Of a DNA stretch of 64,000 nt, positions 1 to 64,000 are shown one piece after another. This DNA comes from Archangium gephyra. GTDB lineage: Bacteria; Myxococcota; Myxococcia; Myxococcales; Myxococcaceae. Both the position numbers and the translations under genes were made by a program. The notes under the pieces are model-generated. The model was given only the letters and a program-made list of their open reading frames with translations. It was not told where the DNA came from and made no database searches. The DNA is taken from the NCBI RefSeq assembly GCF_001027285.1, contig NZ_CP011509.1, forward strand, positions 1,310,501-1,374,500. Reading direction: 5' to 3'. Numbering within the stretch: position 1 is the stretch's first letter; each line of letters starts with the position of its first letter.

Positions 1-354
1 GCGGTGGCGCGCGAGGTGCTCGCGGTGTACCGGGACGAGGACGTGCTGGGGCAGGTGGTGCGCAAGGCGCCCAAGGTGAAGGCCGCCTTCGAGCGGATGG
101 CGGCGACGATTCCCGGAGTGAAGCAGCCGCGAGCCATCGGCATGGTGGGGGCGGTGGACCTGGGCGGTGGCGGCTACCTGGCGCGGGGAGGCTGGCGCGT
201 GTACGAGGCCGCCCGGCGCCGCGGGCTGTACCTGCGCCCCCTGGGAGACACGGTATACGTGGCCCCCGCGCTCAACATCCCGGACGCCGCCCTGGACGAG
301 CTGCTCGCCGGCGTGGAGGCCAGCCTCCGCGAGGTGGCGGCCGGCCGGGCCTGA
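1..354 (+). CDS. bioA: Adenosylmethionine-8-amino-7-oxononanoate aminotransferase, C-terminal part (runs off the left edge)
   Basis: Only the last 117 codons are in the window; the frame is open from base 1, so the start lies upstream. The C-terminal segment with GLYLRPLGDTVYVAPALNI is characteristic of BioA, a PLP-dependent class III aminotransferase that transfers an amino group from S-adenosylmethionine to KAPA in biotin synthesis. The catalytic lysine is not in the visible part. Other class III aminotransferases share this fold, but the Leu-Arg-Pro-Leu-Gly-Asp-Thr-Val-Tyr string is closest to BioA. A perfect 10-bp palindrome follows 10 bases after the stop. Confidence 0.8.
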   Translation, partial: AVAREVLAVYRDEDVLGQVVRKAPKVKAAFERMAATIPGVKQPRAIGMVGAVDLGGGGYLARGGWRVYEAARRRGLYLRPLGDTVYVAPALNIPDAALDELLAGVEASLREVAAGRA

Positions 355-364
355 ACCCTTCCCA

Positions 365-387
365 ACTGGTCCGATTGTCGGACCAGT
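365..387. promoter_or_regulatory. Perfect 10-bp inverted repeat between bioA and the HAD gene
   Basis: ACTGGTCCGA at 365-374 is repeated as its exact reverse complement at 378-387, with a TTG spacer. It lies 10 bases after the bioA stop and 26 bases before the next start codon. No T-tract follows, so it is a weak candidate for an intrinsic terminator. The 23-bp near-symmetric shape also fits a TetR-type operator. Which role it has is not decidable from sequence. Confidence 0.5.
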
Positions 388-413
388 CGGAGACCTTCGA
401 CTCCGGAGACCCC

Positions 414-1558
414 ATGTCCCGCTTCTCGCTGCTCCTGCTGCTCACCACGCCGCTCCTCGGGCCGTTCCTCGGGTGTGCGGCGGGCTCGTCCGCCCAGCGG
501 ACCGAGGCTCCGCCCGCCGCCACCGCTACATCCATGACGGGCACCACCTCGCGCGCCGAGCTGGAGGCGGTCACCATCCCGGCGCTGCCCGACTGGGTGG
601 ACAAGTACGCGGGCCCGAACGAGGAGGAGCGCCGCTTCTTCAACATCAGCGGCCTGATGGAGCGCTTCCAGCTCGCCCGGGTCCAGGCCGTCGAGCTGCA
701 GAACCACTACCGCGACCTCATCCGCTCCCAGCCCCCCCCACGCCGGAGGAGGCCTTCACCACCGCCCTCGCGCGCGTCCGCCGCGGTGAGCTCGAGAGCC
801 GTCTCCAGCCGGAGGCGCTCGGCAAGGCCCGCTTCATCGTCGTCTTCGATCTCGATGAGACGCTGATCAGCCAGTACTACCCCGCCCAGGTGGGCGAGGC
901 CTGTCACGAGCTCGCCATCCCGCGGAAGGACGGCGTCCGCTACGTGAAGCTCGTCCCCGGCTGGCAGCAGGCCTTCGAGCGCATCCAGGCGCTCGGCGGA
1001 GCCATCGTCCTCTTCTCCGCCAACGTGGATGCGCCCACCCTCGAGCTCCTCGCGCACTGGAAGCTCGGGGGCGTGCCGCTCACCGAGCACCCCGCGATCG
1101 CCGGCATCCTGACCAACAGCTACCTCGTCCTGCAGGAGAAGTCCGAGGGCGTGAGCGATCCGAAGAAGGGCAACCCGGTGCGCGAGCCGTCCAAGGACCT
1201 GCGCGTCTTCGACGAGACGCTGAGCCGGGTCATCATCGTGGACGACAACCCGACGCGCCTCTTCCAGATGCGCAACGCCCGCATCTTCAAGAAGTTCGAG
1301 GCCGAGCCCTTCTGCACCACCAGTGACCCGGCGCTGCGCCGCGCCTTCGAGCAGGCCCTGCCCACCGTCGTCCAGGAGCTCGAGGACTCGGTGCGGGACA
1401 TGGACGCGCGCGGTGTCCCGTTCGCCGAGGCCTACCTGCCCTACACGTCGCTCGGGCAGGTCACCGTGCAGTTCCTCGTGGACAGCGGCGGCTTCGACCG
1501 GGCGCGGGCCATCGAGTACGTCCGCCGCCATCCCAAGGTCGTGGATCCGCGTTACTGA
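414..1558 (+). pseudogene. HAD/NIF-type phosphatase lipoprotein, interrupted by a one-base frameshift
   Basis: The reading starts at ATG 414 (GGAG 8 bases upstream) with a signal peptide ending in a lipobox-like Phe-Leu-Gly-Cys. It stays in that frame to a run of eight C at 732-739, after which homology continues in another frame to the stop at 1558. A ninth C would restore one protein of about 381 residues. The second half has HAD motifs: FDLDETLI (nucleophile Asp and general acid Asp), LFSAN (motif II) and VIIVDDNPTR (motif IV), closest in style to NIF/FCP1-like phosphatases. Both halves look conserved right up to the junction, so this is either a base-call error in the homopolymer, a very recent mutation or a slippery site. 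As written, the gene yields a truncated lipoprotein. Confidence 0.75.
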
Positions 1559-1636
1559 GCGTCCGTTGCAATGGAGTTCGCCCCGAGGCGTACTTCATGC
1601 AGACTGGGGCCTCATTCCAGAGCAAACGAGGACGGC

Positions 1637-1891
1637 ATGTACAATCTGTGTGGGTGGATCATCATGGGACTGATCGCGGGCCTCATCGCTCGCGCCCTCA
1701 TGCCCGGCCGCCAGTCCATGGGCTTCATCGGGACCACCCTGCTCGGCATCGCCGGCTCGTTCATGGGCGGCTTCCTCGCCTCGATCATCGCGGGGCACGG
1801 CTGGCGCGGGCCGCAGTCCACCGGCTACATCGGCTCCATCCTCGGAGCCATCGTGCTCCTCTGGCTGAGCCGGATGCTGTCCGGACGTTAG
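1637..1891 (+). CDS. GlsB/YeaQ/YmgE family small membrane protein
   Basis: This 84-residue hydrophobic protein begins at ATG 1637 with GAGG about 5 bases upstream; the longer open frame starting at 1571 has no supporting site. It has three glycine-rich membrane segments ([18 protein letters not shown], then [20 protein letters not shown], then [15 protein letters not shown]), the layout of the transglycosylase-associated/YeaQ family. Proteins of this family are often stress-induced inner-membrane proteins without known enzymatic activity. It stands alone between the HAD pseudogene and a long intergenic region. Confidence 0.85.
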
Positions 1892-2406
1892 CTGCCCTGA
1901 CGTGCCACCCCGAGGCGGCCCCATGTCCCACGCATGGGACTTGCCCTCTCAGCCGCTGGGAACTTTTCGTCACAAAGAGGTAGGCACACAAGCCGCCATG
2001 GTGTAGGCTAATGAGGCCAGCCTAGAGCCATGAGCGAAAGTGATGAGTGCCCTGATGCGGCACTCATGACTTCGTGCGCCAGGGACTGGCATTCCGCTTC
2101 ATTTTTCCTGTAAGTGCGGTCTCAACAGCCCGCCCGCGGGGGAACCCCTCCAAGGCACGCCGCGGGAAGCGAGGCTGCGAAGACTGCGCGCGTCCTCGGA
2201 GTCGTCACCCCTCCAAGGTCAAACCCCGAGGACGCGCGCAGCCAGCAGTTTCCCACCTGTGCGGTCAGATGCAAGCGCGAGGTGATGGAAACGCAACCCT
2301 TGGACGCCAGTTCTCGCGCAGTGCGTCCCCTCTCCTCTAGCGGAGGGATACCTTCGAGCTTTCCCAAGACCCGAGACAGGACCTGTGCGGGTATGCGAGG
2401 AGGCTC
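1892..2406. other. 515-bp intergenic region with several inverted repeats, no convincing gene
   Basis: No open frame here has the codon bias or start site of a gene. It holds a short hairpin (GTCCCA at 1925-1930 with TGGGAC at 1935-1940), a CCGCGG-type repeat pair around 2133-2166, and the strong 16-bp inverted repeat described separately. The 3' end carries a good ribosome-binding site (GAGGAGG) just before ATG 2407. The density of self-complementary sequence is compatible with a structured 5' leader or small RNA, but no known RNA family is recognised. Confidence 0.5.
2184..2241. repeat. Perfect 16-bp inverted repeat with 26-nt spacer
   Basis: CTGCGCGCGTCCTCGG at 2184-2199 is exactly complementary to 2226-2241. 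The 16 GC-rich pairs would form a very stable RNA stem or a cruciform. It sits about 165 bases upstream of the esterase start, too far to be a simple RBS switch. The spacer contains CCCCTCCAAGG, a string that also occurs about 50 bases upstream. It is not followed by a T-tract. Confidence 0.75.
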
Positions 2407-3150
2407 ATGGGTACGGTGACGATGGCGCTGGTGGCGTGGCTGATGATGGGGACCCCTGAGACGGGCACGCCTCCAACTCCAGCCGACTCTCCTGGCACGT
2501 TCGTGGCGAAGACGCTCACCGTCCGAGGCGAGACGTACATGTACTCGGTGTACCTGCCACCGGGTTACCGCCGGGAGCGGGAGTGGCCGGTCATTCTCGC
2601 GCTGCATGGAGCGGGCTCGCGGGGAACGGACGGGCAGCGGCCGAGGATGCAGAGCCTGGCGGAGGCGGCGCGGATGCACCCGGAGCGCTACCCGGCCGTG
2701 CTGGTGCTGCCGCAGTGTCCGCCCGACAAGGACTGGAGCGGGGAGGTGGCGGACTTCGCGCTCGAGGCGCTGGAGCTCACCGTCAAGGAGTTCGGGGGAG
2801 ATCGCAAGCGGGTGTACCTCGCGGGCCAGTCGATGGGAGCGCGGGGGGTGGTGCAGCTGGCCGCGCGCTACCCGGAGCGCTTCGCGGCGGTGGTGGCCGT
2901 GGCCGGGCGCTACCCGGATCGCTCGATGGTGGGCAAGCTCAAGGGCCTGCCGCTGTGGATGTGGCACGGGGACGCGGACGCCGTGGTGCCCGTCACCGAG
3001 AGCCGCTCCCTCGTGGAGCTGCTGAAGTCCTCGGGCAACCACTCCGTGCGCTACACGGAGCTGTCCGGCCTGGGCCACGACATCCCCGACACCGTGTACC
3101 TGGACCAGGCCGTGAGCACCTGGCTGCTGGCGCAGAAGCGCGGGAAGTAG
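2407..3150 (+). CDS. Alpha/beta-hydrolase, dienelactone hydrolase/feruloyl-esterase-like, exported
   Basis: The protein has 247 residues, starting at ATG 2407 with GAGGAGG 4 bases upstream. An N-terminal hydrophobic stretch (VTMALVAWLMMG) suggests export. The body has the features of an esterase: YLPPGYRREREWPVILALHG (oxyanion-hole region), the nucleophile elbow GQSMG, an acid in HGDADAVVPV and the histidine in GLGHD. This resembles the PHB-depolymerase/phospholipase-carboxylesterase group that hydrolyses ester substrates outside the cytoplasm. The actual substrate cannot be read from sequence. It is a single gene with its own leader region. Confidence 0.8.
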   Translation: MGTVTMALVAWLMMGTPETGTPPTPADSPGTFVAKTLTVRGETYMYSVYLPPGYRREREWPVILALHGAGSRGTDGQRPRMQSLAEAARMHPERYPAVLVLPQCPPDKDWSGEVADFALEALELTVKEFGGDRKRVYLAGQSMGARGVVQLAARYPERFAAVVAVAGRYPDRSMVGKLKGLPLWMWHGDADAVVPVTESRSLVELLKSSGNHSVRYTELSGLGHDIPDTVYLDQAVSTWLLAQKRGK

Positions 3151-3191
3151 GGCGCGCACGCGGGCCCGTCTTCCGGTTATGACTGGGCGTC

Positions 3192-3941
3192 ATGAGCTCT
3201 GACGCCACCCGACTCCTGGACCTGCTGTGGGAGCGCTACGCCGCGGAGGTGCCCTACGCGCGCACCTTCGCCCAACTCTCCGGCGGCAGCTTCCGCAATG
3301 ATCACATCGCGCTGCGCTCCCTCGCCCGGCCCGGCGGGGGCATCGCGCTCTTCTCCCGTGTTTTCGAGCGCTTCGGTTGGAAGGCCGCCGGCGAGTACAC
3401 CTTCCCCGATACCCACCTCTCCGCCATCTACATGTCCCATCCGGAGGGGCTGCCCCGCGTCTTCATCTCCGAGCTCCTCGCCGATCGGCTCTCGCCCGAG
3501 GCCCAGCGTCTCCTCGCCGCGCTCCCGGTGGATCCTCCCGCCCCCGGCTCCATCGAGGCGCTCGCCGGCTGGTTCTCCGCGCCGCCCCCGCCCGAGGAGT
3601 CCGCGCTGCTCACCCTGGAGAAGGAGTCCCAGTACGGCGCGTGGTTGCTCGCCTTCGGCCGCAAGGTGAACCACTTCACCGGCTCCGTGGATGACGTGGA
3701 GGTGTGGCAGCGCCGCATGCGCGAGGCCGGCGTCCCCATGAAGGCGGACATCGAGGGCGCGCCCGGCACCGCCCTGCGCCAGACGGCCACCAGCGCCGCC
3801 CCCGTCACCATCCGGCTCGCCGACGGGCGCACGCGCACCTGGCCCTATGCCTACTTCGAGATCGCCCAGCGCTCGCACGGCTTCGACGGCTTCCTCGGCC
3901 CCCAGGCCCGCGCCCTCTTCGACATGACGAAGCGCTCCTAG
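3192..3941 (+). CDS. DUF1338 protein, possible 2-oxoadipate dioxygenase/decarboxylase (HglS/YdcJ-like)
   Basis: The 249-residue protein starts at ATG 3192. It carries the DUF1338 signature: FRNDHIALRSL near residue 40, GEYTFPDTHLSAIYMSHPEG, a second histidine in NHFTGS and a glutamate in YFEIAQR. In characterised HglS enzymes a His-His-Glu set binds non-haem iron and converts 2-oxoadipate to 2-hydroxyglutarate in lysine catabolism; the three candidate ligands are present here. No other lysine-catabolism gene is nearby, so the substrate is inferred. At 249 residues it is shorter than the roughly 450-residue YdcJ proteins. Its stop overlaps the stop of the convergent SDR gene by 4 bases. Confidence 0.8.
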   Translation: MSSDATRLLDLLWERYAAEVPYARTFAQLSGGSFRNDHIALRSLARPGGGIALFSRVFERFGWKAAGEYTFPDTHLSAIYMSHPEGLPRVFISELLADRLSPEAQRLLAALPVDPPAPGSIEALAGWFSAPPPPEESALLTLEKESQYGAWLLAFGRKVNHFTGSVDDVEVWQRRMREAGVPMKADIEGAPGTALRQTATSAAPVTIRLADGRTRTWPYAYFEIAQRSHGFDGFLGPQARALFDMTKRS

Positions 3942-4630
3942 AACTTCTCCGCCGCGGGGCGCAGGTCCAGCTCCTGCGTCCACGCCGGTGGCTCCTGGCG
4001 GTGCAGCTGCCAGTACGTCTCCGCGATGGCGTCCGGCGACAGCCTCGTCGCCGAGCCCGGCCCCGTGCCGATCATCCCGTCGATGACCACGTGGGCCACG
4101 TGGATGCCTTGGGGCCCCAGCTCGCGCGCCAGGGACTGCGCCAGCGCCCTCAGGCCGAACTTGCCCACCGCGAACGCCGCGAACCTCGCCGCGCCCCGCA
4201 GCGACGCCGTGGCCCCCGTGAACAGCAGCGTCCCCCGTTTCCGCTCCAGCATCCCCGGCACCACCTCGCGCGCCGTGAGGAAGCCGCCCAGGCAGCCGAT
4301 CCTCCACGCGGACTCGAACTGCTCCGGTGTCAGCTCCAGCACGCCCGCCACCGCGTACGCCCCCGCGTTGTAGATGCACACCTCCGGGGCGCCCAGCTCC
4401 GCGCGCAGCCGGCCGAAGGCGGACTTCAGCGACGCCGCGTCCGTCGCATCCGCGGGGTAGCTGCCCGCGCGTCCTCCTTCCTTCTCCAACGCCTCGCGCA
4501 CCGGACGCAGGCTCGACTCGTTCCGGGCCACCAGCCCCACGGCGTAGCCCTCCCGCGCGAAGCGGCGCGCCAGCGAGGCGCCGAGTCCCGGGCCCACTCC
4601 CACCACCACGGCCACCTTCGGTGTGTCCAT
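3938..4630 (-). CDS. Short-chain dehydrogenase/reductase with Phe in place of the catalytic Tyr
   Basis: The 230-residue Rossmann protein starts at ATG 4630. It has a nucleotide-binding GVGPGLGASLA, NAG in the fourth strand (CIYNAGAYA), a GATAS serine region and, at the usual YxxxK position, FAVGK. The active-site Tyr is therefore Phe. From memory, an SDR subgroup with FASAKF-type motifs exists in proteobacteria, so this may be a subgroup trait rather than decay. Such a protein could be a weak reductase, use another acid, or bind ligand without catalysis. It is monocistronic and convergent with the DUF1338 gene. Confidence 0.85.
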   Translation of the reverse strand: MDTPKVAVVVGVGPGLGASLARRFAREGYAVGLVARNESSLRPVREALEKEGGRAGSYPADATDAASLKSAFGRLRAELGAPEVCIYNAGAYAVAGVLELTPEQFESAWRIGCLGGFLTAREVVPGMLERKRGTLLFTGATASLRGAARFAAFAVGKFGLRALAQSLARELGPQGIHVAHVVIDGMIGTGPGSATRLSPDAIAETYWQLHRQEPPAWTQELDLRPAAEKF

Positions 4631-4786
4631 GCCGCATGCGTAATGTCTCCCACCGTCCGCTCCCAAGCCTCCCGCGTCGCCTCGCCAGACAGTGGCCGTC
4701 CGGCCGGGCCCTTCTTGCATTCCGGCCAGACGTGAGCAGATCCACACCCTTGAGCCCCGAATGGTTTCGAAGGGAGGCCTCTCCGC

Positions 4787-7700
4787 TTGTCCTCCACCAT
4801 CCACAGCGCTCCTGGTGAGCCGGAGGAACCGAGGGACGAGCCCCGCCGGGAGGAGGCGCCCTGGACGCGCAGTGCACTCGCCCTGCGGCTGCTGGAGCAG
4901 GCGGAGGTCTGTGCGCTCGCAGGCCTGGACGTGAAGGGCCGCATCAGCCTCTGGACGCCGGGGGCGGAGCGGCTCACCGGGCATGCGAAGGCCGACCTCC
5001 TCGGAGAGCCGCTCTCCGCCCTCTCCCTGCCCGAGGAACGGGAGCGGGTGGCGAGGCTTCTGCGCCAGGCCGAGCAGGAGGGGCGCTGCGAGCTCGAGGG
5101 CTGGCTCGTGCGGCGCGATGGCACCCGCTTCCGGGCCTCGCAGGTGCTCACCGCGCTGCACGACGCGGACGGGGTGCTGGCCGGGTTCGCCTGTGCCCTC
5201 GGTCCCGCGGAGCCGCGCCGGGAGCTGGAGCTGCTGCGCCACCTGGGCGAGCTCATCCTCTCCTCCGTGGACGAGGGCGTGTATGGCCTGGATACCGAGG
5301 GCCGCACCACCTTCGTCAACCCGGCCGCGGCGCGCATGCTGGGGTGGAAGCCGGAAGAGCTCATCGGCAAGCCCCAGCACACGGTCATGCACTCCAAGCG
5401 CCGCGACGGCACGCCGCTGCCCATCGCCGAGTGCCGCACCTACGCCGCCTTCCGGGAGGGCCGCACCTACCACGTGACGGACGAGGTGTTCTGGCGGCGC
5501 GATGGCAGCTCCTTCCCGGTGGAGTACCGCAGCAGCCCCGTCCGGGATGGCGAGCGCATCATCGGCGCGGTCATCACCTTCACGGACATCACCGGGCGGC
5601 TGCGCGCCCGCGAGCGCGAGCGCGAGCTGCTGCGCGAGCAGACGGCGCGCGTCCAGGCCGAGGCGGTGGAGCGGCGCGTGCACGGGATGCTGGAGAGCAT
5701 CTCCGATGCCTTCGTCGCCCTGGACCGGGCCTGGCGCTACACCTACGTCAACCGCCGCGCCGAGGAGCTGTCGCACCGCTCGCGCGAGCAGATGCTCGGG
5801 AGGACTCCCCAGGAGGTGTTCCCACTCTTCGGCGGCTCGCGCTCCGAGCAGGGCTTCCGCGAGGCCTTCACCGAGCAACGGGCCGTCCACTTCGAGGAGC
5901 ACGACCCACCCCGCGACACCTGGGTGGAGATGCACGTCTATCCCTCCGAGGAGGGGCTCGCCGTCTACTTCCGGGACATCACCGACCGCAAGCGCACCGA
6001 GGCACGGCTGCGCCTCTTCGAGTCCATCGTGGTGAACACCAACGACGGCGTGGTCATCCTGGAGCCCGAGCTGAAGGAGGGGCGGCGCACCCGGCGCATC
6101 CTCTACACCAACGAGGCCTTCTGCCGGATGACGGGCTACAAGAAGGAGGAGCTGCTCGACGCGGAGTCTCTGCTGTTGATGGGGCCGGAGACGGACTGGG
6201 CGGCCATCGAGCGCATGCGCGCGGCCCTGAGCCGCAGGGAGCCCTTCCGCGAGGAGCTGCTCATCTACCGCAAGGACGGCACCACCCTCTGGACGGAGAG
6301 CACCCTGGTGCCCGTGAGCGACCAGGAAGGCCTGCTGAGTCACTGGGTGTCGGTGACGCGCGAGGTGTCGGAGCGCAAGCGGGCGGAGGGGACGGCGCTG
6401 CGGCTCGCCCGCGAGGAGGCGGCCCGCACCGAGGCCGAGGCGGCCCACGCGCGCATCGAGGCCATCCTGGAGAGCATCACCGACGCCTTCTTCGCCCTGG
6501 ACCGGGAGCGGCGCTTCACCTTCGTCAACCGCCGCGCGGCCGAGGTGATGCAACGCCCGCGGGAGCAGCTGCTGGGCCAGCTCCTGGACGAGATGCTGCC
6601 GGAGGACGCGCGGGACGGGCTCACCCGGGGCGTGCGCCGGGTGCTGGAGGGACAGGGCGCCTCGGATTGCGAGATGTACCTCCCCTCGCTCGCGGCGTGG
6701 TTCGACTGCCACGTCAGCCCCTCCGGTGACGGCGTCTCCGTCTACCTGCGCGAGGTGACGGCCCGCAAGCGCGCGGAGGAGGCGCGCCGCAGGCTCAGCT
6801 CCATCATCGAGGCCACGCCGGACTTCGTGGGCAGCACGGACCCGCAGGGGCGGGGCCTCTACCTCAACCGCGCGGGCCGGCGCATGGTGGGACTGGCGGA
6901 GGACCAGGACGCCAGTGTCTGGAGCCTCGCCTCGGCCCACCCGGCCTCGGCCGCGCGGCGCCTGCTGGCCGAGAGCGTGCCCACCGCGCTGCGCGAGGGC
7001 GTGTGGATGGGGGAGACGGTGATGCGCGCGCCGGACGGGCGGGAATTTCCCGTGTCCCAGGTGCTGCTCGCCCACGCCGAGGCGGACGGGAAGCTGGAGA
7101 TGTTCTCCACCATCATCCGCGACATCTCGGACCGGAAGCATGCCGAGGAGTCGCAGCAGTTCCTCTCCGAGGGCGGCCGGGTGCTCGTGGCCGCGTTGGA
7201 GTACGAGGCCACGCTGCGCAGCCTGGCCCGGTTGGTGGTGCCCCGTCTGGCCGACTACTGCGTGGTGTGCATGCGGGAGGGCGGCGAGGTGCACCGCCTG
7301 GCCGTCGCCCACCGAGACCCCTCCCGGGAGCCGCTGCTGCTCGCGCTCGGGCGCGTGCGCTCCGGGAGCCAGACGCTGGTGGGCGTGCAGAGCGTGCTGC
7401 GCACCGGTGAGCCGGAGCTCGTCCCCGAGGTGACGGACGCCTGGCTGCGGGCCTCCGCCGAGGACGAGGAGCACTTCACCACGCACCGGGCCCTGGCGCC
7501 GCGCTCGCTGATGATCGTCCCGCTGGTGGCGCGCGGACGGACGCTGGGCGCCATCACCTTCGCCTCCGCCGGGGAGTCGGGCCGGCGCTATGGCCCGGCG
7601 GACCTCTCGCTCGCCGAGGGCCTGGCCTCCCGGGCCGCCCTCACCCTGGACAACGCCCGGCTCTACAAGGACTCACAACAGGCCACGCATGCGCGCGACG

Positions 7701-8380
7701 AGGTGCTCGCCGTCGTCTCGCATGATCTGCGCAACCCCCTCAATGTCATCTCCCTGGGGGCGACCTACCTGCTCAAGCACCTGCCCCAGGGCCCGGAGGG
7801 GGCGTCGTGGCGCAAGCACGCGGAGCTCATGCGGCGCTCGGCGGACCGGTCCGTCCATCTCATCCAGGATCTGCTGGAGGTGGCGAAGATCGAAACCGGG
7901 CGGCTGATGGTGGAGAGCGAGGCGCAGGACGTGGGCCAACTGGTGGAGGAGGCCATCGAGCTGCACCGGCCGTTGGCGGAGGCACGGCGGTTGCGGCTGG
8001 AGCGGGAGCTGGAGGCGGAGCTGCCGCGGGTGCTGGCGGACCGGGGCCGGGTGCTCCAGGTGTTCTCCAACCTCATCGGCAATGCGTTGCGCTACACGCC
8101 CGAGGGCGGCCGCATCACCGTGCGGGCCCGGCGCGAGGGCCGGTTCGTGCGCTTCTTCGTGAGCGACACCGGCAAGGGGATTGCCCCGGAGCACCTGCCG
8201 CACCTCTTCGAGCGCTACTGGCAGCCGAAGGGGACGCGAGAGGGGGCGGGGCTGGGGCTGCCCATCGCCAAGGGCATCATCGAGGCCCACGGCGGCTACA
8301 TCCTGGTGGAGAGCGAGCCGGGGAAGGGCAGCACCTTCTCCTTCACCTTGCCGGTGGACGAGGCGCCAGCAGGGCGGTGA
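4787..8380 (+). CDS. Multi-PAS sensor histidine kinase (six PAS, GAF, HisKA, HATPase)
   Basis: This soluble kinase has 1197 residues. TTG 4787 is chosen because GGGAGG lies 9 bases upstream and no ATG is in frame nearby. Six PAS units follow one another (about residues 35-130, 150-265, 285-400, 405-535, 550-660, 668-790), then a GAF unit (about 795-960). The phospho-acceptor histidine is in [11 protein letters not shown] (about residue 979), the ATP-binding N-box in [11 protein letters not shown] and the G-box in [11 protein letters not shown]. No membrane segment or receiver is seen, so it should sense a cytoplasmic or diffusible signal and pass phosphate to a regulator encoded elsewhere. 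Orphan kinases of this kind are common in myxobacteria. Its 3' end overlaps the convergent GNAT gene by 38 bases. Confidence 0.9.
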
Positions 8381-8927
8381 GGACGTGGTCGCGCCAGCGG
8401 CCGTCGATGAGGACGAGCTCGCGCGCGAGGCCCTCGACGGAGAAGCCCAGGCGGCGCAGCACGGCGGCGCTGCGGTGGTTGTCCGGCAGGTGGTTGGCGT
8501 GGATGCGGTGCAGGCCCATGGCGCCGAAGGCGTAGTCGCACACGGCGCGCACGGCCTCGCTCATGAGTCCCTGGCCCTGGGCGCGGTGGTCGAGCCCGAA
8601 GCCCATCTCGCAAGACTGGAGGGGCCCGCGGCGGATGTCGGTGAGGGACACGCTGCCGAGCACGGGGGCGGAGGAGAGCGGGAGCTCGCGAGACAGCATG
8701 AAGAGACGCAGGGCGAGGCCTCGGCGCCAGTCCTCGGCGTCCTGGGCCAGACGCGAGCGCCACCAGGTGACGGTGAAGAAGTTGTCGGGGCGCGCGGGCG
8801 AGACGGGACCGAGGTGATCCCGGTTGGCCTCGTGGTAGGCGAGCACACGCGCGGCCCCGTCCGGCGGGAGCAGGGCCAGGTTGAGCCGCGCGGTGGTGAG
8901 GAGGACGGGGGTGGGGTCCGAGGGCAT
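8343..8927 (-). CDS. GNAT N-acetyltransferase, RimJ/RimL-like
   Basis: The 194-residue protein starts at ATG 8927. It begins with [14 protein letters not shown], as RimJ-type acetyltransferases do (a beta strand followed by LxLRxL-like sequence). The acetyl-CoA loop is present as [13 protein letters not shown], and the C-terminal [13 protein letters not shown] is the usual asparagine-to-leucine helix. Family members acetylate N-termini of ribosomal proteins or antibiotic-like amines; the substrate here is unknown. The last 38 bases overlap the convergent kinase gene. Confidence 0.85.
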
Positions 8928-9038
8928 GACGGGCGGCGGGAAGGCTAGCGCGTCCAGGGGCTCGCGCGTGCGCCGTGAAGGGGAGGCTCGACAGCGGACG
9001 GCCGCTCACGTTGACTGGTGGAGGTTGGAGCCCGCCAT

Positions 9039-9506
9039 ATGACACCGCGCATCGTCGAGGGAGACCTGCTGGAGCAGCGGGTCGACGCCATCGTGAACGC
9101 CTGGAACCGGAACATCATCCCGTGGTGGCTGCTGCTGCCCCAGGGGGTTTCAGGGGCCATCAAGAAACGGGGCGGGCTGGCGCCGTTCCGCGAGCTGGCT
9201 CGGGTGGGGCCGATGCCGCTCGGCTCGGCCGTGGTCACCTCGGCGGGCCGGCTGCCCTACCGGGGCATCATCCACGTGGCGGGCATCAACCTGCTCTGGC
9301 GCTCGTCGGAGCGAGCCATCCGCGACTCGGTGACGAACGCGCTCGCACGGGCCCGGGAGCACGGCTTCGGCTCCGTGGCGTTCCCGATCATCGGCGCCGG
9401 CAGCGGCGGCTTCGACGAGGCCCGGGCCCTCGAGGTGATGGTGTCCACGCTGGAGGCGGGTGACGCGGAGCTCGACGTCACCGTGGTCCGCTACCGGCGG
9501 CGTTGA
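9039..9506 (+). CDS. Macro domain protein
   Basis: This is a stand-alone macro domain of 155 residues. ATG 9039 is preferred over GTG 9018 because GGAG lies 8 bases before it and the domain starts immediately after it (TPRIVEGDLLEQRVDAIVNA). Ligand-binding signatures are GDLL, VDAIVNAWN, a glycine-rich loop SGAIKKRGG and the second loop IGAGSGGFD. Macro domains bind or hydrolyse ADP-ribose and O-acetyl-ADP-ribose. The VNAW-N variant with a Trp-rich insertion (IIPWWLLLPQG) is less usual. The exonuclease-like gene follows after 26 bases on the same strand. Confidence 0.88.
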   Translation: MTPRIVEGDLLEQRVDAIVNAWNRNIIPWWLLLPQGVSGAIKKRGGLAPFRELARVGPMPLGSAVVTSAGRLPYRGIIHVAGINLLWRSSERAIRDSVTNALARAREHGFGSVAFPIIGAGSGGFDEARALEVMVSTLEAGDAELDVTVVRYRRR

Positions 9507-9532
9507 GGCGGAGATTGAGGTAGACAGCCCCC

Positions 9533-10419
9533 ATGCGCCTGCACCTCGTCGACGGTACCTATGAGCTCTACCGTGCCCACTTCTCGCCCCGTCCCGGAGC
9601 CACCGCTCCCGATGGCCGGGATGTGAAGGCCACCGTCGGGCTCATCTCCTCGATGCTCGCGTTGATGCACGACGCCAGCGAGTCCGTGACGCACGTGGCC
9701 CTGGCCTTCGACAATCCCATCCGCTCGTTCCGCAATGCGCTCTTCGCCGGCTACAAGTCCGATGACGGCGTTCCCCCGAGCTTCATGCCCAGTTCGACCT
9801 CGCCGAGGACGCCATGCGCGCGCTCGGACTCACCGTCTGGTCCATGAAGGACTTCGAGGCGGATGACGCGCTCGCCACCGCCTCCGCGCGCTGGGCCGGG
9901 AAGGTGGAGCAGGTGCGGCTGCTCACTCCCGACAAGGACCTCGGCCAGTGCGTGCGCGGCGGCAAGGTGGTCCTGGTGGACCGCAAGCAGCAGAAGGAGC
10001 TCGACGAGGACGCGGTGCGGGCGAAGCTCGGCGTTGCTCCGGCGAGTGTGCCGGACCTGCTGGCACTCGTGGGCGATGAGGCCGACGGCATCCCCGGCCT
10101 GCCCGGCTTCGGAGAGAAGGGCGCGTCCGCTCTGCTCAACGCCTACGGCCACCTGGAGGCCATTCCCGCCGACGCGAGCGCCTGGTCCGTACGCCCTCGC
10201 GGCGCGGACAAGCTCGCCGCCACCCTGCGCGAGCACCGCGAGGACGCGCTGCTGTACCGCAAGCTGGCCACCCTGGTGACGGACGCGCCCCTGTCCGAGT
10301 CGCTCGAGGACCTCGCCTGGGCCGGCGTCCCCCGGGCGCGCTTCCTCGCGCTGTGCGACTCCCTCGGGCTCACCACGCTCAAGACGCGCCCCAAGCGCTG
10401 GGCCGCCGACACCGATTGA
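9533..10419 (+). pseudogene. 5'-3' exonuclease/flap-endonuclease-like gene with a one-base frameshift
   Basis: The N-terminal part from ATG 9533 (LHLVDGTYELYRAHFS, later AFDNPIRSFRNALFAGYKSDDG) is followed in another frame by EADDALATASARWA, TPDKDLGQC and the helix-hairpin motif GIPGLPGFGEKGASALL. Together they make one T5-FEN/Pol I 5'-nuclease-type domain of about 295 residues; this family removes 5' flaps and RNA primers using two metal ions held by the conserved Asp and Glu residues. The break is at the five-C run 9773-9777; a sixth C would join the halves as VPPELHAQF. This is the second one-base loss in a C-run within 10 kb, which points to sequencing error as much as to real inactivation. 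Confidence 0.8.
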
Positions 10420-10529
10420 GCAGACAGTTGAGCAGACAGGTTGTCAGTTGTGCAGGCCTCTGCACGCATGCGGCTCCCGGCGAGGGGGGGACTGGCCGCT
10501 CCCTCGCGGGCTGTGTTGATAATCCCTGC

Positions 10530-11165
10530 ATGAAAAGACTCTCGCTCCTGCTCGCGGTGTGTCTGGGAAAACTGGTGCTGTCGGGCTGTGCGTCGACGGG
10601 CATGGCTCGCACCCTGGACCCGGGACAGTTCCAGTTCTCCGTCTCTCCCTCGGCCCAGATCAGTGTGGGCAGCTCCGGCCTCGGAAATAATGTCCCCGCC
10701 CCGCAGCTCGAGCTGGGTGCGCGTTATGGCGTGACCGAGCGGATCGATGTCGGCGCCAAGGTGTACTTCCCAGGTGTCGAGGCGGATGTCCGGTTCGGTC
10801 TCCTGCGCGCCCCTTCGCTTCAGAGTGGGGTGGATCTCACGCTCGCCCCCAGCGTCGATTACCTGCCGTTCCTGAGCACCAATACGCCGTGGATCGTCTC
10901 CCTGCCGCTGCTGGTCGGCCTGAACTTCAACGGGAGTCAGCTCACCCTCGGCCCGCGTGTGTCCTATCTCCTTCCGTCGGAGAACAGGGAGTCCGGGAAC
11001 ACGTTCCTGGTGGGCACCTCGGTGGGATACGCCGTCCCCCTCAACCCGTCCATCCGCTTCATCACCGAGCTCTCCGTGCTCGCGGCCCCCGCGTCCCTGG
11101 GCAGCGATGGGGTGCTCTGCCGGGCCGGTATCGGCTTCACCTTCGGAGGTTACGCCGAGGAGTGA
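10530..11165 (+). CDS. Lipoprotein with outer-membrane beta-barrel-like features, function unknown
   Basis: This is a 211-residue protein starting at ATG 10530. The signal peptide ends in a lipobox (LVLSGCAS), predicting lipidation at Cys20. The mature part has alternating hydrophobic/polar strands (LELGARYGVTERIDVGAKVYF, VSLPLLVGLNF, LGPRVSYLLPS, GTSVGYAVPL) and ends in glycine/aromatic-rich sequence, like small myxobacterial outer-membrane proteins with a lipid anchor. No enzyme motif is seen. It precedes the globin gene by 58 bases on the same strand. Confidence 0.65.
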   Translation: MKRLSLLLAVCLGKLVLSGCASTGMARTLDPGQFQFSVSPSAQISVGSSGLGNNVPAPQLELGARYGVTERIDVGAKVYFPGVEADVRFGLLRAPSLQSGVDLTLAPSVDYLPFLSTNTPWIVSLPLLVGLNFNGSQLTLGPRVSYLLPSENRESGNTFLVGTSVGYAVPLNPSIRFITELSVLAAPASLGSDGVLCRAGIGFTFGGYAEE

Positions 11166-11223
11166 GTCGGGGGTTGCATGGCGCCCAGAAATGGCGCACA
11201 TGGGCTCGGGGTTGAAAACCGCT

Positions 11224-11682
11224 ATGTCCACCGAGCTGAAGCCCATCGGGCTGAACATTCCTGGCAACGACGACACCTGGATCCCCTCCATCGAGGACAT
11301 GCCCTTCCACCGTCTGGGGGGCGAGGCGGGGGTCCAGGCCCTGGCCGAGGCCTTCTACGACGCCATGGATGCGAGCGAGCCCGCGCTCGCCCGCCTGCAC
11401 GAGCTGGATGAGCACGGCAAGGTGTCGCGCGGCATGCGCGAGCGCTTCGGCCTCTTCCTCATCGGCTGGCTGGGCGGGCCCCAGCACTACATGGAGAAGC
11501 ACGGCCACCCGCGCCTGCGCATGCGCCACGGCCATGTCCCCGTGGACGTCGCCCAGCGCGACGCCTGGCTGCGCTGCATGCAGCGCGCGATGGATGCCCG
11601 TGGCGTGAAGGGCAACGTGCGCCGCTTCCTCGACAACCGCTTCGCCGAAGTGGCCGACTTCCTGCGCAACGTCGAGGGCTGA
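11224..11682 (+). CDS. Truncated haemoglobin, group II-like
   Basis: This is a protein of about 152 residues. ATG 11224 is taken as start; ATG 11200 in the same frame would add eight residues, and neither has a strong ribosome-binding site. PFHRLGGEAGVQALAEAFYD is the helix A/B region, and LRMRHGHVPVDVAQRDAWLRCM holds the proximal histidine in the RMRH context of group II truncated globins. Such proteins bind oxygen, NO or peroxide through haem. The stop TGA at 11680-11682 is directly followed by GTG 11683 of the next gene, so the two are probably translated together. Confidence 0.85.
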   Translation: MSTELKPIGLNIPGNDDTWIPSIEDMPFHRLGGEAGVQALAEAFYDAMDASEPALARLHELDEHGKVSRGMRERFGLFLIGWLGGPQHYMEKHGHPRLRMRHGHVPVDVAQRDAWLRCMQRAMDARGVKGNVRRFLDNRFAEVADFLRNVEG

Positions 11683-12138
11683 GTGAAGATCTGGGTCGAC
11701 GCCGATGCGTGTCCGGGGCCGGTGCGGGACATCCTCCTGAGGGCCTCGCAGCGCCTGCGCGTCCCCACCGTCTTCGTGGCCAACAAGCGCCTCACCCTGC
11801 CTCGCTCGGAGCTCGTCTCCACCGTGCAGGTGGGCGCGGGGCTCGACGTGGCGGATGGCTACATCGCCTCCTCCGCCGAGTCCGGAGACCTCGCCGTCAC
11901 CCAGGACATCCCCCTCGCCGCGCTGCTCGTCCCCAAGGGCGTGGTGGTGCTCGACCCCCGGGGGGAGCTCTTCAGCGAGGAGAACATCGCCGAGCGCCTC
12001 TCCGTGCGGAACTTCATGCAGGAGCTGCGCGACAGCGGCGTGATGACCGGCGGCCCGAGCGGGTTCTCCGCCCAGGACCGCCAGCAGTTCGCCGCCACGT
12101 TGGACCGCGAGCTCACCCGGCTGCTCAAGGCCCGGTAG
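11683..12138 (+). CDS. YaiI/YqxD (DUF188) family protein
   Basis: This is a 151-residue PIN-like-fold protein beginning with GTG 11683, directly abutting the globin stop. The family signature IWVDADACPGPVRDIL is at the N-terminus, with VGAGLDVADGYIA and TQDIPLAALLVPKG further on; the Asp residues in these strings are those conserved in PIN-like nucleases. No biochemical role is established for the family. Coupling with a globin gene does not by itself suggest a function. Confidence 0.88.
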   Translation: MKIWVDADACPGPVRDILLRASQRLRVPTVFVANKRLTLPRSELVSTVQVGAGLDVADGYIASSAESGDLAVTQDIPLAALLVPKGVVVLDPRGELFSEENIAERLSVRNFMQELRDSGVMTGGPSGFSAQDRQQFAATLDRELTRLLKAR

Positions 12139-12160
12139 ACGCTTGCGGTAGACGCGCCCG

Positions 12161-13288
12161 CTAGAAGCGCATCAGCAGGCCGGGGCCCGCGGTGAGGGAC
12201 TCGCCGCGCCGGCCCGAGCGCATCAGCACCGGCACGGGGACGGCCTTGAAGGGCTCGGAGGACTGGCTCCGCAGCCCCGGCGACGTGGGCGGATAGGGCG
12301 TTGGATCCTCGGCGGTGACCAGCGCCGTGATGACGAAGGTGGCCGCGATGCCGCCGAGGGCCGAGAGCGGAACGGCCGGGCCATCCGCGAGCGCCGTACC
12401 CACCAGCAGCAGCACCGCGCCCACGCCCATCGGCATCACCGTGAGCTTGAAGACGCGCGAGGCCGACAGCTCGAACGGCACCGCCAGCAGGCCACCCACG
12501 CCCATGCCGAGCAGGGGCGCCACCAGCGTCGGCGATAGGTTCGGGTTCTGGTCTCCCTCCTCCGAGAGCAGCACCGTGGCCTGGACGAGCCCGGTGAGGA
12601 CGAAGGCATAGAGGGAGCTCATCCCCACGAGCGACGCATCCCCCTCGCTCACGTCACCGGGCAGCGACGTGGCCGCCAGCACGCCGATGATGCCGGCCTG
12701 CGTGGTGAGCAGCGTGGCGACGGCACGGTCCCGCCCGCTGAGCTCCTGCTCGGTGCCGTAGCCGAAGCCGGCGAGGAAGCCCAGCGCGGCGCCTCCCGCG
12801 ACGAGCAGCGACTCATTGCGCTCCACCGGGACGTAGTACTGGTACACGGCCGCGGCGGTGCCGAGCGCCAGGCCTCCGACGACCGAGCCCACGTAGGCCC
12901 CGTTCTCCGACTCGAAGGTGTTGCCGAGGATGCCGCCCGTCACCGCGCCGCTGAGCAGCTCGGTGAAGACGAGCAGCAGGCCGCCGGAGCCGGAGGAGAA
13001 GCGGCTGTAGCGCGTCGCGCGCTCGGAGGCGGTCTCCGCGGGGCCCTGGGCCTCGGGAGGAGGCGGAGGGGGCGGCGCGGGCTGGACCGCGGGGGGCGGA
13101 GGCGGAGGGGGCTGCGTGATGGGCGCGGAAGGCTGTGCGGCGGCCGGAGGTGGCGGCGCGGGCGGTGTCTGTACCGCGGGCGAGCCCGGCTGGGTGGTGG
13201 TCGTGGTCGTGGTGGTGGTGGACTGCGCCCGCGCGACGCCATTCGCGGTCAGCAGGCCAAGACACATCAGGGAAACGACGAGCCGCAT
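12161..13288 (-). CDS. Proline-rich multi-pass membrane protein, unknown function
   Basis: This is a 375-residue protein; ATG 13288 is chosen because a clear signal peptide (MRLVVSLMCLGLLTANGVARAQ) starts there. After it come a run of nine threonines, encoded by a GTGG-type simple repeat, and a proline/alanine-rich linker to about residue 80. Several glycine/alanine-rich hydrophobic segments (LLLVFTELLSGAVTGGI, VGSVVGGLALGTAAAV, LVAGGAALGFLAGFGYG, APLLGMGVGGLLAVPF) suggest a small membrane bundle. No catalytic motif is visible. It is divergent from the NACHT gene and may share its upstream region. Confidence 0.6.
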   Translation of the reverse strand: MRLVVSLMCLGLLTANGVARAQSTTTTTTTTTQPGSPAVQTPPAPPPPAAAQPSAPITQPPPPPPPAVQPAPPPPPPPEAQGPAETASERATRYSRFSSGSGGLLLVFTELLSGAVTGGILGNTFESENGAYVGSVVGGLALGTAAAVYQYYVPVERNESLLVAGGAALGFLAGFGYGTEQELSGRDRAVATLLTTQAGIIGVLAATSLPGDVSEGDASLVGMSSLYAFVLTGLVQATVLLSEEGDQNPNLSPTLVAPLLGMGVGGLLAVPFELSASRVFKLTVMPMGVGAVLLLVGTALADGPAVPLSALGGIAATFVITALVTAEDPTPYPPTSPGLRSQSSEPFKAVPVPVLMRSGRRGESLTAGPGLLMRF

Positions 13289-13613
13289 ACACAGGTCTCC
13301 TGGACGTAACGTGCAGGGGAAGATGGGTCGGGTGGCTCGGGGGTGCATCGTTCAATCCCTGGCGGTGTCTCGTCCCACGGGGCTGAGCGGTGTCGGGTGT
13401 CCTGCACCCGGGGCCCTGGATTGTCGGCTCCGGGTGCTTCCAGGGGGGTCCGCGGGGCACCCCGCTTGCCCCGTGCCGGTTTTTTCGCGGGGGCCCTGGG
13501 AGCGGGAGGGCTGGCAGGGGTCCTTGCGGGCAGGCACGCCTCCGGAGCGGGGCACTTGTGCCACAATGCCGGGGCACCGCGCGGTCTCCGGTCCCTCTCA
13601 CCGGCTCCTCTCC
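13289..13613. other. 325-bp divergent intergenic region
   Basis: This region separates the proline-rich membrane protein (minus) from the NACHT protein (plus) and must hold both promoters. A short palindrome GGCACTTGTGCC at 13551-13562 lies about 50 bases before the NACHT start and could be an operator. Open frames through this region continue the downstream frame but lack codon bias and a credible start. No RNA gene is seen. Confidence 0.4.
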
Positions 13614-16600
13614 ATGACGACTTCCTTCCGTGCCCGGTCCTTCCCTCGGAGCCCGGTCTCCCCGGGACTGCTTCTCGCGAGCGCCGTGCTCCTGTGGCTC
13701 GGGAGCGTGACGGGCTGTGCCCGGAGCGAGGCCCCACCGCCCCCTGTCGAGGCGAAGGTGGAGGGCCACTGGCTGCAACCGCTCGCCCACGGCAGCCGGA
13801 TGGTGCCGTGCGGACATGGCCACCACGCCTGGGTCTGGTCGCCGAACCGCGCCGGTTTCTGGCTGGTGGACGCGGAGGGCCGCGAGTCCGTCATCGAGGG
13901 ACTCGGCGACAAGGACGTGTGGGTCGTGGACGTGGTGCCCACGGCGGAGCCCGAGCGGGCGTGGGTCTTCGTGCAGGTGCCCTCGCCCTACAAGCCGAGC
14001 ACCGTGCTCTACCTGGTGGACCACCGGCGGCGCCTCGAGGTGCCCGAGGTGTCCGTCCAGGAGATGTCGCTCGTGCCGTCCGAGGGCCGCGAGCGGCTGT
14101 GGGTGGTCTCCCAGTTCAATCTGCAGCAGCCGTTGCTCGTCGATGCCGAGGGCAACGTGGAGCCGGTGCGCCTGAGCAGCTCCGGGCCGGGGTGGCTCTC
14201 CGCGCGCGAGGTGCTGCCCGTGGCCGCGGGCCGGCAGGCCTGGATGGTGCTGGACCAGAGCCTCTTCCACGTGGACCCGCGGGCGGGTGGCCAGCCCAAC
14301 TCGAAGCCGTTGCCCGTGCGAGACGTGAGGGAGCTGCTCCCCACCCGGCAGCCCCAGCGGGCCTGGGTGCTGGCGGAACTGCCCGGAAGGAGCGAGCCCC
14401 AGTTCTTCCTCGCGAGCCGGGAGGGCGTGAAGACCACGGCCACGCCCCTGCCCGGCGGCGTCTGGCGGCTCTTCGCGCACCGTGACGCCAACCTCGTCTG
14501 GACGTTGCGCTCCGCGAGCGCCAGCGGTGAGCCGCGTCCGGTCCTCGAGCTGGCGCTCGTGGGGCTCGATGGGAAGACGGTGGGCCCTGGTGTGACGCTG
14601 GAGGGAGTGCCCGCGGTGGAGCGCTCGCCGGACGGGCACCTCTGGGTGGTGGACGAGCGGCGCGTCTACCTCCTGGGAGAGGGCGGAGAGGAGGTGGCGC
14701 GCAGCGCGGACGCGGAGGGGCTGGGCGGGGCCGAGCTCTTCCCCCTGTCGGCGGAGCGCGCCTGGGTGGTGACGGAGGACGGGGGCGTCCGGCTGCTGTC
14801 GGTGAAGGGACGGACGCTCACCTCGGGAGACCAGTCGGTGACGGGCCTTCACGAGCCCCGCTTGATGGCGTTGGACGCGCACGGCGGTTGGGCGCTGTCG
14901 GACGGGGGGACCCGGCTGCACCGGCTCTCGCTCGGGCCGGGTGGGCTGCAGGTCACGCAGGTGCTCGAGGGCGCGGGGCTGAATGACGTGTTCCCCATTC
15001 CGGGCACTGGCCGTGCCTGGGTGACGGGCATTCCGAGGGGCTCTCTGTACGGGCCCGCCTCGGAGGTGGGGCGCGTGCGGGTGGGCTTCGCGGGCGGGGC
15101 CCGCATCGAGCGTGACGCGAAGGGCAAGGTCCAGGTGGAGGGCCGGCTGGAAGCGGGCGCGCCGCTGGAGTCGCTGGAGCTCGACTGGCCCGGGCTCGCG
15201 CAGGCGGCGGGAGCGGGGCGCACGCTGCGGCTCGAGCTGCGCGCGGAGGACGGCAAGGGCGCGCTGGTGGGGCAGGGCGTGCGGCGTCTCGCGGAGCCGG
15301 CCGGCGTGCTCTTCCAGTGGATGGAGCCGCCGGGAAGCGCGGAGCACCTCTACCGCACCGTGGTGGCGCACGAGGTGGAGAATGGCACCCGGCTCACCGC
15401 CACCTTCCAGCACGTGCCCTTTGGTGTGCCGCTGCTCGACCGCGTCTGGGTTCGCACCGCGCTGGCGTGTCTGGCGGTGACGTTGTTGTTGCTGTTGCCC
15501 ATGTTGCTGCTGCGCCCCTCGGCCGCGCCCCGCAGGTGGCTGCCGCTCGCCGGCTATGTCGTCACCGGGGTGGGCGCGGGCGGTGGCGAGCTGCTGGGGC
15601 TGCTGGGCGGGCTGCGCATCCACCTGCCCACGGTGCTCGCCGTGACGTGCGCCGAGCTGGTGCTGTGCGCGGGCCTGGGGCTGCTGTCTCCGGCCGTGTT
15701 CCGCCGGCTCGTCTTCACGCACCCGTTCTCCTGGGCCGCCGCGCCGCTGCTGCGCTGGCCCGCCTTCCGGCGCCGCTTCTTCGCCACGCATGTCCGGCAG
15801 GTCCGCCGCCGGGTGGACGTGGCCTCCGCCCAGGCGAATGGCGAGGTCTTCGTGGAGCTCTCCTCGCACGTCACCGAGTACGCCGGGCCTGGAGTCGCGC
15901 CCTCGTCCTCGGAGCGCACGGCCGAGGAGCTGTGTGGGCTGCTCACGCGCGAGCGCGCGCACCTGCTCATCCAGTGCGCGGGCGGCCGCGGGAAGAGCGC
16001 GCTCCTGAGGCGGCTGGTGCGGCTGTCGCTGGAGCACTTCGAGAAGCAGCCGTCCTCGCCGCTGCCCGTGTTCATCGATCCGGCGGCGGAGGACCTGGAG
16101 ACGGCCGCGAAGGAGGCGCTGCAGGACCTGGGGTTGCCGGAGGAGCTGCGGGACGTGCTGCTGGAGTCGGGGGACTTCTTCCTGGTGCTGGACGGCCTCA
16201 CCGAGTCGAAGCTGGAGCCGGAGGCGCTGCGCCGCTACCTGGAGCGGGAGATGGGGCTGCACGCGCCGGTGCTGCTGTCGGCGAGGCCCAATGAGGCATA
16301 CCGGACGGCGATGGCGCACGCGCTGCGGTGGATGGCGGTGGAGCCGAAGCGGCTGGACGCGGCGGGGCTGGAGCGCTTCCAGGCGGCGTACCCGGGTGCG
16401 GATGGCAAGCCGGTGCCGCTCTCCGAGTCCCTGCTGCGCATCTGCCGGGGGCGCGCGGCGGATGGGTCGTACGTGCCCATCCTCGTGCGCCTGGCGCTGC
16501 GCTTTGGCGGGGGAGGGGTGGACAGCGTCATCAACCTCTACCGGGCGGTGTTCGCGGGGTTGTTGAAGAAGGCGCCGGACGACGCGGAGACCTCGGAGAT

Positions 16601-17255
16601 GCTGGGCTTCGCGGAGGCGCTGTGCCTGGGCAGCTACTGGCGGCATCGCAGCCGGCTCATCGTCTTCCGCGACAGCCCGGACGAGGCGAAGCTGAGGGTG
16701 CTGTTGGACGCGGGGCTGCTGGTGGCGGCGGACGCGAGGCCGGGCGCGGTGCCCACGCACGTGCGCTTCTTCCACGACTCGATGCAGAGCTACCTCACGG
16801 CGCGGGCGCTGTACGCGCAACACGCCGCCCAGGAGCGGTGGGACTGCCTGTGGCGCGCGGCGGGCGAGCCGGGCTTCGCGCGGGAGCAGTCGGACCTGAT
16901 GACGGAGGCGGGCTCGGAGCTGTTCCAGATGTGCTCGTACGTCTTCGGCTACGACGCGCGGCTGAAGGCCGAGCTGCTGCGGCACCTGGAGCAGTGCGCG
17001 GAGGCGAACGACGAGCGGCTGAACAAGGAGGGCATCCTGGCGGCGGTGCCGGAGGAGCTGCGGCCCACGTTGCGCAAGTCGGTCCGGGTGCTGTCGCCGG
17101 GGCTGCTGCTGAGCGAGGCGGGCCGCGTCTGCGGAGAGCACACGGACGGGGAGGCCCTCTTCCTGCTGTACGCGCGGATCGCCCCCCTGGCGTGGCCCTG
17201 GAAGCCCGAGGAGGCGAGTCCGGCACGGTCGCAAGAGGACGCGAACGCGGCGTAA
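13614..17255 (+). CDS. Transmembrane NACHT-type STAND NTPase with an extracytoplasmic propeller-like sensor
   Basis: The protein has 1213 residues, starting at ATG 13614. A signal peptide ends in a lipobox-like VTGC. Residues about 30-600 contain repeating AWVV/RAWV strands with turns, consistent with a beta-propeller. Three hydrophobic segments follow (about 612-634, 647-668, 670-696), which would put the rest in the cytoplasm. There a NACHT-like ATPase appears: Walker A in AGGRGKSALLRRL (about 787-799), Walker B in FFLVLDGL (about 855) and the sensor-like VLLSARPNEAY. The C-terminal 350 residues are helical and may be the winged-helix and arm of STAND proteins. Such NTPases usually switch on ATP exchange after ligand sensing. 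No effector domain or adjacent effector gene is seen. Confidence 0.75.
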   Translation: MTTSFRARSFPRSPVSPGLLLASAVLLWLGSVTGCARSEAPPPPVEAKVEGHWLQPLAHGSRMVPCGHGHHAWVWSPNRAGFWLVDAEGRESVIEGLGDKDVWVVDVVPTAEPERAWVFVQVPSPYKPSTVLYLVDHRRRLEVPEVSVQEMSLVPSEGRERLWVVSQFNLQQPLLVDAEGNVEPVRLSSSGPGWLSAREVLPVAAGRQAWMVLDQSLFHVDPRAGGQPNSKPLPVRDVRELLPTRQPQRAWVLAELPGRSEPQFFLASREGVKTTATPLPGGVWRLFAHRDANLVWTLRSASASGEPRPVLELALVGLDGKTVGPGVTLEGVPAVERSPDGHLWVVDERRVYLLGEGGEEVARSADAEGLGGAELFPLSAERAWVVTEDGGVRLLSVKGRTLTSGDQSVTGLHEPRLMALDAHGGWALSDGGTRLHRLSLGPGGLQVTQVLEGAGLNDVFPIPGTGRAWVTGIPRGSLYGPASEVGRVRVGFAGGARIERDAKGKVQVEGRLEAGAPLESLELDWPGLAQAAGAGRTLRLELRAEDGKGALVGQGVRRLAEPAGVLFQWMEPPGSAEHLYRTVVAHEVENGTRLTATFQHVPFGVPLLDRVWVRTALACLAVTLLLLLPMLLLRPSAAPRRWLPLAGYVVTGVGAGGGELLGLLGGLRIHLPTVLAVTCAELVLCAGLGLLSPAVFRRLVFTHPFSWAAAPLLRWPAFRRRFFATHVRQVRRRVDVASAQANGEVFVELSSHVTEYAGPGVAPSSSERTAEELCGLLTRERAHLLIQCAGGRGKSALLRRLVRLSLEHFEKQPSSPLPVFIDPAAEDLETAAKEALQDLGLPEELRDVLLESGDFFLVLDGLTESKLEPEALRRYLEREMGLHAPVLLSARPNEAYRTAMAHALRWMAVEPKRLDAAGLERFQAAYPGADGKPVPLSESLLRICRGRAADGSYVPILVRLALRFGGGGVDSVINLYRAVFAGLLKKAPDDAETSEMLGFAEALCLGSYWRHRSRLIVFRDSPDEAKLRVLLDAGLLVAADARPGAVPTHVRFFHDSMQSYLTARALYAQHAAQERWDCLWRAAGEPGFAREQSDLMTEAGSELFQMCSYVFGYDARLKAELLRHLEQCAEANDERLNKEGILAAVPEELRPTLRKSVRVLSPGLLLSEAGRVCGEHTDGEALFLLYARIAPLAWPWKPEEASPARSQEDANAA

Positions 17256-17299
17256 TCCCCCCCTCATCCCCACCGAGCCTCCCTACCCGAGCATCCCCT

Positions 17300-17320
17300 C
17301 CCTCGCCCTCCGGGAGAGGG
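17300..17320. repeat. REP-like palindromic element, copy 1
   Basis: CCCTCGCCCTCCGGGAGAGGG lies between the NACHT stop and the DUF4184 gene. It matches the element at 35180-35200 at 19 of 21 positions. It is followed by TCGGGGTGAGGG, as in the dispersed GC-rich repeat seen in many high-GC genomes. It may act as a weak terminator or be a mobile REP-type sequence. Confidence 0.6.
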
Positions 17321-17421
17321 TCGGGGTGAGGGTATCTCGTGTCCAGAGTTCCCCACTCGAGTCCCCACTCGCGTAGACCGAGACCCACAGGGGTTCACCG
17401 GGAGCCCGCGAGTGACTACGG

Positions 17422-18192
17422 ATGGGGCCCACACCCGTGCCCGTCACCCTGCCAGCCCATGCCGCCGCGGTGCTTCCGTTCTTCCGGCTGTGCCGGAGGG
17501 GAGTGCTGCCCACGGCGCTCGTCGTCGGAGCCTGTGCGCCGGACCTCTCCTACGTGTACGCGGTGCGCGAGCTCGGTGACTACGCGCACGAGTTCCCCGG
17601 CTTCGTCCTCTTCTGCGTGCCCGTGGGGCTCGGGGTGCTGGTGTGGCTGGAGGCGCTCATCCTGCCCTCACTGAAGCGCGCCCTGCCCGAGCTCCTGGGT
17701 GTGCAGTGGGGCCGCTTCGCGCGCACCGACGGCCTGCCCCGAGCGCCACTTACCTGGGTGGCCACGGTGGCGGCGCTGGTGCTCGGCGCGAGCACCCACC
17801 TGCTCTGGGATGGCTTCACCCACGCCAGCATGTGGCCCGCGGAGGTGCTCTACCCGGACGTCCAGGTCCCCGTGGGGAGCAGGGAGCTGCCGCTGGCCCG
17901 GGTCCTCCAGCACGCCTCCTCGCTGGTGGGCTCGCTGGTGGTGCTCGGCTACATGGCGAGCCGCTACCGGCACCTGGAGCCCGTGCCGGGAGGCTCCTGG
18001 GCGGACGGCCTCCGCGTGCTGGTGCCCACGGCGGCGGGGGCCGTGCTGGGACTGGTGCTGCGGCTCTCCCGCTTCCAGGACATGGGGGCGCTGGAGGCGC
18101 AGCTGTGGTGGGCCTTCTGGCCCACGGTGACGGGAGCGCTCGCGGGGCTCACCGTGGGGTGCGCGCTCGTCCGGTGGCGCCAGCCCTCATGA
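17422..18192 (+). CDS. DUF4184 family membrane protein
   Basis: This is a 256-residue multi-pass protein starting at ATG 17422. It opens with the typical PVTLPAHAAAVLPFFRLC of DUF4184, followed by LVVGACAPDLSYV and a TM segment with STHLLWDGFTHASMWP; the His-Leu-Leu-Trp-Asp string is the conserved part shared with YdjM-like membrane metal-dependent hydrolases. At least five hydrophobic segments are seen. The function of the family is unknown. Its end overlaps the convergent hybrid kinase gene by 6 bases. Confidence 0.82.
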   Translation: MGPTPVPVTLPAHAAAVLPFFRLCRRGVLPTALVVGACAPDLSYVYAVRELGDYAHEFPGFVLFCVPVGLGVLVWLEALILPSLKRALPELLGVQWGRFARTDGLPRAPLTWVATVAALVLGASTHLLWDGFTHASMWPAEVLYPDVQVPVGSRELPLARVLQHASSLVGSLVVLGYMASRYRHLEPVPGGSWADGLRVLVPTAAGAVLGLVLRLSRFQDMGALEAQLWWAFWPTVTGALAGLTVGCALVRWRQPS

Positions 18193-21100
18193 GCGGAGGT
18201 GTTCCACCTGTTCCAGGGCCCGCTGCAACTGGGGCAGCGCATACGGCTTGGGCAGCATCACCGCGCCCTCCAGCCGCTCGGCGCCCCCGGTGAACACCGC
18301 GTTCCCGAGCCCCGAGGCGATGATGATGCCCATGCCGGGCCGGTGCCGGACCGCCTCCCGGGCCAGCTCCACTCCCGACGAGCCCGGCAGCGTCACATCC
18401 GTGAAGAGCACGCCGAAGCCACCGTCCTCCAGGGCCGTCCGGGCCTCTTCCGCGCTCGACACCGCCAGCACGTCGAAGCCCAGCAGGTCCAGCAGCTCGC
18501 ACGCCGAGGCGCGGATGTCCTCGTCGTCCTCCACCAGCAGCACGCGCTGCCGCCGGGGGGTCTCCTTCGCCGCGCGGGGGTCCGGCTTCCGAGCGCGGTT
18601 GTCGAGCAACTGCCGCACCTTGCGCGCCATGTCCTCGCGGCGGTGGGGCTTGCTCAGCAGGTGGACGCCCGGGTCGAGCCGCCCTCCCGTCGCGATGGTG
18701 TCCTCGGTGTAGCCGGAGGTGAAGAGCACCTCGAGCTCCGGCAGCAGCTCGCGGGCGCGCCGGGCCAGCTCGGCGCCGCGGACCGGGCCCGGCATCACCA
18801 CGTCGGTGAACAACAGGTCCACGGGGATGCCGCTCTGGAGGATGGCCAGCGCGCTCTGCCCATCGGCGGCCTTGAGCACGCGGTAGCCCAGCTCCGTCAG
18901 CATCTCCACCACCGTGGCGCGCACCTCGGCGTTGTCCTCCACCACCAGGACGGTCTCGTCTCCTCCCTCGATGGGGCCGGTGGACGGCTCGGCGGGCACC
19001 GTCTCCTCGGCCTGCAGCGCGCGGGGCAGGTACAGCTCGATCGTCGTGCCGTGCCCCACCTGGCTGGAGAGCTGGATGTGGCCACCGCTCTGTTTGACGA
19101 AGCCATACACCATGCTCAGGCCGAGCCCCGTGCCGCGGCCCTCGGGCTTGGTGGTGAAGAAGGGCTCGAAGACGCGCTCCAGCACCTCCGGGGGCATGCC
19201 GCAGCCGGTGTCGGAGACGGCCAGGAGCACGTACTCCCCGGGCAGCACCTCCGGGTGCAGCCGGGCATCGTGCTCATCCAGCCGGGCGTTGCGCGCTTCG
19301 ATCTTCAGCGTACCGCCCTCGGGCATGGCATCCCGGGCGTTGATGGCCAGGTTGAGGAGGACGTTCTCGAGCTGGTTGGGGTCGGCGAACGTGTTCCACA
19401 GGCCGCCAGGCATGACGGTCTCCACCTGGATGCTCTCACCCAGGGGGCGCCGCAGCATGTCATCCATGCCACGCACGAGCCGGCCCACGTTGAAGACGAG
19501 CGGCTGGAGGGGCTGGCGGCGCGCGAAGGCGAGCAGATGGGAGGCGAGCCGGGCACCCCGCTCCACGGCTCCGACGGCGGTCCGCAGGCGGCTCTGGGCG
19601 CGCGCGTTGCCGGCCATGTCGCGCTGCAGGAGCTGGAGGTTGCCGCCGATGACCTGCAGCAGGTTGTTGAAGTCGTGCGCCACGCCGCCGGTGAGCTGGC
19701 CCACGGCCTCCATCTTCTGCGATTGACGCAGCTGCTCCTCGGTGTGGCGCTGCTCGGTGATGTCGCGCGCGACGGCGTAGAGCACCCCGTCCTCGGGCAC
19801 GGGCACCGCCGTCCAGGAGAGGCGGCGGTAGGTGCCGTTGCGGTGCCGCAAGGCGTTCTCGAAGCGCAGCGTCCGGTTGCCCGCGGCCAGTCTCTCCACC
19901 TCGGCCCGCGTCTTCTCCTGGTCGTCGGGGTGCTCCATCCAGGCGGACGTCTTGCCCAGCAGCTCCTCCTCGGTCCAGCCGAGCAGCGCGGTCCACGCCG
20001 GATTGACGCTGAGGTACCTGCCCTCCAGGTCCGCCACCAGCAGCAGGTCCTGCGAGACATTCCAGATGCGGTCCCGCTCGCGCGTGCGCTGCTCGACCCG
20101 CTGCGCGAGCAACGCGTTGGCCCGCCGCAGCTCCTCCATCACCTTGACGCGCGCGCACGCCGTCCAGATGCGATCGGCGACGTCGCGGATGAACTCGCAC
20201 TCCTCCGGGGACCAGTCACGCACCACCGGGTCATGCAGGAACAGGACGGCGGACAAACGCCCGTGCTCCATCAGCGGCACGTTGAGCAGGGCCCGGATGC
20301 CGAAGGACAGCAGCCTGTCCGCGCCCAGGACCGACCTCGGGTCCTTCTCGACGTCCGGGATGATGACCGTCTCGCCCCGCTCGAGGTTCTCGTGGTGGCC
20401 GTAATCGTTGAACCTGTGCTCGCCGGCCACGCTGGCGATGGCGGGACCGGAGACCCAGTCCCGCTCGACCTCGAAGAGCCGCCGGGCCGCGTCGAACGTC
20501 CCGTAGCCGGCGCGCGCCACGCCGAAGAGGCGCCCGACGAGCTCCATGGCCGTGGCGGCGATGCGGGCCGTGTCGCTCAGGTCCCTCAGGCGGTCACCCA
20601 GCTCGACGAGGGCGGACTGGCGCAGCTCCGCCTTCTTGCGCTCGTGGATGTTGAGCAGCACGCCGGGGAAGCGCAGCGGCCTGCCGTCGGCGGCGAGCTC
20701 ACAGTGGCCGTTGGCTTCGATCCACAGGTAGGAGCCGTCGAGCTGCCGGACGCGGTACTCGGCGCGGTAGGAGCCGCCGGTCTCCGCCGTCCGGGAGACC
20801 AACGCCAGGATCCGCGCGCTGTCCTCGGGATGGATGGACTCCGCGACCACGCTGAGCGGCAGACCCCGGGCGGCCTGCTCCGGATCGATGGAGAAGGAGC
20901 GCGCGAAGCGCTCATCGGCGGTGAAGCGGTCGGCGGGGATGTCCCAGACCCAGGTGCCCATCACCGCGCCCGCGTTGAGCGCGAGCTGGAGCCGCTCATT
21001 GGCTTGCCGCAGCGCGTCCTCGGCCTGCTTGCGGTGGGTCACGTCCTGGACGGCCCCCCGGAGCCGGACGGGCCTGCCCTCGGCATCGCGGAGGAACTCG

Positions 21101-21444
21101 GCCCGCCGGGAGATCCACCGCGGCTCGCCGGTGTCATGCCGGCGGATCCGGTAGTCGACGGCGGTCCGCGCGAAGCCCTGGGTTCGCGACTCGGTGGTCG
21201 AGGCGATGTGCCGGTCCTCGGGGTGGACGAGCGCCTCGATGGCGGTCACCGGCATCACGTCCACGGTGTCGAGGCCGTACAGGCGGCAGAACTCCGGGGT
21301 CACGGTCATCAGATCCGTGGAGATCTCCACCGTGAACAGGCCGACGCCCCCCGCTTCCTGGGCGAGGCGCAGCTGTTCGTTTCTCTCCTGGAGGCATTCC
21401 TCGGCTTCCAGGGCGTTTTCGATGTCGGACGGGGAGATGCGCAT
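18187..21444 (-). CDS. PAS/GAF hybrid histidine kinase with two C-terminal receiver domains
   Basis: The protein has 1085 residues, taken from ATG 21444, where recognisable PAS sequence begins; upstream in-frame sequence lacks domain character. Order: two PAS units (about 25-150 and 150-275), a GAF unit (about 285-440), a third PAS (about 450-570), HisKA with GQLTGGVAHDFNNLL (His about 586), HATPase with NLAINARDAMP and GTGLGLSMVYG, then REC1 (LFTDVVMPG, Asp about 880) and REC2 (LFTDVTLPG, Asp about 1013). No membrane segment is seen. Two receivers in one polypeptide suggest a branched or buffered phosphorelay with an output protein elsewhere. It has no kinase partner or regulator next to it. 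Confidence 0.9.
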   Translation of the reverse strand: MRISPSDIENALEAEECLQERNEQLRLAQEAGGVGLFTVEISTDLMTVTPEFCRLYGLDTVDVMPVTAIEALVHPEDRHIASTTESRTQGFARTAVDYRIRRHDTGEPRWISRRAEFLRDAEGRPVRLRGAVQDVTHRKQAEDALRQANERLQLALNAGAVMGTWVWDIPADRFTADERFARSFSIDPEQAARGLPLSVVAESIHPEDSARILALVSRTAETGGSYRAEYRVRQLDGSYLWIEANGHCELAADGRPLRFPGVLLNIHERKKAELRQSALVELGDRLRDLSDTARIAATAMELVGRLFGVARAGYGTFDAARRLFEVERDWVSGPAIASVAGEHRFNDYGHHENLERGETVIIPDVEKDPRSVLGADRLLSFGIRALLNVPLMEHGRLSAVLFLHDPVVRDWSPEECEFIRDVADRIWTACARVKVMEELRRANALLAQRVEQRTRERDRIWNVSQDLLLVADLEGRYLSVNPAWTALLGWTEEELLGKTSAWMEHPDDQEKTRAEVERLAAGNRTLRFENALRHRNGTYRRLSWTAVPVPEDGVLYAVARDITEQRHTEEQLRQSQKMEAVGQLTGGVAHDFNNLLQVIGGNLQLLQRDMAGNARAQSRLRTAVGAVERGARLASHLLAFARRQPLQPLVFNVGRLVRGMDDMLRRPLGESIQVETVMPGGLWNTFADPNQLENVLLNLAINARDAMPEGGTLKIEARNARLDEHDARLHPEVLPGEYVLLAVSDTGCGMPPEVLERVFEPFFTTKPEGRGTGLGLSMVYGFVKQSGGHIQLSSQVGHGTTIELYLPRALQAEETVPAEPSTGPIEGGDETVLVVEDNAEVRATVVEMLTELGYRVLKAADGQSALAILQSGIPVDLLFTDVVMPGPVRGAELARRARELLPELEVLFTSGYTEDTIATGGRLDPGVHLLSKPHRREDMARKVRQLLDNRARKPDPRAAKETPRRQRVLLVEDDEDIRASACELLDLLGFDVLAVSSAEEARTALEDGGFGVLFTDVTLPGSSGVELAREAVRHRPGMGIIIASGLGNAVFTGGAERLEGAVMLPKPYALPQLQRALEQVEHLRS

Positions 21445-21622
21445 GGAGGTGATGCCGGAGAGGCAGCGTCGAGAAGACTGTTGCCGTGCAACCCCTCGAG
21501 GCGCAAGAGGGGAAGCGGCTGGACGTGTCTTCAGGCACGGAGTGGGGGCCCCCGGTTTCCCCCATTCGTCCGGAGAACAACGCTGCCCACGTCCGGCCGT
21601 GTGATGCACCTCCGGCAAGACC

Positions 21623-22768
21623 TCAGCGCTTGAAGGTATCCACCGCCTGACGGCCCACCGCGGGGTCGTCGGTGAAGAACCCGTCGATGCCCGTCTCGAG
21701 GTACTTCTGGATCTCCGTGATGGAGCCGGAGGTGCTGCGGGTGGTGTCATCTCCCTGCGCCTTGAGCGGCGCGGGCAGGAAGGCATTCTCCGGCCGGAAG
21801 GTGTACGGGAACACGACCAGCCCGGCGGCGTGGGCGTTGCGCACCAGGTCCGTCGGCTTCTCGAAGTGGCCCTCGCTGTCCACGTTGAGGATGGTCAGCT
21901 TGTAGGGCCCGACGCCCTGGGCATACTTCGCGACCTCCTTCATGCCCGCCTCGGTCATCAGCTCGTTGTAGGTGCGCGAGTCTCCGGCGGCGACGAAGTC
22001 ATAGGGCTTCTTGTCGCGGGCATCCATCAGCTGCACCAGCTTCCAGTTCGGCTGCGAGTTGCCGAGCTTCTGGCGCAGGGCCTTGAGGTTGGCCACCTCG
22101 AAGGACTGGATGTAGACGGTGGCCTTGCTCTGGGAGAATGCGTTGGCCCGCAGGGTCTCGACGAGCTTGTCCTCGAGGGGCAGCCCCACGGACTGGAAGT
22201 ACGTGGGGTGCTTGGTCTCGGGGTAGAGGTGGATGGTGCGGCCGGTGCTGGCCGACAGCTCCTGGGCCAGGGTGATGACCTCGGCGAGCGTGGGGATCTC
22301 GAACTGGTCGTTGTACGTCTTGTTGGCCGGGCGGGCCTGGGGGATGCGCTCGCGGGCACGCAGCTCCTTGAGCTCGGCGAGCGTGAAGTCCTCGGTGAAC
22401 CAGCCGGTGAGCTCCGCGCCGTCGATCATCTTCTTGGTCTTGCGGTCCGCGAACTTGGGGATGTCGGCCACGTTGGTGGTGCCGGAGATTTCATTCTCGT
22501 GACGGGCCACGAGCACGCCGTCCTTCGTCGACACCAGGTCGGGCTCGATGATGTCCGCGCCGTCCTCGACGGCCTTGCGGTAGGCCTCCAGGGTGTGCTC
22601 CGGCCGGAGCGCGCTGGCACCGCGGTGGCCCACCACGAGCACCTTGTCCACGATGGGGGCCGAGAGATCGGCGCAGCCCGTCATCGAGAAGGCGCACGCC
22701 GCCGCGAGGACGGACGAGCGAAGGGAGGAGAAGCGGGAAAGGTGACGGCGAGGGGAGTGCGAGAGCAG
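21623..22768 (-). CDS. Glycerophosphodiester phosphodiesterase, lipoprotein; probable CTG start
   Basis: The GDPD signature is clear: VGHRGASALRPEHTLEAY, then GADIIEPDLVSTKDGVLVARHE with catalytic His, Arg, Glu, Asp and His, and later GIDGFFTDDPA. These enzymes release glycerol-3-phosphate from glycerophosphodiesters. The first in-frame ATG is 22684, but it lies inside a lipoprotein signal: upstream codons read SSVLAAACAFS and continue MTGC, a lipobox. No ATG, GTG or TTG is in frame upstream. CTG at 22768 has GGAG 6 bases before it and would give a 31-residue signal peptide, so it is taken as start; the alternatives are a frameshift upstream or translation from 22684 as a cytoplasmic protein. 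Confidence 0.8.
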   Translation of the reverse strand: MLSHSPRRHLSRFSSLRSSVLAAACAFSMTGCADLSAPIVDKVLVVGHRGASALRPEHTLEAYRKAVEDGADIIEPDLVSTKDGVLVARHENEISGTTNVADIPKFADRKTKKMIDGAELTGWFTEDFTLAELKELRARERIPQARPANKTYNDQFEIPTLAEVITLAQELSASTGRTIHLYPETKHPTYFQSVGLPLEDKLVETLRANAFSQSKATVYIQSFEVANLKALRQKLGNSQPNWKLVQLMDARDKKPYDFVAAGDSRTYNELMTEAGMKEVAKYAQGVGPYKLTILNVDSEGHFEKPTDLVRNAHAAGLVVFPYTFRPENAFLPAPLKAQGDDTTRSTSGSITEIQKYLETGIDGFFTDDPAVGRQAVDTFKR

Positions 22769-22909
22769 GGGAGTCTCCGGGGTCGTGACGCGGACGTCGT
22801 GAGGGTCCCGGCAGGTAGCACCCGGAAATGACAGGCGGGTGAACAGCGAGGAAACAGAGCGTCAAACTGTTCAGTCCACGTGAATGGCCGCTGGTAGGGT
22901 TCGCGCACC

Positions 22910-24943
22910 ATGAACCTCCGAACCCTCACCCCCCTGCTCGTGTCGCTGCTGACAGGCGCTCCGGCGGCGCTCGCCCAGTCCGCCCAGCCCGCGGCCCCGC
23001 CCGCCCAGAAGCCCGCCGCCCAGGCCCCCTCCACGGTGCCGGGTGTCACCGCGCTGCCCGGCCAGCCCAACCTGCTCGCCAGCGGCGTGCCCGAGATTCC
23101 TCCCGAGCTGCGCAAGCGCGTGCTGCAGTACCTCGAGACGCGCTCGGCGAACCTGATGGACGTGAGCCGCGACGGCAAGCAGGTGCTCATCTCCACCCGC
23201 TTCTCGGACACCAACCAGCTCCACCTGGTGGAGCAGCCCCTGGGCGCCCGCTTCCAGCTCACCTTCACGCCGGAGCCCATCAACGCCGCGGCCTTCCACC
23301 CCAAGGACTCCAACGCCCTCTTCTTCATGCAGGACGTGGGCGGCGGCGAGTTCTACCAGCTGTTCCGGTTCGATCGGCGCAACGGCCGCTCCGAGCTGCT
23401 CACCGACGGCAAGAGCCGCCACGAGGTGCTCCTGCTCTCGGAGGATGGCAAGTGGCTCGCCTACGGGGGCACGGGCCGCAACGGCAAGGACACCGACGTC
23501 TACGTGGCGCCCACGGACAACCCCAAGCAGGCCCGCCGCCTCACCGAGGCCGAGGGCTCCTGGTACCCCGGCGACTTCTCGCGCGACGGCTCCCGGCTGC
23601 TCGTCCTCCAGTACCGCGCCGCCGATGACTCCGACCTGCACGTGGTGGACATGAAGACGGGCGAGCGCCGCCAGCTCACCCCCAAGGAGGGCAAGGGCAG
23701 CATCAACGGCGCCCTCTTCACCCCGGATGGCAAGAGCGTCTACGTCGTCACCGACCGCTACAGCGACTTCACCGAGCTCTACAAGCTGGAGCTCGACAAG
23801 GCCCCCTCCACCTCCGCGCCCCCGTCCCTCACGAAGTCCATCCGCTGGAACGTGGAGGGCATCGCGCTCTCCGAGGATGGCAAGACGCTCGCCGTGAGCA
23901 TGAACGAGGACGGCTACAGCCGGCTGTACCTCATGGACACGAAGCGCGGCTCGCTCTCGCCGGTGGAGCTGCCCCGGGGCGTGATGACGCACTTCACCTT
24001 CCCCCGCGGACGCTCGGACGTGCTCGTCTATGGCATCACCACCTCGAAGTCGCCCGCGGACGTCTACATGCTCGATCTGCGCTCGAAGAAGAGCACCCGC
24101 TGGACGCGCTCGGAGGTGGGCGGCCTGGACACGGACACCTTCGTGGAGCCCGAGCTGGTGCGCTACAAGGCCAAGGACGGCGTGGAGGTGCCCGCGTTCC
24201 TCTACCTGCCGCGTGAGCGCAAGGGCAAGGTGCCCGTGGTCACCGTCTTCCACGGGGGTCCCGAAGCGCAGAGCCGTCCCAACCTGAGCACCTTCACCCA
24301 GTTCCTCGCGGTGGAGATGGGCATGGCGGTGCTGGTGCCCAACGTGCGGGGCTCGGAGGGTTATGGCAAGGCGTTCCGCGCCATGGATGACGGGGTCAAG
24401 CGCGAGCAGAGCCTCGCGGACATCGGCGCCACGCTGGACTACATCGCCTCGCGCCCGGAGCTGGATGCCTCGCGCGTGGGCGTGTTCGGCGGCTCCTACG
24501 GAGGCTACATGGTGCTGGCCAGCGCCGCCTTCTACCCCGAGCGCTTCCGGGCTGCGGTGGACGTGGTGGGCATCTCCTCGCTGCCCACCTTCCTGCAGAA
24601 CACCCAGGCCTACCGCAGGGATTTGCGCCGCGTCGAGTACGGCGACGAGCGGGACCCCGAGGTGCGCAAGGTGCAGGAGCGCATCTCCCCGCTCAACTCG
24701 GTGGAGCGCATCAAGGCCGCGCTCTTCGTGCAGCAGGGCGCCAATGACCCGCGCGTGCCCCAGTCCGAGGCGGAGCAGATCGTCAAGGCGGTGCGCGGCC
24801 GGGGCGCGGACGTCTGGTACATGCTCGCGCTCGACGAGGGCCACGGCTTCGGCAAGAAGGCCAACCGGGACACCATCACCATGGCCACCTTCCTCTTCCT
24901 GGAGAAGCACCTGGGCGCGCCCGCGGGCAGCTCGGGCAGGTAG
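22910..24943 (+). CDS. S9 family prolyl-oligopeptidase-type serine peptidase, secreted
   Basis: The protein has 677 residues, starting at ATG 22910. A signal peptide (LLVSLLTGAPAALAQ) is followed by a Pro/Ala-rich linker. Residues about 60-400 form a WD40-like propeller with TolB-type repeats (FSRDGSRLLVLQYRA, FTPDGKSVYVVTDR). The C-terminal alpha/beta-hydrolase domain has the nucleophile in FGGSYGGYM (Ser about 527), the acid in GANDPRVP (about 611) and the histidine in DEGHGFG (about 643). Such peptidases cleave oligopeptides after Pro or other residues, probably in the periplasm here. It is divergent from the GDPD gene. Confidence 0.9.
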   Translation: MNLRTLTPLLVSLLTGAPAALAQSAQPAAPPAQKPAAQAPSTVPGVTALPGQPNLLASGVPEIPPELRKRVLQYLETRSANLMDVSRDGKQVLISTRFSDTNQLHLVEQPLGARFQLTFTPEPINAAAFHPKDSNALFFMQDVGGGEFYQLFRFDRRNGRSELLTDGKSRHEVLLLSEDGKWLAYGGTGRNGKDTDVYVAPTDNPKQARRLTEAEGSWYPGDFSRDGSRLLVLQYRAADDSDLHVVDMKTGERRQLTPKEGKGSINGALFTPDGKSVYVVTDRYSDFTELYKLELDKAPSTSAPPSLTKSIRWNVEGIALSEDGKTLAVSMNEDGYSRLYLMDTKRGSLSPVELPRGVMTHFTFPRGRSDVLVYGITTSKSPADVYMLDLRSKKSTRWTRSEVGGLDTDTFVEPELVRYKAKDGVEVPAFLYLPRERKGKVPVVTVFHGGPEAQSRPNLSTFTQFLAVEMGMAVLVPNVRGSEGYGKAFRAMDDGVKREQSLADIGATLDYIASRPELDASRVGVFGGSYGGYMVLASAAFYPERFRAAVDVVGISSLPTFLQNTQAYRRDLRRVEYGDERDPEVRKVQERISPLNSVERIKAALFVQQGANDPRVPQSEAEQIVKAVRGRGADVWYMLALDEGHGFGKKANRDTITMATFLFLEKHLGAPAGSSGR

Positions 24944-24965
24944 GCGAGCGGGGGAGCGCACACGC

Positions 24966-25000
24966 CCATGACGGAGTCCGTATAGACTGCTCCGTCATGG
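24966..25000. promoter_or_regulatory. Perfect 11-bp inverted repeat over the mtnB start, flanking a possible -10 box
   Basis: CCATGACGGAG at 24966-24976 is the exact reverse complement of 24990-25000. The spacer holds TATAGA at 24981-24986, a possible -10 element, and the right arm contains the mtnB start codon at 24997. Transcription from this -10 would begin close to the ATG, giving a nearly leaderless mRNA; no ribosome-binding site is visible before the ATG. A dyad around the -10 is a classic repressor position, so this is read as an operator for the mtn operon. Confidence 0.55.
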
Positions 25001-25617
25001 TGCGTACTGAGGACCTCGGCGCGCGGACCGAGGAGTTGAGCAAGGCCGGCCGCCTCTTCTTCGAGCGCGGCTGGGTGCCGGCCACCGCGGGCAACTTCTC
25101 GGCGCGGCTGGATGAGCGCCACCTCGTCATCACCGCCTCCGGCCGTCACAAGGGCGAGCTGGACGCGGAGGGTTTCCTGGTGGTGGGGCTGGAGGGCGAG
25201 GTGCTCTCCCCGGGCCGCAAGCCCTCGGCGGAGACGGCGCTGCACCTGCAGCTGTACCGGCGCGAGCCGTCGCTGGGCTCGGTGCTGCACACGCACTCGC
25301 GCACCGCCACGCTGCTGTCGCGGCTGAGCCCCGGGGGCGTGGTGCTCGAGGGCTATGAGGTGCTCAAGGCGCTGCCCGGCGTGCAGACGCACGAGACGCG
25401 CCTGGAGGTGCCCGTGTTCCCCAACGACCAGGACATCCCCCGGCTGGCGGCCCGCGTGGAGGAATACATGCGAGAGCACCCGGGCCTGCATGGCTACCTC
25501 ATCGAGGGCCATGGCCTGTACACGTGGGGGCGCACGGTGGCGGATGCGCGGCGGCACGTGGAGGCATTCGAGTTCCTGTTCGAGTGTGAGTTGGAGATGA
25601 GGAGACTGAAGCGATGA
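24997..25617 (+). CDS. mtnB: Methylthioribulose-1-phosphate dehydratase
   Basis: This 206-residue class II aldolase-fold enzyme starts at ATG 24997. It dehydrates 5-methylthioribulose-1-phosphate to 2,3-diketo-5-methylthiopentyl-1-phosphate in methionine salvage. Family features are the N-terminal ATAGNFSAR, ITASGRHKGEL, the zinc ligands in VLHTHSRTA (His about 97 and 99) and a third histidine in EGHGLYTWG (about 171). It is first in a three-gene operon; its TGA overlaps the ATG of mtnD by 4 bases. mtnA and the kinase or phosphorylase that feed the pathway are not in this window. Confidence 0.92.
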   Translation: MVRTEDLGARTEELSKAGRLFFERGWVPATAGNFSARLDERHLVITASGRHKGELDAEGFLVVGLEGEVLSPGRKPSAETALHLQLYRREPSLGSVLHTHSRTATLLSRLSPGGVVLEGYEVLKALPGVQTHETRLEVPVFPNDQDIPRLAARVEEYMREHPGLHGYLIEGHGLYTWGRTVADARRHVEAFEFLFECELEMRRLKR

Positions 25618-26156
25618 GCGAGCTGAAGGTGTTCGACGAGGGCGATGCATCGGGTGCGCGGGTGCACACCCGGGACTTCGAGGCCATCCGGCGCGAGCTG
25701 GGCGCGGTGGGCATCCGCTTCGAGCGCTGGGAGGCGCGCCAACCGCTGAAGCCCGGGGCGAGCCAGGCGGAGATTCTCGAGGCCTACGGGGAGCCGGTGG
25801 AGCGGCTGAAGAAGGAGCGGGGCTTCAAGACGGCGGATGTGCTGAGCATGGTGCCGGAGCACCCGGACAAGGTGGCGCTGCGCAACAAGTTCCTCCACGA
25901 GCACACGCACAGCGAGGACGAGGTGCGCTTCTTCGTGGAGGGCCAGGGCCTCTTCACCATCCACAAGGCGGGCCGCGTCTACAACGTGCTGTGCGAGAAG
26001 GGGGACCTGATCGGCGTGCCGGATGGGACACCGCATTGGTTCGACATGGGGCCCCAGCCGCGCTTCACCGCCATCCGCCTCTTCACCCACACCGAGGGCT
26101 GGGTGGCCCACCCCACGGGCAGCGACATCGCCACGCGCTTTCCCCGGTTCGAGTAG
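25614..26156 (+). CDS. mtnD: Acireductone dioxygenase
   Basis: This cupin of 180 residues starts at ATG 25614, overlapping the mtnB stop. The metal set is complete: HEHTHSEDE gives His97, His99 and Glu103, and GTPHWFDMG gives His141. The enzyme oxidises acireductone to the 2-oxo-acid precursor of methionine plus formate (Fe form) or to an off-pathway product with CO (Ni form); the sequence does not tell which metal is used. It is encoded 4 bases before mtnC. Confidence 0.93.
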
Positions 26157-26160
26157 CGGC

Positions 26161-26838
26161 ATGACCCAGGCCATCGTCACCGACATCGAGGGCACCACCT
26201 CCAGCCTGTCCTTCGTGAAGGAGGTGCTCTTCCCCTACGCGGCGCGCGAGCTGCCCGGCTTCGTGCGCGCGCACGGGCAGCGGCCCGAGGTGCGCCATTT
26301 GTTGGACGAGGCCCGTCAGCTGGCCGGTGGGGCGCTGGATGACGCGCGGCTGGTGGCCACGCTGTTGCGGTGGATGGACGAGGACCGCAAGTTCGGACCG
26401 CTCAAGGGCCTGCAGGGCTTGATGTGGGAGGCGGGCTACCGCCAGGGCGACTTCCAGGGCCATGTCTACGAGGACGTGCCCCGCGTGTTGCGAGAATGGC
26501 GGGAGCGGGGCCTTCGCCTGTATGTCTATTCCTCGGGCTCGGTGCATGCGCAGACGCTGCTCTTCGGCCACACGCGCTTCGGGGACCTGACGCCGCTCTT
26601 CAGCGGCTACTTCGACACGGGCGTGGGGGGGAAGAAGGAGACGGCCTCCTACGCGTCCATCGTGCAGGAGCTGGCGTTGCCCGCGGGGCAGGTGCTCTTC
26701 CTGTCGGACGTGAGGGCGGAGCTGGACGCGGCCGCCGCGGCGGGCCTGCGCACCGTGTGTCTGGTCCGGGGCGAGGGCCCCGAGGTGGACCCCGGGCCCC
26801 ATCCCGTGGCCCGGAGTTTCGACGACGTGCAACCGTAG
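26161..26838 (+). CDS. mtnC: 2,3-diketomethylthiopentyl-1-phosphate enolase-phosphatase
   Basis: This HAD-family enzyme of 225 residues starts at ATG 26161. [22 protein letters not shown] is split by the nucleophile Asp8 and the Glu10 that replaces the usual second Asp in MtnC. Later motifs are [20 protein letters not shown] (Lys) and [13 protein letters not shown]. It enolises and dephosphorylates the MtnB product to acireductone, the substrate of MtnD. The bifunctional enzyme takes the place of separate MtnW and MtnX. The gene ends 38 bases before the left boundary repeat of the island. Confidence 0.92.
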
Positions 26839-26875
26839 GGAATGGCGGAGGCCCGAGAGCCAGAAGGCTCAGCCG

Positions 26876-26900
26876 GCGGGTTCGATTCCCGCCGCTTCCA
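26876..26900 (+). repeat. Left boundary repeat, tRNA/tmRNA 3'-end-like (att site)
   Basis: The repeat contains GCGGGTTCGATTCCCGC, which folds as a 5-bp T-stem with the TTCGATT loop, followed by CGCTTCCA as an acceptor strand. The upstream 35 bases are tRNA-like only in part, and no full cloverleaf or matching GGAAGCG 5' strand can be found, so this is a 3' remnant and not a gene. The same 25 bases recur at 29439-29463 with one change. Confidence 0.75.
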
Positions 26901-26913
26901 CACTCAGAAGCTC

Positions 26914-26946
26914 AGCAATCCCGAGGGGTTGCTGGGCTTTTTCTTT
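26914..26946 (+). terminator. Rho-independent terminator after the left att repeat
   Basis: AGCAATCCC pairs with GGGGTTGCT (26914-26933; one G-U), giving 8-9 pairs, and is followed by GGGC and a T-rich tract (26938-26946). It lies 13 bases after the tRNA-like 3' end, where a stable-RNA terminator would be expected. It may have come with the att sequence, and it also insulates mtnC from the island. Confidence 0.75.
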
Positions 26947-26968
26947 GCCCTCGTTTCCGCATGTGCCC

Positions 26969-27262
26969 TCAGTGTGCCCCTTCGGCGCTTCTGGCCGGAG
27001 CGGCTTGGATCTGGGGCACAGGAAGCTCGAGCTGCTGCACGGCGCTCGCCCGTACCTCGGGGGACAGGTGCGCATAGCGCTCTGTCATCTCGATGGTCGC
27101 GTGTCCCATCAGCTCCTGGATCGCCTTGAGCGGCACGCCACGCATCGCGAGATGGCTCCCGTAGGTGTGCCGCAGGTCGTGCCATCCGATGCGGCCCTGC
27201 TCGCGACTGAGCCTGCCCCGCGTGCAGCGGTCTACGCGATTGGCCAGCTCGAGGCCGAGCGC
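26969..27262 (-). pseudogene. Tyrosine recombinase (phage-type integrase), C-terminal fragment
   Basis: The fragment encodes about 97 residues, ending at the TGA 26969-26971. It contains WHDLRHTYGSHLAMRG (the Arg-His-x-x-His catalytic box start), IQELMGHATIEMTERYAHL (the second His/Trp box and catalytic Tyr), all matching the integrase catalytic core. There is no start: the frame is closed upstream by the stop codon of the SDR gene, with which it is in phase. The N-terminal two thirds, including the first catalytic Arg, are missing, so it cannot work. It marks the segment as an integrated element. Confidence 0.85.
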
Positions 27263-28042
27263 TCAAGCGGTGGGGACAGTCCCACCGTCGATCACATGCT
27301 CCGTCCCGGTGATTGACGTCGCTCGATCGGAGGCAAGGAAGGCGATCAGATCGGCGACCTCTTCTGGCTTGGCGGGCCGCCCTAACGGAATCCCGCCGAG
27401 CGAATTCATGATCACCTGGACCGCCGCGTCGTAGTCGATGCCGGCTTCCTTGGCTATGCGCAATGCCAGACCGTTGGATCCCGGATCGGCGATCCAGCCG
27501 GGGGAGACCCGCACCACCCGGACGCCCAACGGAGAGACTTCCTTTGAAATGCTCTTGCTGTAGGTGTTGAGAGCCGCCTTGGCCGAAGCGTAGCCGGTCG
27601 TCGCTTGGGGTAGCGGCAGATTTCTCTGGATCGACGTGACGTGGATGACGACGCCGCTCCCCTGGGCGACCATTCCAGGGATGAGAGCGCGGTCCAGTCT
27701 GACGGCCGGAAAGAAGTTCAGGTCGAACTCTTTCTCCCACTCTTCGTCGGTCAGCGCGGCAAAGCCTCCCGAGGGTGCTGAAGAGCCACCCAGCACGTTC
27801 ACGAGGATATCGAGCCCGCCAAGTTCCCGATGCACCGCATCGACCACGGCCTCGACGCCCTCCGTGGTCGTCAGGTCGGCTTCGACGAACGCCGCGCCGG
27901 AAAAGTCGGCCGGCTTCCTGCGAGCGGTGGTCAGCACACGCGCGCCGAGCGCCTTGAACAGCGCGACCGTCGCAGCGCCCGCACCCGAGGTGCCTCCGGT
28001 GATGAGGGCCCGACGGCCCTCCAATGTAAGAAAAGCGCTCAT
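27263..28042 (-). CDS. Short-chain dehydrogenase/reductase (island cargo)
   Basis: The protein has 259 residues; ATG 28042 is chosen because it overlaps the TGA of the upstream gene (ATGA) and starts right before the Rossmann fold. Motifs: [16 protein letters not shown] (TGxxxGxG), [12 protein letters not shown] in the NAG position, VTSIQRN with the catalytic Ser region, YASAKAAL (YxxxK) and the late [10 protein letters not shown]. It is a complete classical SDR of the 3-oxoacyl-ACP reductase type; the substrate is unknown. Co-transcription with a SnoaL-like protein under a divergent LysR regulator is a common arrangement for xenobiotic-response modules. Confidence 0.87.
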
Positions 28043-28368
28043 ACGGTGATCTCCAGTTCGGCGACCTTGTCGCCCGCGAGGACGAAGAAGAAGCGCAGGT
28101 CGATCGGGCTTCCGGGGAAGGTGCCGACGACATGGGCAGTGACCTGGGTCTTGTCGTTCTCCGTGCCGATGAAGAACGGTTCTGCCGTGTAGGTGTAGAG
28201 CTGGCCGGCTTCCACCATCCACTCCCGGATGGCCTCGCGGCCGCGATGGGTGTTGCCCTTGTCCTTCACGACGCCGGTTTCAGTGAAGGCGGCTGCGACG
28301 GCATCCGGGCTGCCTGTCCGGTCTGCCTCGAAGTATTCTTCGATGGCCTTCGGTAGTTTGATCGTCAT
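28039..28368 (-). CDS. SnoaL-like/NTF2-fold protein (island cargo)
   Basis: This 109-residue protein starts at ATG 28368 with AGGAG 6 bases upstream. It has the NTF2-like pattern: an N-terminal helix ([20 protein letters not shown]), then [19 protein letters not shown], and beta strands ending in [17 protein letters not shown]. Such proteins are small ligand-binding or isomerase/cyclase units; no catalytic residue can be assigned with confidence. It is first in a two-gene operon with the SDR and divergent from the LysR gene. Confidence 0.8.
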
Positions 28369-28506
28369 TCGGTTCTCCTGTCTTGTCTGAGCCTCTTCGG
28401 CTGCGGCTTCGACCTCCGTTCGAGATCGACTGGCCTCAACGTAGAGCACCGGTATTGACGGGATAAGCGGGACAAAGGAGGATGAGACGTTGCGAAAAGA
28501 GGGACA
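28369..28506. promoter_or_regulatory. Divergent control region between the SnoaL-like/SDR pair and the LysR gene
   Basis: The 138-bp region must hold both promoters. GGGACAA occurs at 28469-28475 and again at 28501-28507, 32 bases apart, and TTGACG at 28455-28460 could be a -35 element. LysR proteins usually bind such shared regions near T-N11-A dyads; no clean dyad is obvious, so the repeated GGGACAA is only a candidate half-site. The LysR gene has GAGGG immediately before its ATG. Confidence 0.45.
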
Positions 28507-29403
28507 ATGACGCGCTCCGTTCTTGCTGAGCTTGATGCCGTTCTCGGCGTCGCCCGCCTCGGGTCGTTCAGAGCTGCCGCCCTTGATCTCGGCATGTCCA
28601 CGACAGCTTTAAGCAATTCCATCGCGAAGCTTGAGCAGCGCCTCGGCATCCGCCTGTTCAACCGAACGACGCGAAGCGTCTCGCTGACCGATGCGGGAAA
28701 GACCTTCGTCGAACGGGTAGGCCCAGCGATGACCGACATCCATGACGCCATGCTGGCGGCCCAGTCGCTCCAGGAGGTTCCGACTGGCACTTTGCGCATC
28801 AACGCTTTTGCCACTGCGGCGCGCGAGGTGATGGAGCCGCTTATCCTTTCGTTCCTGCGGCGCTATCCTCAGGTGCATGTCGACCTGGTCACCGAAGGAC
28901 GGATCGTCGATATCGTCGCGGCCGGTTTCGACCTCGGCCTGAGGCCCGCCGATCTCGTCCCGGCCGACATGATCGCCGTGCCTCTGGGCCTGAAGCGCAG
29001 CAATGCCGTCGTCGCATCGCCGGAATTCCTGCGCACGCATGGAAGGCCGACTGTACCAACCGACCTGTACCGGTTCCGATGCATCCGCGCACGTCTTCCC
29101 AACAACGCGCTGTTTAGATGGAAATTTGAAAAGGAGGGGAACGCCGTCCAGATCGACGTGCAGGGTCCGATCACCCTGGACGAGTCGAGCCTGGTCAGGA
29201 TAGCGGCGCAGAACGGTATCGGTCTCGGATACGTCATGGAGGCGGATGTGCGCGAAGACATTGCGGCCGGCCGGCTCGTGCGTGTCCTGGAAGACTGGAC
29301 ACCCTCCCTGGCACCGCTGGCGCTCTACTACCCCGGCAGGAAGAATCCGCCTGCTGCTTTCACTGCATTCATCAAAACTGCCCGCGACTTTGCAAGTAGC
29401 TGA
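28507..29403 (+). CDS. LysR-family transcriptional regulator (island cargo)
   Basis: The protein has 298 residues, starting at ATG 28507. The N-terminal winged helix-turn-helix reads [18 protein letters not shown] and [18 protein letters not shown], as in LysR proteins of the AaeR/DmlR branch. The rest is the periplasmic-binding-like effector domain. The regulator is transcribed away from the SnoaL-like/SDR operon, and by family habit should control it and itself in response to a small molecule, perhaps the SDR substrate. The gene ends 36 bases before the right att repeat. Confidence 0.92.
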
Positions 29404-29438
29404 CCGAGGCTTCCTCCAGATGTTTCGCACTGCCCGGC

Positions 29439-29463
29439 GCGGGTTCGATTCCCGCCGCCTCCA
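29439..29463 (+). repeat. Right boundary repeat, tRNA/tmRNA 3'-end-like (att site)
   Basis: This is the same T-arm and acceptor-like 25-mer as at 26876-26900, differing only at position 21 (C for T), giving CGCCTCCA at the end. The GCCGCCTCCA ending is close to bacterial tmRNA 3' ends. No upstream cloverleaf or tmRNA body is seen. It delimits the right end of the island. Confidence 0.7.
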
Positions 29464-29529
29464 AACGAGATTGCCCGCCGCCTCGAGTCGAACCCACTCT
29501 TGACGAGGAGGCGTGGAGCATCTTGGGGG

Positions 29530-29647
29530 ACCCAATCGGTTCTTGTCGGACCAAATTTGGACCCAATCCGTTGTGCTTCACGTACGCCAGCACCCGCCGC
29601 CTGCCTCCACACCTGACGCAGGTGAAGCCCGTCCAGCGCGAAGGGGG
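29530..29647 (-). pseudogene. Possible transposase zinc-ribbon remnant (IS91-like)
   Basis: In the minus frame after the stop at 29648-29650 the sequence reads WTGFTCVRCGGRRRVLAYV, which resembles the C-terminal Cys-x2-Cys-Gly-Gly-Arg zinc ribbon of IS91-type transposases. Nothing upstream continues the frame and no terminal repeats are visible, so at most a scrap of an element remains. It lies just outside the right att repeat, suggesting more than one insertion at this locus. Confidence 0.35.
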
Positions 29648-29683
29648 TCATCGTTTCGGGGAGCAGGTAGTCTGGGCCCTGTC

Positions 29684-30757
29684 ATGAAGCTCCATCTCCT
29701 CCAGACCCTTCCTCCCTCGTTGCGCGTTCGTGACGCCTCCTTCCTGAACGAGAACACCCTGCTCTTCACCGATTCTTCGGCCAACGTGCAGCAGTTCTCT
29801 CGGGAGAAGGAGCGGATCACGTTGCTCCATCGCGGCGAGGACGTCCTGGCGTCTTGCCTGAAGGCCCGTTTCACCATGGGCGACGAGGATGTCTCGCACT
29901 TCTACCATCGCGCCTTCCAACAACTCTCTGGCTTGTTCCCGAGCCTCGGGGTGTCCCCGCGAGGAGATGCACTCCTGATGGCCATCAAACCTTACGTCTA
30001 CTTGGGATGGAGCGCGACGCAAGACGCCTGGAAGTTCCTGGCCTTCAACTCGGGCTTCTATTCTCTCCCCGAGTTCGTGTTCTCGCCTGATGGCAACCGC
30101 TGTGCGGTGATTACGGCAGACGCCACCGAAATCTTCGAGCTCCCGTCGCTGAGCAACCCGTTCAGACTCGAGGCGGGGTCATGCGCCTGGCATCCCTCTC
30201 GCACCGCCCTGCTGTGCGTCGACGACGACAACAATCTGTGCTCGATCGACCCGAACCAGCCAGGCCCGCTCGACCGATACCGTACGGCCTCGCTCGAGCC
30301 CCTGGTTTCCCTCTCGGGAGGAGCGGACTCGCGCGCCGAGGGCTACCAGATCGCCCTTCTTCACGACGGAACCTTCACGTCATTTTCAGACGTCAGATCT
30401 TTTATCGACTTCTGGCGGCTCGAGTCCTTGCAACCCCTCGCGAGGGTGGAGCTCAAGGAGGAACTCAGCCGGATCGTCAGTGCACCAGGTCAGCCCTGGT
30501 TCGCGGTGGAAGGAACAACCCGTATCCAACCCGGGGACACGCGGAACCATGGTTACGTGCAGCTGTGGGACATGACTTCGCGCGCCGCTGTGTCGGAGAT
30601 GCTTCTGGATCAGACCGATATCCGTTTCTCCCCCTCGGGGCGCCGCTTCGTCACGTTCGGGATGTCCGAGGTGAATCCAAACCCCTACCCCCGAGAGCCC
30701 GATCCAAACGCGAGTGAGCAGGGACGGCCGGTGCTCCTCTGGGAGATCGAAGCCTGA
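29684..30757 (+). CDS. Predicted WD40-like propeller protein, unknown function
   Basis: The protein has 357 residues, taken from ATG 29684; upstream in-frame sequence belongs to the island boundary. It has no signal peptide. The sequence has several weak propeller blades: FVFSPDGNRCAVITADA, SCAWHPSRTALLCVDDD, YVQLWDMTSRAAV and DIRFSPSGRRFVTFG, ending in VLLWEIEA. This is a single WD40-type propeller by eye, likely a protein-interaction module. Nothing nearby names a partner. Confidence 0.65.
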   Translation: MKLHLLQTLPPSLRVRDASFLNENTLLFTDSSANVQQFSREKERITLLHRGEDVLASCLKARFTMGDEDVSHFYHRAFQQLSGLFPSLGVSPRGDALLMAIKPYVYLGWSATQDAWKFLAFNSGFYSLPEFVFSPDGNRCAVITADATEIFELPSLSNPFRLEAGSCAWHPSRTALLCVDDDNNLCSIDPNQPGPLDRYRTASLEPLVSLSGGADSRAEGYQIALLHDGTFTSFSDVRSFIDFWRLESLQPLARVELKEELSRIVSAPGQPWFAVEGTTRIQPGDTRNHGYVQLWDMTSRAAVSEMLLDQTDIRFSPSGRRFVTFGMSEVNPNPYPREPDPNASEQGRPVLLWEIEA

Positions 30758-31204
30758 GCCGTTCCAGCCGAGACTCCAGCGGTTTCAACTTCAGGACCTC
30801 GAGTTCCTCTTGTCGCAGGGGGCGTACTCCCTGGACTCCGCGAGAGGCCCCTCCACGGACGGCCACGCCATTGGAAAAGGGTCGCTGGCGACCTACCGGG
30901 CAGGAACAGGGGCCGCCCTTCGCGAGCCGCCTGCTGCTTGGGGGAGCAGGAACCCAGGCCATCTTCGGACGCGAGGGTCGTGCTCCCGCGCGGGGAGCGG
31001 TGCGGGCGGCAGCCCACGGCCGGGAGGCGTGCTCCCTGCCTCGAGCTGCTCGAAAGAAAAACGTGCGCCCGGGTGTTCAGGCGCGGGGTCTCCAGGGCGG
31101 GCCACGAGAGCCACCCCCCACGGTCGGTCCTTGTTCCTGCCTGGATGCAGACTGGGGCCGCCTTTCTGCTCGGCTTCCATCCAGGCTTGAGGCCCACCAC
31201 CACC
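30758..31204. other. 447-bp intergenic region
   Basis: No convincing gene is seen. The downstream kinase frame stays open through part of it but has no start site or domain. One small palindrome (GGTCGC at 30880-30885 with GCGACC at 30888-30893) and several C/G-rich imperfect repeats are present. The end contains GAGG about 10 bases before ATG 31205. It is probably the kinase promoter and leader. Confidence 0.4.
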
Positions 31205-33430
31205 ATGCCGTCCACCTCCTCCGTACGCCCCAGCGCCTCCCTTGCTCGCTCGACGCTCATCAGCATGGGCGTGCGCATCGCGGTCATCATCGCCCTGGCC
31301 ACCTTCTTCAGCTACCTCCACATCTTCCACTCCATGCGCGATCAAGCCCTCGCGCAGCTGGAGCGGCATGTGGTGGATCGCAGCCAGAGGGAGCAGGAGA
31401 TCTTCCTGCTGGCCCAGGACAACCACGTGGCCCTCAAGCAGGCCCTGCGTGAGCGCATCGAGGCCTGGAGCCAGAAGGATCCCCGGCCCCAGTTCGACGC
31501 CCTGTTCGCGCGGATGCCGGATGGGACCCTCCGCAATCAGTTCCAGGGCTTCGATGGCACGCGGATGCCGCAGGTCTTCGTTGCCCAGGGCGTGCAGGTG
31601 GATGACGACTTCCGCCGCCGGCTCATCGCCGCGTACGAGGTCACCGCTCAGTACGGGCCTCCGTTGCATGCCCGCTTCACGGATACCTACGTCATGCTGC
31701 CCGAGGGCGCGCTGGTGATGTACTGGCCGAAGGCACCCACCTGGAGCCTGGACACCGAGGCCACCTACTCGTTCATGACGCTCGACTACTTCACGGACTC
31801 CCTCGTCCAGAACAACCCCCAGCGCAAGACGCGCTGGACGGGCATCTACGAGGATGAGCCCAGCAAGGTGTGGCTGTCCTCGTGCACCACGCCGCTGGAC
31901 CTCGACGGCCGCCATGTCGCCTCCGTGGGCTCCGATGTGCTCCTGGAGGAGCTGATGGATCGGACCATCAACAACCACCTGCCTGGCGCCTACAACCTCC
32001 TCTTTCGCGATGATGGCCAGCTCGTCGCCCACCCCTTCCTGGAGAACAAGGGCGGGGAGGCCCTCAACATCCTGAGCCCTCACCCGGGGCAGGGGACCCC
32101 CGAGCAGCACACCCGCCTGCGTGACATCTTCGAGCGGGTGCGGGCCCGCGCGCCGGGCCAGAGTGTGTTGGAGCTGCCCCAGCACGGCGAGTACCTCGCC
32201 GTGGCGCGGCTGGAGGGCCCCGGCTGGAACCTGGTCACGGTGATGCCCGAGGGGGTGATGTCCTCGGCGGCCCTCGCGGCCTCGCGCTACGTGCTGGTGT
32301 TCGGCCTGGCCTCGCTGCTGCTGGAGCTGGCCATCATGTACTGGGTGCTCAAGCAGCAGATAACGCGCCCCCTGGGGGCCTTCACCCAGGCCGCGGGCCA
32401 GCTGGCCGCCGGCGACTTCAACGTCACCCTGCCGTCCTCGCGCGATGACGAGCTGGGACGGCTGGGCGCCGCCTTCCAGCACATGGCCCAGAAGCTCCAG
32501 CAGCGCGAGGAAGCGTTGCGGCAGGCCAACGAGGGCCTGGAGCAGCGTGTCGAGGAGCGCACCCGCGAGCTGAAGGAGGTGCATCGGCAACTGGTGCAGA
32601 GCGCCCGGCAGGCCGGCATGGCGGAGATCGCCACCAACGTGCTGCACAACGTGGGCAACGTGCTCAACAGCGTCCAGACGGCCGCGATGCTGGCCAGGGA
32701 GCGGGTGAGCGGGATGAAGCTCGAGCAGGTGGGGCGGGTGGCGAGCCTGCTGGAGCAGCACCGCGACGACCTGGGGCACTTCCTCACCCAGACCGAGCGG
32801 GGCCAGAAGGCGATGCCCTTCCTGAACCAGCTGAGCCAGAACCTGGTGGATGAGCGCCAGGAGTTGATGACCTTGCTGGAGGACGTCAACCGCTACACCG
32901 AGCACATTGGCAGCGTCGTCAAGCTGCAGCAGAACTATGCCCGTATGCCGCGGCTGCACGAGCCGGTGCTCATGGAGGAGCTGGTGCGGGATGCGCTGCG
33001 CATCAACGCCGCGGGGCTGAGCCGCCATCAGGTGCAGGTGGAGCAGCACCTGAACGTGCTGCCCCCGGTGCACACCGACAAGAACAAGGTGTTGATGATC
33101 CTGGTCAACCTCATCAGCAACGCCAAGTACGCCCTGGATGCCTTGCCCCAGCAGGAGCGGCGCATCACGGTGCGGCTGGAGCCCCCCGCGGGCGACCAGC
33201 TGCGGATAGAAGTGCGCGACACCGGGGTGGGGATCGCACCGGAGATGCTCACCCGCATCTTCCAGTACGGCTTCACCACCCGCCAGGAGGGGCACGGCTT
33301 CGGGCTGCACTCCAGCGCCCTGGCGGCGCAGGAGCTGGGCGGCTCGCTCACCGCCCACAGCGAGGGGTTGGGGCAGGGGGCCACGTTCGTGCTGGAACTG
33401 CCCTGTCCTGCGCCTCAGGGGACAGCGTGA
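31205..33430 (+). CDS. Membrane-bound sensor histidine kinase with HNVGN-type H-box
   Basis: The protein has 741 residues, starting at ATG 31205. TM1 is at about residues 17-37, followed by a 320-residue extracytoplasmic sensor of Cache type, TM2 at about 362-382, HAMP (ITRPLGAFTQAAGQLAAGDF), a coiled coil and the kinase core. The phospho-acceptor region reads EIATNVLHNVGNVLNSV (His about 479), an H-box variant found in a distinct kinase subgroup, different from the usual SHELRTP. ATP-binding boxes are NLISNAKYALD, DTGVGIAPEM and HGFGLHSSALAA. No receiver is attached. The CHAT-region genes start 53 bases downstream on the same strand, so read-through is possible. Confidence 0.88.
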   Translation: MPSTSSVRPSASLARSTLISMGVRIAVIIALATFFSYLHIFHSMRDQALAQLERHVVDRSQREQEIFLLAQDNHVALKQALRERIEAWSQKDPRPQFDALFARMPDGTLRNQFQGFDGTRMPQVFVAQGVQVDDDFRRRLIAAYEVTAQYGPPLHARFTDTYVMLPEGALVMYWPKAPTWSLDTEATYSFMTLDYFTDSLVQNNPQRKTRWTGIYEDEPSKVWLSSCTTPLDLDGRHVASVGSDVLLEELMDRTINNHLPGAYNLLFRDDGQLVAHPFLENKGGEALNILSPHPGQGTPEQHTRLRDIFERVRARAPGQSVLELPQHGEYLAVARLEGPGWNLVTVMPEGVMSSAALAASRYVLVFGLASLLLELAIMYWVLKQQITRPLGAFTQAAGQLAAGDFNVTLPSSRDDELGRLGAAFQHMAQKLQQREEALRQANEGLEQRVEERTRELKEVHRQLVQSARQAGMAEIATNVLHNVGNVLNSVQTAAMLARERVSGMKLEQVGRVASLLEQHRDDLGHFLTQTERGQKAMPFLNQLSQNLVDERQELMTLLEDVNRYTEHIGSVVKLQQNYARMPRLHEPVLMEELVRDALRINAAGLSRHQVQVEQHLNVLPPVHTDKNKVLMILVNLISNAKYALDALPQQERRITVRLEPPAGDQLRIEVRDTGVGIAPEMLTRIFQYGFTTRQEGHGFGLHSSALAAQELGGSLTAHSEGLGQGATFVLELPCPAPQGTA

Positions 33431-33483
33431 GACCGTGCGACAATGACAGGGCCGTCTTGGAGGCCACGTGAAGGAGGGTCCCC

Positions 33484-35166
33484 ATGGAACTCGAGCTGCT
33501 GCTGGCCCACGCCGATGATCACCGGCCCGTGCTGGAATCCGGCCTGCCCGATGACTCGCTGGGGCAGGCTCAAGCCTCGGCGCAGCGCTCGCAGACGCCC
33601 ACGCACCTGTCGGACCCGGGGGGAGATCCCAATGACCTGGCCGCCCAGCGCTGGGCCGTGATTGCTCCCGAGGGTCCCGCGGGTGACAGGCTGCTCGCCC
33701 TCGTCGCGCCGCTGCGCCAGTGGCGTGAGCAGCAGCAGGGGGCTCCCGCGCGCTGCTTCCGTGTCGCTCCGGGCCTGGGAGGCCCCGAGGCCGTGCGCTG
33801 GAAGAACACCGTGCTGCGTGACGAGTCCGTTCCCGAGCGTGAGTGGCCTCGCTACCTGCTCATCCTGGGAGACCTGGGGCAGGTGTCGCTGGAGTTCCAG
33901 CAGGGGCTGGGCAGCGATGTCTTCGTGGGTCGGCTCGCCTTCCGTGACGAGCGGGGCCTGGAAGCCTATGTCGACAAGGTGCTGCGCTGGGAGCGCGCGC
34001 CGTCCAAGGAGTCCCGGGCGCGCTCGCTCTTCTTCACCGCGCATGACGGCACCGCCGCCACCCGGGTGGGTTATCAGCAGCTCGTCCTCCCGGGCATTCA
34101 AGCGTGCCGCGCCCGCCAGCAGCGGGGTGAGCTCAACGCGGACATTCAGGAGGTGGGGAGCACCGAGGACTGGTCCGCCCAGCACCTGCTGGACCAGGTT
34201 GCCATGCCTCGTCCGGGCGTCCTGCTGTCGGTGAGCCACGGGCTGGGCGCGCCACGCAAGGGCTGGTCCTCGGTGAGCGAGCAGCAGGCCCTCCAGGGCG
34301 CCATGAGCCTGGGGCGCGAGCACCTGCGCGCCGAGGACGTGGCCTCGCGGCCCTTCCTGCCGGGAGGCTTCTGGGTGTACCTGGCCTGCTTCGGCGGCGG
34401 CACGCCCCAGTCGAGCCCGTACTTCCACTGGCTGCGACGGCTCCAGGACGCGGGCGCGCGGATGGGCAGTCCCGAGTCCGTGCTCGCTTCCCTGCCCAAG
34501 GCCGGAGAGCCTCCGTTCATCGCCGCGCTGCCGCAGGCCGCGCTGGCCAATCCGAATGGGCCGCTGGCCCTCATCGCCCACGTGGACCTGGCGTGGAGCT
34601 ATGGCTTCTCGGACGTGGACACCCAGACGCGCGGCCGTGCCTCGCGCTTCCTCGGCCTGCTGCGCGAGCTGGTGGAGGGACGCCGCGCTGGTGTGGGCCT
34701 GTCCGCGCTGCTGCGCTTCGCCTCCGAGGCCAATCTGGAGCTCACGCTGCTCGAGGACGGGGCGGAGTCGGACCGGGCCGCCGGGCGTGCCACGGAGCAG
34801 GACGGTGTGCGGCGCGGTCACCTGTGGATGATGCGCCAGGATGTGTCCGGCTACGTGCTGCTGGGAGATCCGGCCGTGCGTCTGCCATTGGCTCCGGCTG
34901 TGTCCCGTGCCGTCTCGCCTTCCATGTCCAATGCCGCGGCCCTGCTGGGCCTGCCCGTGGGGCTTCCCATGGCGGCCTCCGCTGGGCCCGGTGTGCAGGG
35001 AATGGAAGAGGCGGTGGTAGCGCTGATGACGGGAGCGGAGTCACCCAAGGCCATCGCCGCCCGCGTGGGTGTATCGCTTGCCGAGCTGCGCCACTGGGAG
35101 CGCACCTTCCGCGAGGCGGGCCGCGCCGCGCTGGCCTCGCTCTCTGGTTCCAAGGGCCAGGGCTAG
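33484..35166 (+). CDS. Caspase/gingipain-like (clan CD) putative peptidase with C-terminal HTH-like segment, copy A
   Basis: The 560-residue protein starts at ATG 33484 with AGGAGGG upstream. It has no signal peptide. RYLLILGDLGQVSLEFQQ resembles the C25 (gingipain) fold entry, and a His/Cys pair sits where clan CD peptidases have their dyad: VLLSVSHGLGAP (His252) and FWVYLACFGGGTP (Cys302). The last 50 residues (about 508-555) look like a transposase-type helix-turn-helix (SPKAIAARVGVSLAELRHWE). A paralogue of similar length is at 51300-52970. Proteolysis is inferred; a non-catalytic role is possible. It converges on the kelch/TPR/CHAT operon, and a REP-like hairpin separates the ends. Confidence 0.65.
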   Translation: MELELLLAHADDHRPVLESGLPDDSLGQAQASAQRSQTPTHLSDPGGDPNDLAAQRWAVIAPEGPAGDRLLALVAPLRQWREQQQGAPARCFRVAPGLGGPEAVRWKNTVLRDESVPEREWPRYLLILGDLGQVSLEFQQGLGSDVFVGRLAFRDERGLEAYVDKVLRWERAPSKESRARSLFFTAHDGTAATRVGYQQLVLPGIQACRARQQRGELNADIQEVGSTEDWSAQHLLDQVAMPRPGVLLSVSHGLGAPRKGWSSVSEQQALQGAMSLGREHLRAEDVASRPFLPGGFWVYLACFGGGTPQSSPYFHWLRRLQDAGARMGSPESVLASLPKAGEPPFIAALPQAALANPNGPLALIAHVDLAWSYGFSDVDTQTRGRASRFLGLLRELVEGRRAGVGLSALLRFASEANLELTLLEDGAESDRAAGRATEQDGVRRGHLWMMRQDVSGYVLLGDPAVRLPLAPAVSRAVSPSMSNAAALLGLPVGLPMAASAGPGVQGMEEAVVALMTGAESPKAIAARVGVSLAELRHWERTFREAGRAALASLSGSKGQG

Positions 35167-35179
35167 TGTTGCGCATGCA

Positions 35180-35200
35180 CCCTCTCCCTCTGGGAGAGGG
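35180..35200. repeat. REP-like palindromic element, copy 2, at a convergent gene junction
   Basis: CCCTCTCCC (35180-35188) pairs perfectly with GGGAGAGGG (35192-35200) around a 3-nt loop. It lies 13 bases after the stop of the plus-strand gene and 77 bases beyond the stop of the minus-strand kelch gene, and could end transcription from both. It is the same element as at 17300-17320. Confidence 0.65.
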
Positions 35201-35276
35201 CGGGGGGCGGGTCGTCGGAAGCTCGGGGGAATGCAGCGCGATACTCCCCCCAAGCTTCCGTCATGGCTCCGCTGCG

Positions 35277-38200
35277 TTACCGTGGGAGCGGCGAGGCCAG
35301 GTGGCTGGTGAGCGAAGGGCTGAGGGTCGTCCAGGTGTCGGTGACCGGGTCGTACACCTCGGCGGTCTCGAGGGGATTACCGCTGGCATCTTTTCCTCCC
35401 GAGACGAGCACCGCGCCGTTGCTCAGCAGCGTCGCCGTGTGTCCGCAGCGAGGCGAGCGCATGTCGCTGACCGCTGACCAGGTGCCCGTGCCCGTGCCCG
35501 GAGTGTACAGCTCGGCGGTCTTGAGAGGTGCATCGCCGCTACCGCATCCCCCCGTGACGAGGACCTTGCCGTTGCTCAGTAGCGTCGCCGTGTGATCGAG
35601 GCGAGGCGAGGCCATGGTGCCGGCCGATGACCAGGTGTCCGTGGCCGGGTTGTACACCTCGGCGGAGCCGATGGCCTCGGGGCTGGATGCCACCCGTTCA
35701 TCATTTTGTCCTCCCGAGACGAGCACCCTGCCGTCGCTCAGCAGCGTTGCCCTATGCCGATTTCGGCGCGCGGCCATGCTGCTGACAGCTGACCAGGTGC
35801 CGAGGACCGGGTCGAACACCTCGGCGGCGAGGAGATAGTAACGGGCGCTATCTCCAATCATGTGTCCCCATCCTCCCGCGACGAGCACCTTGCCATTGCT
35901 CAGCAGCGTCGCGGTGTGCATGCGGCGATGCCGGGTCATGTTGCCGGCCGAGGACCAGGTGCCAAGGACCGGGTCGTACACCTCGGAGTTGACGTAGGCA
36001 TGCATGCCGTGATCGCCATTGTATCCCCCCGCGACGAGCACCTTGCCGTTGCCCAGCCGCGTGGCCGTATGCCGGGCACGAGACGACGTCATGTCGCCGG
36101 CCGCTGACCAGGAGTTGGTGGCCGGGTCGTACACCTGGGCGGTATTGAGGACGGTACTGCCATTGTATCCCCCCGGGACGAGCACCTTGCCGTTGCTCAG
36201 GAGCGTGGCGGTGTGTTCGAGCTGAGGAGGCGAGGGCATGGTGCCGGCGGATGACCAGGTGTTGGTGACCGGGTCGTACGCTTCGGCGGTCGTGGGGGAA
36301 GGGCCATCGCCCTCTCCCGAGACGAGGACCTTGCCATTGCCCAGCAGCGTCGCGGTGTGCCCGGAGCGAGGTGAGGCCATGGCGCCGACCGAGGACCAGG
36401 TGTTGGTGCCCGGGTCGTACAGCTCGGCTGCCCGGGCAACAGCACTGGTGCCAAATGCCCCCGAGACGAGCACCTTGCCGTTGCCCAGCAGCGTCGCGGT
36501 GTGGTCGTCGTGAAGTGTAGCCATGGAGCCAGCGGATGACCAGGTGTTGGAGACCGGGTCGTACAGCTCGGCTGTGAGGGGATGACTGCTGCCGCTATAT
36601 CCCCCCGTGATGAGTACCCTGCCGTTGCCCAGCAGTGTCGCGGTGTGTCTGTAGCGAGGCGTGGCGATGGAGCCCGCTGGGGACCAGGTGTTGGAGACCG
36701 GATCGTACACCTCGGCGGTTTGGAGATAACCGCTGCTGCCACTTCGTCCCCCCGAGACGAGCACCTTGCCGTTGCCCAGCAGCGTCGCGGTGTGTCTTTC
36801 GCGAGGCGACGTCATGGAGCCAGCCGGGGACCAGGTGTTGGAGACCGGATCGTACAGCTCGGCTGTCTGGTGAAAGGTGTTGCCGGCACCTTCTCCCCCC
36901 GAGACGAGCACCTTGCCGTTGCCCAGCAGCGTTGCGGTGGCTTTGTGGCGGAGCGAGTCCATGGTGCCGGCAGAGGACCAGGTGTTGGTGCCCGGGTCGT
37001 ACAGCTCGGCGTAGATGCTCAATCCGCCCGCGATGAGCACCTTGCCATTGCCCAGCAGCGTCGCGGTGTGGCCTTCGCGATACGCCGTCATGGAGCCGAC
37101 CGAGGACCAGGTGTTGGAGACCGGGTCGTAAAGCTCGGCTGACTTGAGGCTGAGGATGTTTTCATCCACTCCGCCCGCGACGAGCACCTTGCCGTTGCCC
37201 AGCAGCGTCGCGGTGTGTCTGTCGCGAGACGAGGCCATGGAGCCGGCCGCTGACCAGGTGTTGGTGCCCGGGTCGTACAGCTCGGCTTCCTGGAGAACGA
37301 TGTTGCTGGTACTCGTTCCCCCCGAGACGAGCACCTTGCCGTTGCCCAGCAGTGTCGCGGTGTGTCTGGCTCGAGCAAAGGACATGGAACTCGCCCGGCT
37401 CCAGGCGCAGGGCGGGTTCTCGTCGATCTGCCCATCACAGTCATCATCCTGCGTGTTGAAACAGAGCTCGGCCACGGGCGTGACATCACCCGTACAAGTC
37501 CCCCAGGCCGTGCCGGAGGCATTGCACGTCCTGGTCCCCGCGCTGCACACGCCCACGCCTTGTGTACCGGTGGGACCGCCGTAGCAGCTCTCGCTGGCGC
37601 CCGGCACGCAGACGCAAACGCTCGTCTCGTTTTCCACCCCATCGCAGTCGTCATCACCGGGCGTGGTGCAGAGCTCCTCGGGCAGGGGCTTCACCTCGCC
37701 CGTGCAGGCTTCCCACTCCGTGCCGGAAGCGGCGCACATCCGGATGCCCGCGTGGCACAGGCCCACGTCCTGCGTGCCTGTCGGCCCGGTGTAGCAACTC
37801 CCCGTGGCACCCGGGAGGCAGAGACAAGCAGGAGCATCGTTGATATGCCCGTTGCAATCGTCGTCCGTCGCGTTGGCGCAGCTCTCCACCTGCGGCGTCA
37901 CCTCACCCGTGCAGGCGCCCCACCCCGTCCCCGAGGCGTTGCACTGCTGGGTGCCCGCATGGCACTGGCCCACGCCCTGAGTTCCCTCCGGTCCGCTGTA
38001 GCAACCCTGGCTGCTGTGGGGCACGCAGACGCAGACGGTGCCCTCGTTCTCCACCCCATCGCAGTCGTCATCACCGGGCGTGGTGCAGAGCTCCTCGGGC
38101 AGGGGCGTCACCTCGCCCGTGCAGGCCTCCCACTCCGTGCCGGAGTCATTGCACGTCCGCATGCTGGCGCGGCAGGCCCCCACTCCCTCCGTCCCGGCCG

Positions 38201-39881
38201 GTCCCCCGTACTCGCACTTCTCCTCTTGCCCCGGCCAGCACTGGCACGCCACCCCATCACAGTCCTCGTCCCCCGGTTTGGAGCAGTCCTCCTCCCGTGG
38301 CAGCACCTGCCCCTCGCACGCCCCCCATGCCGTCCCCCTCGCCACGCACTTCTGCACGCCCCCCGCGCACAGCCCCACTCCGTCACTGCCCTCCGGCCCC
38401 TCGTAGCACCGGCGCTCCTCCCCCTCCAGACACACGGGAGCACACGACTCGTTGACCTCTCCGTCGCAGTCGTCATCCAGTGCGTTGTCGCACCGCTCCC
38501 GCTGGGGCGTGACCTCTCCCTGGCACGTCTCGCTCCATTGCGTGCCCAGCGCGTCACAGTACTGCCGCGACGCCCGGCAGACCCCTCGGTCCAGCGTGCC
38601 CTTGGGTCCACCATGGGCGCAGTCCCGCTCCGCTCCAGGGGTGCACATGCGCACCGGCACTTGCAGCGTCTCCTGCCGCGGGGGTGCACCCTGCCCACTG
38701 CACGTGCCCGCGTTTTCGGACACCACCTTCGCGGGCTCTCCCCCGGCATCCACCTCCACCCTCCGGGCCCGCATCACCTCCAGCAGCACCTGCCCGTTCT
38801 CATCCGTCACGCCCCGGCTCATCCCCATGTACTCCACGCCTCGCGCCACCACCGCGCGGCCCGCCACCGGCTGGCCGTTCTCATCCTCTACCCGCACCTC
38901 GAGGCACGCCGTCTCCACCCACGGCGGATCCGGCGGCTGCAAGGGATTACCGGCATCCGCCAACTTCGAGCGCCACCAGTAGGGCAATGCCACGTTGAAC
39001 ACCGGCGAGGGGTTGTCCACCGTCACCTCCCACTCGTACGTGCCCGGCTTCTCTTCGGCCTCCACGATGCGGCCCATGTCTCCCGTTGGGCTCCACTGCC
39101 CGCTGTCCTGTTCCAACCGCCAGGCGGGCACCGTTTCGGGCAGGCGCTTCTCGGAGCCGACCGTGACGGAGCCGGGCACCTGTCCTCTCACGCTCTCGGA
39201 GCCGACCGTGACGGAGCCGGGCACCTGTCCTCTCACGCCGATCCGGCGGGCGAAGGGGATGACGTGTCCGTCCTGCTGGAAGATGACGACCACGACGCCC
39301 AGGCTCTCCAGGCCCACCGGCTCGACTCCGGGACGGGTGATTCCCTCCATCATTCCCGGCGCCGCCAGCAGCTCGCCACCTTCCAGATCCAGCGCGGCCA
39401 GGATGACTTCCACCTGTCCCTGGATGAGCCCGCCCGCCTCGTCGAACAGCGCATTCTCCGGAACGTCCAGCGAGACGCCTCCACTCGTCGTTTTGATGCC
39501 CTTGCTGGCATTGAAGGGGATGGGCTCGCCCAGGGGCAGCAGCTTGAGGCTGGCGCCAGCCTGGATGTTCTCCTCCAGCGTGAACGTCGCCAGGGAGGGA
39601 GCGAAAGCCGGCGCCCGTACATGCATCAGCTGCAAGCCCGGCTGGAGTTTCTCCAGCAGCAGTTGTCCGGACGCATCGGACCGCGCGCTCTGGCCGGAGG
39701 CCAGCTGAACGGAGGCCTCGGACACGGGCTCTCCCGTCACGGAGCGCAGCTCCAGGAATAGGCTCGGCACCGCCGGCCCGGTCACCTTCGGCTCCTCGAT
39801 GGGAGCGCGGCAGGCCACCAGACTCAGGGCCGCCAGCAGCGCCAGCCATCTGGGCGCGGAGGCTTCAAGAGAGATGCACAT
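35277..39881 (-). CDS. Kelch-repeat/MopE-like lipoprotein, copy 1
   Basis: The protein has 1534 residues, starting at ATG 39881 with AGGAG upstream. The signal peptide ends in a lipobox (LSLVAC). Residues about 32-100 form a carboxypeptidase-regulatory-like beta sandwich, then come a long beta-rich part and, at about 412-827, six MopE-like putative metal-binding units (Asp-Asp-Asp-Cys-Asp-Gly in Cys-rich linkers). The last 700 residues are 14 kelch-type repeats with HTATLLGNGKVLVSGG, which would fold as two or more propellers. It is predicted to sit on the cell surface or in the outer membrane. A 45-bp in-frame tandem duplication is present near residue 220. It is last in the five-gene operon and paralogous to the gene at 46241-49105. 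Confidence 0.85.
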   Translation of the reverse strand: MCISLEASAPRWLALLAALSLVACRAPIEEPKVTGPAVPSLFLELRSVTGEPVSEASVQLASGQSARSDASGQLLLEKLQPGLQLMHVRAPAFAPSLATFTLEENIQAGASLKLLPLGEPIPFNASKGIKTTSGGVSLDVPENALFDEAGGLIQGQVEVILAALDLEGGELLAAPGMMEGITRPGVEPVGLESLGVVVVIFQQDGHVIPFARRIGVRGQVPGSVTVGSESVRGQVPGSVTVGSEKRLPETVPAWRLEQDSGQWSPTGDMGRIVEAEEKPGTYEWEVTVDNPSPVFNVALPYWWRSKLADAGNPLQPPDPPWVETACLEVRVEDENGQPVAGRAVVARGVEYMGMSRGVTDENGQVLLEVMRARRVEVDAGGEPAKVVSENAGTCSGQGAPPRQETLQVPVRMCTPGAERDCAHGGPKGTLDRGVCRASRQYCDALGTQWSETCQGEVTPQRERCDNALDDDCDGEVNESCAPVCLEGEERRCYEGPEGSDGVGLCAGGVQKCVARGTAWGACEGQVLPREEDCSKPGDEDCDGVACQCWPGQEEKCEYGGPAGTEGVGACRASMRTCNDSGTEWEACTGEVTPLPEELCTTPGDDDCDGVENEGTVCVCVPHSSQGCYSGPEGTQGVGQCHAGTQQCNASGTGWGACTGEVTPQVESCANATDDDCNGHINDAPACLCLPGATGSCYTGPTGTQDVGLCHAGIRMCAASGTEWEACTGEVKPLPEELCTTPGDDDCDGVENETSVCVCVPGASESCYGGPTGTQGVGVCSAGTRTCNASGTAWGTCTGDVTPVAELCFNTQDDDCDGQIDENPPCAWSRASSMSFARARHTATLLGNGKVLVSGGTSTSNIVLQEAELYDPGTNTWSAAGSMASSRDRHTATLLGNGKVLVAGGVDENILSLKSAELYDPVSNTWSSVGSMTAYREGHTATLLGNGKVLIAGGLSIYAELYDPGTNTWSSAGTMDSLRHKATATLLGNGKVLVSGGEGAGNTFHQTAELYDPVSNTWSPAGSMTSPRERHTATLLGNGKVLVSGGRSGSSGYLQTAEVYDPVSNTWSPAGSIATPRYRHTATLLGNGRVLITGGYSGSSHPLTAELYDPVSNTWSSAGSMATLHDDHTATLLGNGKVLVSGAFGTSAVARAAELYDPGTNTWSSVGAMASPRSGHTATLLGNGKVLVSGEGDGPSPTTAEAYDPVTNTWSSAGTMPSPPQLEHTATLLSNGKVLVPGGYNGSTVLNTAQVYDPATNSWSAAGDMTSSRARHTATRLGNGKVLVAGGYNGDHGMHAYVNSEVYDPVLGTWSSAGNMTRHRRMHTATLLSNGKVLVAGGWGHMIGDSARYYLLAAEVFDPVLGTWSAVSSMAARRNRHRATLLSDGRVLVSGGQNDERVASSPEAIGSAEVYNPATDTWSSAGTMASPRLDHTATLLSNGKVLVTGGCGSGDAPLKTAELYTPGTGTGTWSAVSDMRSPRCGHTATLLSNGAVLVSGGKDASGNPLETAEVYDPVTDTWTTLSPSLTSHLASPLPR
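35290..37400 (-). repeat. Array of 14 kelch-coding repeats with near-identical DNA cores
   Basis: Within the kelch gene, units of about 140-185 bp repeat a core coding for HTATLLGNGKVLV and a second core coding for AELYDPVSNTWS. Many cores are identical at the DNA level, including wobble positions, while the loops between them differ. That pattern fits recent duplication or gene conversion within the array. This is a coding repeat, not CRISPR: spacing varies and the frame is kept throughout. Confidence 0.8.
39151..39240 (-). repeat. 45-bp tandem duplication inside the kelch lipoprotein gene
   Basis: The 45 bases starting at 39151 recur at 39196 almost unchanged. They encode RGQVPGSVTVGSE twice in a row. 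The length is a multiple of three, so the frame is kept. The matching region of the paralogue at 46241-49105 has a different Gly/Pro-rich linker and no duplication, indicating a recent local event. Confidence 0.85.
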
Positions 39882-39958
39882 CCGTTTTGCTCCTGCGATT
39901 CGAGAGGGGAGGTTGAGAGCAGGGTAGGCGGCCGTCGGGCCATCCGCTGTAAACCGCG

Positions 39959-42358
39959 TCACAGCTTGTCTCCGGCGCTGGCGCGCTGGGCCCGCAGCTG
40001 CCGCGTCCGCTCCAACTCCTGCTTCACCGACGCGATGTCCTCGGTTTGCTGCTCGTGCGTGTACACGTCCAGCGCCTGCTGCCAGGCTTCTTCGGACCTG
40101 GACAGCAGCTCCGCCCCCGCGGGCCCCTCCGTCCGGCTCCCCAGCTCGCGCAACACCTCGCCGAGATTGCACTGCACCAGGGCCCAGTACTGGGGTTGCT
40201 GCTCGCGGGTGTACACCTCCAGGGCGCGCCGGTACGCCTCCTCCGCTTCCTTCAGCGGCTTGCGGCCCTCCTCACCCGAGGCCTGCCGGCCCTGCTCCCA
40301 CAGCGCCGCCCCCAGGCTGTTGTGCACCAGCGCCCATTCCTGGGGCAGGTCGTCGCGGGTGTACACCTCCAGGGCCCGCCGCAAGGCCTCCACCGCCTGC
40401 GTGGTCAGCCGCTGCCGCTGCTCCCCACCCAGGCGCTCGCCCCGCGTCAACCACACCTCCGCCAGCCGTCGCTGCACCGCCGCCCAATCCCGCGGCAGGT
40501 ACTCGCGGGTGTACACCTCCAGGGCGCGCCGGTACGCCGCCTCCGACTCCTCCAGGAAGCCGCTCGCCTCCGCGTCCTCCGCTCCGCTGCCCAGCGTCCA
40601 GAGCACGTCTCCCAGGTTGCTCTGCGCCAGCGCCCAGTCCCGCGGCAGCTCCTCCCGGGAGAACACCCGCAGCGCCCGGCGGTGCGCCTCCGCCGCGTCC
40701 TCCAGCAGCCGCCGGCCTTCCTTCTCCTCCGCGCCCTCGGCCCACACCGTCAGCGCGTTGCCCAGAGCCGATTGCGCCCGGGCCCACGGTTGGGGTTGTG
40801 CTTCGCGCGTGTACACCTCCAGGGCCGCCCGGTAGGCCTCCACCGCCGCTCGCAGCAGCCGTTTCCCCCGCTGGGGGTCCGCGCGCTCCCACTGCCGCAG
40901 CAGGGTGCTTCCCAGGTTGACCTGGGTGTCCGCCCATTCCTGGGGAAAGCGCTGGCGGGTGCGCACCTCCAGGGCCCGCCCGAAGGACTCCACCGACTCC
41001 TTCAGCAGCGCGTCCCCCTTCTTCCCCTCGGCGCGCCGGCCCTGCTCCCCCAGGGTCACGCCCAGGGCGTCCTGCACCCGGGCCCACTGCTGGGGCCGCT
41101 CCTTGCGCGTGTACACCTCCAGGGCCCGCCGGTACGCCCCCTCCGCCTCCTCCAGGCGCCGTCCCGCCGTGGCTCCCCGCTGGCGCGTGCCCTGCGCCAG
41201 CAGCACGGTCCCCAGGTTGAACTGGATCTCGGCCCATTGCGGCGGCTGCTGCTCGCGGGTGATGACCTCGAGTGCCCGCCGGTGCGCCTCTCCTGCCTGC
41301 TTCAACAGGGATTCACCCTCCTCGCCGGACACCCGCTCGCCGCGCTCGCGCAGCACGGTGCCGAGCTGGCTTTGCGCATGGGCCCATGACACCGGCCAGC
41401 GCTCCTGTCCCAATTCGTCCAGCACCCGGCGGCAGGCCGACTCCGCCGCCCGCAGATGTTCCTGCATCGCCGCGCCCCGCTCGCGCCGCCCCAGCTCCCG
41501 GTGCGCCCGCGCCCGGTTCACCTGCAGCCGGGCCCACGACTCCGGATCCTCCTCCACCGACACGTAGCGCAGGGCCCGCTCATAGGCCTCCAGTGCCTGG
41601 ATGAAGGCATAGCCATTGAAGTGCGCGTCTCCACGCAGCGTCAGATCCCTCGCCGCCTCCGCCTGGAGCCGATGCCGCTCCTGCTCCAGCTTCTCGAGTT
41701 GCTCGAGCTTCTGCTCGGCCGAGGTCCCGGCATGCTCCGCCGCCGCCGCGAAGTCGCCTCGCGCGAAGGCGGCCAGGGCCAGCTTGCGCTCATCGCCGCG
41801 CGTGCGCTCCACCTCCGACACCCACCGGTCCACCTCCTGCTTCACCTGCTGCGCGCCCAGCCCGTAGCGCCGCGCCCACTCGGAGACGTAGCGTCCCAGG
41901 TCCACATCCTGGGGCCGGCCGCTCGAGGTCACCTGCTCCTTGGCGCGCTCGGAGGCCTCGCGCAGCAGGCTCTCGATTCCCTCGTCCGAGAGGAAGCGCA
42001 GGGAGCCGGCCGGCAGCAGCTTCACCTCCATCACCTGCCGCTGCAAGTCATTGGGCACCTGGGCGCGGCCTTCGAGGGGAGCCCAGAGGCGATAGCCCTT
42101 GAGCGTCACCTGGAGGGTGAGGGAGTCACCGGGCAGCAGGGCCTCGGGGAGGAAGAGGCGGAAGACGCCGTCGGAGCCGGTGCGTACGGGGTTGCCAAAG
42201 CCTTGCAACACCACCTGGGCGCCGACGGCCGGTTGTGTCTCGTCATGGCCACCCAACTTCAGGATTTGCCCTCGGAGATGGCGGGGCTCGGCGCTGGCGG
42301 CGGTGGAGGACAGCAGGGCCAGGACACACAACGTGGCGAGCCTCGGGGTTCTACACAT
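39959..42358 (-). CDS. Secreted TPR-repeat protein with N-terminal carboxypeptidase-regulatory-like domain, copy 1
   Basis: The protein has 799 residues, starting at ATG 42358 (AAGGAGG 7 bases upstream). A signal peptide (LCVLALLSSTAASAEP) is followed by a domain with GAQVVLQGFGNPVRTGSDGVFRLFLP, a regulatory-like beta sandwich. From about residue 230, around 11 TPR-like units of 50 residues repeat the pattern RALEVYTREQQPQYWALVQ...NLG. The corresponding DNA shows GTGTACACCTCCAGGGC (complement) at exact 150-bp steps (40209, 40359, 40509, 40809, 41109). This repeat type is often found together with CHAT proteases in bacteria, supporting a role as partner of the CHAT protein encoded 18 bases upstream in the operon. 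It should act in the periplasm. Confidence 0.85.
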   Translation of the reverse strand: MCRTPRLATLCVLALLSSTAASAEPRHLRGQILKLGGHDETQPAVGAQVVLQGFGNPVRTGSDGVFRLFLPEALLPGDSLTLQVTLKGYRLWAPLEGRAQVPNDLQRQVMEVKLLPAGSLRFLSDEGIESLLREASERAKEQVTSSGRPQDVDLGRYVSEWARRYGLGAQQVKQEVDRWVSEVERTRGDERKLALAAFARGDFAAAAEHAGTSAEQKLEQLEKLEQERHRLQAEAARDLTLRGDAHFNGYAFIQALEAYERALRYVSVEEDPESWARLQVNRARAHRELGRRERGAAMQEHLRAAESACRRVLDELGQERWPVSWAHAQSQLGTVLRERGERVSGEEGESLLKQAGEAHRRALEVITREQQPPQWAEIQFNLGTVLLAQGTRQRGATAGRRLEEAEGAYRRALEVYTRKERPQQWARVQDALGVTLGEQGRRAEGKKGDALLKESVESFGRALEVRTRQRFPQEWADTQVNLGSTLLRQWERADPQRGKRLLRAAVEAYRAALEVYTREAQPQPWARAQSALGNALTVWAEGAEEKEGRRLLEDAAEAHRRALRVFSREELPRDWALAQSNLGDVLWTLGSGAEDAEASGFLEESEAAYRRALEVYTREYLPRDWAAVQRRLAEVWLTRGERLGGEQRQRLTTQAVEALRRALEVYTRDDLPQEWALVHNSLGAALWEQGRQASGEEGRKPLKEAEEAYRRALEVYTREQQPQYWALVQCNLGEVLRELGSRTEGPAGAELLSRSEEAWQQALDVYTHEQQTEDIASVKQELERTRQLRAQRASAGDKL

Positions 42359-42376
42359 GGACGTCCTCCTTCGTTT

Positions 42377-43837
42377 TTACTGCGCGCGCTCCAGCGTGAA
42401 GCCGAGCCCGGTGTTGCCAAGGTTCGCGCTGCCCTCGTAGGGGACGTAGCCCGCCTTCTCCACGCGGAAGCGCACCTCCGCCTCGTGCTCGGCGCGCAGT
42501 TCCAGGTGGAAGCTCCCCTGGGCGTCAGTCCGCGTCTCCACGGACCCGCCGGGCTGGGACTGCAGGAGTGTCACCCGCGCGTCGGCCACGGGCTGCCCGT
42601 CCTCGTCATACACCTGGCCGCCGAGGGGCTGCGACTTGGGGAGCGCGTTCACGACCCCGACGGCGAGGACGCCAGCCGCCGTCGCGCCGAGCCCCAACAA
42701 CACCGTGCGGCGCCACAGCCGGGCGGCGGGCCGGGGCGGCTCGGTGGGGGAGAAGAGCTGGAGCGAGGCCCACTCCAGGCCCCCGGCCCGCATCAGCGCA
42801 CGCCGGGCCTCCAGCAGCGCGGGGCGCACCGAGCCGGGGCCCTTCCAGGCACCATAGAAGGACTCAGCCAGGCGCACCGAGCCCTCCACGGACAAGGGCA
42901 GGCGCGAGGCCACCACGGCCTCCAGGCCCACGCGGTGCAGTCCCTGCGCCACGCTGCCGAGCGCGTTGCCGGGCGTGCCCGCATGGCCTCCGTAGCAGGC
43001 GCACAGCACCACCAGCCGCAGCGAGCCCGCGTAGGGCGCCAGCACGCGCCGCAGTGCCGCGGTGTCCACCACCTCCGGCTCGCCGCCTGCACCGTCCCAC
43101 ACGAGTCCGGAAGTGCCGCCGGCCGTCTGCGTGCCGTGGCACAGCAGGTGGAGCGCGGTGAGGGGACGGCCCGCCGCGGTGGCCTCGCGCAGGGCCTGCT
43201 CCAGCGAGGCGAGCGACAGCCGGGCCACCACGTCCTTCTCCGGCTCGAAGCCGTAGCGGTTGCCGCTGGCCGCGCCCGCCAGGGCCTCGCGGTGCTCCTT
43301 CCAGGGCACATCACCCCCGGCGGCGGACCAGCCGAGCAGCACCCGTCCCGGGCCCGGAGGCCGCGAGGGCAGGGGCGCGGGGTGCACGCCCGGCCACTCG
43401 TACTGCACCAGGCACCCGGAGAGCTCTCCCAGGTGCTGCCCGGTGGTGCGCAGCGTCACCAGCTCCCACGGGAGGCTGTAGAGCTCGGCGGCGCCGAAGC
43501 GGAAGGTGAGGTACACCGGGCGGCCCGCCTCCACCGCTTGCAGCAGGGCCTGCTCGTGGTGCGCCCAGCCCTCGTGCGTGCTCAACCCCTGCTCGAGGAA
43601 GGTGCGCAGCTGCTCGCCCAGCCGCTGCATGGCCGCGGAGTCCGGCCGGGGGCGCAGCAGCTGCGCCATCGCTCCCAGCACCTGCTCGTCCCAGGGGAAC
43701 TCCGCGCTGCCGAAGCCCTTCGCGCTGCGGAAGACGTAGTCCTGGCGCATGCAGCGGAAGGCGTGCGGATCTCCCGCTCCCTCGGCCCGGGCGATCTCGA
43801 TGGTCAGCGTATACGGTGTCGTCTCTTCGGGTTTCAT
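42377..43837 (-). CDS. Membrane-anchored CHAT-domain (caspase-like) protease
   Basis: The protein has 486 residues, starting at ATG 43837, only 2 bases after the stop of the upstream TPR gene. The CHAT domain occupies about residues 1-365: YSLPWELV, then TALHLLCHGTQ (His234) and LVVLCACYGGHAG (Cys281), the catalytic dyad pattern of CHAT/separase-like cysteine proteases. A single TM segment follows at about 379-399, preceded by basic RLWRR, so the protease should be cytoplasmic. The C-terminal 85 residues (LGGQVYDEDGQPVADARVTL) form a carboxypeptidase-regulatory-like domain that would lie in the periplasm and resembles the N-terminal domain of both TPR proteins. It is the central gene of the operon and the only predicted enzyme in it. 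Confidence 0.87.
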   Translation of the reverse strand: MKPEETTPYTLTIEIARAEGAGDPHAFRCMRQDYVFRSAKGFGSAEFPWDEQVLGAMAQLLRPRPDSAAMQRLGEQLRTFLEQGLSTHEGWAHHEQALLQAVEAGRPVYLTFRFGAAELYSLPWELVTLRTTGQHLGELSGCLVQYEWPGVHPAPLPSRPPGPGRVLLGWSAAGGDVPWKEHREALAGAASGNRYGFEPEKDVVARLSLASLEQALREATAAGRPLTALHLLCHGTQTAGGTSGLVWDGAGGEPEVVDTAALRRVLAPYAGSLRLVVLCACYGGHAGTPGNALGSVAQGLHRVGLEAVVASRLPLSVEGSVRLAESFYGAWKGPGSVRPALLEARRALMRAGGLEWASLQLFSPTEPPRPAARLWRRTVLLGLGATAAGVLAVGVVNALPKSQPLGGQVYDEDGQPVADARVTLLQSQPGGSVETRTDAQGSFHLELRAEHEAEVRFRVEKAGYVPYEGSANLGNTGLGFTLERAQ

Positions 43838-43839
43838 GC

Positions 43840-46227
43840 TTACTTGGACCGGGCCGCCTGGCCGCGTTGTGTCTGGAGTTGCCGCGTCTTCTCCAACTCC
43901 TGCCGCGCCCACTCATGGTCCTCGGGTTGCTCGCGTGTGTAGACCTCCAGGGCACGCAGCCACGCCTCCTCCGAGGCCGACAGCAGCGCCGCTCCCGCCT
44001 CGCCCGGGGTCCGGCTGCCCAGCTCGCGCAGCACCTCGCCCAGGTTGCCCTGCACCATGGCCTGGTCCTGGGGATGGCTCTCGCGCGTGTACACCTCCAG
44101 CGCCGCCCGGTACGCCGCCGCCGCTTCCTCCAGCGTCTTGCGTCCTTCTTCTCCCGGAGCCGGGCTTCCCAGCGTCCACAGCGCCACGCCCAGGTCGTTC
44201 TGGGTGCCTGCCCACTTCTGGGGTTGGTGGTCGCGCGTGTACACCTCCAGGATGCTCCGGTAGGCCGCCACCGCTTCCTCCAGCCGCGGCCGCCCTCCCC
44301 CGAGCTCCCCCTGCAACCGCCTCACGCCCGCCAGACTCCACCGCACCTGCGCCCAGTTCTGCGGCAGAGCCTCGCGGGTGTACACCTCCAGGGCCCGCTG
44401 GTACGCCTCCACCGCCTGCTCCAGCAGGGCCGCCGCCTCGTGCCCACCCACCTGCTTGCCCAGTGACCAGAGGGAGTCCCCCAGGTTGTTCTGGGCCAGT
44501 GCCCAGTCCTGGGGCAGCGCCTCGCGGGTGAACACCCGGAGTGCCCGCCGGTGCGCCTCCGCCGCGTCCTCCAGCAGCATCCGCCCCTGCTCGCCCCCGG
44601 TCCGATCTCCCTGCATCGTCAACGCATCGCCGAGGGTGGACTGCACCCGGGCCCACTGCTGGGGCTGCGCCTCGAGGGTGTACACCTCCAGGGCGGCCCG
44701 GTACGCCGCCACCGCCTCCTCCATCAGCCGCCGCGCCCGCTGGCCTTCCGCGCGCTGGAAACGCCGCCCCAGGGAGATGCCCAGGTTGTACTGCGTCTCG
44801 GCCCACTCCTGGGGAAGGCGCTTGCGGGTGCGCACCTCCAGGGCGGTCCGGTGTGCCGCCACCGCCTCCTCCAGCAGCTTGTCGCCCGCCCGCCCCTGGG
44901 TTCGCAGGCCCTGCTCCTGCAGGGCCACGGCCAGGTTCTGCTGCGCCAGCCCCCACAGCTGCGGGTACTCCTCGCGCGAGAGCGCCCGCAGCACCCGACG
45001 GTAGGCTCCCGCCGCCTCCACCAGCAGCCGTACCCCCGGCTCTCCCGGCAGACGCAGGCCCCGGGCGAAGAGCGCGTTGCCCCGGTTGAGCTGGCTCTCG
45101 GCCCACGGCCGCGGCTGCTGCTCCAGGGTGATGATCTCCAGCGCCCGCTCGTGCGCCGCCACCGCCTCTTCCAGCAGGGCCATGCTCTCCTTGCCCTCGG
45201 CCCGTTCACCGCGCTCGCGCAGCACGGTGCCCAGCTGGCTCTGCCCCCGCGCCCACGGCACCGGCCAGCGCTCCGGCTTCAACACCTCCAGCACCCGCCG
45301 GCACGCCGCCTCCGCTTCCCGCAGATGCTCGCGCGCCTCCGGGCCCGCCGCGCGCTGCCCCATCTCCCGGAGGGCCCGCGCCCGGTTCACCTGCAGCAGG
45401 GCCCACTGCTCCGGGCTGTCCTCCACGGACACGTAGCGCAGCGCCCGCTCGTAGGACTCCAGCGCCTTGTCGAAGGCGTAGCCGCTGAAGTGCGCATCCC
45501 CCCGCAGCGTCAGGTCCTGCACCGCCTCCAGCAGGAGCTTGCGCCGCTCCTGCTCCAGCTCCTCCAACTGCCGCAGCTTGCGCTCGGCCGCGGACTCGGC
45601 GTGCTCGGCCGCCACCGAGTAGTCACCGCGGGCGAAGGCCGCCAGCGCGAGCTTGCGCTCATCGCCGCGCGTGCGCTCCACCTCCTCCACCCACCGGTCC
45701 ACCTCCTGCTTCACCTGCTGCGCGCCCAGGCCGTTGCGCCGCGCCCACTCGGCCACGTAGCGCCCCATCTGCACCTGTTGCGGATTGCCTCCCTGGTTCA
45801 CCTGCTCCTTGGAGCGCTCGGAGGCCTCGCGCAGCAGGCTCTCGATGCTCTCGTCCGAGAGGAAGCGTTTCGACCCGGCCGGTAGCAACCTCACCTCCAC
45901 CACCTGCCGCTGCAAGTCATTGGGGACCTGGGAGAGGCCCTCCATGGGCGCCCAGAGGCGGTAGCCCTTGAGCGTCACCTGGAGGTTGAGGGAGTCGCCG
46001 GGCAGCAGGGCCTCGGGGATGAAGAGGCGGAAGACACCGTCGGAGCCGGTGCGCACGGGGTTGCCAAAGCCTTGCAACACCACCTGGGCACCGGCGGCCG
46101 GCTGCGTCTCGTCATGGGCGCCCACCTTCAGCACCTGCCCCCGGAGCTGGCGGGGCTCGGCGCTGGAGGCGGTGGAGGACAGCAGGGCCAGGACACACCA
46201 CGTGGCGAGGGAAGAGGGGGCGCGCAT
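43840..46227 (-). CDS. Secreted TPR-repeat protein with N-terminal carboxypeptidase-regulatory-like domain, copy 2
   Basis: The protein has 795 residues. ATG 46227 is chosen because it aligns with the start of copy 1 (Leu-Ala-Thr at the same place); GTG 46236 would add three residues. It has a signal peptide (VLALLSSTASSAEP), the same GFGNPVRTGSDGVFRLF domain and about 11 TPR-like units (RALEVYTREALPQNWAQV). The two TPR proteins are colinear over their whole length and clearly paralogous, with near-identical N-terminal domains. The gene begins 13 bases after the kelch copy 2 stop and ends 2 bases before the CHAT start, so translation is coupled. Confidence 0.85.
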   Translation of the reverse strand: MRAPSSLATWCVLALLSSTASSAEPRQLRGQVLKVGAHDETQPAAGAQVVLQGFGNPVRTGSDGVFRLFIPEALLPGDSLNLQVTLKGYRLWAPMEGLSQVPNDLQRQVVEVRLLPAGSKRFLSDESIESLLREASERSKEQVNQGGNPQQVQMGRYVAEWARRNGLGAQQVKQEVDRWVEEVERTRGDERKLALAAFARGDYSVAAEHAESAAERKLRQLEELEQERRKLLLEAVQDLTLRGDAHFSGYAFDKALESYERALRYVSVEDSPEQWALLQVNRARALREMGQRAAGPEAREHLREAEAACRRVLEVLKPERWPVPWARGQSQLGTVLRERGERAEGKESMALLEEAVAAHERALEIITLEQQPRPWAESQLNRGNALFARGLRLPGEPGVRLLVEAAGAYRRVLRALSREEYPQLWGLAQQNLAVALQEQGLRTQGRAGDKLLEEAVAAHRTALEVRTRKRLPQEWAETQYNLGISLGRRFQRAEGQRARRLMEEAVAAYRAALEVYTLEAQPQQWARVQSTLGDALTMQGDRTGGEQGRMLLEDAAEAHRRALRVFTREALPQDWALAQNNLGDSLWSLGKQVGGHEAAALLEQAVEAYQRALEVYTREALPQNWAQVRWSLAGVRRLQGELGGGRPRLEEAVAAYRSILEVYTRDHQPQKWAGTQNDLGVALWTLGSPAPGEEGRKTLEEAAAAYRAALEVYTRESHPQDQAMVQGNLGEVLRELGSRTPGEAGAALLSASEEAWLRALEVYTREQPEDHEWARQELEKTRQLQTQRGQAARSK

Positions 46228-46240
46228 GGGATTCACGGAC

Positions 46241-49105
46241 TCAGGGGGTGGCGAGCCGGGCGGCGGGAAGCGGGTTGTACACCTCGGCCGAGTCCAGGGT
46301 GCTGCCGCTGCCCGGGTTGCTTCCTCCGATGACGAGCACCTCGCCGGTGTGCAGCAACACCATGGCGTGCCCGGTGCGCACTGCGTTCAGGGTGGGGGCG
46401 GACGTCCAGGTCTTGCCGACCGGTTCATACTCCTCGGCGGTGGCGGTGGCGGTGCTCCCTGTATCCCCTCCCGTGATGAGCACGTGGCCATTGCCCAGCA
46501 GCACCGCGCCCAGCTCATCACGTTTCGTGGTCAGGGCGCCCGCCGCCATCCAGCCCTTGAGCGGGTCATACACCTCGGCGGGGAGGACGTGATCACTCCC
46601 GTCGCCAGCCCCACCCATGACGAGCACATGGCCGGTGCTCAGCCCTATCGCCGAGTGCGAGGTGCGCGCCTCGTTCATGGAGGAGACCGGGGTCCATGTG
46701 TCGTGGACCGGGTCGTACACATCGGTCAGCTTGAGGCGCGTGGATGAGGAGTCATGCCCACCCGTGACGAGCACCCTGCCGTCATTCAGCAGCGTCGCCG
46801 AGTGCGAGGTCCGCTCCTTGCTCATGGCGCTCGAGGTGACGGTCCATGTATCGAGGCCCGGGTCATAGACCTCGGCGGTGGCGAGTTTTCCGCTCGGGCC
46901 GTTGCCTCCCGTGACGAGCACCTTGCCGTTGCTCAACCGTGTCACCGTATGGAAGTTGCGGCCCGAGTTCATCTCCTTGACGCGCGTCCAGGTCTGGGTG
47001 AGCGGGTCGTACAGCTCGGCGGTATTGGCCAGGCTGGTGCCGTTCCAACCCCCCACGGCGAGGACCCGGCCATCGTTCAGCAGCACGGCGCCCAGGTGCA
47101 TGCGTTTCGAGCTCATGTCGCCCACGGTGCGCCAGGTCGCGGAGACGGGGTCATACACCTCGGCCGTCTCGAGGGGTTGGCCACTCGAGTTGGAGCCGCC
47201 CATGACGAGGACGTGGCCATTGCGCAGCACGACCGCCGCGTGATGGGAGCGAGCCGTGCCCATGCTGGCCGTCGTCACCCACTCACAGGGCTCTTCATTG
47301 CGCAGCCCATCACAGTCCTCATCCAGCGCGCTGGTGCAGCTCTCGGTCCGCGGAGTGACTTCGCCGGTGCAGGAACCCCAGCCCGAGCCGGTGTCATCGC
47401 ACGTCTGGGTTGCCGCGTGGCAGATGCCCACGTTCTCCGTCCCCGCTGGCCCGGAGTAGGCGCACCGCCGGGTCTCTCCCGGCAGGCACAGGCCCACCAG
47501 CCCATCGCAGTCCTCGTCCTCCGGCCACGAGTAGTCCTCGTGCGCGGGCAGCACCCGTCCTTCACAGTCCGACCAGGCCGTGCCCCCCGCCACGCACGTC
47601 TCCGTGCCCGCCAGGCACAGGCCCACGCCGTGGATGTCCTCGAGCCCGTCGCAGGTCCGCGTCTCGCCCGGCTGGCACAGGCGCTCACACGACTCGTTGA
47701 CGGTGCCGTCGCAGTCGTCGTCCTCGGCGGTGTCGCAGCGCTCCTTCTGGGGGCCGACCTCGCCCGCGCAGACGCTCCACGCCGAGCCTCGTGCGTCACA
47801 GGTCCGCCGCGCGGCCTGGCAGATTCCCTGCGTGGGGCCGCTGTGGGCACAGTCCTGCGCGGCGCCCGGCGTGCACAGCGGTGCCGCCACCGTCAGGGTG
47901 ACGGTCTGGGGCGGCGCTCCCTTGCCCGAGCAGGTTCCCGCGTCTTTGTCCGTGGATACCCGCATCGCCTGCTCGCCGGCATCCACGTCGACGTGCTGGT
48001 CCTTCATCACCTCCAGCCGCACCCGCCCGTCGGCGTCCGTCATCGCACGGGTCAGGCCCGTGTACCCCACGCCCTGGGCCACCACCATGCGGCCCGCGAC
48101 CGGTTGGCCCTTCTCATCCTCGACCTTCACCTCCAGACAGACCGTTCCCACCCACCGCGGCTCGGGAGGCTGCAAGGGATTGTCGGGGTACGCCTCCGGT
48201 GAGCGCCACCAGAAGGGCAGGGCCACGTTGAACAGGGCGGGCGCGTTGTTCAGCGTGGCCTCCCACCTGGAGCCCGTGACCAGCGCCACATCACCCGTGG
48301 GAACCCAGCGTCCGCTCTCCGCCTCCAACCGCCAGATGGGAGCGGGGGGATGGGTGCTCGGGGACGACAGCGCGCTGCGCCGCGTGCCGGGCCGTCCGAC
48401 TGGACTTCCCGCCGAGCCAGGGCGTCCCGGGACGTTGCCTCCGATGTGTGTTCCGCGGGCGAAGGGGATGACCTGGCCCTTCTGCAGGAAGACGAGCGAC
48501 ACCATGCCGAGGCTCTCCAGGCCCACCGGCTCGGCGCCAGGGCCCGGTATGCCCTCCAGCACTCCGGGGGCCGCCAGCAGCTCGCCGTTGTCCAGGTCCA
48601 GCACGGACAGGTAGGCCTCCACCGCTCCCTGGATGGGATTGCCCTGGGCGTCGCGCAGCGCTCCCGCGGGAACGGTGAGCTGCACGCCTCCCACGTCCCG
48701 CTTGGTCCCCTCGCTGGCATCGAAGGTGGTGGGCGTTCCCAGGGGGAGGAGTTGGAGACGGGCGCCCGCCCGGATGTCCTGGGCCATGTCGAAGGCCAGC
48801 ACCGTCTGGGAGAAGCCCTCGGCCCGCACCTGCAGCAGCTGGCGCCCCACGGCCAGGTTGTCGAGGAGCACCGTCCCCTGAGCGGTGACCTGCTGCTCCT
48901 CGCCCGAGGAGAGACGGACGGAGGCCTTGGACACGGTCTCTCCATTCAGGGACGCCAGCTCCAGGTAGAGGCTGGGGCCGGACGGCGCGTGCTCCTCGGG
49001 CGGCGTCTTGCACGCCACCAGACCGAGCAACAGCAGCAGGGCCGCCCACCTGGGCGCGTGGGAATGCCCGGCCAGGCCAAGGCCGTCAATCAAAGACATG
49101 TGCAT
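46241..49105 (-). CDS. Kelch-repeat/MopE-like lipoprotein, copy 2
   Basis: The protein has 954 residues; ATG 49105 is used (AGGAG 12 bases upstream), with ATG 49099 as alternative. The lipobox is LLGLVAC. Domain order matches copy 1: a regulatory-like domain (YLELASLNGETVSKASVRL), a beta-rich middle with NVALPFWWRSPEAY, three MopE-like units (Asp-Asp-Asp-Cys-Asp-Gly) at about residues 408-606, then seven kelch repeats. It is shorter than copy 1 because it has half as many repeats of each kind, and the repeats are more diverged. It is first in the five-gene operon, 190 bases from the divergent lipoxygenase gene. Confidence 0.85.
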   Translation of the reverse strand: MHMSLIDGLGLAGHSHAPRWAALLLLLGLVACKTPPEEHAPSGPSLYLELASLNGETVSKASVRLSSGEEQQVTAQGTVLLDNLAVGRQLLQVRAEGFSQTVLAFDMAQDIRAGARLQLLPLGTPTTFDASEGTKRDVGGVQLTVPAGALRDAQGNPIQGAVEAYLSVLDLDNGELLAAPGVLEGIPGPGAEPVGLESLGMVSLVFLQKGQVIPFARGTHIGGNVPGRPGSAGSPVGRPGTRRSALSSPSTHPPAPIWRLEAESGRWVPTGDVALVTGSRWEATLNNAPALFNVALPFWWRSPEAYPDNPLQPPEPRWVGTVCLEVKVEDEKGQPVAGRMVVAQGVGYTGLTRAMTDADGRVRLEVMKDQHVDVDAGEQAMRVSTDKDAGTCSGKGAPPQTVTLTVAAPLCTPGAAQDCAHSGPTQGICQAARRTCDARGSAWSVCAGEVGPQKERCDTAEDDDCDGTVNESCERLCQPGETRTCDGLEDIHGVGLCLAGTETCVAGGTAWSDCEGRVLPAHEDYSWPEDEDCDGLVGLCLPGETRRCAYSGPAGTENVGICHAATQTCDDTGSGWGSCTGEVTPRTESCTSALDEDCDGLRNEEPCEWVTTASMGTARSHHAAVVLRNGHVLVMGGSNSSGQPLETAEVYDPVSATWRTVGDMSSKRMHLGAVLLNDGRVLAVGGWNGTSLANTAELYDPLTQTWTRVKEMNSGRNFHTVTRLSNGKVLVTGGNGPSGKLATAEVYDPGLDTWTVTSSAMSKERTSHSATLLNDGRVLVTGGHDSSSTRLKLTDVYDPVHDTWTPVSSMNEARTSHSAIGLSTGHVLVMGGAGDGSDHVLPAEVYDPLKGWMAAGALTTKRDELGAVLLGNGHVLITGGDTGSTATATAEEYEPVGKTWTSAPTLNAVRTGHAMVLLHTGEVLVIGGSNPGSGSTLDSAEVYNPLPAARLATP

Positions 49106-49295
49106 GGGAATGGACTGCTCCTGAAGAAACTCTTGGGACCACAAAAGAAGCGGGTCTCTCGCGAGCGCCCGGAAATCACCCGACAGGGTTTTACAATGTT
49201 TTCCCAGAGCAGCGGGGCGGCCGTCCTGGCGGGCGTGCGTCGGCAGGCCCGTCCTGCGCTCCGGTTCCGGTCATTCGCGAGGAGGAGCTGGTAGC
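49106..49295. promoter_or_regulatory. Divergent promoter region between the kelch/TPR/CHAT operon and the lipoxygenase gene
   Basis: This 190-bp gap is relatively AT-rich for this genome (TTTTACAATGTTTTCCC around 49189). TACAAT at 49192-49197 is a possible -10 box toward the lipoxygenase. The only space upstream of the operon's first gene is here, so its promoter must also be here. No clear operator dyad was found. Confidence 0.4.
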
Positions 49296-51281
49296 GTGTG
49301 TCCCGCCATGCCCAATCCCGCCCAGAATGCCCCGCCCGTTTCCGCCGAGGAGACTCCGGCGGACCCGAAGCAGCTGTACCGGTACGACTACAAGAAGCTC
49401 GCGCCGCTCGCGATGATCGCCACGCTGCCGAAGGCGGAGAAGCCGGGCATCCAGTGGACCATGCAGTGCGTGCAGCTGGCGCTCCAGGCCGTGCGCAACC
49501 GCCTGCATTGGGATGACTCGCTCTCGTATTCCGACGACGACACGGCGGCGGTGGACCTCAACCACGTGGGCCTCGGTGTCGTGAACCTCGACGCGATGCC
49601 GTTGCACCGGGTGGCGCCGTACGAGACCTCCGAGCTGGCCCCGGCCCACCTCGAGCAGATGACGCCGGAGCAGCTCGAGGCGGCGCTCCCCCCGGAAGAA
49701 GAAGGTCCGCTGTCCTTCAGCGGCGATACGTCCGCCGAGCCGGGAATGCTCTCCCTGCTCAGGACGGTCGCGGTCGTCTCCCGGGACTTCCTCCAGAAGG
49801 GCGTCACCCATCCGCTCTTCATCCTCGAGGCCCTGCTCAAGAAGGTGGAGGCGAAGCGCTCCGGGCGTCCCACGTCCGTGGATGACTACGCGCGCCTGTT
49901 CACCACGCTCGAGCGGCCCTGGTTCGCCGACAAGTTCGAGTCCGACGAGGTCTTCGCCTACCTGCGCGTGGCGGGCTTCAACCCGCTGGTGCTCCAGCAG
50001 GTGAAGACGCCGGGGGAGAAGTTCCCGGTCACCGACGAGCAGTTCCGCGTCACCCTGCGCGACCCTCAGGACTCGCTGGCGCTGGCGGGCTCCGAGGGCC
50101 GGCTCTTCCTGTGCGACTACGTGGCCCTGGCGGGCGTGAAGAATGGCAACTTCCCCGCGGGCCCCAAGTACTGCTTCGCCCCGCTCGCGCTGTTCGCGCT
50201 CCCGCGGGGCGGTTCGGGCGCGCGGCGGCTCCATCCGGTGGCCATCCAGTGCGGGCAGGATCCGCGCAACCATCAGATCTTCACGCCCGCGGATGGCGAG
50301 GCCTGGAAGAAGGCGAAGCTCGTGGTCACCGTGGCCGACTTCAACCACCACGAGCTCATCTCCCACCTGGGCCTCACGCACCTGCTGATCGGCCCGCTGG
50401 CCATCGCCACGCACCGGTGCATTCCGGATGCGCACCCGGTGAGCGTGCTGCTGCGGCCGCACTTCGAGGGCACGCTCAACATCAACGACATGGCGCAGGC
50501 CACGCTGGTGGCGCCCGGGCACGAGGTGGACAAGTCGCTCGGCGGCACCATCTGGGCGAGCCGCAAGGTCGCCGCCGAGGGCCTGCTCTCCCGGCCCTTC
50601 AACTCGCTCTTCCTGCCCGAGGACCTCTCGGCGCGCGGGGTGGACAGTCCGGCGCTCGAGTACCCCTACCGGGATGACGCGCTGGGGCTCTGGCACGCCA
50701 TCGAGGAGTGGGTGACCACCTACGTCAAGCTGTACTACCGCTCGGACGAGGAGGTGCGGGCGGACAGGGCCCTCCAGGAGTGGGCGGCGGAGCTCGTCTC
50801 GCAGGACGGCGCGCGCATCCCCGGCTTCGGTGACGCGGGGGACGGGCGCATCCAGAGCCTCGCGTACCTGTGCCGGGCGCTCACGCTGATCATCTTCACC
50901 GCGAGCGCGCAGCATGCGGCCGTCAACGCGCCGCAGGCGGGGCTGATGAACTACGCGCCCGCCACGCCGCCCGCGGCGTACCGCGCGGCCCCGCTGTCCG
51001 TGAGCGACTCCGACAACAACGACTATCTCGACTACTTCCCGCCGCTCGAGCTGGCCACGTTGCAGATGGAGTTCCTGCACCTGCTGGGCGGCGTGGTCCA
51101 CACGCGGCTCGGCCGGTATGAGCGGGACTGGTTCAAGGACGCGAAGGTGCGCGAGCCGCTCGCGCGCTTCCAGTCGAAGCTCGAGGAGCTCGAGGCGCTC
51201 ATCTCCGAGCGCAACCGGACCCGTTTCGGGCCCTATCCCTTCCTCCTGCCGAGCCGGGTTCCCCAGAGCATCAACATCTGA
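49296..51281 (+). CDS. Lipoxygenase
   Basis: The protein has 661 residues. GTG 49296 is chosen because AGGAGGAG ends 8 bases before it; ATG 49308 would lack such spacing. All expected iron ligands are visible: His352 and His357 in NHHELISHLGLTHL, His540 and Asn544 in AQHAAVN, and the C-terminal Ile661 in QSINI. Lipoxygenases insert oxygen into polyunsaturated fatty acids to give hydroperoxides; bacterial ones lack the plant PLAT domain, and none is obvious here. No signal peptide is seen. The gene sits between the CHAT operon and a caspase-like gene, 18 bases before the end of the latter, which is convergent. A link to protease signalling is only positional. Confidence 0.9.
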   Translation: MCPAMPNPAQNAPPVSAEETPADPKQLYRYDYKKLAPLAMIATLPKAEKPGIQWTMQCVQLALQAVRNRLHWDDSLSYSDDDTAAVDLNHVGLGVVNLDAMPLHRVAPYETSELAPAHLEQMTPEQLEAALPPEEEGPLSFSGDTSAEPGMLSLLRTVAVVSRDFLQKGVTHPLFILEALLKKVEAKRSGRPTSVDDYARLFTTLERPWFADKFESDEVFAYLRVAGFNPLVLQQVKTPGEKFPVTDEQFRVTLRDPQDSLALAGSEGRLFLCDYVALAGVKNGNFPAGPKYCFAPLALFALPRGGSGARRLHPVAIQCGQDPRNHQIFTPADGEAWKKAKLVVTVADFNHHELISHLGLTHLLIGPLAIATHRCIPDAHPVSVLLRPHFEGTLNINDMAQATLVAPGHEVDKSLGGTIWASRKVAAEGLLSRPFNSLFLPEDLSARGVDSPALEYPYRDDALGLWHAIEEWVTTYVKLYYRSDEEVRADRALQEWAAELVSQDGARIPGFGDAGDGRIQSLAYLCRALTLIIFTASAQHAAVNAPQAGLMNYAPATPPAAYRAAPLSVSDSDNNDYLDYFPPLELATLQMEFLHLLGGVVHTRLGRYERDWFKDAKVREPLARFQSKLEELEALISERNRTRFGPYPFLLPSRVPQSINI

Positions 51282-51299
51282 GCCAGGCATGCGTCGCCC

Positions 51300-52970
51300 T
51301 CACTCGGGGATGCCGAGGGCGGCGCGGCCCGCCTTGCAGTAGAGGGTGGCGAGGCGCTCGAGCTCGCGCCGGTCGATGCCGTACTCGGTGGCGAGCTCCT
51401 TGAGGCTCCGATCGCCGGTCATGACATGGCCGATGGCCTCTTCCAGCTTGTCCGCCGGGATGGGGAGCGGGGCGGAGGCCACGGGCGTGGGCGTCACGGC
51501 CACGGAGGGTGGGGGAGGCGCCGGGGGCTGGTCCTGCTTCGGGCGTTTCCACTCGACGGGGAGGCGGACCGCGGGGTCTCCGAGCAGCACGTACCCGGCG
51601 ATGTCCTGCCGCATCATCCACAGGTAGCCCCGGCGGATGAGCTCCTCGCGGCCGGGCGTGGCGCGCGTGCGGACCTCCTCGTCGTGGATGCTGGCCAGCT
51701 CGGTGTCGGTGAGCGCGAGGTAGCGGTACAGCTCGCGGAAGCCGATGCCGACGCGGTCCGACTTCAGCATCGTCTTGAGCGTGTTGATGAAGCGGCCCGG
51801 GCGCTTCTTCGCGGGGGAGTCGTCCTCGCGGAAGCTGAAGGTCCACGCGAGGTCCACGTGGCCGATGAAGGCCAGCGGGCCGTTCGGGTTGGCGAGCGCC
51901 CTCTGCGGCGTGGCGGCGATGAAGGGCTTGCCCGAGAGCGTCTTCATCACGTCGGGCAGGCGGGAGTAGCGCCCCGTCTCGGCGAGCTTCTCGAGCCAGT
52001 GGCTGTACGCGCTCGTGTCGGGCGTGCCCGCGCCGAAGCAGGCGAACATGAACCAGAGGCCGTTGGGCATGAAGGTGCGCGAGGCCAGCTCGGACGCGGC
52101 GAGCTGTCCCTGGCGGCCGAAGCTCATCGCGCCCTGGCCCGCGAGCCGCTCCTGCTCCGACGTCCAGCCGCCCTTGGGCGCGCCGATGCCGTGGCTCATG
52201 CTGAAGAGCACGCCCGGGGCGGTGTTCGCGGTGCTCGCCAGGAACTGGTCCAGGCCCGGGTCCAGCTCCCGGCCATGGATGTCGCAGCCGCTGGCGGGGA
52301 AGAGCCCCTTGTCCAGCTCCCCTCGCACCAGCTCGAGGCCGGGGGTGATGAGGGCCTTGAAGCCCGCGTCGAGCGCGCCCGAGCCGTCATGGGCCGTGTG
52401 CATGAGCAACCGGCCGGGAGCCGTGCGGGGCAGCTTCTCCGCGCGCAGGACTTTCTCCACGTACGCCTCGTACCCCCGCTCATCGGAGAAGTGGAGGCGG
52501 CCCACGTAGCCGTCCGAGGCCTGCATCTGCTGGATGGCGAGCGGCACCTGATCGAGATCGCCGAGGATGAGCTGGTAGCGCGGCAGGTCCGTGTTCGTGT
52601 TGCCGCCCGCGTCGAAGTGCGTTTTGCGCCACTGCGCGGCCTCGGCCATGGACATGGGCCGGGAGGGGACGCGGTACTCCCGGATGGGGTGCCCGCCCTG
52701 CTGCTCGCGCCGGAGGGCGATCAGCGGTTGGATGAGGTCGCGCAGGCGGTCCCCGGCGGGGCCCTCCGGGAGGATGAGGCCCCAGCGCTGGTCCTCGAGG
52801 TCGTTCGGGTCTCTGGCCTCTTCCCAGAAGGGGACGGGCTCATGCTCGCCGGCGTCCGTCCGCTCCTGCTCTCCGGCGGCCGAGTCCTCCGGCAGCCCTT
52901 CGCCCAGGACGGGGGTGTTCGTGTCCGCGTGAACCAACAGCAATTCGAGGTCGCCGCTGTGCTTGGGCAT
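51300..52970 (-). CDS. Caspase/gingipain-like (clan CD) putative peptidase with C-terminal HTH-like segment, copy B
   Basis: This is a protein of about 556 residues; ATG 52970 aligns with the start of copy A, while ATG 52985 would add five residues. It is colinear with copy A at 33484-35166: LELLLVHAD, WGLILPEGPAGDRL, RYQLILGDLDQVPLAIQQ, the dyad VLFSMSHGIGAP (His260) and LWFMFACFGAGTP (Cys311), FIAATPQRALANPNGPLAFIGHVDLAW and RRGYLWMMRQDIAGYVLLGDP, with no stretch over 20 conserved without change. A Pro-rich linker (about 470-500) leads to the HTH-like tail SLKELATEYGIDRRELERLA. The two copies bracket the kelch/TPR/CHAT operon and lipoxygenase. The role is unknown; the dyad suggests regulated proteolysis. 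Confidence 0.65.
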   Translation of the reverse strand: MPKHSGDLELLLVHADTNTPVLGEGLPEDSAAGEQERTDAGEHEPVPFWEEARDPNDLEDQRWGLILPEGPAGDRLRDLIQPLIALRREQQGGHPIREYRVPSRPMSMAEAAQWRKTHFDAGGNTNTDLPRYQLILGDLDQVPLAIQQMQASDGYVGRLHFSDERGYEAYVEKVLRAEKLPRTAPGRLLMHTAHDGSGALDAGFKALITPGLELVRGELDKGLFPASGCDIHGRELDPGLDQFLASTANTAPGVLFSMSHGIGAPKGGWTSEQERLAGQGAMSFGRQGQLAASELASRTFMPNGLWFMFACFGAGTPDTSAYSHWLEKLAETGRYSRLPDVMKTLSGKPFIAATPQRALANPNGPLAFIGHVDLAWTFSFREDDSPAKKRPGRFINTLKTMLKSDRVGIGFRELYRYLALTDTELASIHDEEVRTRATPGREELIRRGYLWMMRQDIAGYVLLGDPAVRLPVEWKRPKQDQPPAPPPPSVAVTPTPVASAPLPIPADKLEEAIGHVMTGDRSLKELATEYGIDRRELERLATLYCKAGRAALGIPE

Positions 52971-53001
52971 GGCTGTCTCTCTCATCGCCCGGCTGGCGCG
53001 T

Positions 53002-53063
53002 GGGGGCTGTGATTCGCCTCACGCGAGCGGGGTGATCCCCCTCATACCCCAGAGACAGCCCCC
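53002..53063. promoter_or_regulatory. Nested inverted repeat between DUF378 and the caspase-like gene
   Basis: GGGGGCTGT at 53002-53010 pairs with ACAGCCCCC at 53055-53063, and the loop contains a second hairpin (GGGG 53029-53032 with CCCC 53037-53040). On the minus strand it lies after the DUF378 stop and about 30 bases before the caspase-like start. It could be a terminator or a structured leader controlling the latter. Confidence 0.5.
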
Positions 53064-53089
53064 GCTGCCGCGCGCGGGGGCCCGGCCAT

Positions 53090-53353
53090 TCAGGGATGGA
53101 CTTCCCGCCGGCCCGCGGGCCGGCTCCTCCACGGGAAGGTGAAGGCGAACGCCACGCCGGCCAGTCCCACCAGGATGTAGAAGAACTGGCAGAGGTGGCT
53201 CGCTTCCCTGGGCCGCACGTCGCCTCCGAACATGGCCGCCACCAGGTTCCACTGGAAGAAGCCGATGAGCCCCCAGGTGATGGCGCCGAGGATGACCAAC
53301 ACCGCGAGCACTTTGTTGAAGGTGCTCACGCCCGACTGCGTTCTCACTTCCAT
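53090..53353 (-). CDS. DUF378 family small membrane protein
   Basis: This is an 87-residue protein. ATG 53353 is used because AAGGA lies 8 bases upstream; ATG 53383 is a weaker alternative. The family pattern is clear: FNKVLAVLVILGAITWGLIG and FQWNLVAAMFGG in the first half, FFYILVGLAGVAFAF in the second, giving two membrane segments. The function of the family is unknown. It lies downstream of the large kinase gene on the same strand with a 108-base gap. Confidence 0.85.
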   Translation of the reverse strand: MEVRTQSGVSTFNKVLAVLVILGAITWGLIGFFQWNLVAAMFGGDVRPREASHLCQFFYILVGLAGVAFAFTFPWRSRPAGRREVHP

Positions 53354-53461
53354 GGCTCGTCCTTTCCAGAATTCGTCCGCCATGGATGGAGGGGCCAGAA
53401 CGGCGATGTCTCGCCAGGGGCGGCACATTCCGGAGGCTCGGCTGCCCGGCCGCTCCCGGTC

Positions 53462-56400
53462 TCAGCCTGGCCCGGGGGGAAGCTCGACGCGGAAGGTGGA
53501 GCCCACGCCGAGCTGGCTGCTCACGCTGATGTGGCCGCCCATGCTTTCGATGATGTGCCGGGAGATCCACAGCCCCAGGCCGAAGCCGCCGTAGTGGCGC
53601 TCGGAGACGGCGCGCTCGAAGCGGCCGAAGACGCGCTCCAGGTGCTCGGGGGCGATGCCGATGCCCGCGTCGCTCACGGCCAGATGGGCGCGGCCGTCCC
53701 GGGCTTCCACGGTGAGGCCGATGGGCTTGCCCTGGCCGTACTTCACCGCGTTGGAGATGAGGTTGGTCACCACCTGCTCCAGCCGGAGCCGGTCCCAGCT
53801 GCCGGGCACCGGGGCCGGGGCCTCCAGGGTGAGGCGCGAGCCGGTGCGCGCCAGCTCCGGCTCGAAGCGCTCGGCCACCTCGCGCACCAGGACGGCGAGG
53901 TCCAACGGCTCCGGCCGCAGCACGAGCCGGCCCGCCCCCAGCTGGGACACGTCCAACAAGTCGTTCACCAGGTGCAGCTGCCGCTTCACCTGCCGGTCCG
54001 CCACCTCGAGGCCGCGGCGCAGCCGCTCCGGGGCGATGCCCTCGGGGTTGCGGGCGAGCAGTCTCAGCAGCTCCTGCACGTGCAGCTGGATGGCGGTGAT
54101 GGGCGTGCGCAGCTCGTGGCTGGCGATGGAGAGGAACTCCTCGCGCAGGCGGATGGCGTCGCGGGCCTCGCGGTAGAGGCGGGCGTTGTCGATGGCCAGG
54201 GCGGCGTGCCGCGCCAGCTCCTGCGCGAGCGCCAGGTGCTGCGCGTCATAGCTGTGCCGCGAGGAGACGAAGGACAGCGCTCCGATGGGCTGGCCGCGCA
54301 CCAGCAGGGGCACGCACAGGTAGGAGCGCGCCGCCCGCTCGCAGGGCAGCAGGAAGTCCCCCACGGGAGGGGGCGTGGGGTGACCGCGGCCCGCGCGCAG
54401 CTCCGGCTGCCCCGAGGTGATGACGCGCGAGACGGCGGACCCGCCCGGCACGAGGGGCCCCAGCTCGTGGGGCAGCTCCCGCTGCTCTCCGGCGGGGGCC
54501 GTGGCCACGCAGCTCACCGAGCCGCCACGGCCGAGCAGGTACACGTAGCAGCCGTCCGCGTAGGCGGGGACGGCCAGGTGCGCCACGCGCTCCAGCGTCA
54601 CCTCGTGCTCCAGCGAGCTGGCCAGCACGGTGCCGGCCTCGGCGAGGAAGCGCAGGGCCTCCTCGGCGCGCTTGCGCTCGGTCATGTCCGCGATGACGGT
54701 GAGGCACAGCGTCTGGCCGCTGGCCGCGTGCAGCGCGGTGGCCCACATGGTGACGTCGATGGTGGTGCCATCGCGGCGGTGACGGCGCGTCTCCTGGCCG
54801 AGGATGGACTCGCCGCGGGCGACGCGCGCGAGGTTGCCGTGCAGCTCCTCCCGCTTGTCCTCGGGCACCACGGGGGTGAAGCCGCCGAGCACCTCCTCCG
54901 CCTTCCAGCCGAAGATGCGCTCGGCGGCGGGGTTCCACAGGCGCACGGTGCCATCCAGCTCCAGCAGGGTGATGGCGGCGGGAGAGGACTGGATGATGGC
55001 CTGGAGGGTGTGGTGGGCCTCGTGCAGTGCCTCGCGGGCACTGCGCTCCTGGGCGAGGAGCCGGGCCCGCTCGAAGGCCTGGGCGGCGTAGTGGGCCAGC
55101 AGCGTGAGGAAGACGCGCTCGTCGTCGTCGAAGCGGTGCACCCCGGGGAAGCCCAGGACGAGCACGCCCAGGCCCTGCCCATCCACCTGCAGGGGCAGGC
55201 AGGCCACGGCGAGCGGGAGCACGGAGGGCACGGCCGCGTGGACCCGCTGCTCCACGTGGGGATAGCGGCGGAGGAGCTCCTCGTGGGACTCGAGCAACAC
55301 CGGCTGGCCCCGCTGGAGGGCCTCGTCCAGGGGCGTGCCGTGTCCGAGCGGCAGGGCCGCCACCGGCCCGGTCACCTCCGGCGGAAGTCCCACGCTGCGC
55401 AGCAGCCGGGCCTGGGCGCTGGAGGCGTCCACCAGCCAGAGGGCCGCCACCTGGGCGCCGACGGCCGCCACCCCCTGGTCGATGACCACCTCCGCCACGC
55501 GGGGAGCGGTGAGCACCTGGGAGAGGGCGGCGTTGAGCGTCTGCAGGCGGGCGGTGCGCGCGGCGACGCGCTCGGCGCGGGTGCGGGCCTGCTGCGCGGC
55601 CTCGTAGAGAAAGGCTCGCTCCAGCGCCTGGGCGCTCTGCCGGGCCAGGTCCAGCATGAGGCCGCGCTCGTCGGCGCCGAACGTCCTGGGCGAGTCGAAG
55701 CCGAAGACGATGGCCCCCAGGGGACGGCCGCGGGCCCGCAGCGGCAGGGCGGCCGCGGCCCGGTTCTCTCGAGGTCCCAGGACGAGGGACTCCGGGAACG
55801 AGGTGGCGAGCGCCTCGCGTGACTCCAGCCACACCGGCTCGCCGGTGCGGTACGCGGCGGCCACGGGTAGGGGCGCGCCGAGGGGGCAGCGGCCCTGGCG
55901 CGCGAGCACCTCCGGGGTGAGTCCCCGGTGGCTCACCACCTCGAGCTGCTCGGGCTCATCCGCCGGCGGGAGGACGGCGGCGGCCCGGTCCGCGCCGATG
56001 GCGGAGACCATCTCCTCGACGACGACGCGCAACACCTCGGCGGGGGTGACGGCCTCGCTGAGGGCGGCGGTGACGCGCTGCAGCCGCTCGAGCCGCGCGG
56101 CGGCCACCTCCGCCGTGTGCCGGGCCCGGCGCTCGGCCTCGTGGGCATGGGCCAGGTCCAGGGCGAGCCCCGCGCGGTCCGCCAGCTCCTGCAGCAGCAG
56201 CCGCTCGGCGCCGTCGAAGGGGGGCTCCTCCGGCTCGCGGTAGACGGTGAGCGTGCCCAGGGGACGCTGGCGCGCGCGCAGGGGCAGCAGCAGCAGGTGG
56301 GCGGACTGGGCCCGGGGCAGGACGGCCTGGTACTCGGGCGGTATCTGCCGCTGGTACTCCACCAGCTCCGCCGCCGTGCAGAGGAAGGCGCGGCCGGAGC

Positions 56401-56743
56401 GCATCACTCCCGCGTGGGGATGCGCGTCGGCGCGCCGGGGGCCGAGGACGATGCGCTCCATCAGCTCGGGGGACCACCGGCTCGTGTAGGCCGCGGAGGC
56501 CGACTCCAGCCAGAGGCCGTCCGCGGACAGCAGGCGCACATGGCAGGCGGAGCACAGCCGGGGCATCACCAGCTGGCACAGCCGCTCGAGGACGGCGGGG
56601 GGCTCCAGGCCGGCGTCGGCGAGTTGTTGGGATGCGTCGACGAGCAGGGCCAGACGCTCGGCGTCCGGCGCTCCCGCATGCGTGCGCGCCTCTCTGGCTC
56701 CTGCTCCCACCGGGGTCTCCGACAATCGCCTGAGCTGGCGCAT
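53462..56743 (-). CDS. Multi-GAF/PAS sensor histidine kinase
   Basis: The protein has 1093 residues, from ATG 56743, just before the first GAF unit; upstream in-frame sequence looks non-coding. Order: three GAF units (about 20-180, 190-360, 370-560), PAS (about 581-695, TLLELDGTVRLWNPAAERIFG), a fourth GAF (about 700-860), HisKA with IASHELRTPITAIQ (His about 875) and HATPase (NLISNAVKYGQG, SDAGIGIAPEHL, GGFGLGLWISRHI). No membrane segment or receiver is present. The FexPGVHRFDDDE-type strings are typical GAF light or redox sensor folds, but no chromophore Cys is evident. It is another orphan kinase with no regulator beside it. Confidence 0.9.
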   Translation of the reverse strand: MRQLRRLSETPVGAGAREARTHAGAPDAERLALLVDASQQLADAGLEPPAVLERLCQLVMPRLCSACHVRLLSADGLWLESASAAYTSRWSPELMERIVLGPRRADAHPHAGVMRSGRAFLCTAAELVEYQRQIPPEYQAVLPRAQSAHLLLLPLRARQRPLGTLTVYREPEEPPFDGAERLLLQELADRAGLALDLAHAHEAERRARHTAEVAAARLERLQRVTAALSEAVTPAEVLRVVVEEMVSAIGADRAAAVLPPADEPEQLEVVSHRGLTPEVLARQGRCPLGAPLPVAAAYRTGEPVWLESREALATSFPESLVLGPRENRAAAALPLRARGRPLGAIVFGFDSPRTFGADERGLMLDLARQSAQALERAFLYEAAQQARTRAERVAARTARLQTLNAALSQVLTAPRVAEVVIDQGVAAVGAQVAALWLVDASSAQARLLRSVGLPPEVTGPVAALPLGHGTPLDEALQRGQPVLLESHEELLRRYPHVEQRVHAAVPSVLPLAVACLPLQVDGQGLGVLVLGFPGVHRFDDDERVFLTLLAHYAAQAFERARLLAQERSAREALHEAHHTLQAIIQSSPAAITLLELDGTVRLWNPAAERIFGWKAEEVLGGFTPVVPEDKREELHGNLARVARGESILGQETRRHRRDGTTIDVTMWATALHAASGQTLCLTVIADMTERKRAEEALRFLAEAGTVLASSLEHEVTLERVAHLAVPAYADGCYVYLLGRGGSVSCVATAPAGEQRELPHELGPLVPGGSAVSRVITSGQPELRAGRGHPTPPPVGDFLLPCERAARSYLCVPLLVRGQPIGALSFVSSRHSYDAQHLALAQELARHAALAIDNARLYREARDAIRLREEFLSIASHELRTPITAIQLHVQELLRLLARNPEGIAPERLRRGLEVADRQVKRQLHLVNDLLDVSQLGAGRLVLRPEPLDLAVLVREVAERFEPELARTGSRLTLEAPAPVPGSWDRLRLEQVVTNLISNAVKYGQGKPIGLTVEARDGRAHLAVSDAGIGIAPEHLERVFGRFERAVSERHYGGFGLGLWISRHIIESMGGHISVSSQLGVGSTFRVELPPGPG

Positions 56744-56894
56744 GTGAGCACGAAACTCCGGACCCTGGAGAATCCATGAGGTTGGCCCACCCACAGGAGA
56801 CCCCGCAAACGATGGATTCCAGACGAATGGGGCCGCCTCGGGGACCCAGGAAGCCGTGGGGTTCTGGAGTTCGAGGGGCCCGGGGGGGCGCCGT

Positions 56895-57746
56895 TCACCC
56901 CGGCTTGCGGACGGACAGTCCGAACATGAGGGGAATCTCCGGGACGCCCTCGGGGAGCAGGAAGCGGTGGCCGGGGGCCTGGCGCATGCCCTCGAGCACC
57001 TGGCAGCCGTTGGCGTAGCAGTACTCCTCGAGCCGCTCGAGCTGGAGCCCGTGGCGCACGAGGGGATTGAGGACGTCACCGAGTCCCCACTGGAAGCCGT
57101 GGCTGGGGTGGGGATTCTTGAACTCCCGCACGCCCTCCTCGAAGCCCCAGTGCACGAGGCCCTCGCCGGACTTCGCGACATAGTCCCCCACGCCGACGGC
57201 CTCGGCGATGTGGTGGCCGCCGCCATAGGGGTAGGTGAGGCGGAGCTTCTCGTCGAACATCCAGAGGACGGGATGGAAATCGACGTAGACGAAGCGGCCG
57301 CCGGGCTTGAGGACGCGGGAGATGCCCGCGGCCCAGGGGTTCAGGTCGGACAGCCAGCCAATGACGCCGTAGGAGCAGAAGACGAAATCGAAGCGGGCCG
57401 GGGACGCGGAGGCGAGCCAGTCGTAGACGTCGGAGCGCTCGAAGGTGCCGGGGAGGCCGGAGCCGGCGGAGAGGGAGCGGGCGAAGTCGATGGCCTCGTC
57501 GCTGATGTCCACGCCGGTGACGGTGGCGCCGCGGGCGGCGAGGCTGAGGGTGTCCTGGCCGGAGTTGCACTGGAGGTGGAGGAGCGAGCGTCCGCGCAGC
57601 TCGCCGAGCAGCTCGAGCTCCTCGGGGAAGAGGGTGGAGCCGCCCTCGCGGAGGAAGCGGGCCTGGTCGCCCTTGTGGCTGTTGTGGGCGCGGGTGGCGG
57701 CGTTCCAGGAGAGGCGGTTGGCCTCGTGCAGGTCCTTCTTCAGCAT
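56895..57746 (-). CDS. Class I SAM-dependent methyltransferase
   Basis: The protein has 283 residues, from ATG 57746 with GGAGG 6 bases upstream; the longer open frame to 57899 has no start signal. Methyltransferase motif I appears as LLHLQCNSGQDTLSLA, with the acid of motif II in VTGVDISDEAI and motif IV in FDFVFCSYGVIGWL. The N-terminal NRLSWNAATRAHNSHKGDQ is seen in a group of proteobacterial methyltransferases of unknown substrate. The gene is followed by the large kinase gene on the same strand, 151 bases away. Confidence 0.87.
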   Translation of the reverse strand: MLKKDLHEANRLSWNAATRAHNSHKGDQARFLREGGSTLFPEELELLGELRGRSLLHLQCNSGQDTLSLAARGATVTGVDISDEAIDFARSLSAGSGLPGTFERSDVYDWLASASPARFDFVFCSYGVIGWLSDLNPWAAGISRVLKPGGRFVYVDFHPVLWMFDEKLRLTYPYGGGHHIAEAVGVGDYVAKSGEGLVHWGFEEGVREFKNPHPSHGFQWGLGDVLNPLVRHGLQLERLEEYCYANGCQVLEGMRQAPGHRFLLPEGVPEIPLMFGLSVRKPG

Positions 57747-57949
57747 GGGTGTCCTCCAGGGTCTCGGATTGTCCGCACGTGAGAAACGTTCGCACCTGAC
57801 AATGCCACGGCCCCCCGGGGCGGGGTGGACGTCAATGATAGACAAGCGCACGGGGGTGTCCGTCACGGAGCGGACGTTGGGTGCGTGCTCGCTGGACATT
57901 GCACTGCTCGCCCGCTCCTCGCGCGGGGCACGCCGTCACTACTGATTTG

Positions 57950-57981
57950 CCCAGCGTGGGTGCCGCGTTGCCCACGCTGGG
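57950..57981 (+). promoter_or_regulatory. 11-bp perfect hairpin masking the ribosome-binding site of the DUF4215 lipoprotein
   Basis: CCCAGCGTGGG (57950-57960) and CCCACGCTGGG (57971-57981) form a perfect 11-bp stem with a 10-nt loop. The right arm includes the GGGG that, 7-8 bases before ATG 57990, is the only ribosome-binding candidate. In RNA the site would be paired, so translation would need unfolding by temperature, a ligand or a protein. It could instead be a DNA operator. Confidence 0.6.
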
Positions 57982-57989
57982 GAATCTTC

Positions 57990-60281
57990 ATGCACGATAC
58001 GTGTCCGCCTGCTCGCTCGCCCGGCCTCTTCGGTGGTTTCGGTCTCCCGCTCCTGACGCTCGTCGGTCTCGTGTCCGGCTGTGGTGTCTACACCGTGGAG
58101 TGGGATTCGGACTCCCTGAGCGAGTCCGCGCCGCCCGTGGTGGAGACGCCGCGGACGCCTCCCGGGATTCCCACCTCCGCCGAGCCTCCGCCTGGGGTTC
58201 CCACCGGCGCGCGGGGCGGCTTCGTCATCGTGATGGGCGATGACGCCGACGACCTGTGGCACTGCGAGGGCAGCCGCTGCGGTGGCCTCTATCCCTCGCT
58301 CTTCAGCGCCGCGCTCTCGAAGTCGCGCTCGGGGGGCAAGGGCATCCTCGCCATCGGCGTCAACGGCGGGCAGGCGCTGGCCACCTTCAACAGCTGGAAC
58401 AGCCCCACCCATGGGGGCCCCAACGCGCGCGTCACCCACGCGCTCACGGCCGGGGACATCGCCCGGGTGGACTTCAACCGCTTCGCCCTCGTCTACCTGC
58501 CCTCGTCGGAGCGGCACACCCTGGGCGGCCTCACGGACTCGCAGATCTCCGCGCTCAACGCGCGCCAGCCGGACCTCGCGCGCTTCGTCAACGAGCGGGG
58601 GGGCTCGCTCATCGCGCTCACCCAGGCCGAAGTGCCCGGGGGCTGGGGCTTCCTCCCCATGCCGCTGCAGACCCACGACATCCCCTTCGATGTCGCCGAG
58701 CCCACGCCGGCCCTGAGGGAATTCTCGCCCTCGCTCACCGCCTTCGAGCTCAGCCACAAGTCCTTCCACAACGTCTTCACCGGGCCGAGCGGCTTCTCGG
58801 GCCTGCGCGTGCTCGCCTACAACGACGAGGCCTACAACCCGTACACGGGCGCGCCGGTGATGCTTGGAGGCTCCTCTGTCATCCTCACCGCCGAGGACTG
58901 CGCGGACGGGCGTGACAACGATGGAGATGACGCGGTGGACGGCCAGGACACGGACTGCCACGTGTGTGGCAACGGCACCGTCGACCCGGGCGAGGCGTGT
59001 GATGATGGCAACGTGAAGGATGGGGACGGGTGCGGTGCCACGTGCCGGCCGGAGCAGCGCTGTGGCAACGGCCGCGTGGACCCGGGCGAGGCGTGTGACG
59101 ATGGCAACCAGGCCAGTGGGGATGGCTGCGGCGCCACGTGCCAGAAGGAGAACCGCGCGCCCGAGGCCACCTGCCACGACGTCTCGGTGTGCACCGGCGC
59201 GGGCGTGTGCGTGGCCCACGTGCCCGCCGGGGTGGCCACCGCCACGGACCTGGATGGGGATGCCGTGTCGTGGGACCTGCACCCGCTGGGCCCGTATGCC
59301 CCGGGGACGCACGGCGTCCGCGTCACCGCCTCGGATGGGCAGGCGCAGGACTCGTGCTGGTCCCAGGTGACGGTGCGTGACTGCGAGGCCCCCGCGCTCG
59401 TCTGCCCCGCGGACTTCCGGGTGGAGTGCTCCGGCCAGGGCCAGGCCGTCGTCTCGCCGCCGCCCGCCACCGCCACGGACAACTGTGGCACGGCCTCGGT
59501 GACGCAGCCGGTGGCCCGTGCGCTGCCGCTGGGCTCGCACACGCTCGAGTACTCGGCGGTGGATGCGTCCGGCAACACGGCCACCTGCGCGCCCAGGGTG
59601 ACGGTGGTGGATACGCTCTCGCCCTCCCTCGTGTGCCCCGAGCGCATCGTCGCCGAGTGCACCGGCCGCAATTCCGCCTACGTGACGCCCGGCGTGGCCA
59701 CCGCCGTCGACGCCTGCACTCCCGCCCAGGTCTCCGGCCCGGGTGCGGACTGGTACCCGCTCGGCGCCAACGTCGTGCGCTACAGCGCCCGGGATGCGTC
59801 GGGCAATGAGTCCTCGTGCACCTCGACCATCCAGGTGGTGGACCAGACGCCTCCCGTGGTCACCCTGTCTCCGCCTGCGCCGCTGTGGCCCGTGGACCAG
59901 CAATACCGCACCCTTCGCCTCGAGGACTGCATCGTCGTGCACGACCAGTGCAGCGGTGGGCTCACGCAGACGGGGGCCTCGGCCTCCATCTCCTGTGTCT
60001 CCTCCGACGAGCCGAGCGGTGGCACCGAACCGGAGGTCGTCTTCGTGGACGCCACCACCGTGAAGGTCCGCGCGGACCGCGCGGCCAGCGGGAATGGCCG
60101 CGTGTACTCGCTCCACTTCGAGGTGCGTGACACGGCGGGTAATCTCACCCGCGGCATCTGCCCCGTGGGCGTGCCGCTGGAGCGCGGTGGTGCTCCCGTG
60201 GTCGACAGCGGTGAGGCCTGGCGCTCCTGCCGCGGCGCGGGCGAGGGGCTCGCCTGGAAGCCGATTCCGGTGGCCGGGTAG
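57990..60281 (+). CDS. Surface lipoprotein with DUF4215 and HYR-type repeats
   Basis: The protein has 763 residues, starting at ATG 57990. The signal peptide ends in a lipobox (VGLVSGC). Residues about 75-300 ([39 protein letters not shown]) look like an alpha/beta module of the GATase/ThuA type. Two DUF4215 units follow ([32 protein letters not shown]), then several HYR/Ig-like units ([30 protein letters not shown]). This architecture is frequent in myxobacterial extracellular proteins. No catalytic residues can be named; it is probably an adhesion or matrix protein. Confidence 0.85.
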
Positions 60282-60290
60282 CGCGCTCCG

Positions 60291-60316
60291 GGGGACGGGT
60301 TCCTTCACCCGTCCCC
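60291..60316. terminator. Bidirectional hairpin between convergent genes
   Basis: GGGGACGGG (60291-60299) and CCCGTCCCC (60308-60316) make a perfect 9-bp stem with an 8-nt loop. It occupies the 44-base gap between the DUF4215 lipoprotein stop (plus) and the glycine-rich protein stop (minus). There is no U-tract, as is usual in high-GC genomes. Confidence 0.7.
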
Positions 60317-60325
60317 TGGGACGCT

Positions 60326-61039
60326 TCAGCCACCGCAGCCGCCACAACCACCCCCTCCGCAACCACCGCCGCCACAAGCGCCACCACAACCACCGCCGCT
60401 ATCGCCAGACTTCCCGTCGTTCTTCTTGTTGCCGCTCCTCGGCACCAGCGTGATGAAGAGGATGAGCAGGCCGGCCACGAAGACCCAGGTCATACCGCTG
60501 TTGGAGCAGCCGGCGAGCGTGAGCACGGAGAGGAGTGCTGGGACGAGCAGAGCCACGCTCGTCACCTTCTCCTTCGAGATGACCCAATGACGCTTCAGGT
60601 TCACCCGCTGCGCGAACGGGTCGACGCCGAAGCGCTCCGCTGCCGGAGGCCAGATGTCGGCCGGCGCCTTCTGGCCGAACAGCCGCTCATAGGACTCGAG
60701 CGTCCTCGCGTACCAGTCATTGAATTTGGCCCCTTCCTTCGCGCCTCCCTGGGTGGGGTGATGGTGGAGCGGCCGCTGGAGGACCTTCTGGCACAGCTCC
60801 TCCCAGTACGAGCGCGTGTACGTGAGGTGCAGATGCCACGCCTGGTCCACCTGGTCCGACGGCGTGCACGGATGGCCCGCTTCGCAGCAGAGGAAGACGA
60901 ACCGCTTGTACTCCTCGAGGACCCGCCGCGAGTAGCCGGGCGTCCATCCGTTCTCTCTCGCCAGCCGCCGCTCGAACGTCAGCAGCTCATCGCCCGAGTC
61001 GAGGTTGAAGCCCGCCAGCTTCGTCCAGAGCTCACTCAT
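60326..61039 (-). CDS. Glycine-rich domain-containing (GRDP-like) protein with Gly/Cys-rich tail
   Basis: The protein has 237 residues, from ATG 61039. The N-terminal helical domain (YKRFVFLCCEAGHPCTPSDQ, VDQAWHLHLTYTRSYWEELC) matches the GRDP-type domain family, including the conserved DQAWHLHL string. Two hydrophobic segments lie near residues 155-200 (VALLVPALLSVLTLAGC and WVFVAGLLILFITLV). The C-terminal 25 residues are almost only Gly and Cys, which could bind metal or cross-link. The function is unknown. It converges on the DUF4215 lipoprotein gene. Confidence 0.75.
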   Translation of the reverse strand: MSELWTKLAGFNLDSGDELLTFERRLARENGWTPGYSRRVLEEYKRFVFLCCEAGHPCTPSDQVDQAWHLHLTYTRSYWEELCQKVLQRPLHHHPTQGGAKEGAKFNDWYARTLESYERLFGQKAPADIWPPAAERFGVDPFAQRVNLKRHWVISKEKVTSVALLVPALLSVLTLAGCSNSGMTWVFVAGLLILFITLVPRSGNKKNDGKSGDSGGGCGGACGGGGCGGGGCGGCGG

Positions 61040-61139
61040 CTTCACTTCCCCCTGTGAGAGGTGCCTCACGAGGAGGTGAAGAAGGGCGGTGCGCGGGTTA
61101 CAGCGGCTCCTCGGCACGGACAGCCGAGGGCCTGGCCGG

Positions 61140-61874
61140 CTACTCGTCGAGCAGCATGGGCGAGAAGCCCGCCGCGTCACACGAGGCCAGCACGTAGCGG
61201 ATGCCGGCCCGCTCTCCGGTGAAACCCGCGGGGATGCCTCCCGCGTGCAGGTGCCCGTACACGCACACCTTCGGCTTGAAGGCCTCGATGGGGCCCAGGA
61301 ACGCCGTCGTCTTCTCGTTGGCGTACAGCGGCGGGAAGTGCACCGCCACCACCCGCGTCAGCGGCTCGGCGCTCTCCTTCTCCTTCTTCTCCGCGTCCGC
61401 GATGGAGGCCGCCAGCCGCCGCGTCTCCCGCTCCACGTACCCCGCGTCCCCGGACTCGTCCCCCATCTCCCCGCCCGGCATCGGCGGAGCCTCGGGCGCC
61501 GTCCACAGCCGCGTGCCGGCAATCACCCACCGCCCGATGACCACCGAGCTGTTGTGCAGGAAGTTCTCCAGCGTCTTGTACGGCTCCAGCAGCCTGCGCA
61601 GCTTCGACGCCGAGTCTCCCCACCAGTAGTCGTGGTTGCCGCGCACCAGCACCTTGCGCCCCGGCCGCTCGTCCAGCCACTTCAAATCATCCAGCACCTC
61701 CGTGGGCCGCGTCGCCCACGAGATGTCGCCCACCACCAGCACCACGTCCTCGGGCCGCACCTTCTCGTCCCAGGCGCGCTGCAGCGGCAGTGGATGCTCC
61801 GCCCACCCGAAGCGGTGCATGTCCTTGTTGCGCGTGGACGGCAGATGGGTGTCCCCGATGGCGAAGAGACGCAT
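61140..61874 (-). CDS. Metallophosphoesterase
   Basis: The 244-residue calcineurin-like enzyme starts at ATG 61874. The five metal-binding blocks are in order: IGDTHLP, VLVVGDISW, VRGNHDYWW, AVHFPP and VYGHLHAG. This pattern fits a two-metal phosphoesterase acting on phosphodi- or monoesters; the substrate is unknown. A charged insert (AEKKEKESAEPL) follows the central strands. The gene is 100 bases upstream of the glycine-rich protein on the same strand; the divergent amidase starts 242 bases away. Confidence 0.9.
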   Translation of the reverse strand: MRLFAIGDTHLPSTRNKDMHRFGWAEHPLPLQRAWDEKVRPEDVVLVVGDISWATRPTEVLDDLKWLDERPGRKVLVRGNHDYWWGDSASKLRRLLEPYKTLENFLHNSSVVIGRWVIAGTRLWTAPEAPPMPGGEMGDESGDAGYVERETRRLAASIADAEKKEKESAEPLTRVVAVHFPPLYANEKTTAFLGPIEAFKPKVCVYGHLHAGGIPAGFTGERAGIRYVLASCDAAGFSPMLLDE

Positions 61875-62116
61875 GCCCTTCTCCTAACCCAGCCCGTCTC
61901 CCACGTCGCCCCTCCTGTCGCCCCGGGCCCTCCTGTCCCTCGGGCGTCCCCCGGCCAACCGCTCAACATACCGCGAATACTTGGGCCCTCAAGTGAATTC
62001 CTGGAAAAACGTGCTTCCCTTGTGCTCTAAGAAAGTGCATCTTATCCCGCCAGTCCCCCCAGGAGGGGGAGGTCCAGTCGCTTCGCCTCTTCGTTCCCCC
62101 CCAAGGAGTGCTGTTC

Positions 62117-63724
62117 ATGCACCCGTTCCGTAAGCCGTTGGCCACCCTGGCCGCTGCTCTTGCCCTGGCGGCCTGTGGCCCCCAGGAGCCCGCTCCCACC
62201 CAGACCCCGGCCGTCACCGAGGACTCCCGCACGCCCGCCCAGCGCGAGGCCGAGCGCACCCCGTACGAGCTGGACGCGGCCTTCGCGAAGGCTGGCAAGG
62301 ACTTCGGCGTTCCGGCCGACCTGCTCAAGGCCATCTCCTACACCGAGACCCGGTGGGAGATGCTCGAGACCCAGGTGGAGTTCGAGGGCATGCCCAAGGC
62401 GTACGGCCTGATGGCCCTGCGCGGCGAGAAGCTCTCCGAGGGCGCGCGCCTGGCCGGCGTGTCCGAGGAGGCGGTGCGCACCCAGCCCGAGGCCAACATC
62501 CGGGCCGCCGCGGCGCTGCTCTCCTCCTACGCGAACGAGCTGAAGCTGGACCGCGCGGACGTGGGCGCGTGGGCCCCGGCCGCCGCGAAGTACAGCGGCA
62601 TCGACAACGCCGAGGCGCAGGCCCAGTACATCCACCAGGGCGTGTATGACGTGATGCGCAAGGGCGCGGTGGCCCAGACGCCCGCGGGCGACCTGGCCGT
62701 GTCGCTGATGCCCACCCAGGCCCAGGCGAAGTTCCCCTCGGCCGGCGTGGTGCGCTCCATGAGCGCGGACTACACCCCCGCCATCTGGCGTCCCTCGCCC
62801 AACTACAACTCGCGTCCGGCGGGCACGGACGTCTCGATGATCGTCATCCACACCTGTGAAGGCAGCTACTCGAGCTGCTGGAGCTGGCTGACGAACACCG
62901 CCTCCGGCGTGAGCGCGCACTACGTGGTGAACGAGAGCGGCTCGGAGATCTCCCAGCTGGTGCTCGAGTCCAACCGGGGCTGGCACGTGGGCGCCAGCTA
63001 CGACTGCAGCCTCAACGGCAGCGTGATGTGCGGCCTCAACGGCTCGTCGGTGAACAACTTCTCGGTGGGCATCGAGCACGGTGGCTCGGCCAGCCAGACG
63101 TCCTTCCCGGCGGGGCAGATCGACGCCTCGGCGAAGCTCTCGTGCGACATCACCCAGGGTCAGGGGATTGTCCGTGACAGCTACCACATCGTGGCGCACG
63201 GCCGGCTGCAGCCCGCCACCCGCACGGACCCGGGTCCCAACTGGCCGTGGAGCACGTACATCAGCAAGATCCAGGGCTACTGCGGCTCCACCGGCACGGG
63301 CAGCATCATCATCGACAGCAACCAGGCCAACAACGACACCTCCAAGGGTTACGTCGAGGTGACGGGGGCCAGCTGGGTGTCCTCCACGAACGTGGCGGGC
63401 TACTACGGCTCGGGCTACTACGCGGCGTCCACGGCGGCGGTGTCCGAGCCGGTGACGTTCTACTTCTACCTGCCCGCGGCGGCCACCAAGACGATCGACG
63501 CCTGGTGGACCTCGGCGACGGACCGCTCCACGACGGCGCCCTTCATCGTCTACAACGCGGCCGGCACGAAGCTGGCCACGGTGAACGTGAACCAGCAGAT
63601 CAACGGCGGCCGGTGGAACACGCTGGGCACCTACAGCTTCTCGGCTGGCTGGAACAAGGTGCAGCTGAGCCGCTGGACCACGGCGGGCTACCAGGTCATC
63701 GCGGACGCCGTGCAGGTGCGGTAA
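62117..63724 (+). CDS. N-acetylmuramoyl-L-alanine amidase lipoprotein with possible golvesin-like C-terminal domain
   Basis: The protein has 535 residues; ATG 62117 is chosen because AGGAG ends 8 bases before it (GTG 62108 falls inside that site). The lipobox is ALAAC. Residues about 45-200 resemble a lysozyme/SLT-like module ([19 protein letters not shown]), then an amidase_2/PGRP-type domain ([46 protein letters not shown]) with zinc-ligand histidines. The C-terminal 140 residues ([37 protein letters not shown]) look like a golvesin/carbohydrate-binding beta domain. The protein should cut the amide bond between sugar and peptide in peptidoglycan. No strong promoter is evident in the 242 bases upstream. 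Confidence 0.88.
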
Positions 63725-63737
63725 TAGACGTGGCGTG

Positions 63738-64000
63738 ATGACTCGGGACTTCGCGAAACAGGCGTGGTGGGGTGGGGCACGGCGGTTGGCGGTGCTCGCC
63801 CTGCTCGGGGCTGGATGCAAGGCGGGCACGTGTGGCTCGGGCGCATCCGGCTCCGGGCCCCTCTCCGAGCAGGAGCGGAGGGGGCTGCCGGGAGTGATTG
63901 CCTTCGTGTCGGAGCGAGCGCCCCAGAAGGATGTCTGGTTGGTGCGGCCCGCCACGGGAGAGCAGACGCAGCTGACGCGAGGTCCCGAGGATGAATACCC
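63738..64000 (+). CDS. Lipoprotein with TolB-like propeller start, partial (runs off the right edge)
   Basis: The frame is open from ATG 63738 to the end of the window, 87 codons. The N-terminal WWGGARRLAVLALLGAGC is a signal peptide with a lipobox (LLGAGC). After a Gly/Ser linker, VIAFVSERAPQKDVWLV and the strand ending TQLTRG look like the first blade of a TolB/DPP-type propeller. It starts 13 bases after the amidase stop, so the two may be co-transcribed. The remainder is not visible. Confidence 0.75.
   Translation, partial: MTRDFAKQAWWGGARRLAVLALLGAGCKAGTCGSGASGSGPLSEQERRGLPGVIAFVSERAPQKDVWLVRPATGEQTQLTRGPEDEY

Follow-up and report, generated by a model that had tools for sequence, protein, structure and literature searches.

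A CHAT protease and a cytosolic protease of gingipain fold, both of clan CD, recur as a pair in myxobacteria and are plugged into varied receptors. Sequence comparison supports this pair of CHAT and C25-like genes, and not the symmetric block of Archangium gephyra, as the conserved unit. The receptors that go with the pairings are NLR-like STAND-WD40 parts, an ECF sigma factor with the anti-sigma factor DdvA, and, in the A. gephyra block, envelope proteins. No description of the pairing was found in the open-access papers searched. It is quite possible, though short of probable, that a two-protease signalling module of myxobacteria has taken on, in the block, a lineage-specific form that senses the envelope, with a cascade from CHAT to the C25-like proteases.

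Layout of the gene block

The window, that is, the whole 64,000-nt stretch of A. gephyra DNA analysed, carries the block at positions 33484-52985, and the eight genes listed by a first-pass annotation were present there with the domains it had given them. All eight ORFs are intact with a strong GC3 bias. The five central genes, kelch2 (46241..49105), TPR2 (43840..46227), TM-CHAT (42377..43837), TPR1 (39959..42358) and kelch1 (35277..39881), lie on the minus strand and are separated by just 2 to about 80 nt, the TPR2 stop codon being 2 nt ahead of the CHAT start. Because of this shared strand and tight spacing they are apparently one operon of mirrored gene order. C25a (33484..35166, plus strand), the lipoxygenase gene (49296..51281, plus strand) and C25b (51300..52985, minus strand) are transcription units separate from the CHAT operon.

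The block had been described as symmetric, with duplicate pairs on either side of CHAT. Paralogy was borne out at 44% identity for C25a/C25b, 68% for TPR1/TPR2 and 54% for the N-terminal part of kelch1/kelch2. The mirrored order stands, but an origin of the symmetry by inverted duplication was rejected, since the central five genes lie on one strand and the three pairs have diverged unequally.

The end proteins are C25-like

The proteins at the two ends had been called clan-CD or caspase-like. Their clan-CD fold and catalytic dyads were upheld, but the nearest family is peptidase C25 and not the caspases. C25a (560 aa) scored over the cut-off of Pfam Peptidase_C25 (29.2 bits vs 23), while C25b (561 aa) fell under it (14.0 bits vs 23). 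The fold of C25b is that of gingipain, with gingipain R (RgpB) matched at Z 25.9 over 304 residues and the next non-gingipain at 16.4. The caspase fold matched the end proteins far more poorly, at Z about 9 vs about 25 for gingipain, and the caspase-like label was corrected accordingly. A PDB search with the C25-like profile returned just one weak gingipain match.

A hydrophobic segment, N-terminal or otherwise, was sought in C25a and C25b and none was found. Since both therefore lack the N-terminal segment of a secreted protein with a propeptide, we call them C25-like and not gingipains. The HTH-like tail proposed earlier was retained: Pfam HTH matches were sub-threshold, and a three-helix tail (residues 511-552) is confident in the AF2 model of C25b (pLDDT 89.7).

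A membrane-anchored CHAT protein

TM-CHAT (486 aa) matched Pfam CHAT (PF12770) at 57.1 bits, over the curated cut-off of 24; when CHAT was searched against PDB sequences, no relevant match appeared. It has a single hydrophobic segment, at 377-400, with an Arg just before the helix, in agreement with the membrane anchor assigned at first. Past this TM helix Pfam identifies a CarboxypepD_reg domain at the C-terminus, a domain type that TM-CHAT has in common with the kelch lipoproteins. The protease domain is predicted to be cytosolic and the CarboxypepD_reg domain periplasmic. TM-CHAT forms one clade among related CHATs.

Whether the His and Cys residues are placed as a dyad had been named as decisive for the protease reading. 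In the AF2 model of TM-CHAT (pLDDT 81) H234 and C281 come after successive strands (228-232 and 275-279), the clan-CD positions, and both are invariant in 43/43 homologues. The C25b dyad, H265/C316, likewise follows successive strands in its model and is conserved in 61/63 homologues; the C25a dyad is also conserved.

TPR, kelch and lipoxygenase proteins

A signal peptide on the TPR proteins and a lipobox on the kelch proteins could be read from the sequence. TPR1 (799 aa) and its paralogue TPR2 (795 aa) carry TPR repeats, and the N-terminal region of TPR1 appears carboxypeptidase-regulatory-like by inspection. The lipoprotein kelch1 (lipobox LVAC) has a CarboxypepD_reg domain, MopE-type cysteine repeats and about 12 kelch repeats, encoded in tandem 147-bp units. 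Its paralogue kelch2 (954 aa) is also a lipoprotein of the kelch/MopE kind.

The lipoxygenase (661 aa) has no signal peptide, and a scan for hydrophobic segments found none. It matched Pfam Lipoxygenase (PF00305) at 177.9 bits (cut-off 23.6), with a His-rich iron motif and a C-terminal Ile seen by inspection. Its nearest relatives (77-78%) likewise adjoin two C25-like genes, and among the lipoxygenase loci examined only these relatives have C25-like or CHAT neighbours. The grouping of lipoxygenase, C25a and C25b occurs in another genus too (L018, L019). Lipoxygenases are present in 43/117 genomes. As a general partner the enzyme was rejected, the loci of five comparatively similar lipoxygenases having no C25-like or CHAT gene.

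CHAT and C25-like genes are paired across myxobacteria

Of 50 well-flanked loci that the C25-like profile retrieved on its own, 34 carry a CHAT gene no more than about 10 kb away, where chance would give about 3.5% on a null from one genome, the block's own (22 CHAT places over cut-off per 12.49 Mb); the underlying contig search used two conserved peptides and under-samples distant C25-like proteins, and the simple GC3-based script for gene calls missed or misframed some neighbours. The co-occurrence is systematic, and at one locus (L049) CHAT and C25-like are fused. In the A. gephyra genome 5/5 C25-like genes lie no more than about 9 kb from a CHAT. The block itself is such a case: its CHAT and C25-like genes are no more than 10 kb apart, and the dyads of both are intact.

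Elsewhere the pair is accompanied by CHAT-nSTAND-WD40 receptors or by an ECF sigma factor and a DdvA homologue. Related CHATs are fused to nSTAND-WD40 or adjacent to it. A STAND NTPase and a WD40 sensor were sought in the block and are absent there, though present in relatives.

The full block was found in one genome

TM-CHAT was found in 3/96 family genomes, close TPR homologues in 2/96, and the symmetric arrangement in one only. Its proposal as a conserved system was rejected on these counts. In Archangium violaceum Cb vi76 the TPR and kelch genes are deleted, and the rest of its genome has no close TPR gene; C25-lipoxygenase-CHAT-C25 is retained, all four genes intact (identity to the block 96% for CHAT and 90-91% for C25b). 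TPR and kelch are accordingly not obligate parts: the supposed sensors are dispensable in Cb vi76, or another input operates there.

The expected co-occurrence of CHAT, TPR and kelch fared better in Corallococcus llansteffanensis. CHAT, kelch and C25a recur there, and the TPR gene, with an ECF sigma gene upstream of it, lies about 19 kb off at the opposite end of a phage-tail-like operon. A second kelch/TPR/CHAT set in the A. gephyra genome (G000:9.786 Mb) is decayed.

Of 117 genomes, 20 encode the sheath from the tail operon seen in Corallococcus, but C25/CHAT neighbours were found for it in just two (G116, G090), and a tail-like particle was rejected as a general partner.

Proposed mechanism and alternatives

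In the envelope-sensing variant that we tentatively favor, CHAT and a cytosolic C25-like protease, encoded side by side, form the conserved module, with CHAT coupled to differing receptors. The receptor is a cytosolic nSTAND-WD40 part in most relatives. In A. gephyra a TM helix and periplasmic domain on CHAT take its place, and TM-CHAT is apparently co-transcribed with the genes for the secreted TPR and the surface or periplasmic kelch-MopE proteins. Kelch and TPR proteins would bind a ligand or register an envelope insult, the TPR proteins would pass this to the periplasmic domain of CHAT, and CHAT, clustering in the membrane, would become active in the cytosol. It may then cleave and activate C25a and C25b, which would cut cytosolic targets, while the lipoxygenase might oxidize membrane lipids or make an oxylipin signal. 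We infer the cascade direction, the contact of TPR and kelch with CHAT, the signal and the outcome. A single TM-CHAT clade among CHATs that have nSTAND-WD40, as in a receptor swap, is consistent with this reading, as are the CHAT/C25-like pairing and fusion, the conserved dyads, the topology signals, the tight operon spacing, the four intact genes of Cb vi76 and the group of lipoxygenase, C25a and C25b in another genus. Against it, CHAT and C25-like persist in Cb vi76 without TPR or kelch, close TPR homologues are rare, and C25a, C25b and the lipoxygenase gene lie outside the CHAT operon. What it offers is a testable proposal of a bacterial protease cascade driven from outside the cell.

The two proteases may instead be a transcriptional switch, cutting an anti-sigma factor to free an ECF sigma factor, with the cognate pair encoded elsewhere in the genome. 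We consider this somewhat unlikely. Genes for an ECF sigma factor and a DdvA homologue adjoin C25-like and CHAT in many relatives; these homologues match the transmembrane anti-sigma factor DdvA, whose structure is solved (8rot, E 5e-173). They have a single TM helix, and a His and a Cys are retained in the CHAT-like part of 18/18. The ECF sigma gene of C. llansteffanensis points the same way, and there is precedent in Csx29 and CalpL, proteases that act on anti-sigma factors (PMC10028731, PMC11417357). Among the window genes, however, neither the block nor its flanks encode an ECF sigma factor or a homologue of DdvA. An ECF gene is also missing from the surroundings of most CHAT/nSTAND/C25 loci, and a lipoxygenase suits an effector more than a regulator. 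The pairing of CHAT and C25-like suggests a candidate protease for the step that inactivates DdvA. It is unlikely, on the other hand, that kelch and TPR are unrelated surface-protein cargo duplicated around CHAT, leaving C25a, C25b, lipoxygenase and CHAT as the functional unit. Exactly those four are kept in Cb vi76, and lipoproteins of this kelch/MopE type are also encoded at sites apart from these CHAT genes; yet kelch2 to kelch1 form a single tightly spaced operon, kelch and TPR recur near TM-CHAT in C. llansteffanensis and in the decayed set, and TM-CHAT bears the CarboxypepD_reg domain type of kelch.

A more far-reaching version, which we regard as very doubtful, is a membrane receptor-protease in which extracellular kelch/TPR would act through tethered CHAT on two intracellular gingipain-like proteases and a lipid-oxidizing lipoxygenase, ending in regulated lytic or alarm-signalling death. 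Such death would be analogous to death-receptor and ferroptosis pathways. It is highly improbable that the block has no specific role and is only what a local duplication left behind, transient or in decay: its presence in one genome only and the degenerate second copy would fit, but every ORF is intact and strongly GC3-biased, catalytic residues are conserved, and CHAT and C25b are intact in Cb vi76 at the high identities given above.

Comparison with known systems

C25b resembles gingipains in fold and dyad. It differs from them in its low identity (~12%), the absence of a secretion signal, the HTH-like C-terminal tail and its place in an intracellular module with CHAT.

In structure, the CHAT domain comes closest to TPR-CHAT/Csx29 of Craspase (type III-E CRISPR; Z 23.5), likewise a partner-controlled CHAT protease. 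In the block, TPR is unfused, on secreted proteins, and CHAT is membrane-anchored; no Cas domain was found in the eight block proteins. The CHAT fold is also common to SAVED-CHAT (type III-B CRISPR, CBASS-like; 8tl0, Z 21.4). PADLOC SAVED_CHAT, the sole strong PADLOC match among the eight proteins, scored 114 bits on TM-CHAT over the first half of the profile only (3-266 of 498). A SAVED domain is absent from TM-CHAT, where CarboxypepD_reg follows the TM helix instead, and the protein therefore has no known cyclic-nucleotide sensor. A SAVED-CHAT/caspase cascade is reportedly a precedent and is not used as evidence here.

In the Myxococcus DdvS-DdvA system (ECF sigma, transmembrane anti-sigma), DdvA is also a transmembrane CHAT-containing protein, and its homologues often adjoin C25-like and CHAT in relatives. 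Its CHAT-like part comes after the TM helix, whereas that of the block comes before, and neither a sigma nor an anti-sigma gene is present in the block.

NLR-like conflict proteins of multicellular bacteria combine a CHAT or caspase effector with an nSTAND NTPase and a WD40 sensor (Kaur et al. 2020/2021, PMC7159879, PMC8195603); these two papers make no mention of C25, kelch or lipoxygenase. The CHAT family is in common, and relatives from the same bacterial family are CHAT-nSTAND-WD40 proteins beside the same C25-like gene. Where those proteins have NTPase and WD40, the block has a TM helix, a periplasmic domain, and proteins that are secreted or anchored by lipid.

Organization of the block

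The eight-gene block lies at 33,484-52,985 of the window, itself 1,310,501-1,374,500 of a single-contig genome of 12.49 Mb, and its reading frames, starts and domains were all checked. Five genes on the minus strand, in the order kelch2-TPR2-CHAT-TPR1-kelch1 and with intergenic gaps of 2 to ~80 nt, look like one operon from their spacing. The gene for C25a, one of two gingipain-fold (C25-like) end proteins, is convergent with the end of this run, the lipoxygenase gene is divergent from its start, and the C25b and lipoxygenase genes are convergent. The first-pass annotation regarded the block as a duplicated module. By sequence identity the C25-like (44%), TPR (68%) and kelch (54% N-terminally, the repeat count differing between the two) pairs are indeed true paralogues, but because the five central genes share a strand in mirrored order, a single duplication cannot yield the layout. 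In the DNA of kelch1 the kelch units are arrayed in tandem with a 147-bp period (window 36015-37366; 9.4 copies, 72% matches), which may give rise to variation in repeat number.

The CHAT and C25-like proteases

CHAT matched PF12770 with 57 bits. The proposed clan-CD dyad was borne out: H234/C281 is invariant in 43/43 homologues and follows successive strands in the AlphaFold2 model (pLDDT 81). The best solved-structure matches were TPR-CHAT of Craspase (Z 23.5) and SAVED-CHAT (Z 21.4), with separase and DdvA, an anti-sigma factor from myxobacteria (Z 17), among further top matches. C-terminal to the protease part, arginines precede a single hydrophobic helix (377-400), which supports the membrane anchor claimed earlier, and a CarboxypepD_reg domain follows. 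CHAT is therefore predicted to have a cytosolic protease domain and a periplasmic tail.

The C25b model (pLDDT 89.7) fits gingipains at Z 25, a next group at 16 and caspases at ~9. The dyad expected of the supposedly caspase-like end proteins is present (H265/C316, retained by 61/63 family members), but the fit of this model indicates that they are not, strictly speaking, caspases. The HTH-like tail corresponds to three confidently predicted helices (C25b residues 511-552) carried by 34/63 members. No secretion signal was seen in the end proteins. Loci with at least two C25-like genes are common (L087, L089, L094, L096, L105, L140, L150, L151), so such paralogous pairs are not peculiar to the block.

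Pairing of CHAT with C25-like genes

The CHAT subfamily of the block occurs in 25/117 genomes of the order and the C25-like family in 31/117. To avoid bias, loci were picked from GTDB contigs using the C25-like profile alone, and 50 had at least 18 kb of sequence. A CHAT gene was found at 34 of these, compared with ~3.5% expected from the CHAT density of the own genome (12.49 Mb with 22 places above the cut-off). nSTAND, WD40 and ECF sigma genes were present at 23/50, 21/50 and 10/50, respectively. In the own genome 5/5 C25-like genes are close to a CHAT. One protein of 1222 aa (L049:5598-9263) fuses CHAT to a C25-like domain that has lost its dyad; this locus also has a separate C25-like gene. 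A calcineurin-like metallophosphatase gene often neighbors the C25-like gene (10/50 loci; L018:8354-9769, L049, L050, L051, L061, L089, L091 and others).

Conserved co-occurrence, put forward at first pass as a check, holds for CHAT with C25-like genes but not for the full block: close TM-CHAT and TPR genes were found in 3/96 and 2/96 family genomes, respectively. From these counts and the locus history below, the CHAT and C25-like pair is widespread and the symmetric arrangement is an elaboration in a single genome.

The pair occurs in three settings. In the first, CHAT is fused or adjacent to nSTAND-WD40 (e.g. L009, L018, L020, L043). The second combines an ECF sigma factor, a ~1000-aa zf-HC2/CHAT protein, a ~230-aa protein, a C25-like protein and CHAT (e.g. 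L030, L035, L046, some genes being uncalled in some loci), and recurs at L030, L032, L033, L035, L044, L046, L047, L055, L056 and others. Its ~1000-aa protein is a DdvA homologue (E 5e-173 to the solved structure 8rot) with one transmembrane helix and a CHAT-like part in which a His and a Cys are conserved in 18/18. The third is the present block, with TM-CHAT, TPR, kelch and lipoxygenase. TM-CHAT is monophyletic, forming a single clade (support 100/99). Stand-alone CHATs make up its sister group, of which at least L046, L056 and L155 belong to the second setting; the long stem of this join calls for careful reading.

History of the block

The nearest relative judged by this locus is Archangium violaceum Cb vi76 (C25b 90-91%, CHAT 96-97% identity), with the order C25b-lipoxygenase-CHAT-C25a. 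In a DNA alignment, remnants of TPR2 (~140 nt) and kelch2 (265 nt) abut at the gap, so both genes were once present and then deleted. Cb vi76 likewise lacks TPR1 and kelch1, whose position is taken by repeat-like DNA, and no close TPR gene was found elsewhere in its genome.

In Corallococcus llansteffanensis (L015:7302-20000, L069:1-14110; G116 contig C1133) a same-strand operon encodes a contractile phage-tail-like particle, whose sheath domains (E 2e-5) fall just under the Pfam cut-off. C25a, TM-CHAT (81%) and a kelch lipoprotein stand at one end of this operon and the TPR gene (65%) at the opposite end. An ECF sigma gene lies upstream of this region. In genome G090 (L029, L079) a second, different CHAT/C25/DdvA-like module adjoins the same kind of operon.

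The closest lipoxygenase (77-78%; L018, L019, another genus) accompanies tandem C25a and C25b and a metallophosphatase; these three genes, lipoxygenase, C25a and C25b, therefore occur together outside the block too. L018 additionally has a CHAT-nSTAND-WD40 gene. The own genome carries a decayed kelch/TPR/CHAT copy at 9.786-9.791 Mb (L071, G000:C1:9,777,001-9,797,000). An identical CHAT match near both contig ends (G000:C1:5,911-6,978 and 12,475,913-12,476,980) is probably end redundancy in the assembly of a circular chromosome.

Possible mechanism and alternatives

The analysis shows the CHAT/C25-like pairing, predicted folds, dyads, operon-like spacing and topology signals, whereas the order of the protease cascade, its contacts, signal and outcome are inferences. 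The kelch and TPR proteins would sense an envelope event and act upon the periplasmic tail of CHAT, which would thereby be activated in the cytosol and in turn activate the C25-like proteases. The lipoxygenase, which has no signal peptide and, by inspection, retains an iron-binding motif and a C-terminal Ile, would act on membrane lipids.

The strongest rival is that cleavage of an anti-sigma factor frees an ECF sigma factor. The setting with ECF sigma, DdvA homologue, C25-like and CHAT genes suggests this, and also points to proteases as an input to the DdvS/DdvA pathway, the signal of which is reported as unknown (PMC4374960). There is precedent in Csx29, which cleaves Csx30 and releases an ECF sigma factor (PMC10028731), but the block has no sigma gene. 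Alternatively, the kelch and TPR genes may be cargo unrelated to the rest; the best argument for this is their loss from Cb vi76.

In the open-access literature, to which the search was confined, the papers found on CHAT-STAND-WD40 systems name no C25, kelch or lipoxygenase partner; the individual protein families and the CHAT-STAND-WD40 conflict systems themselves are already known.
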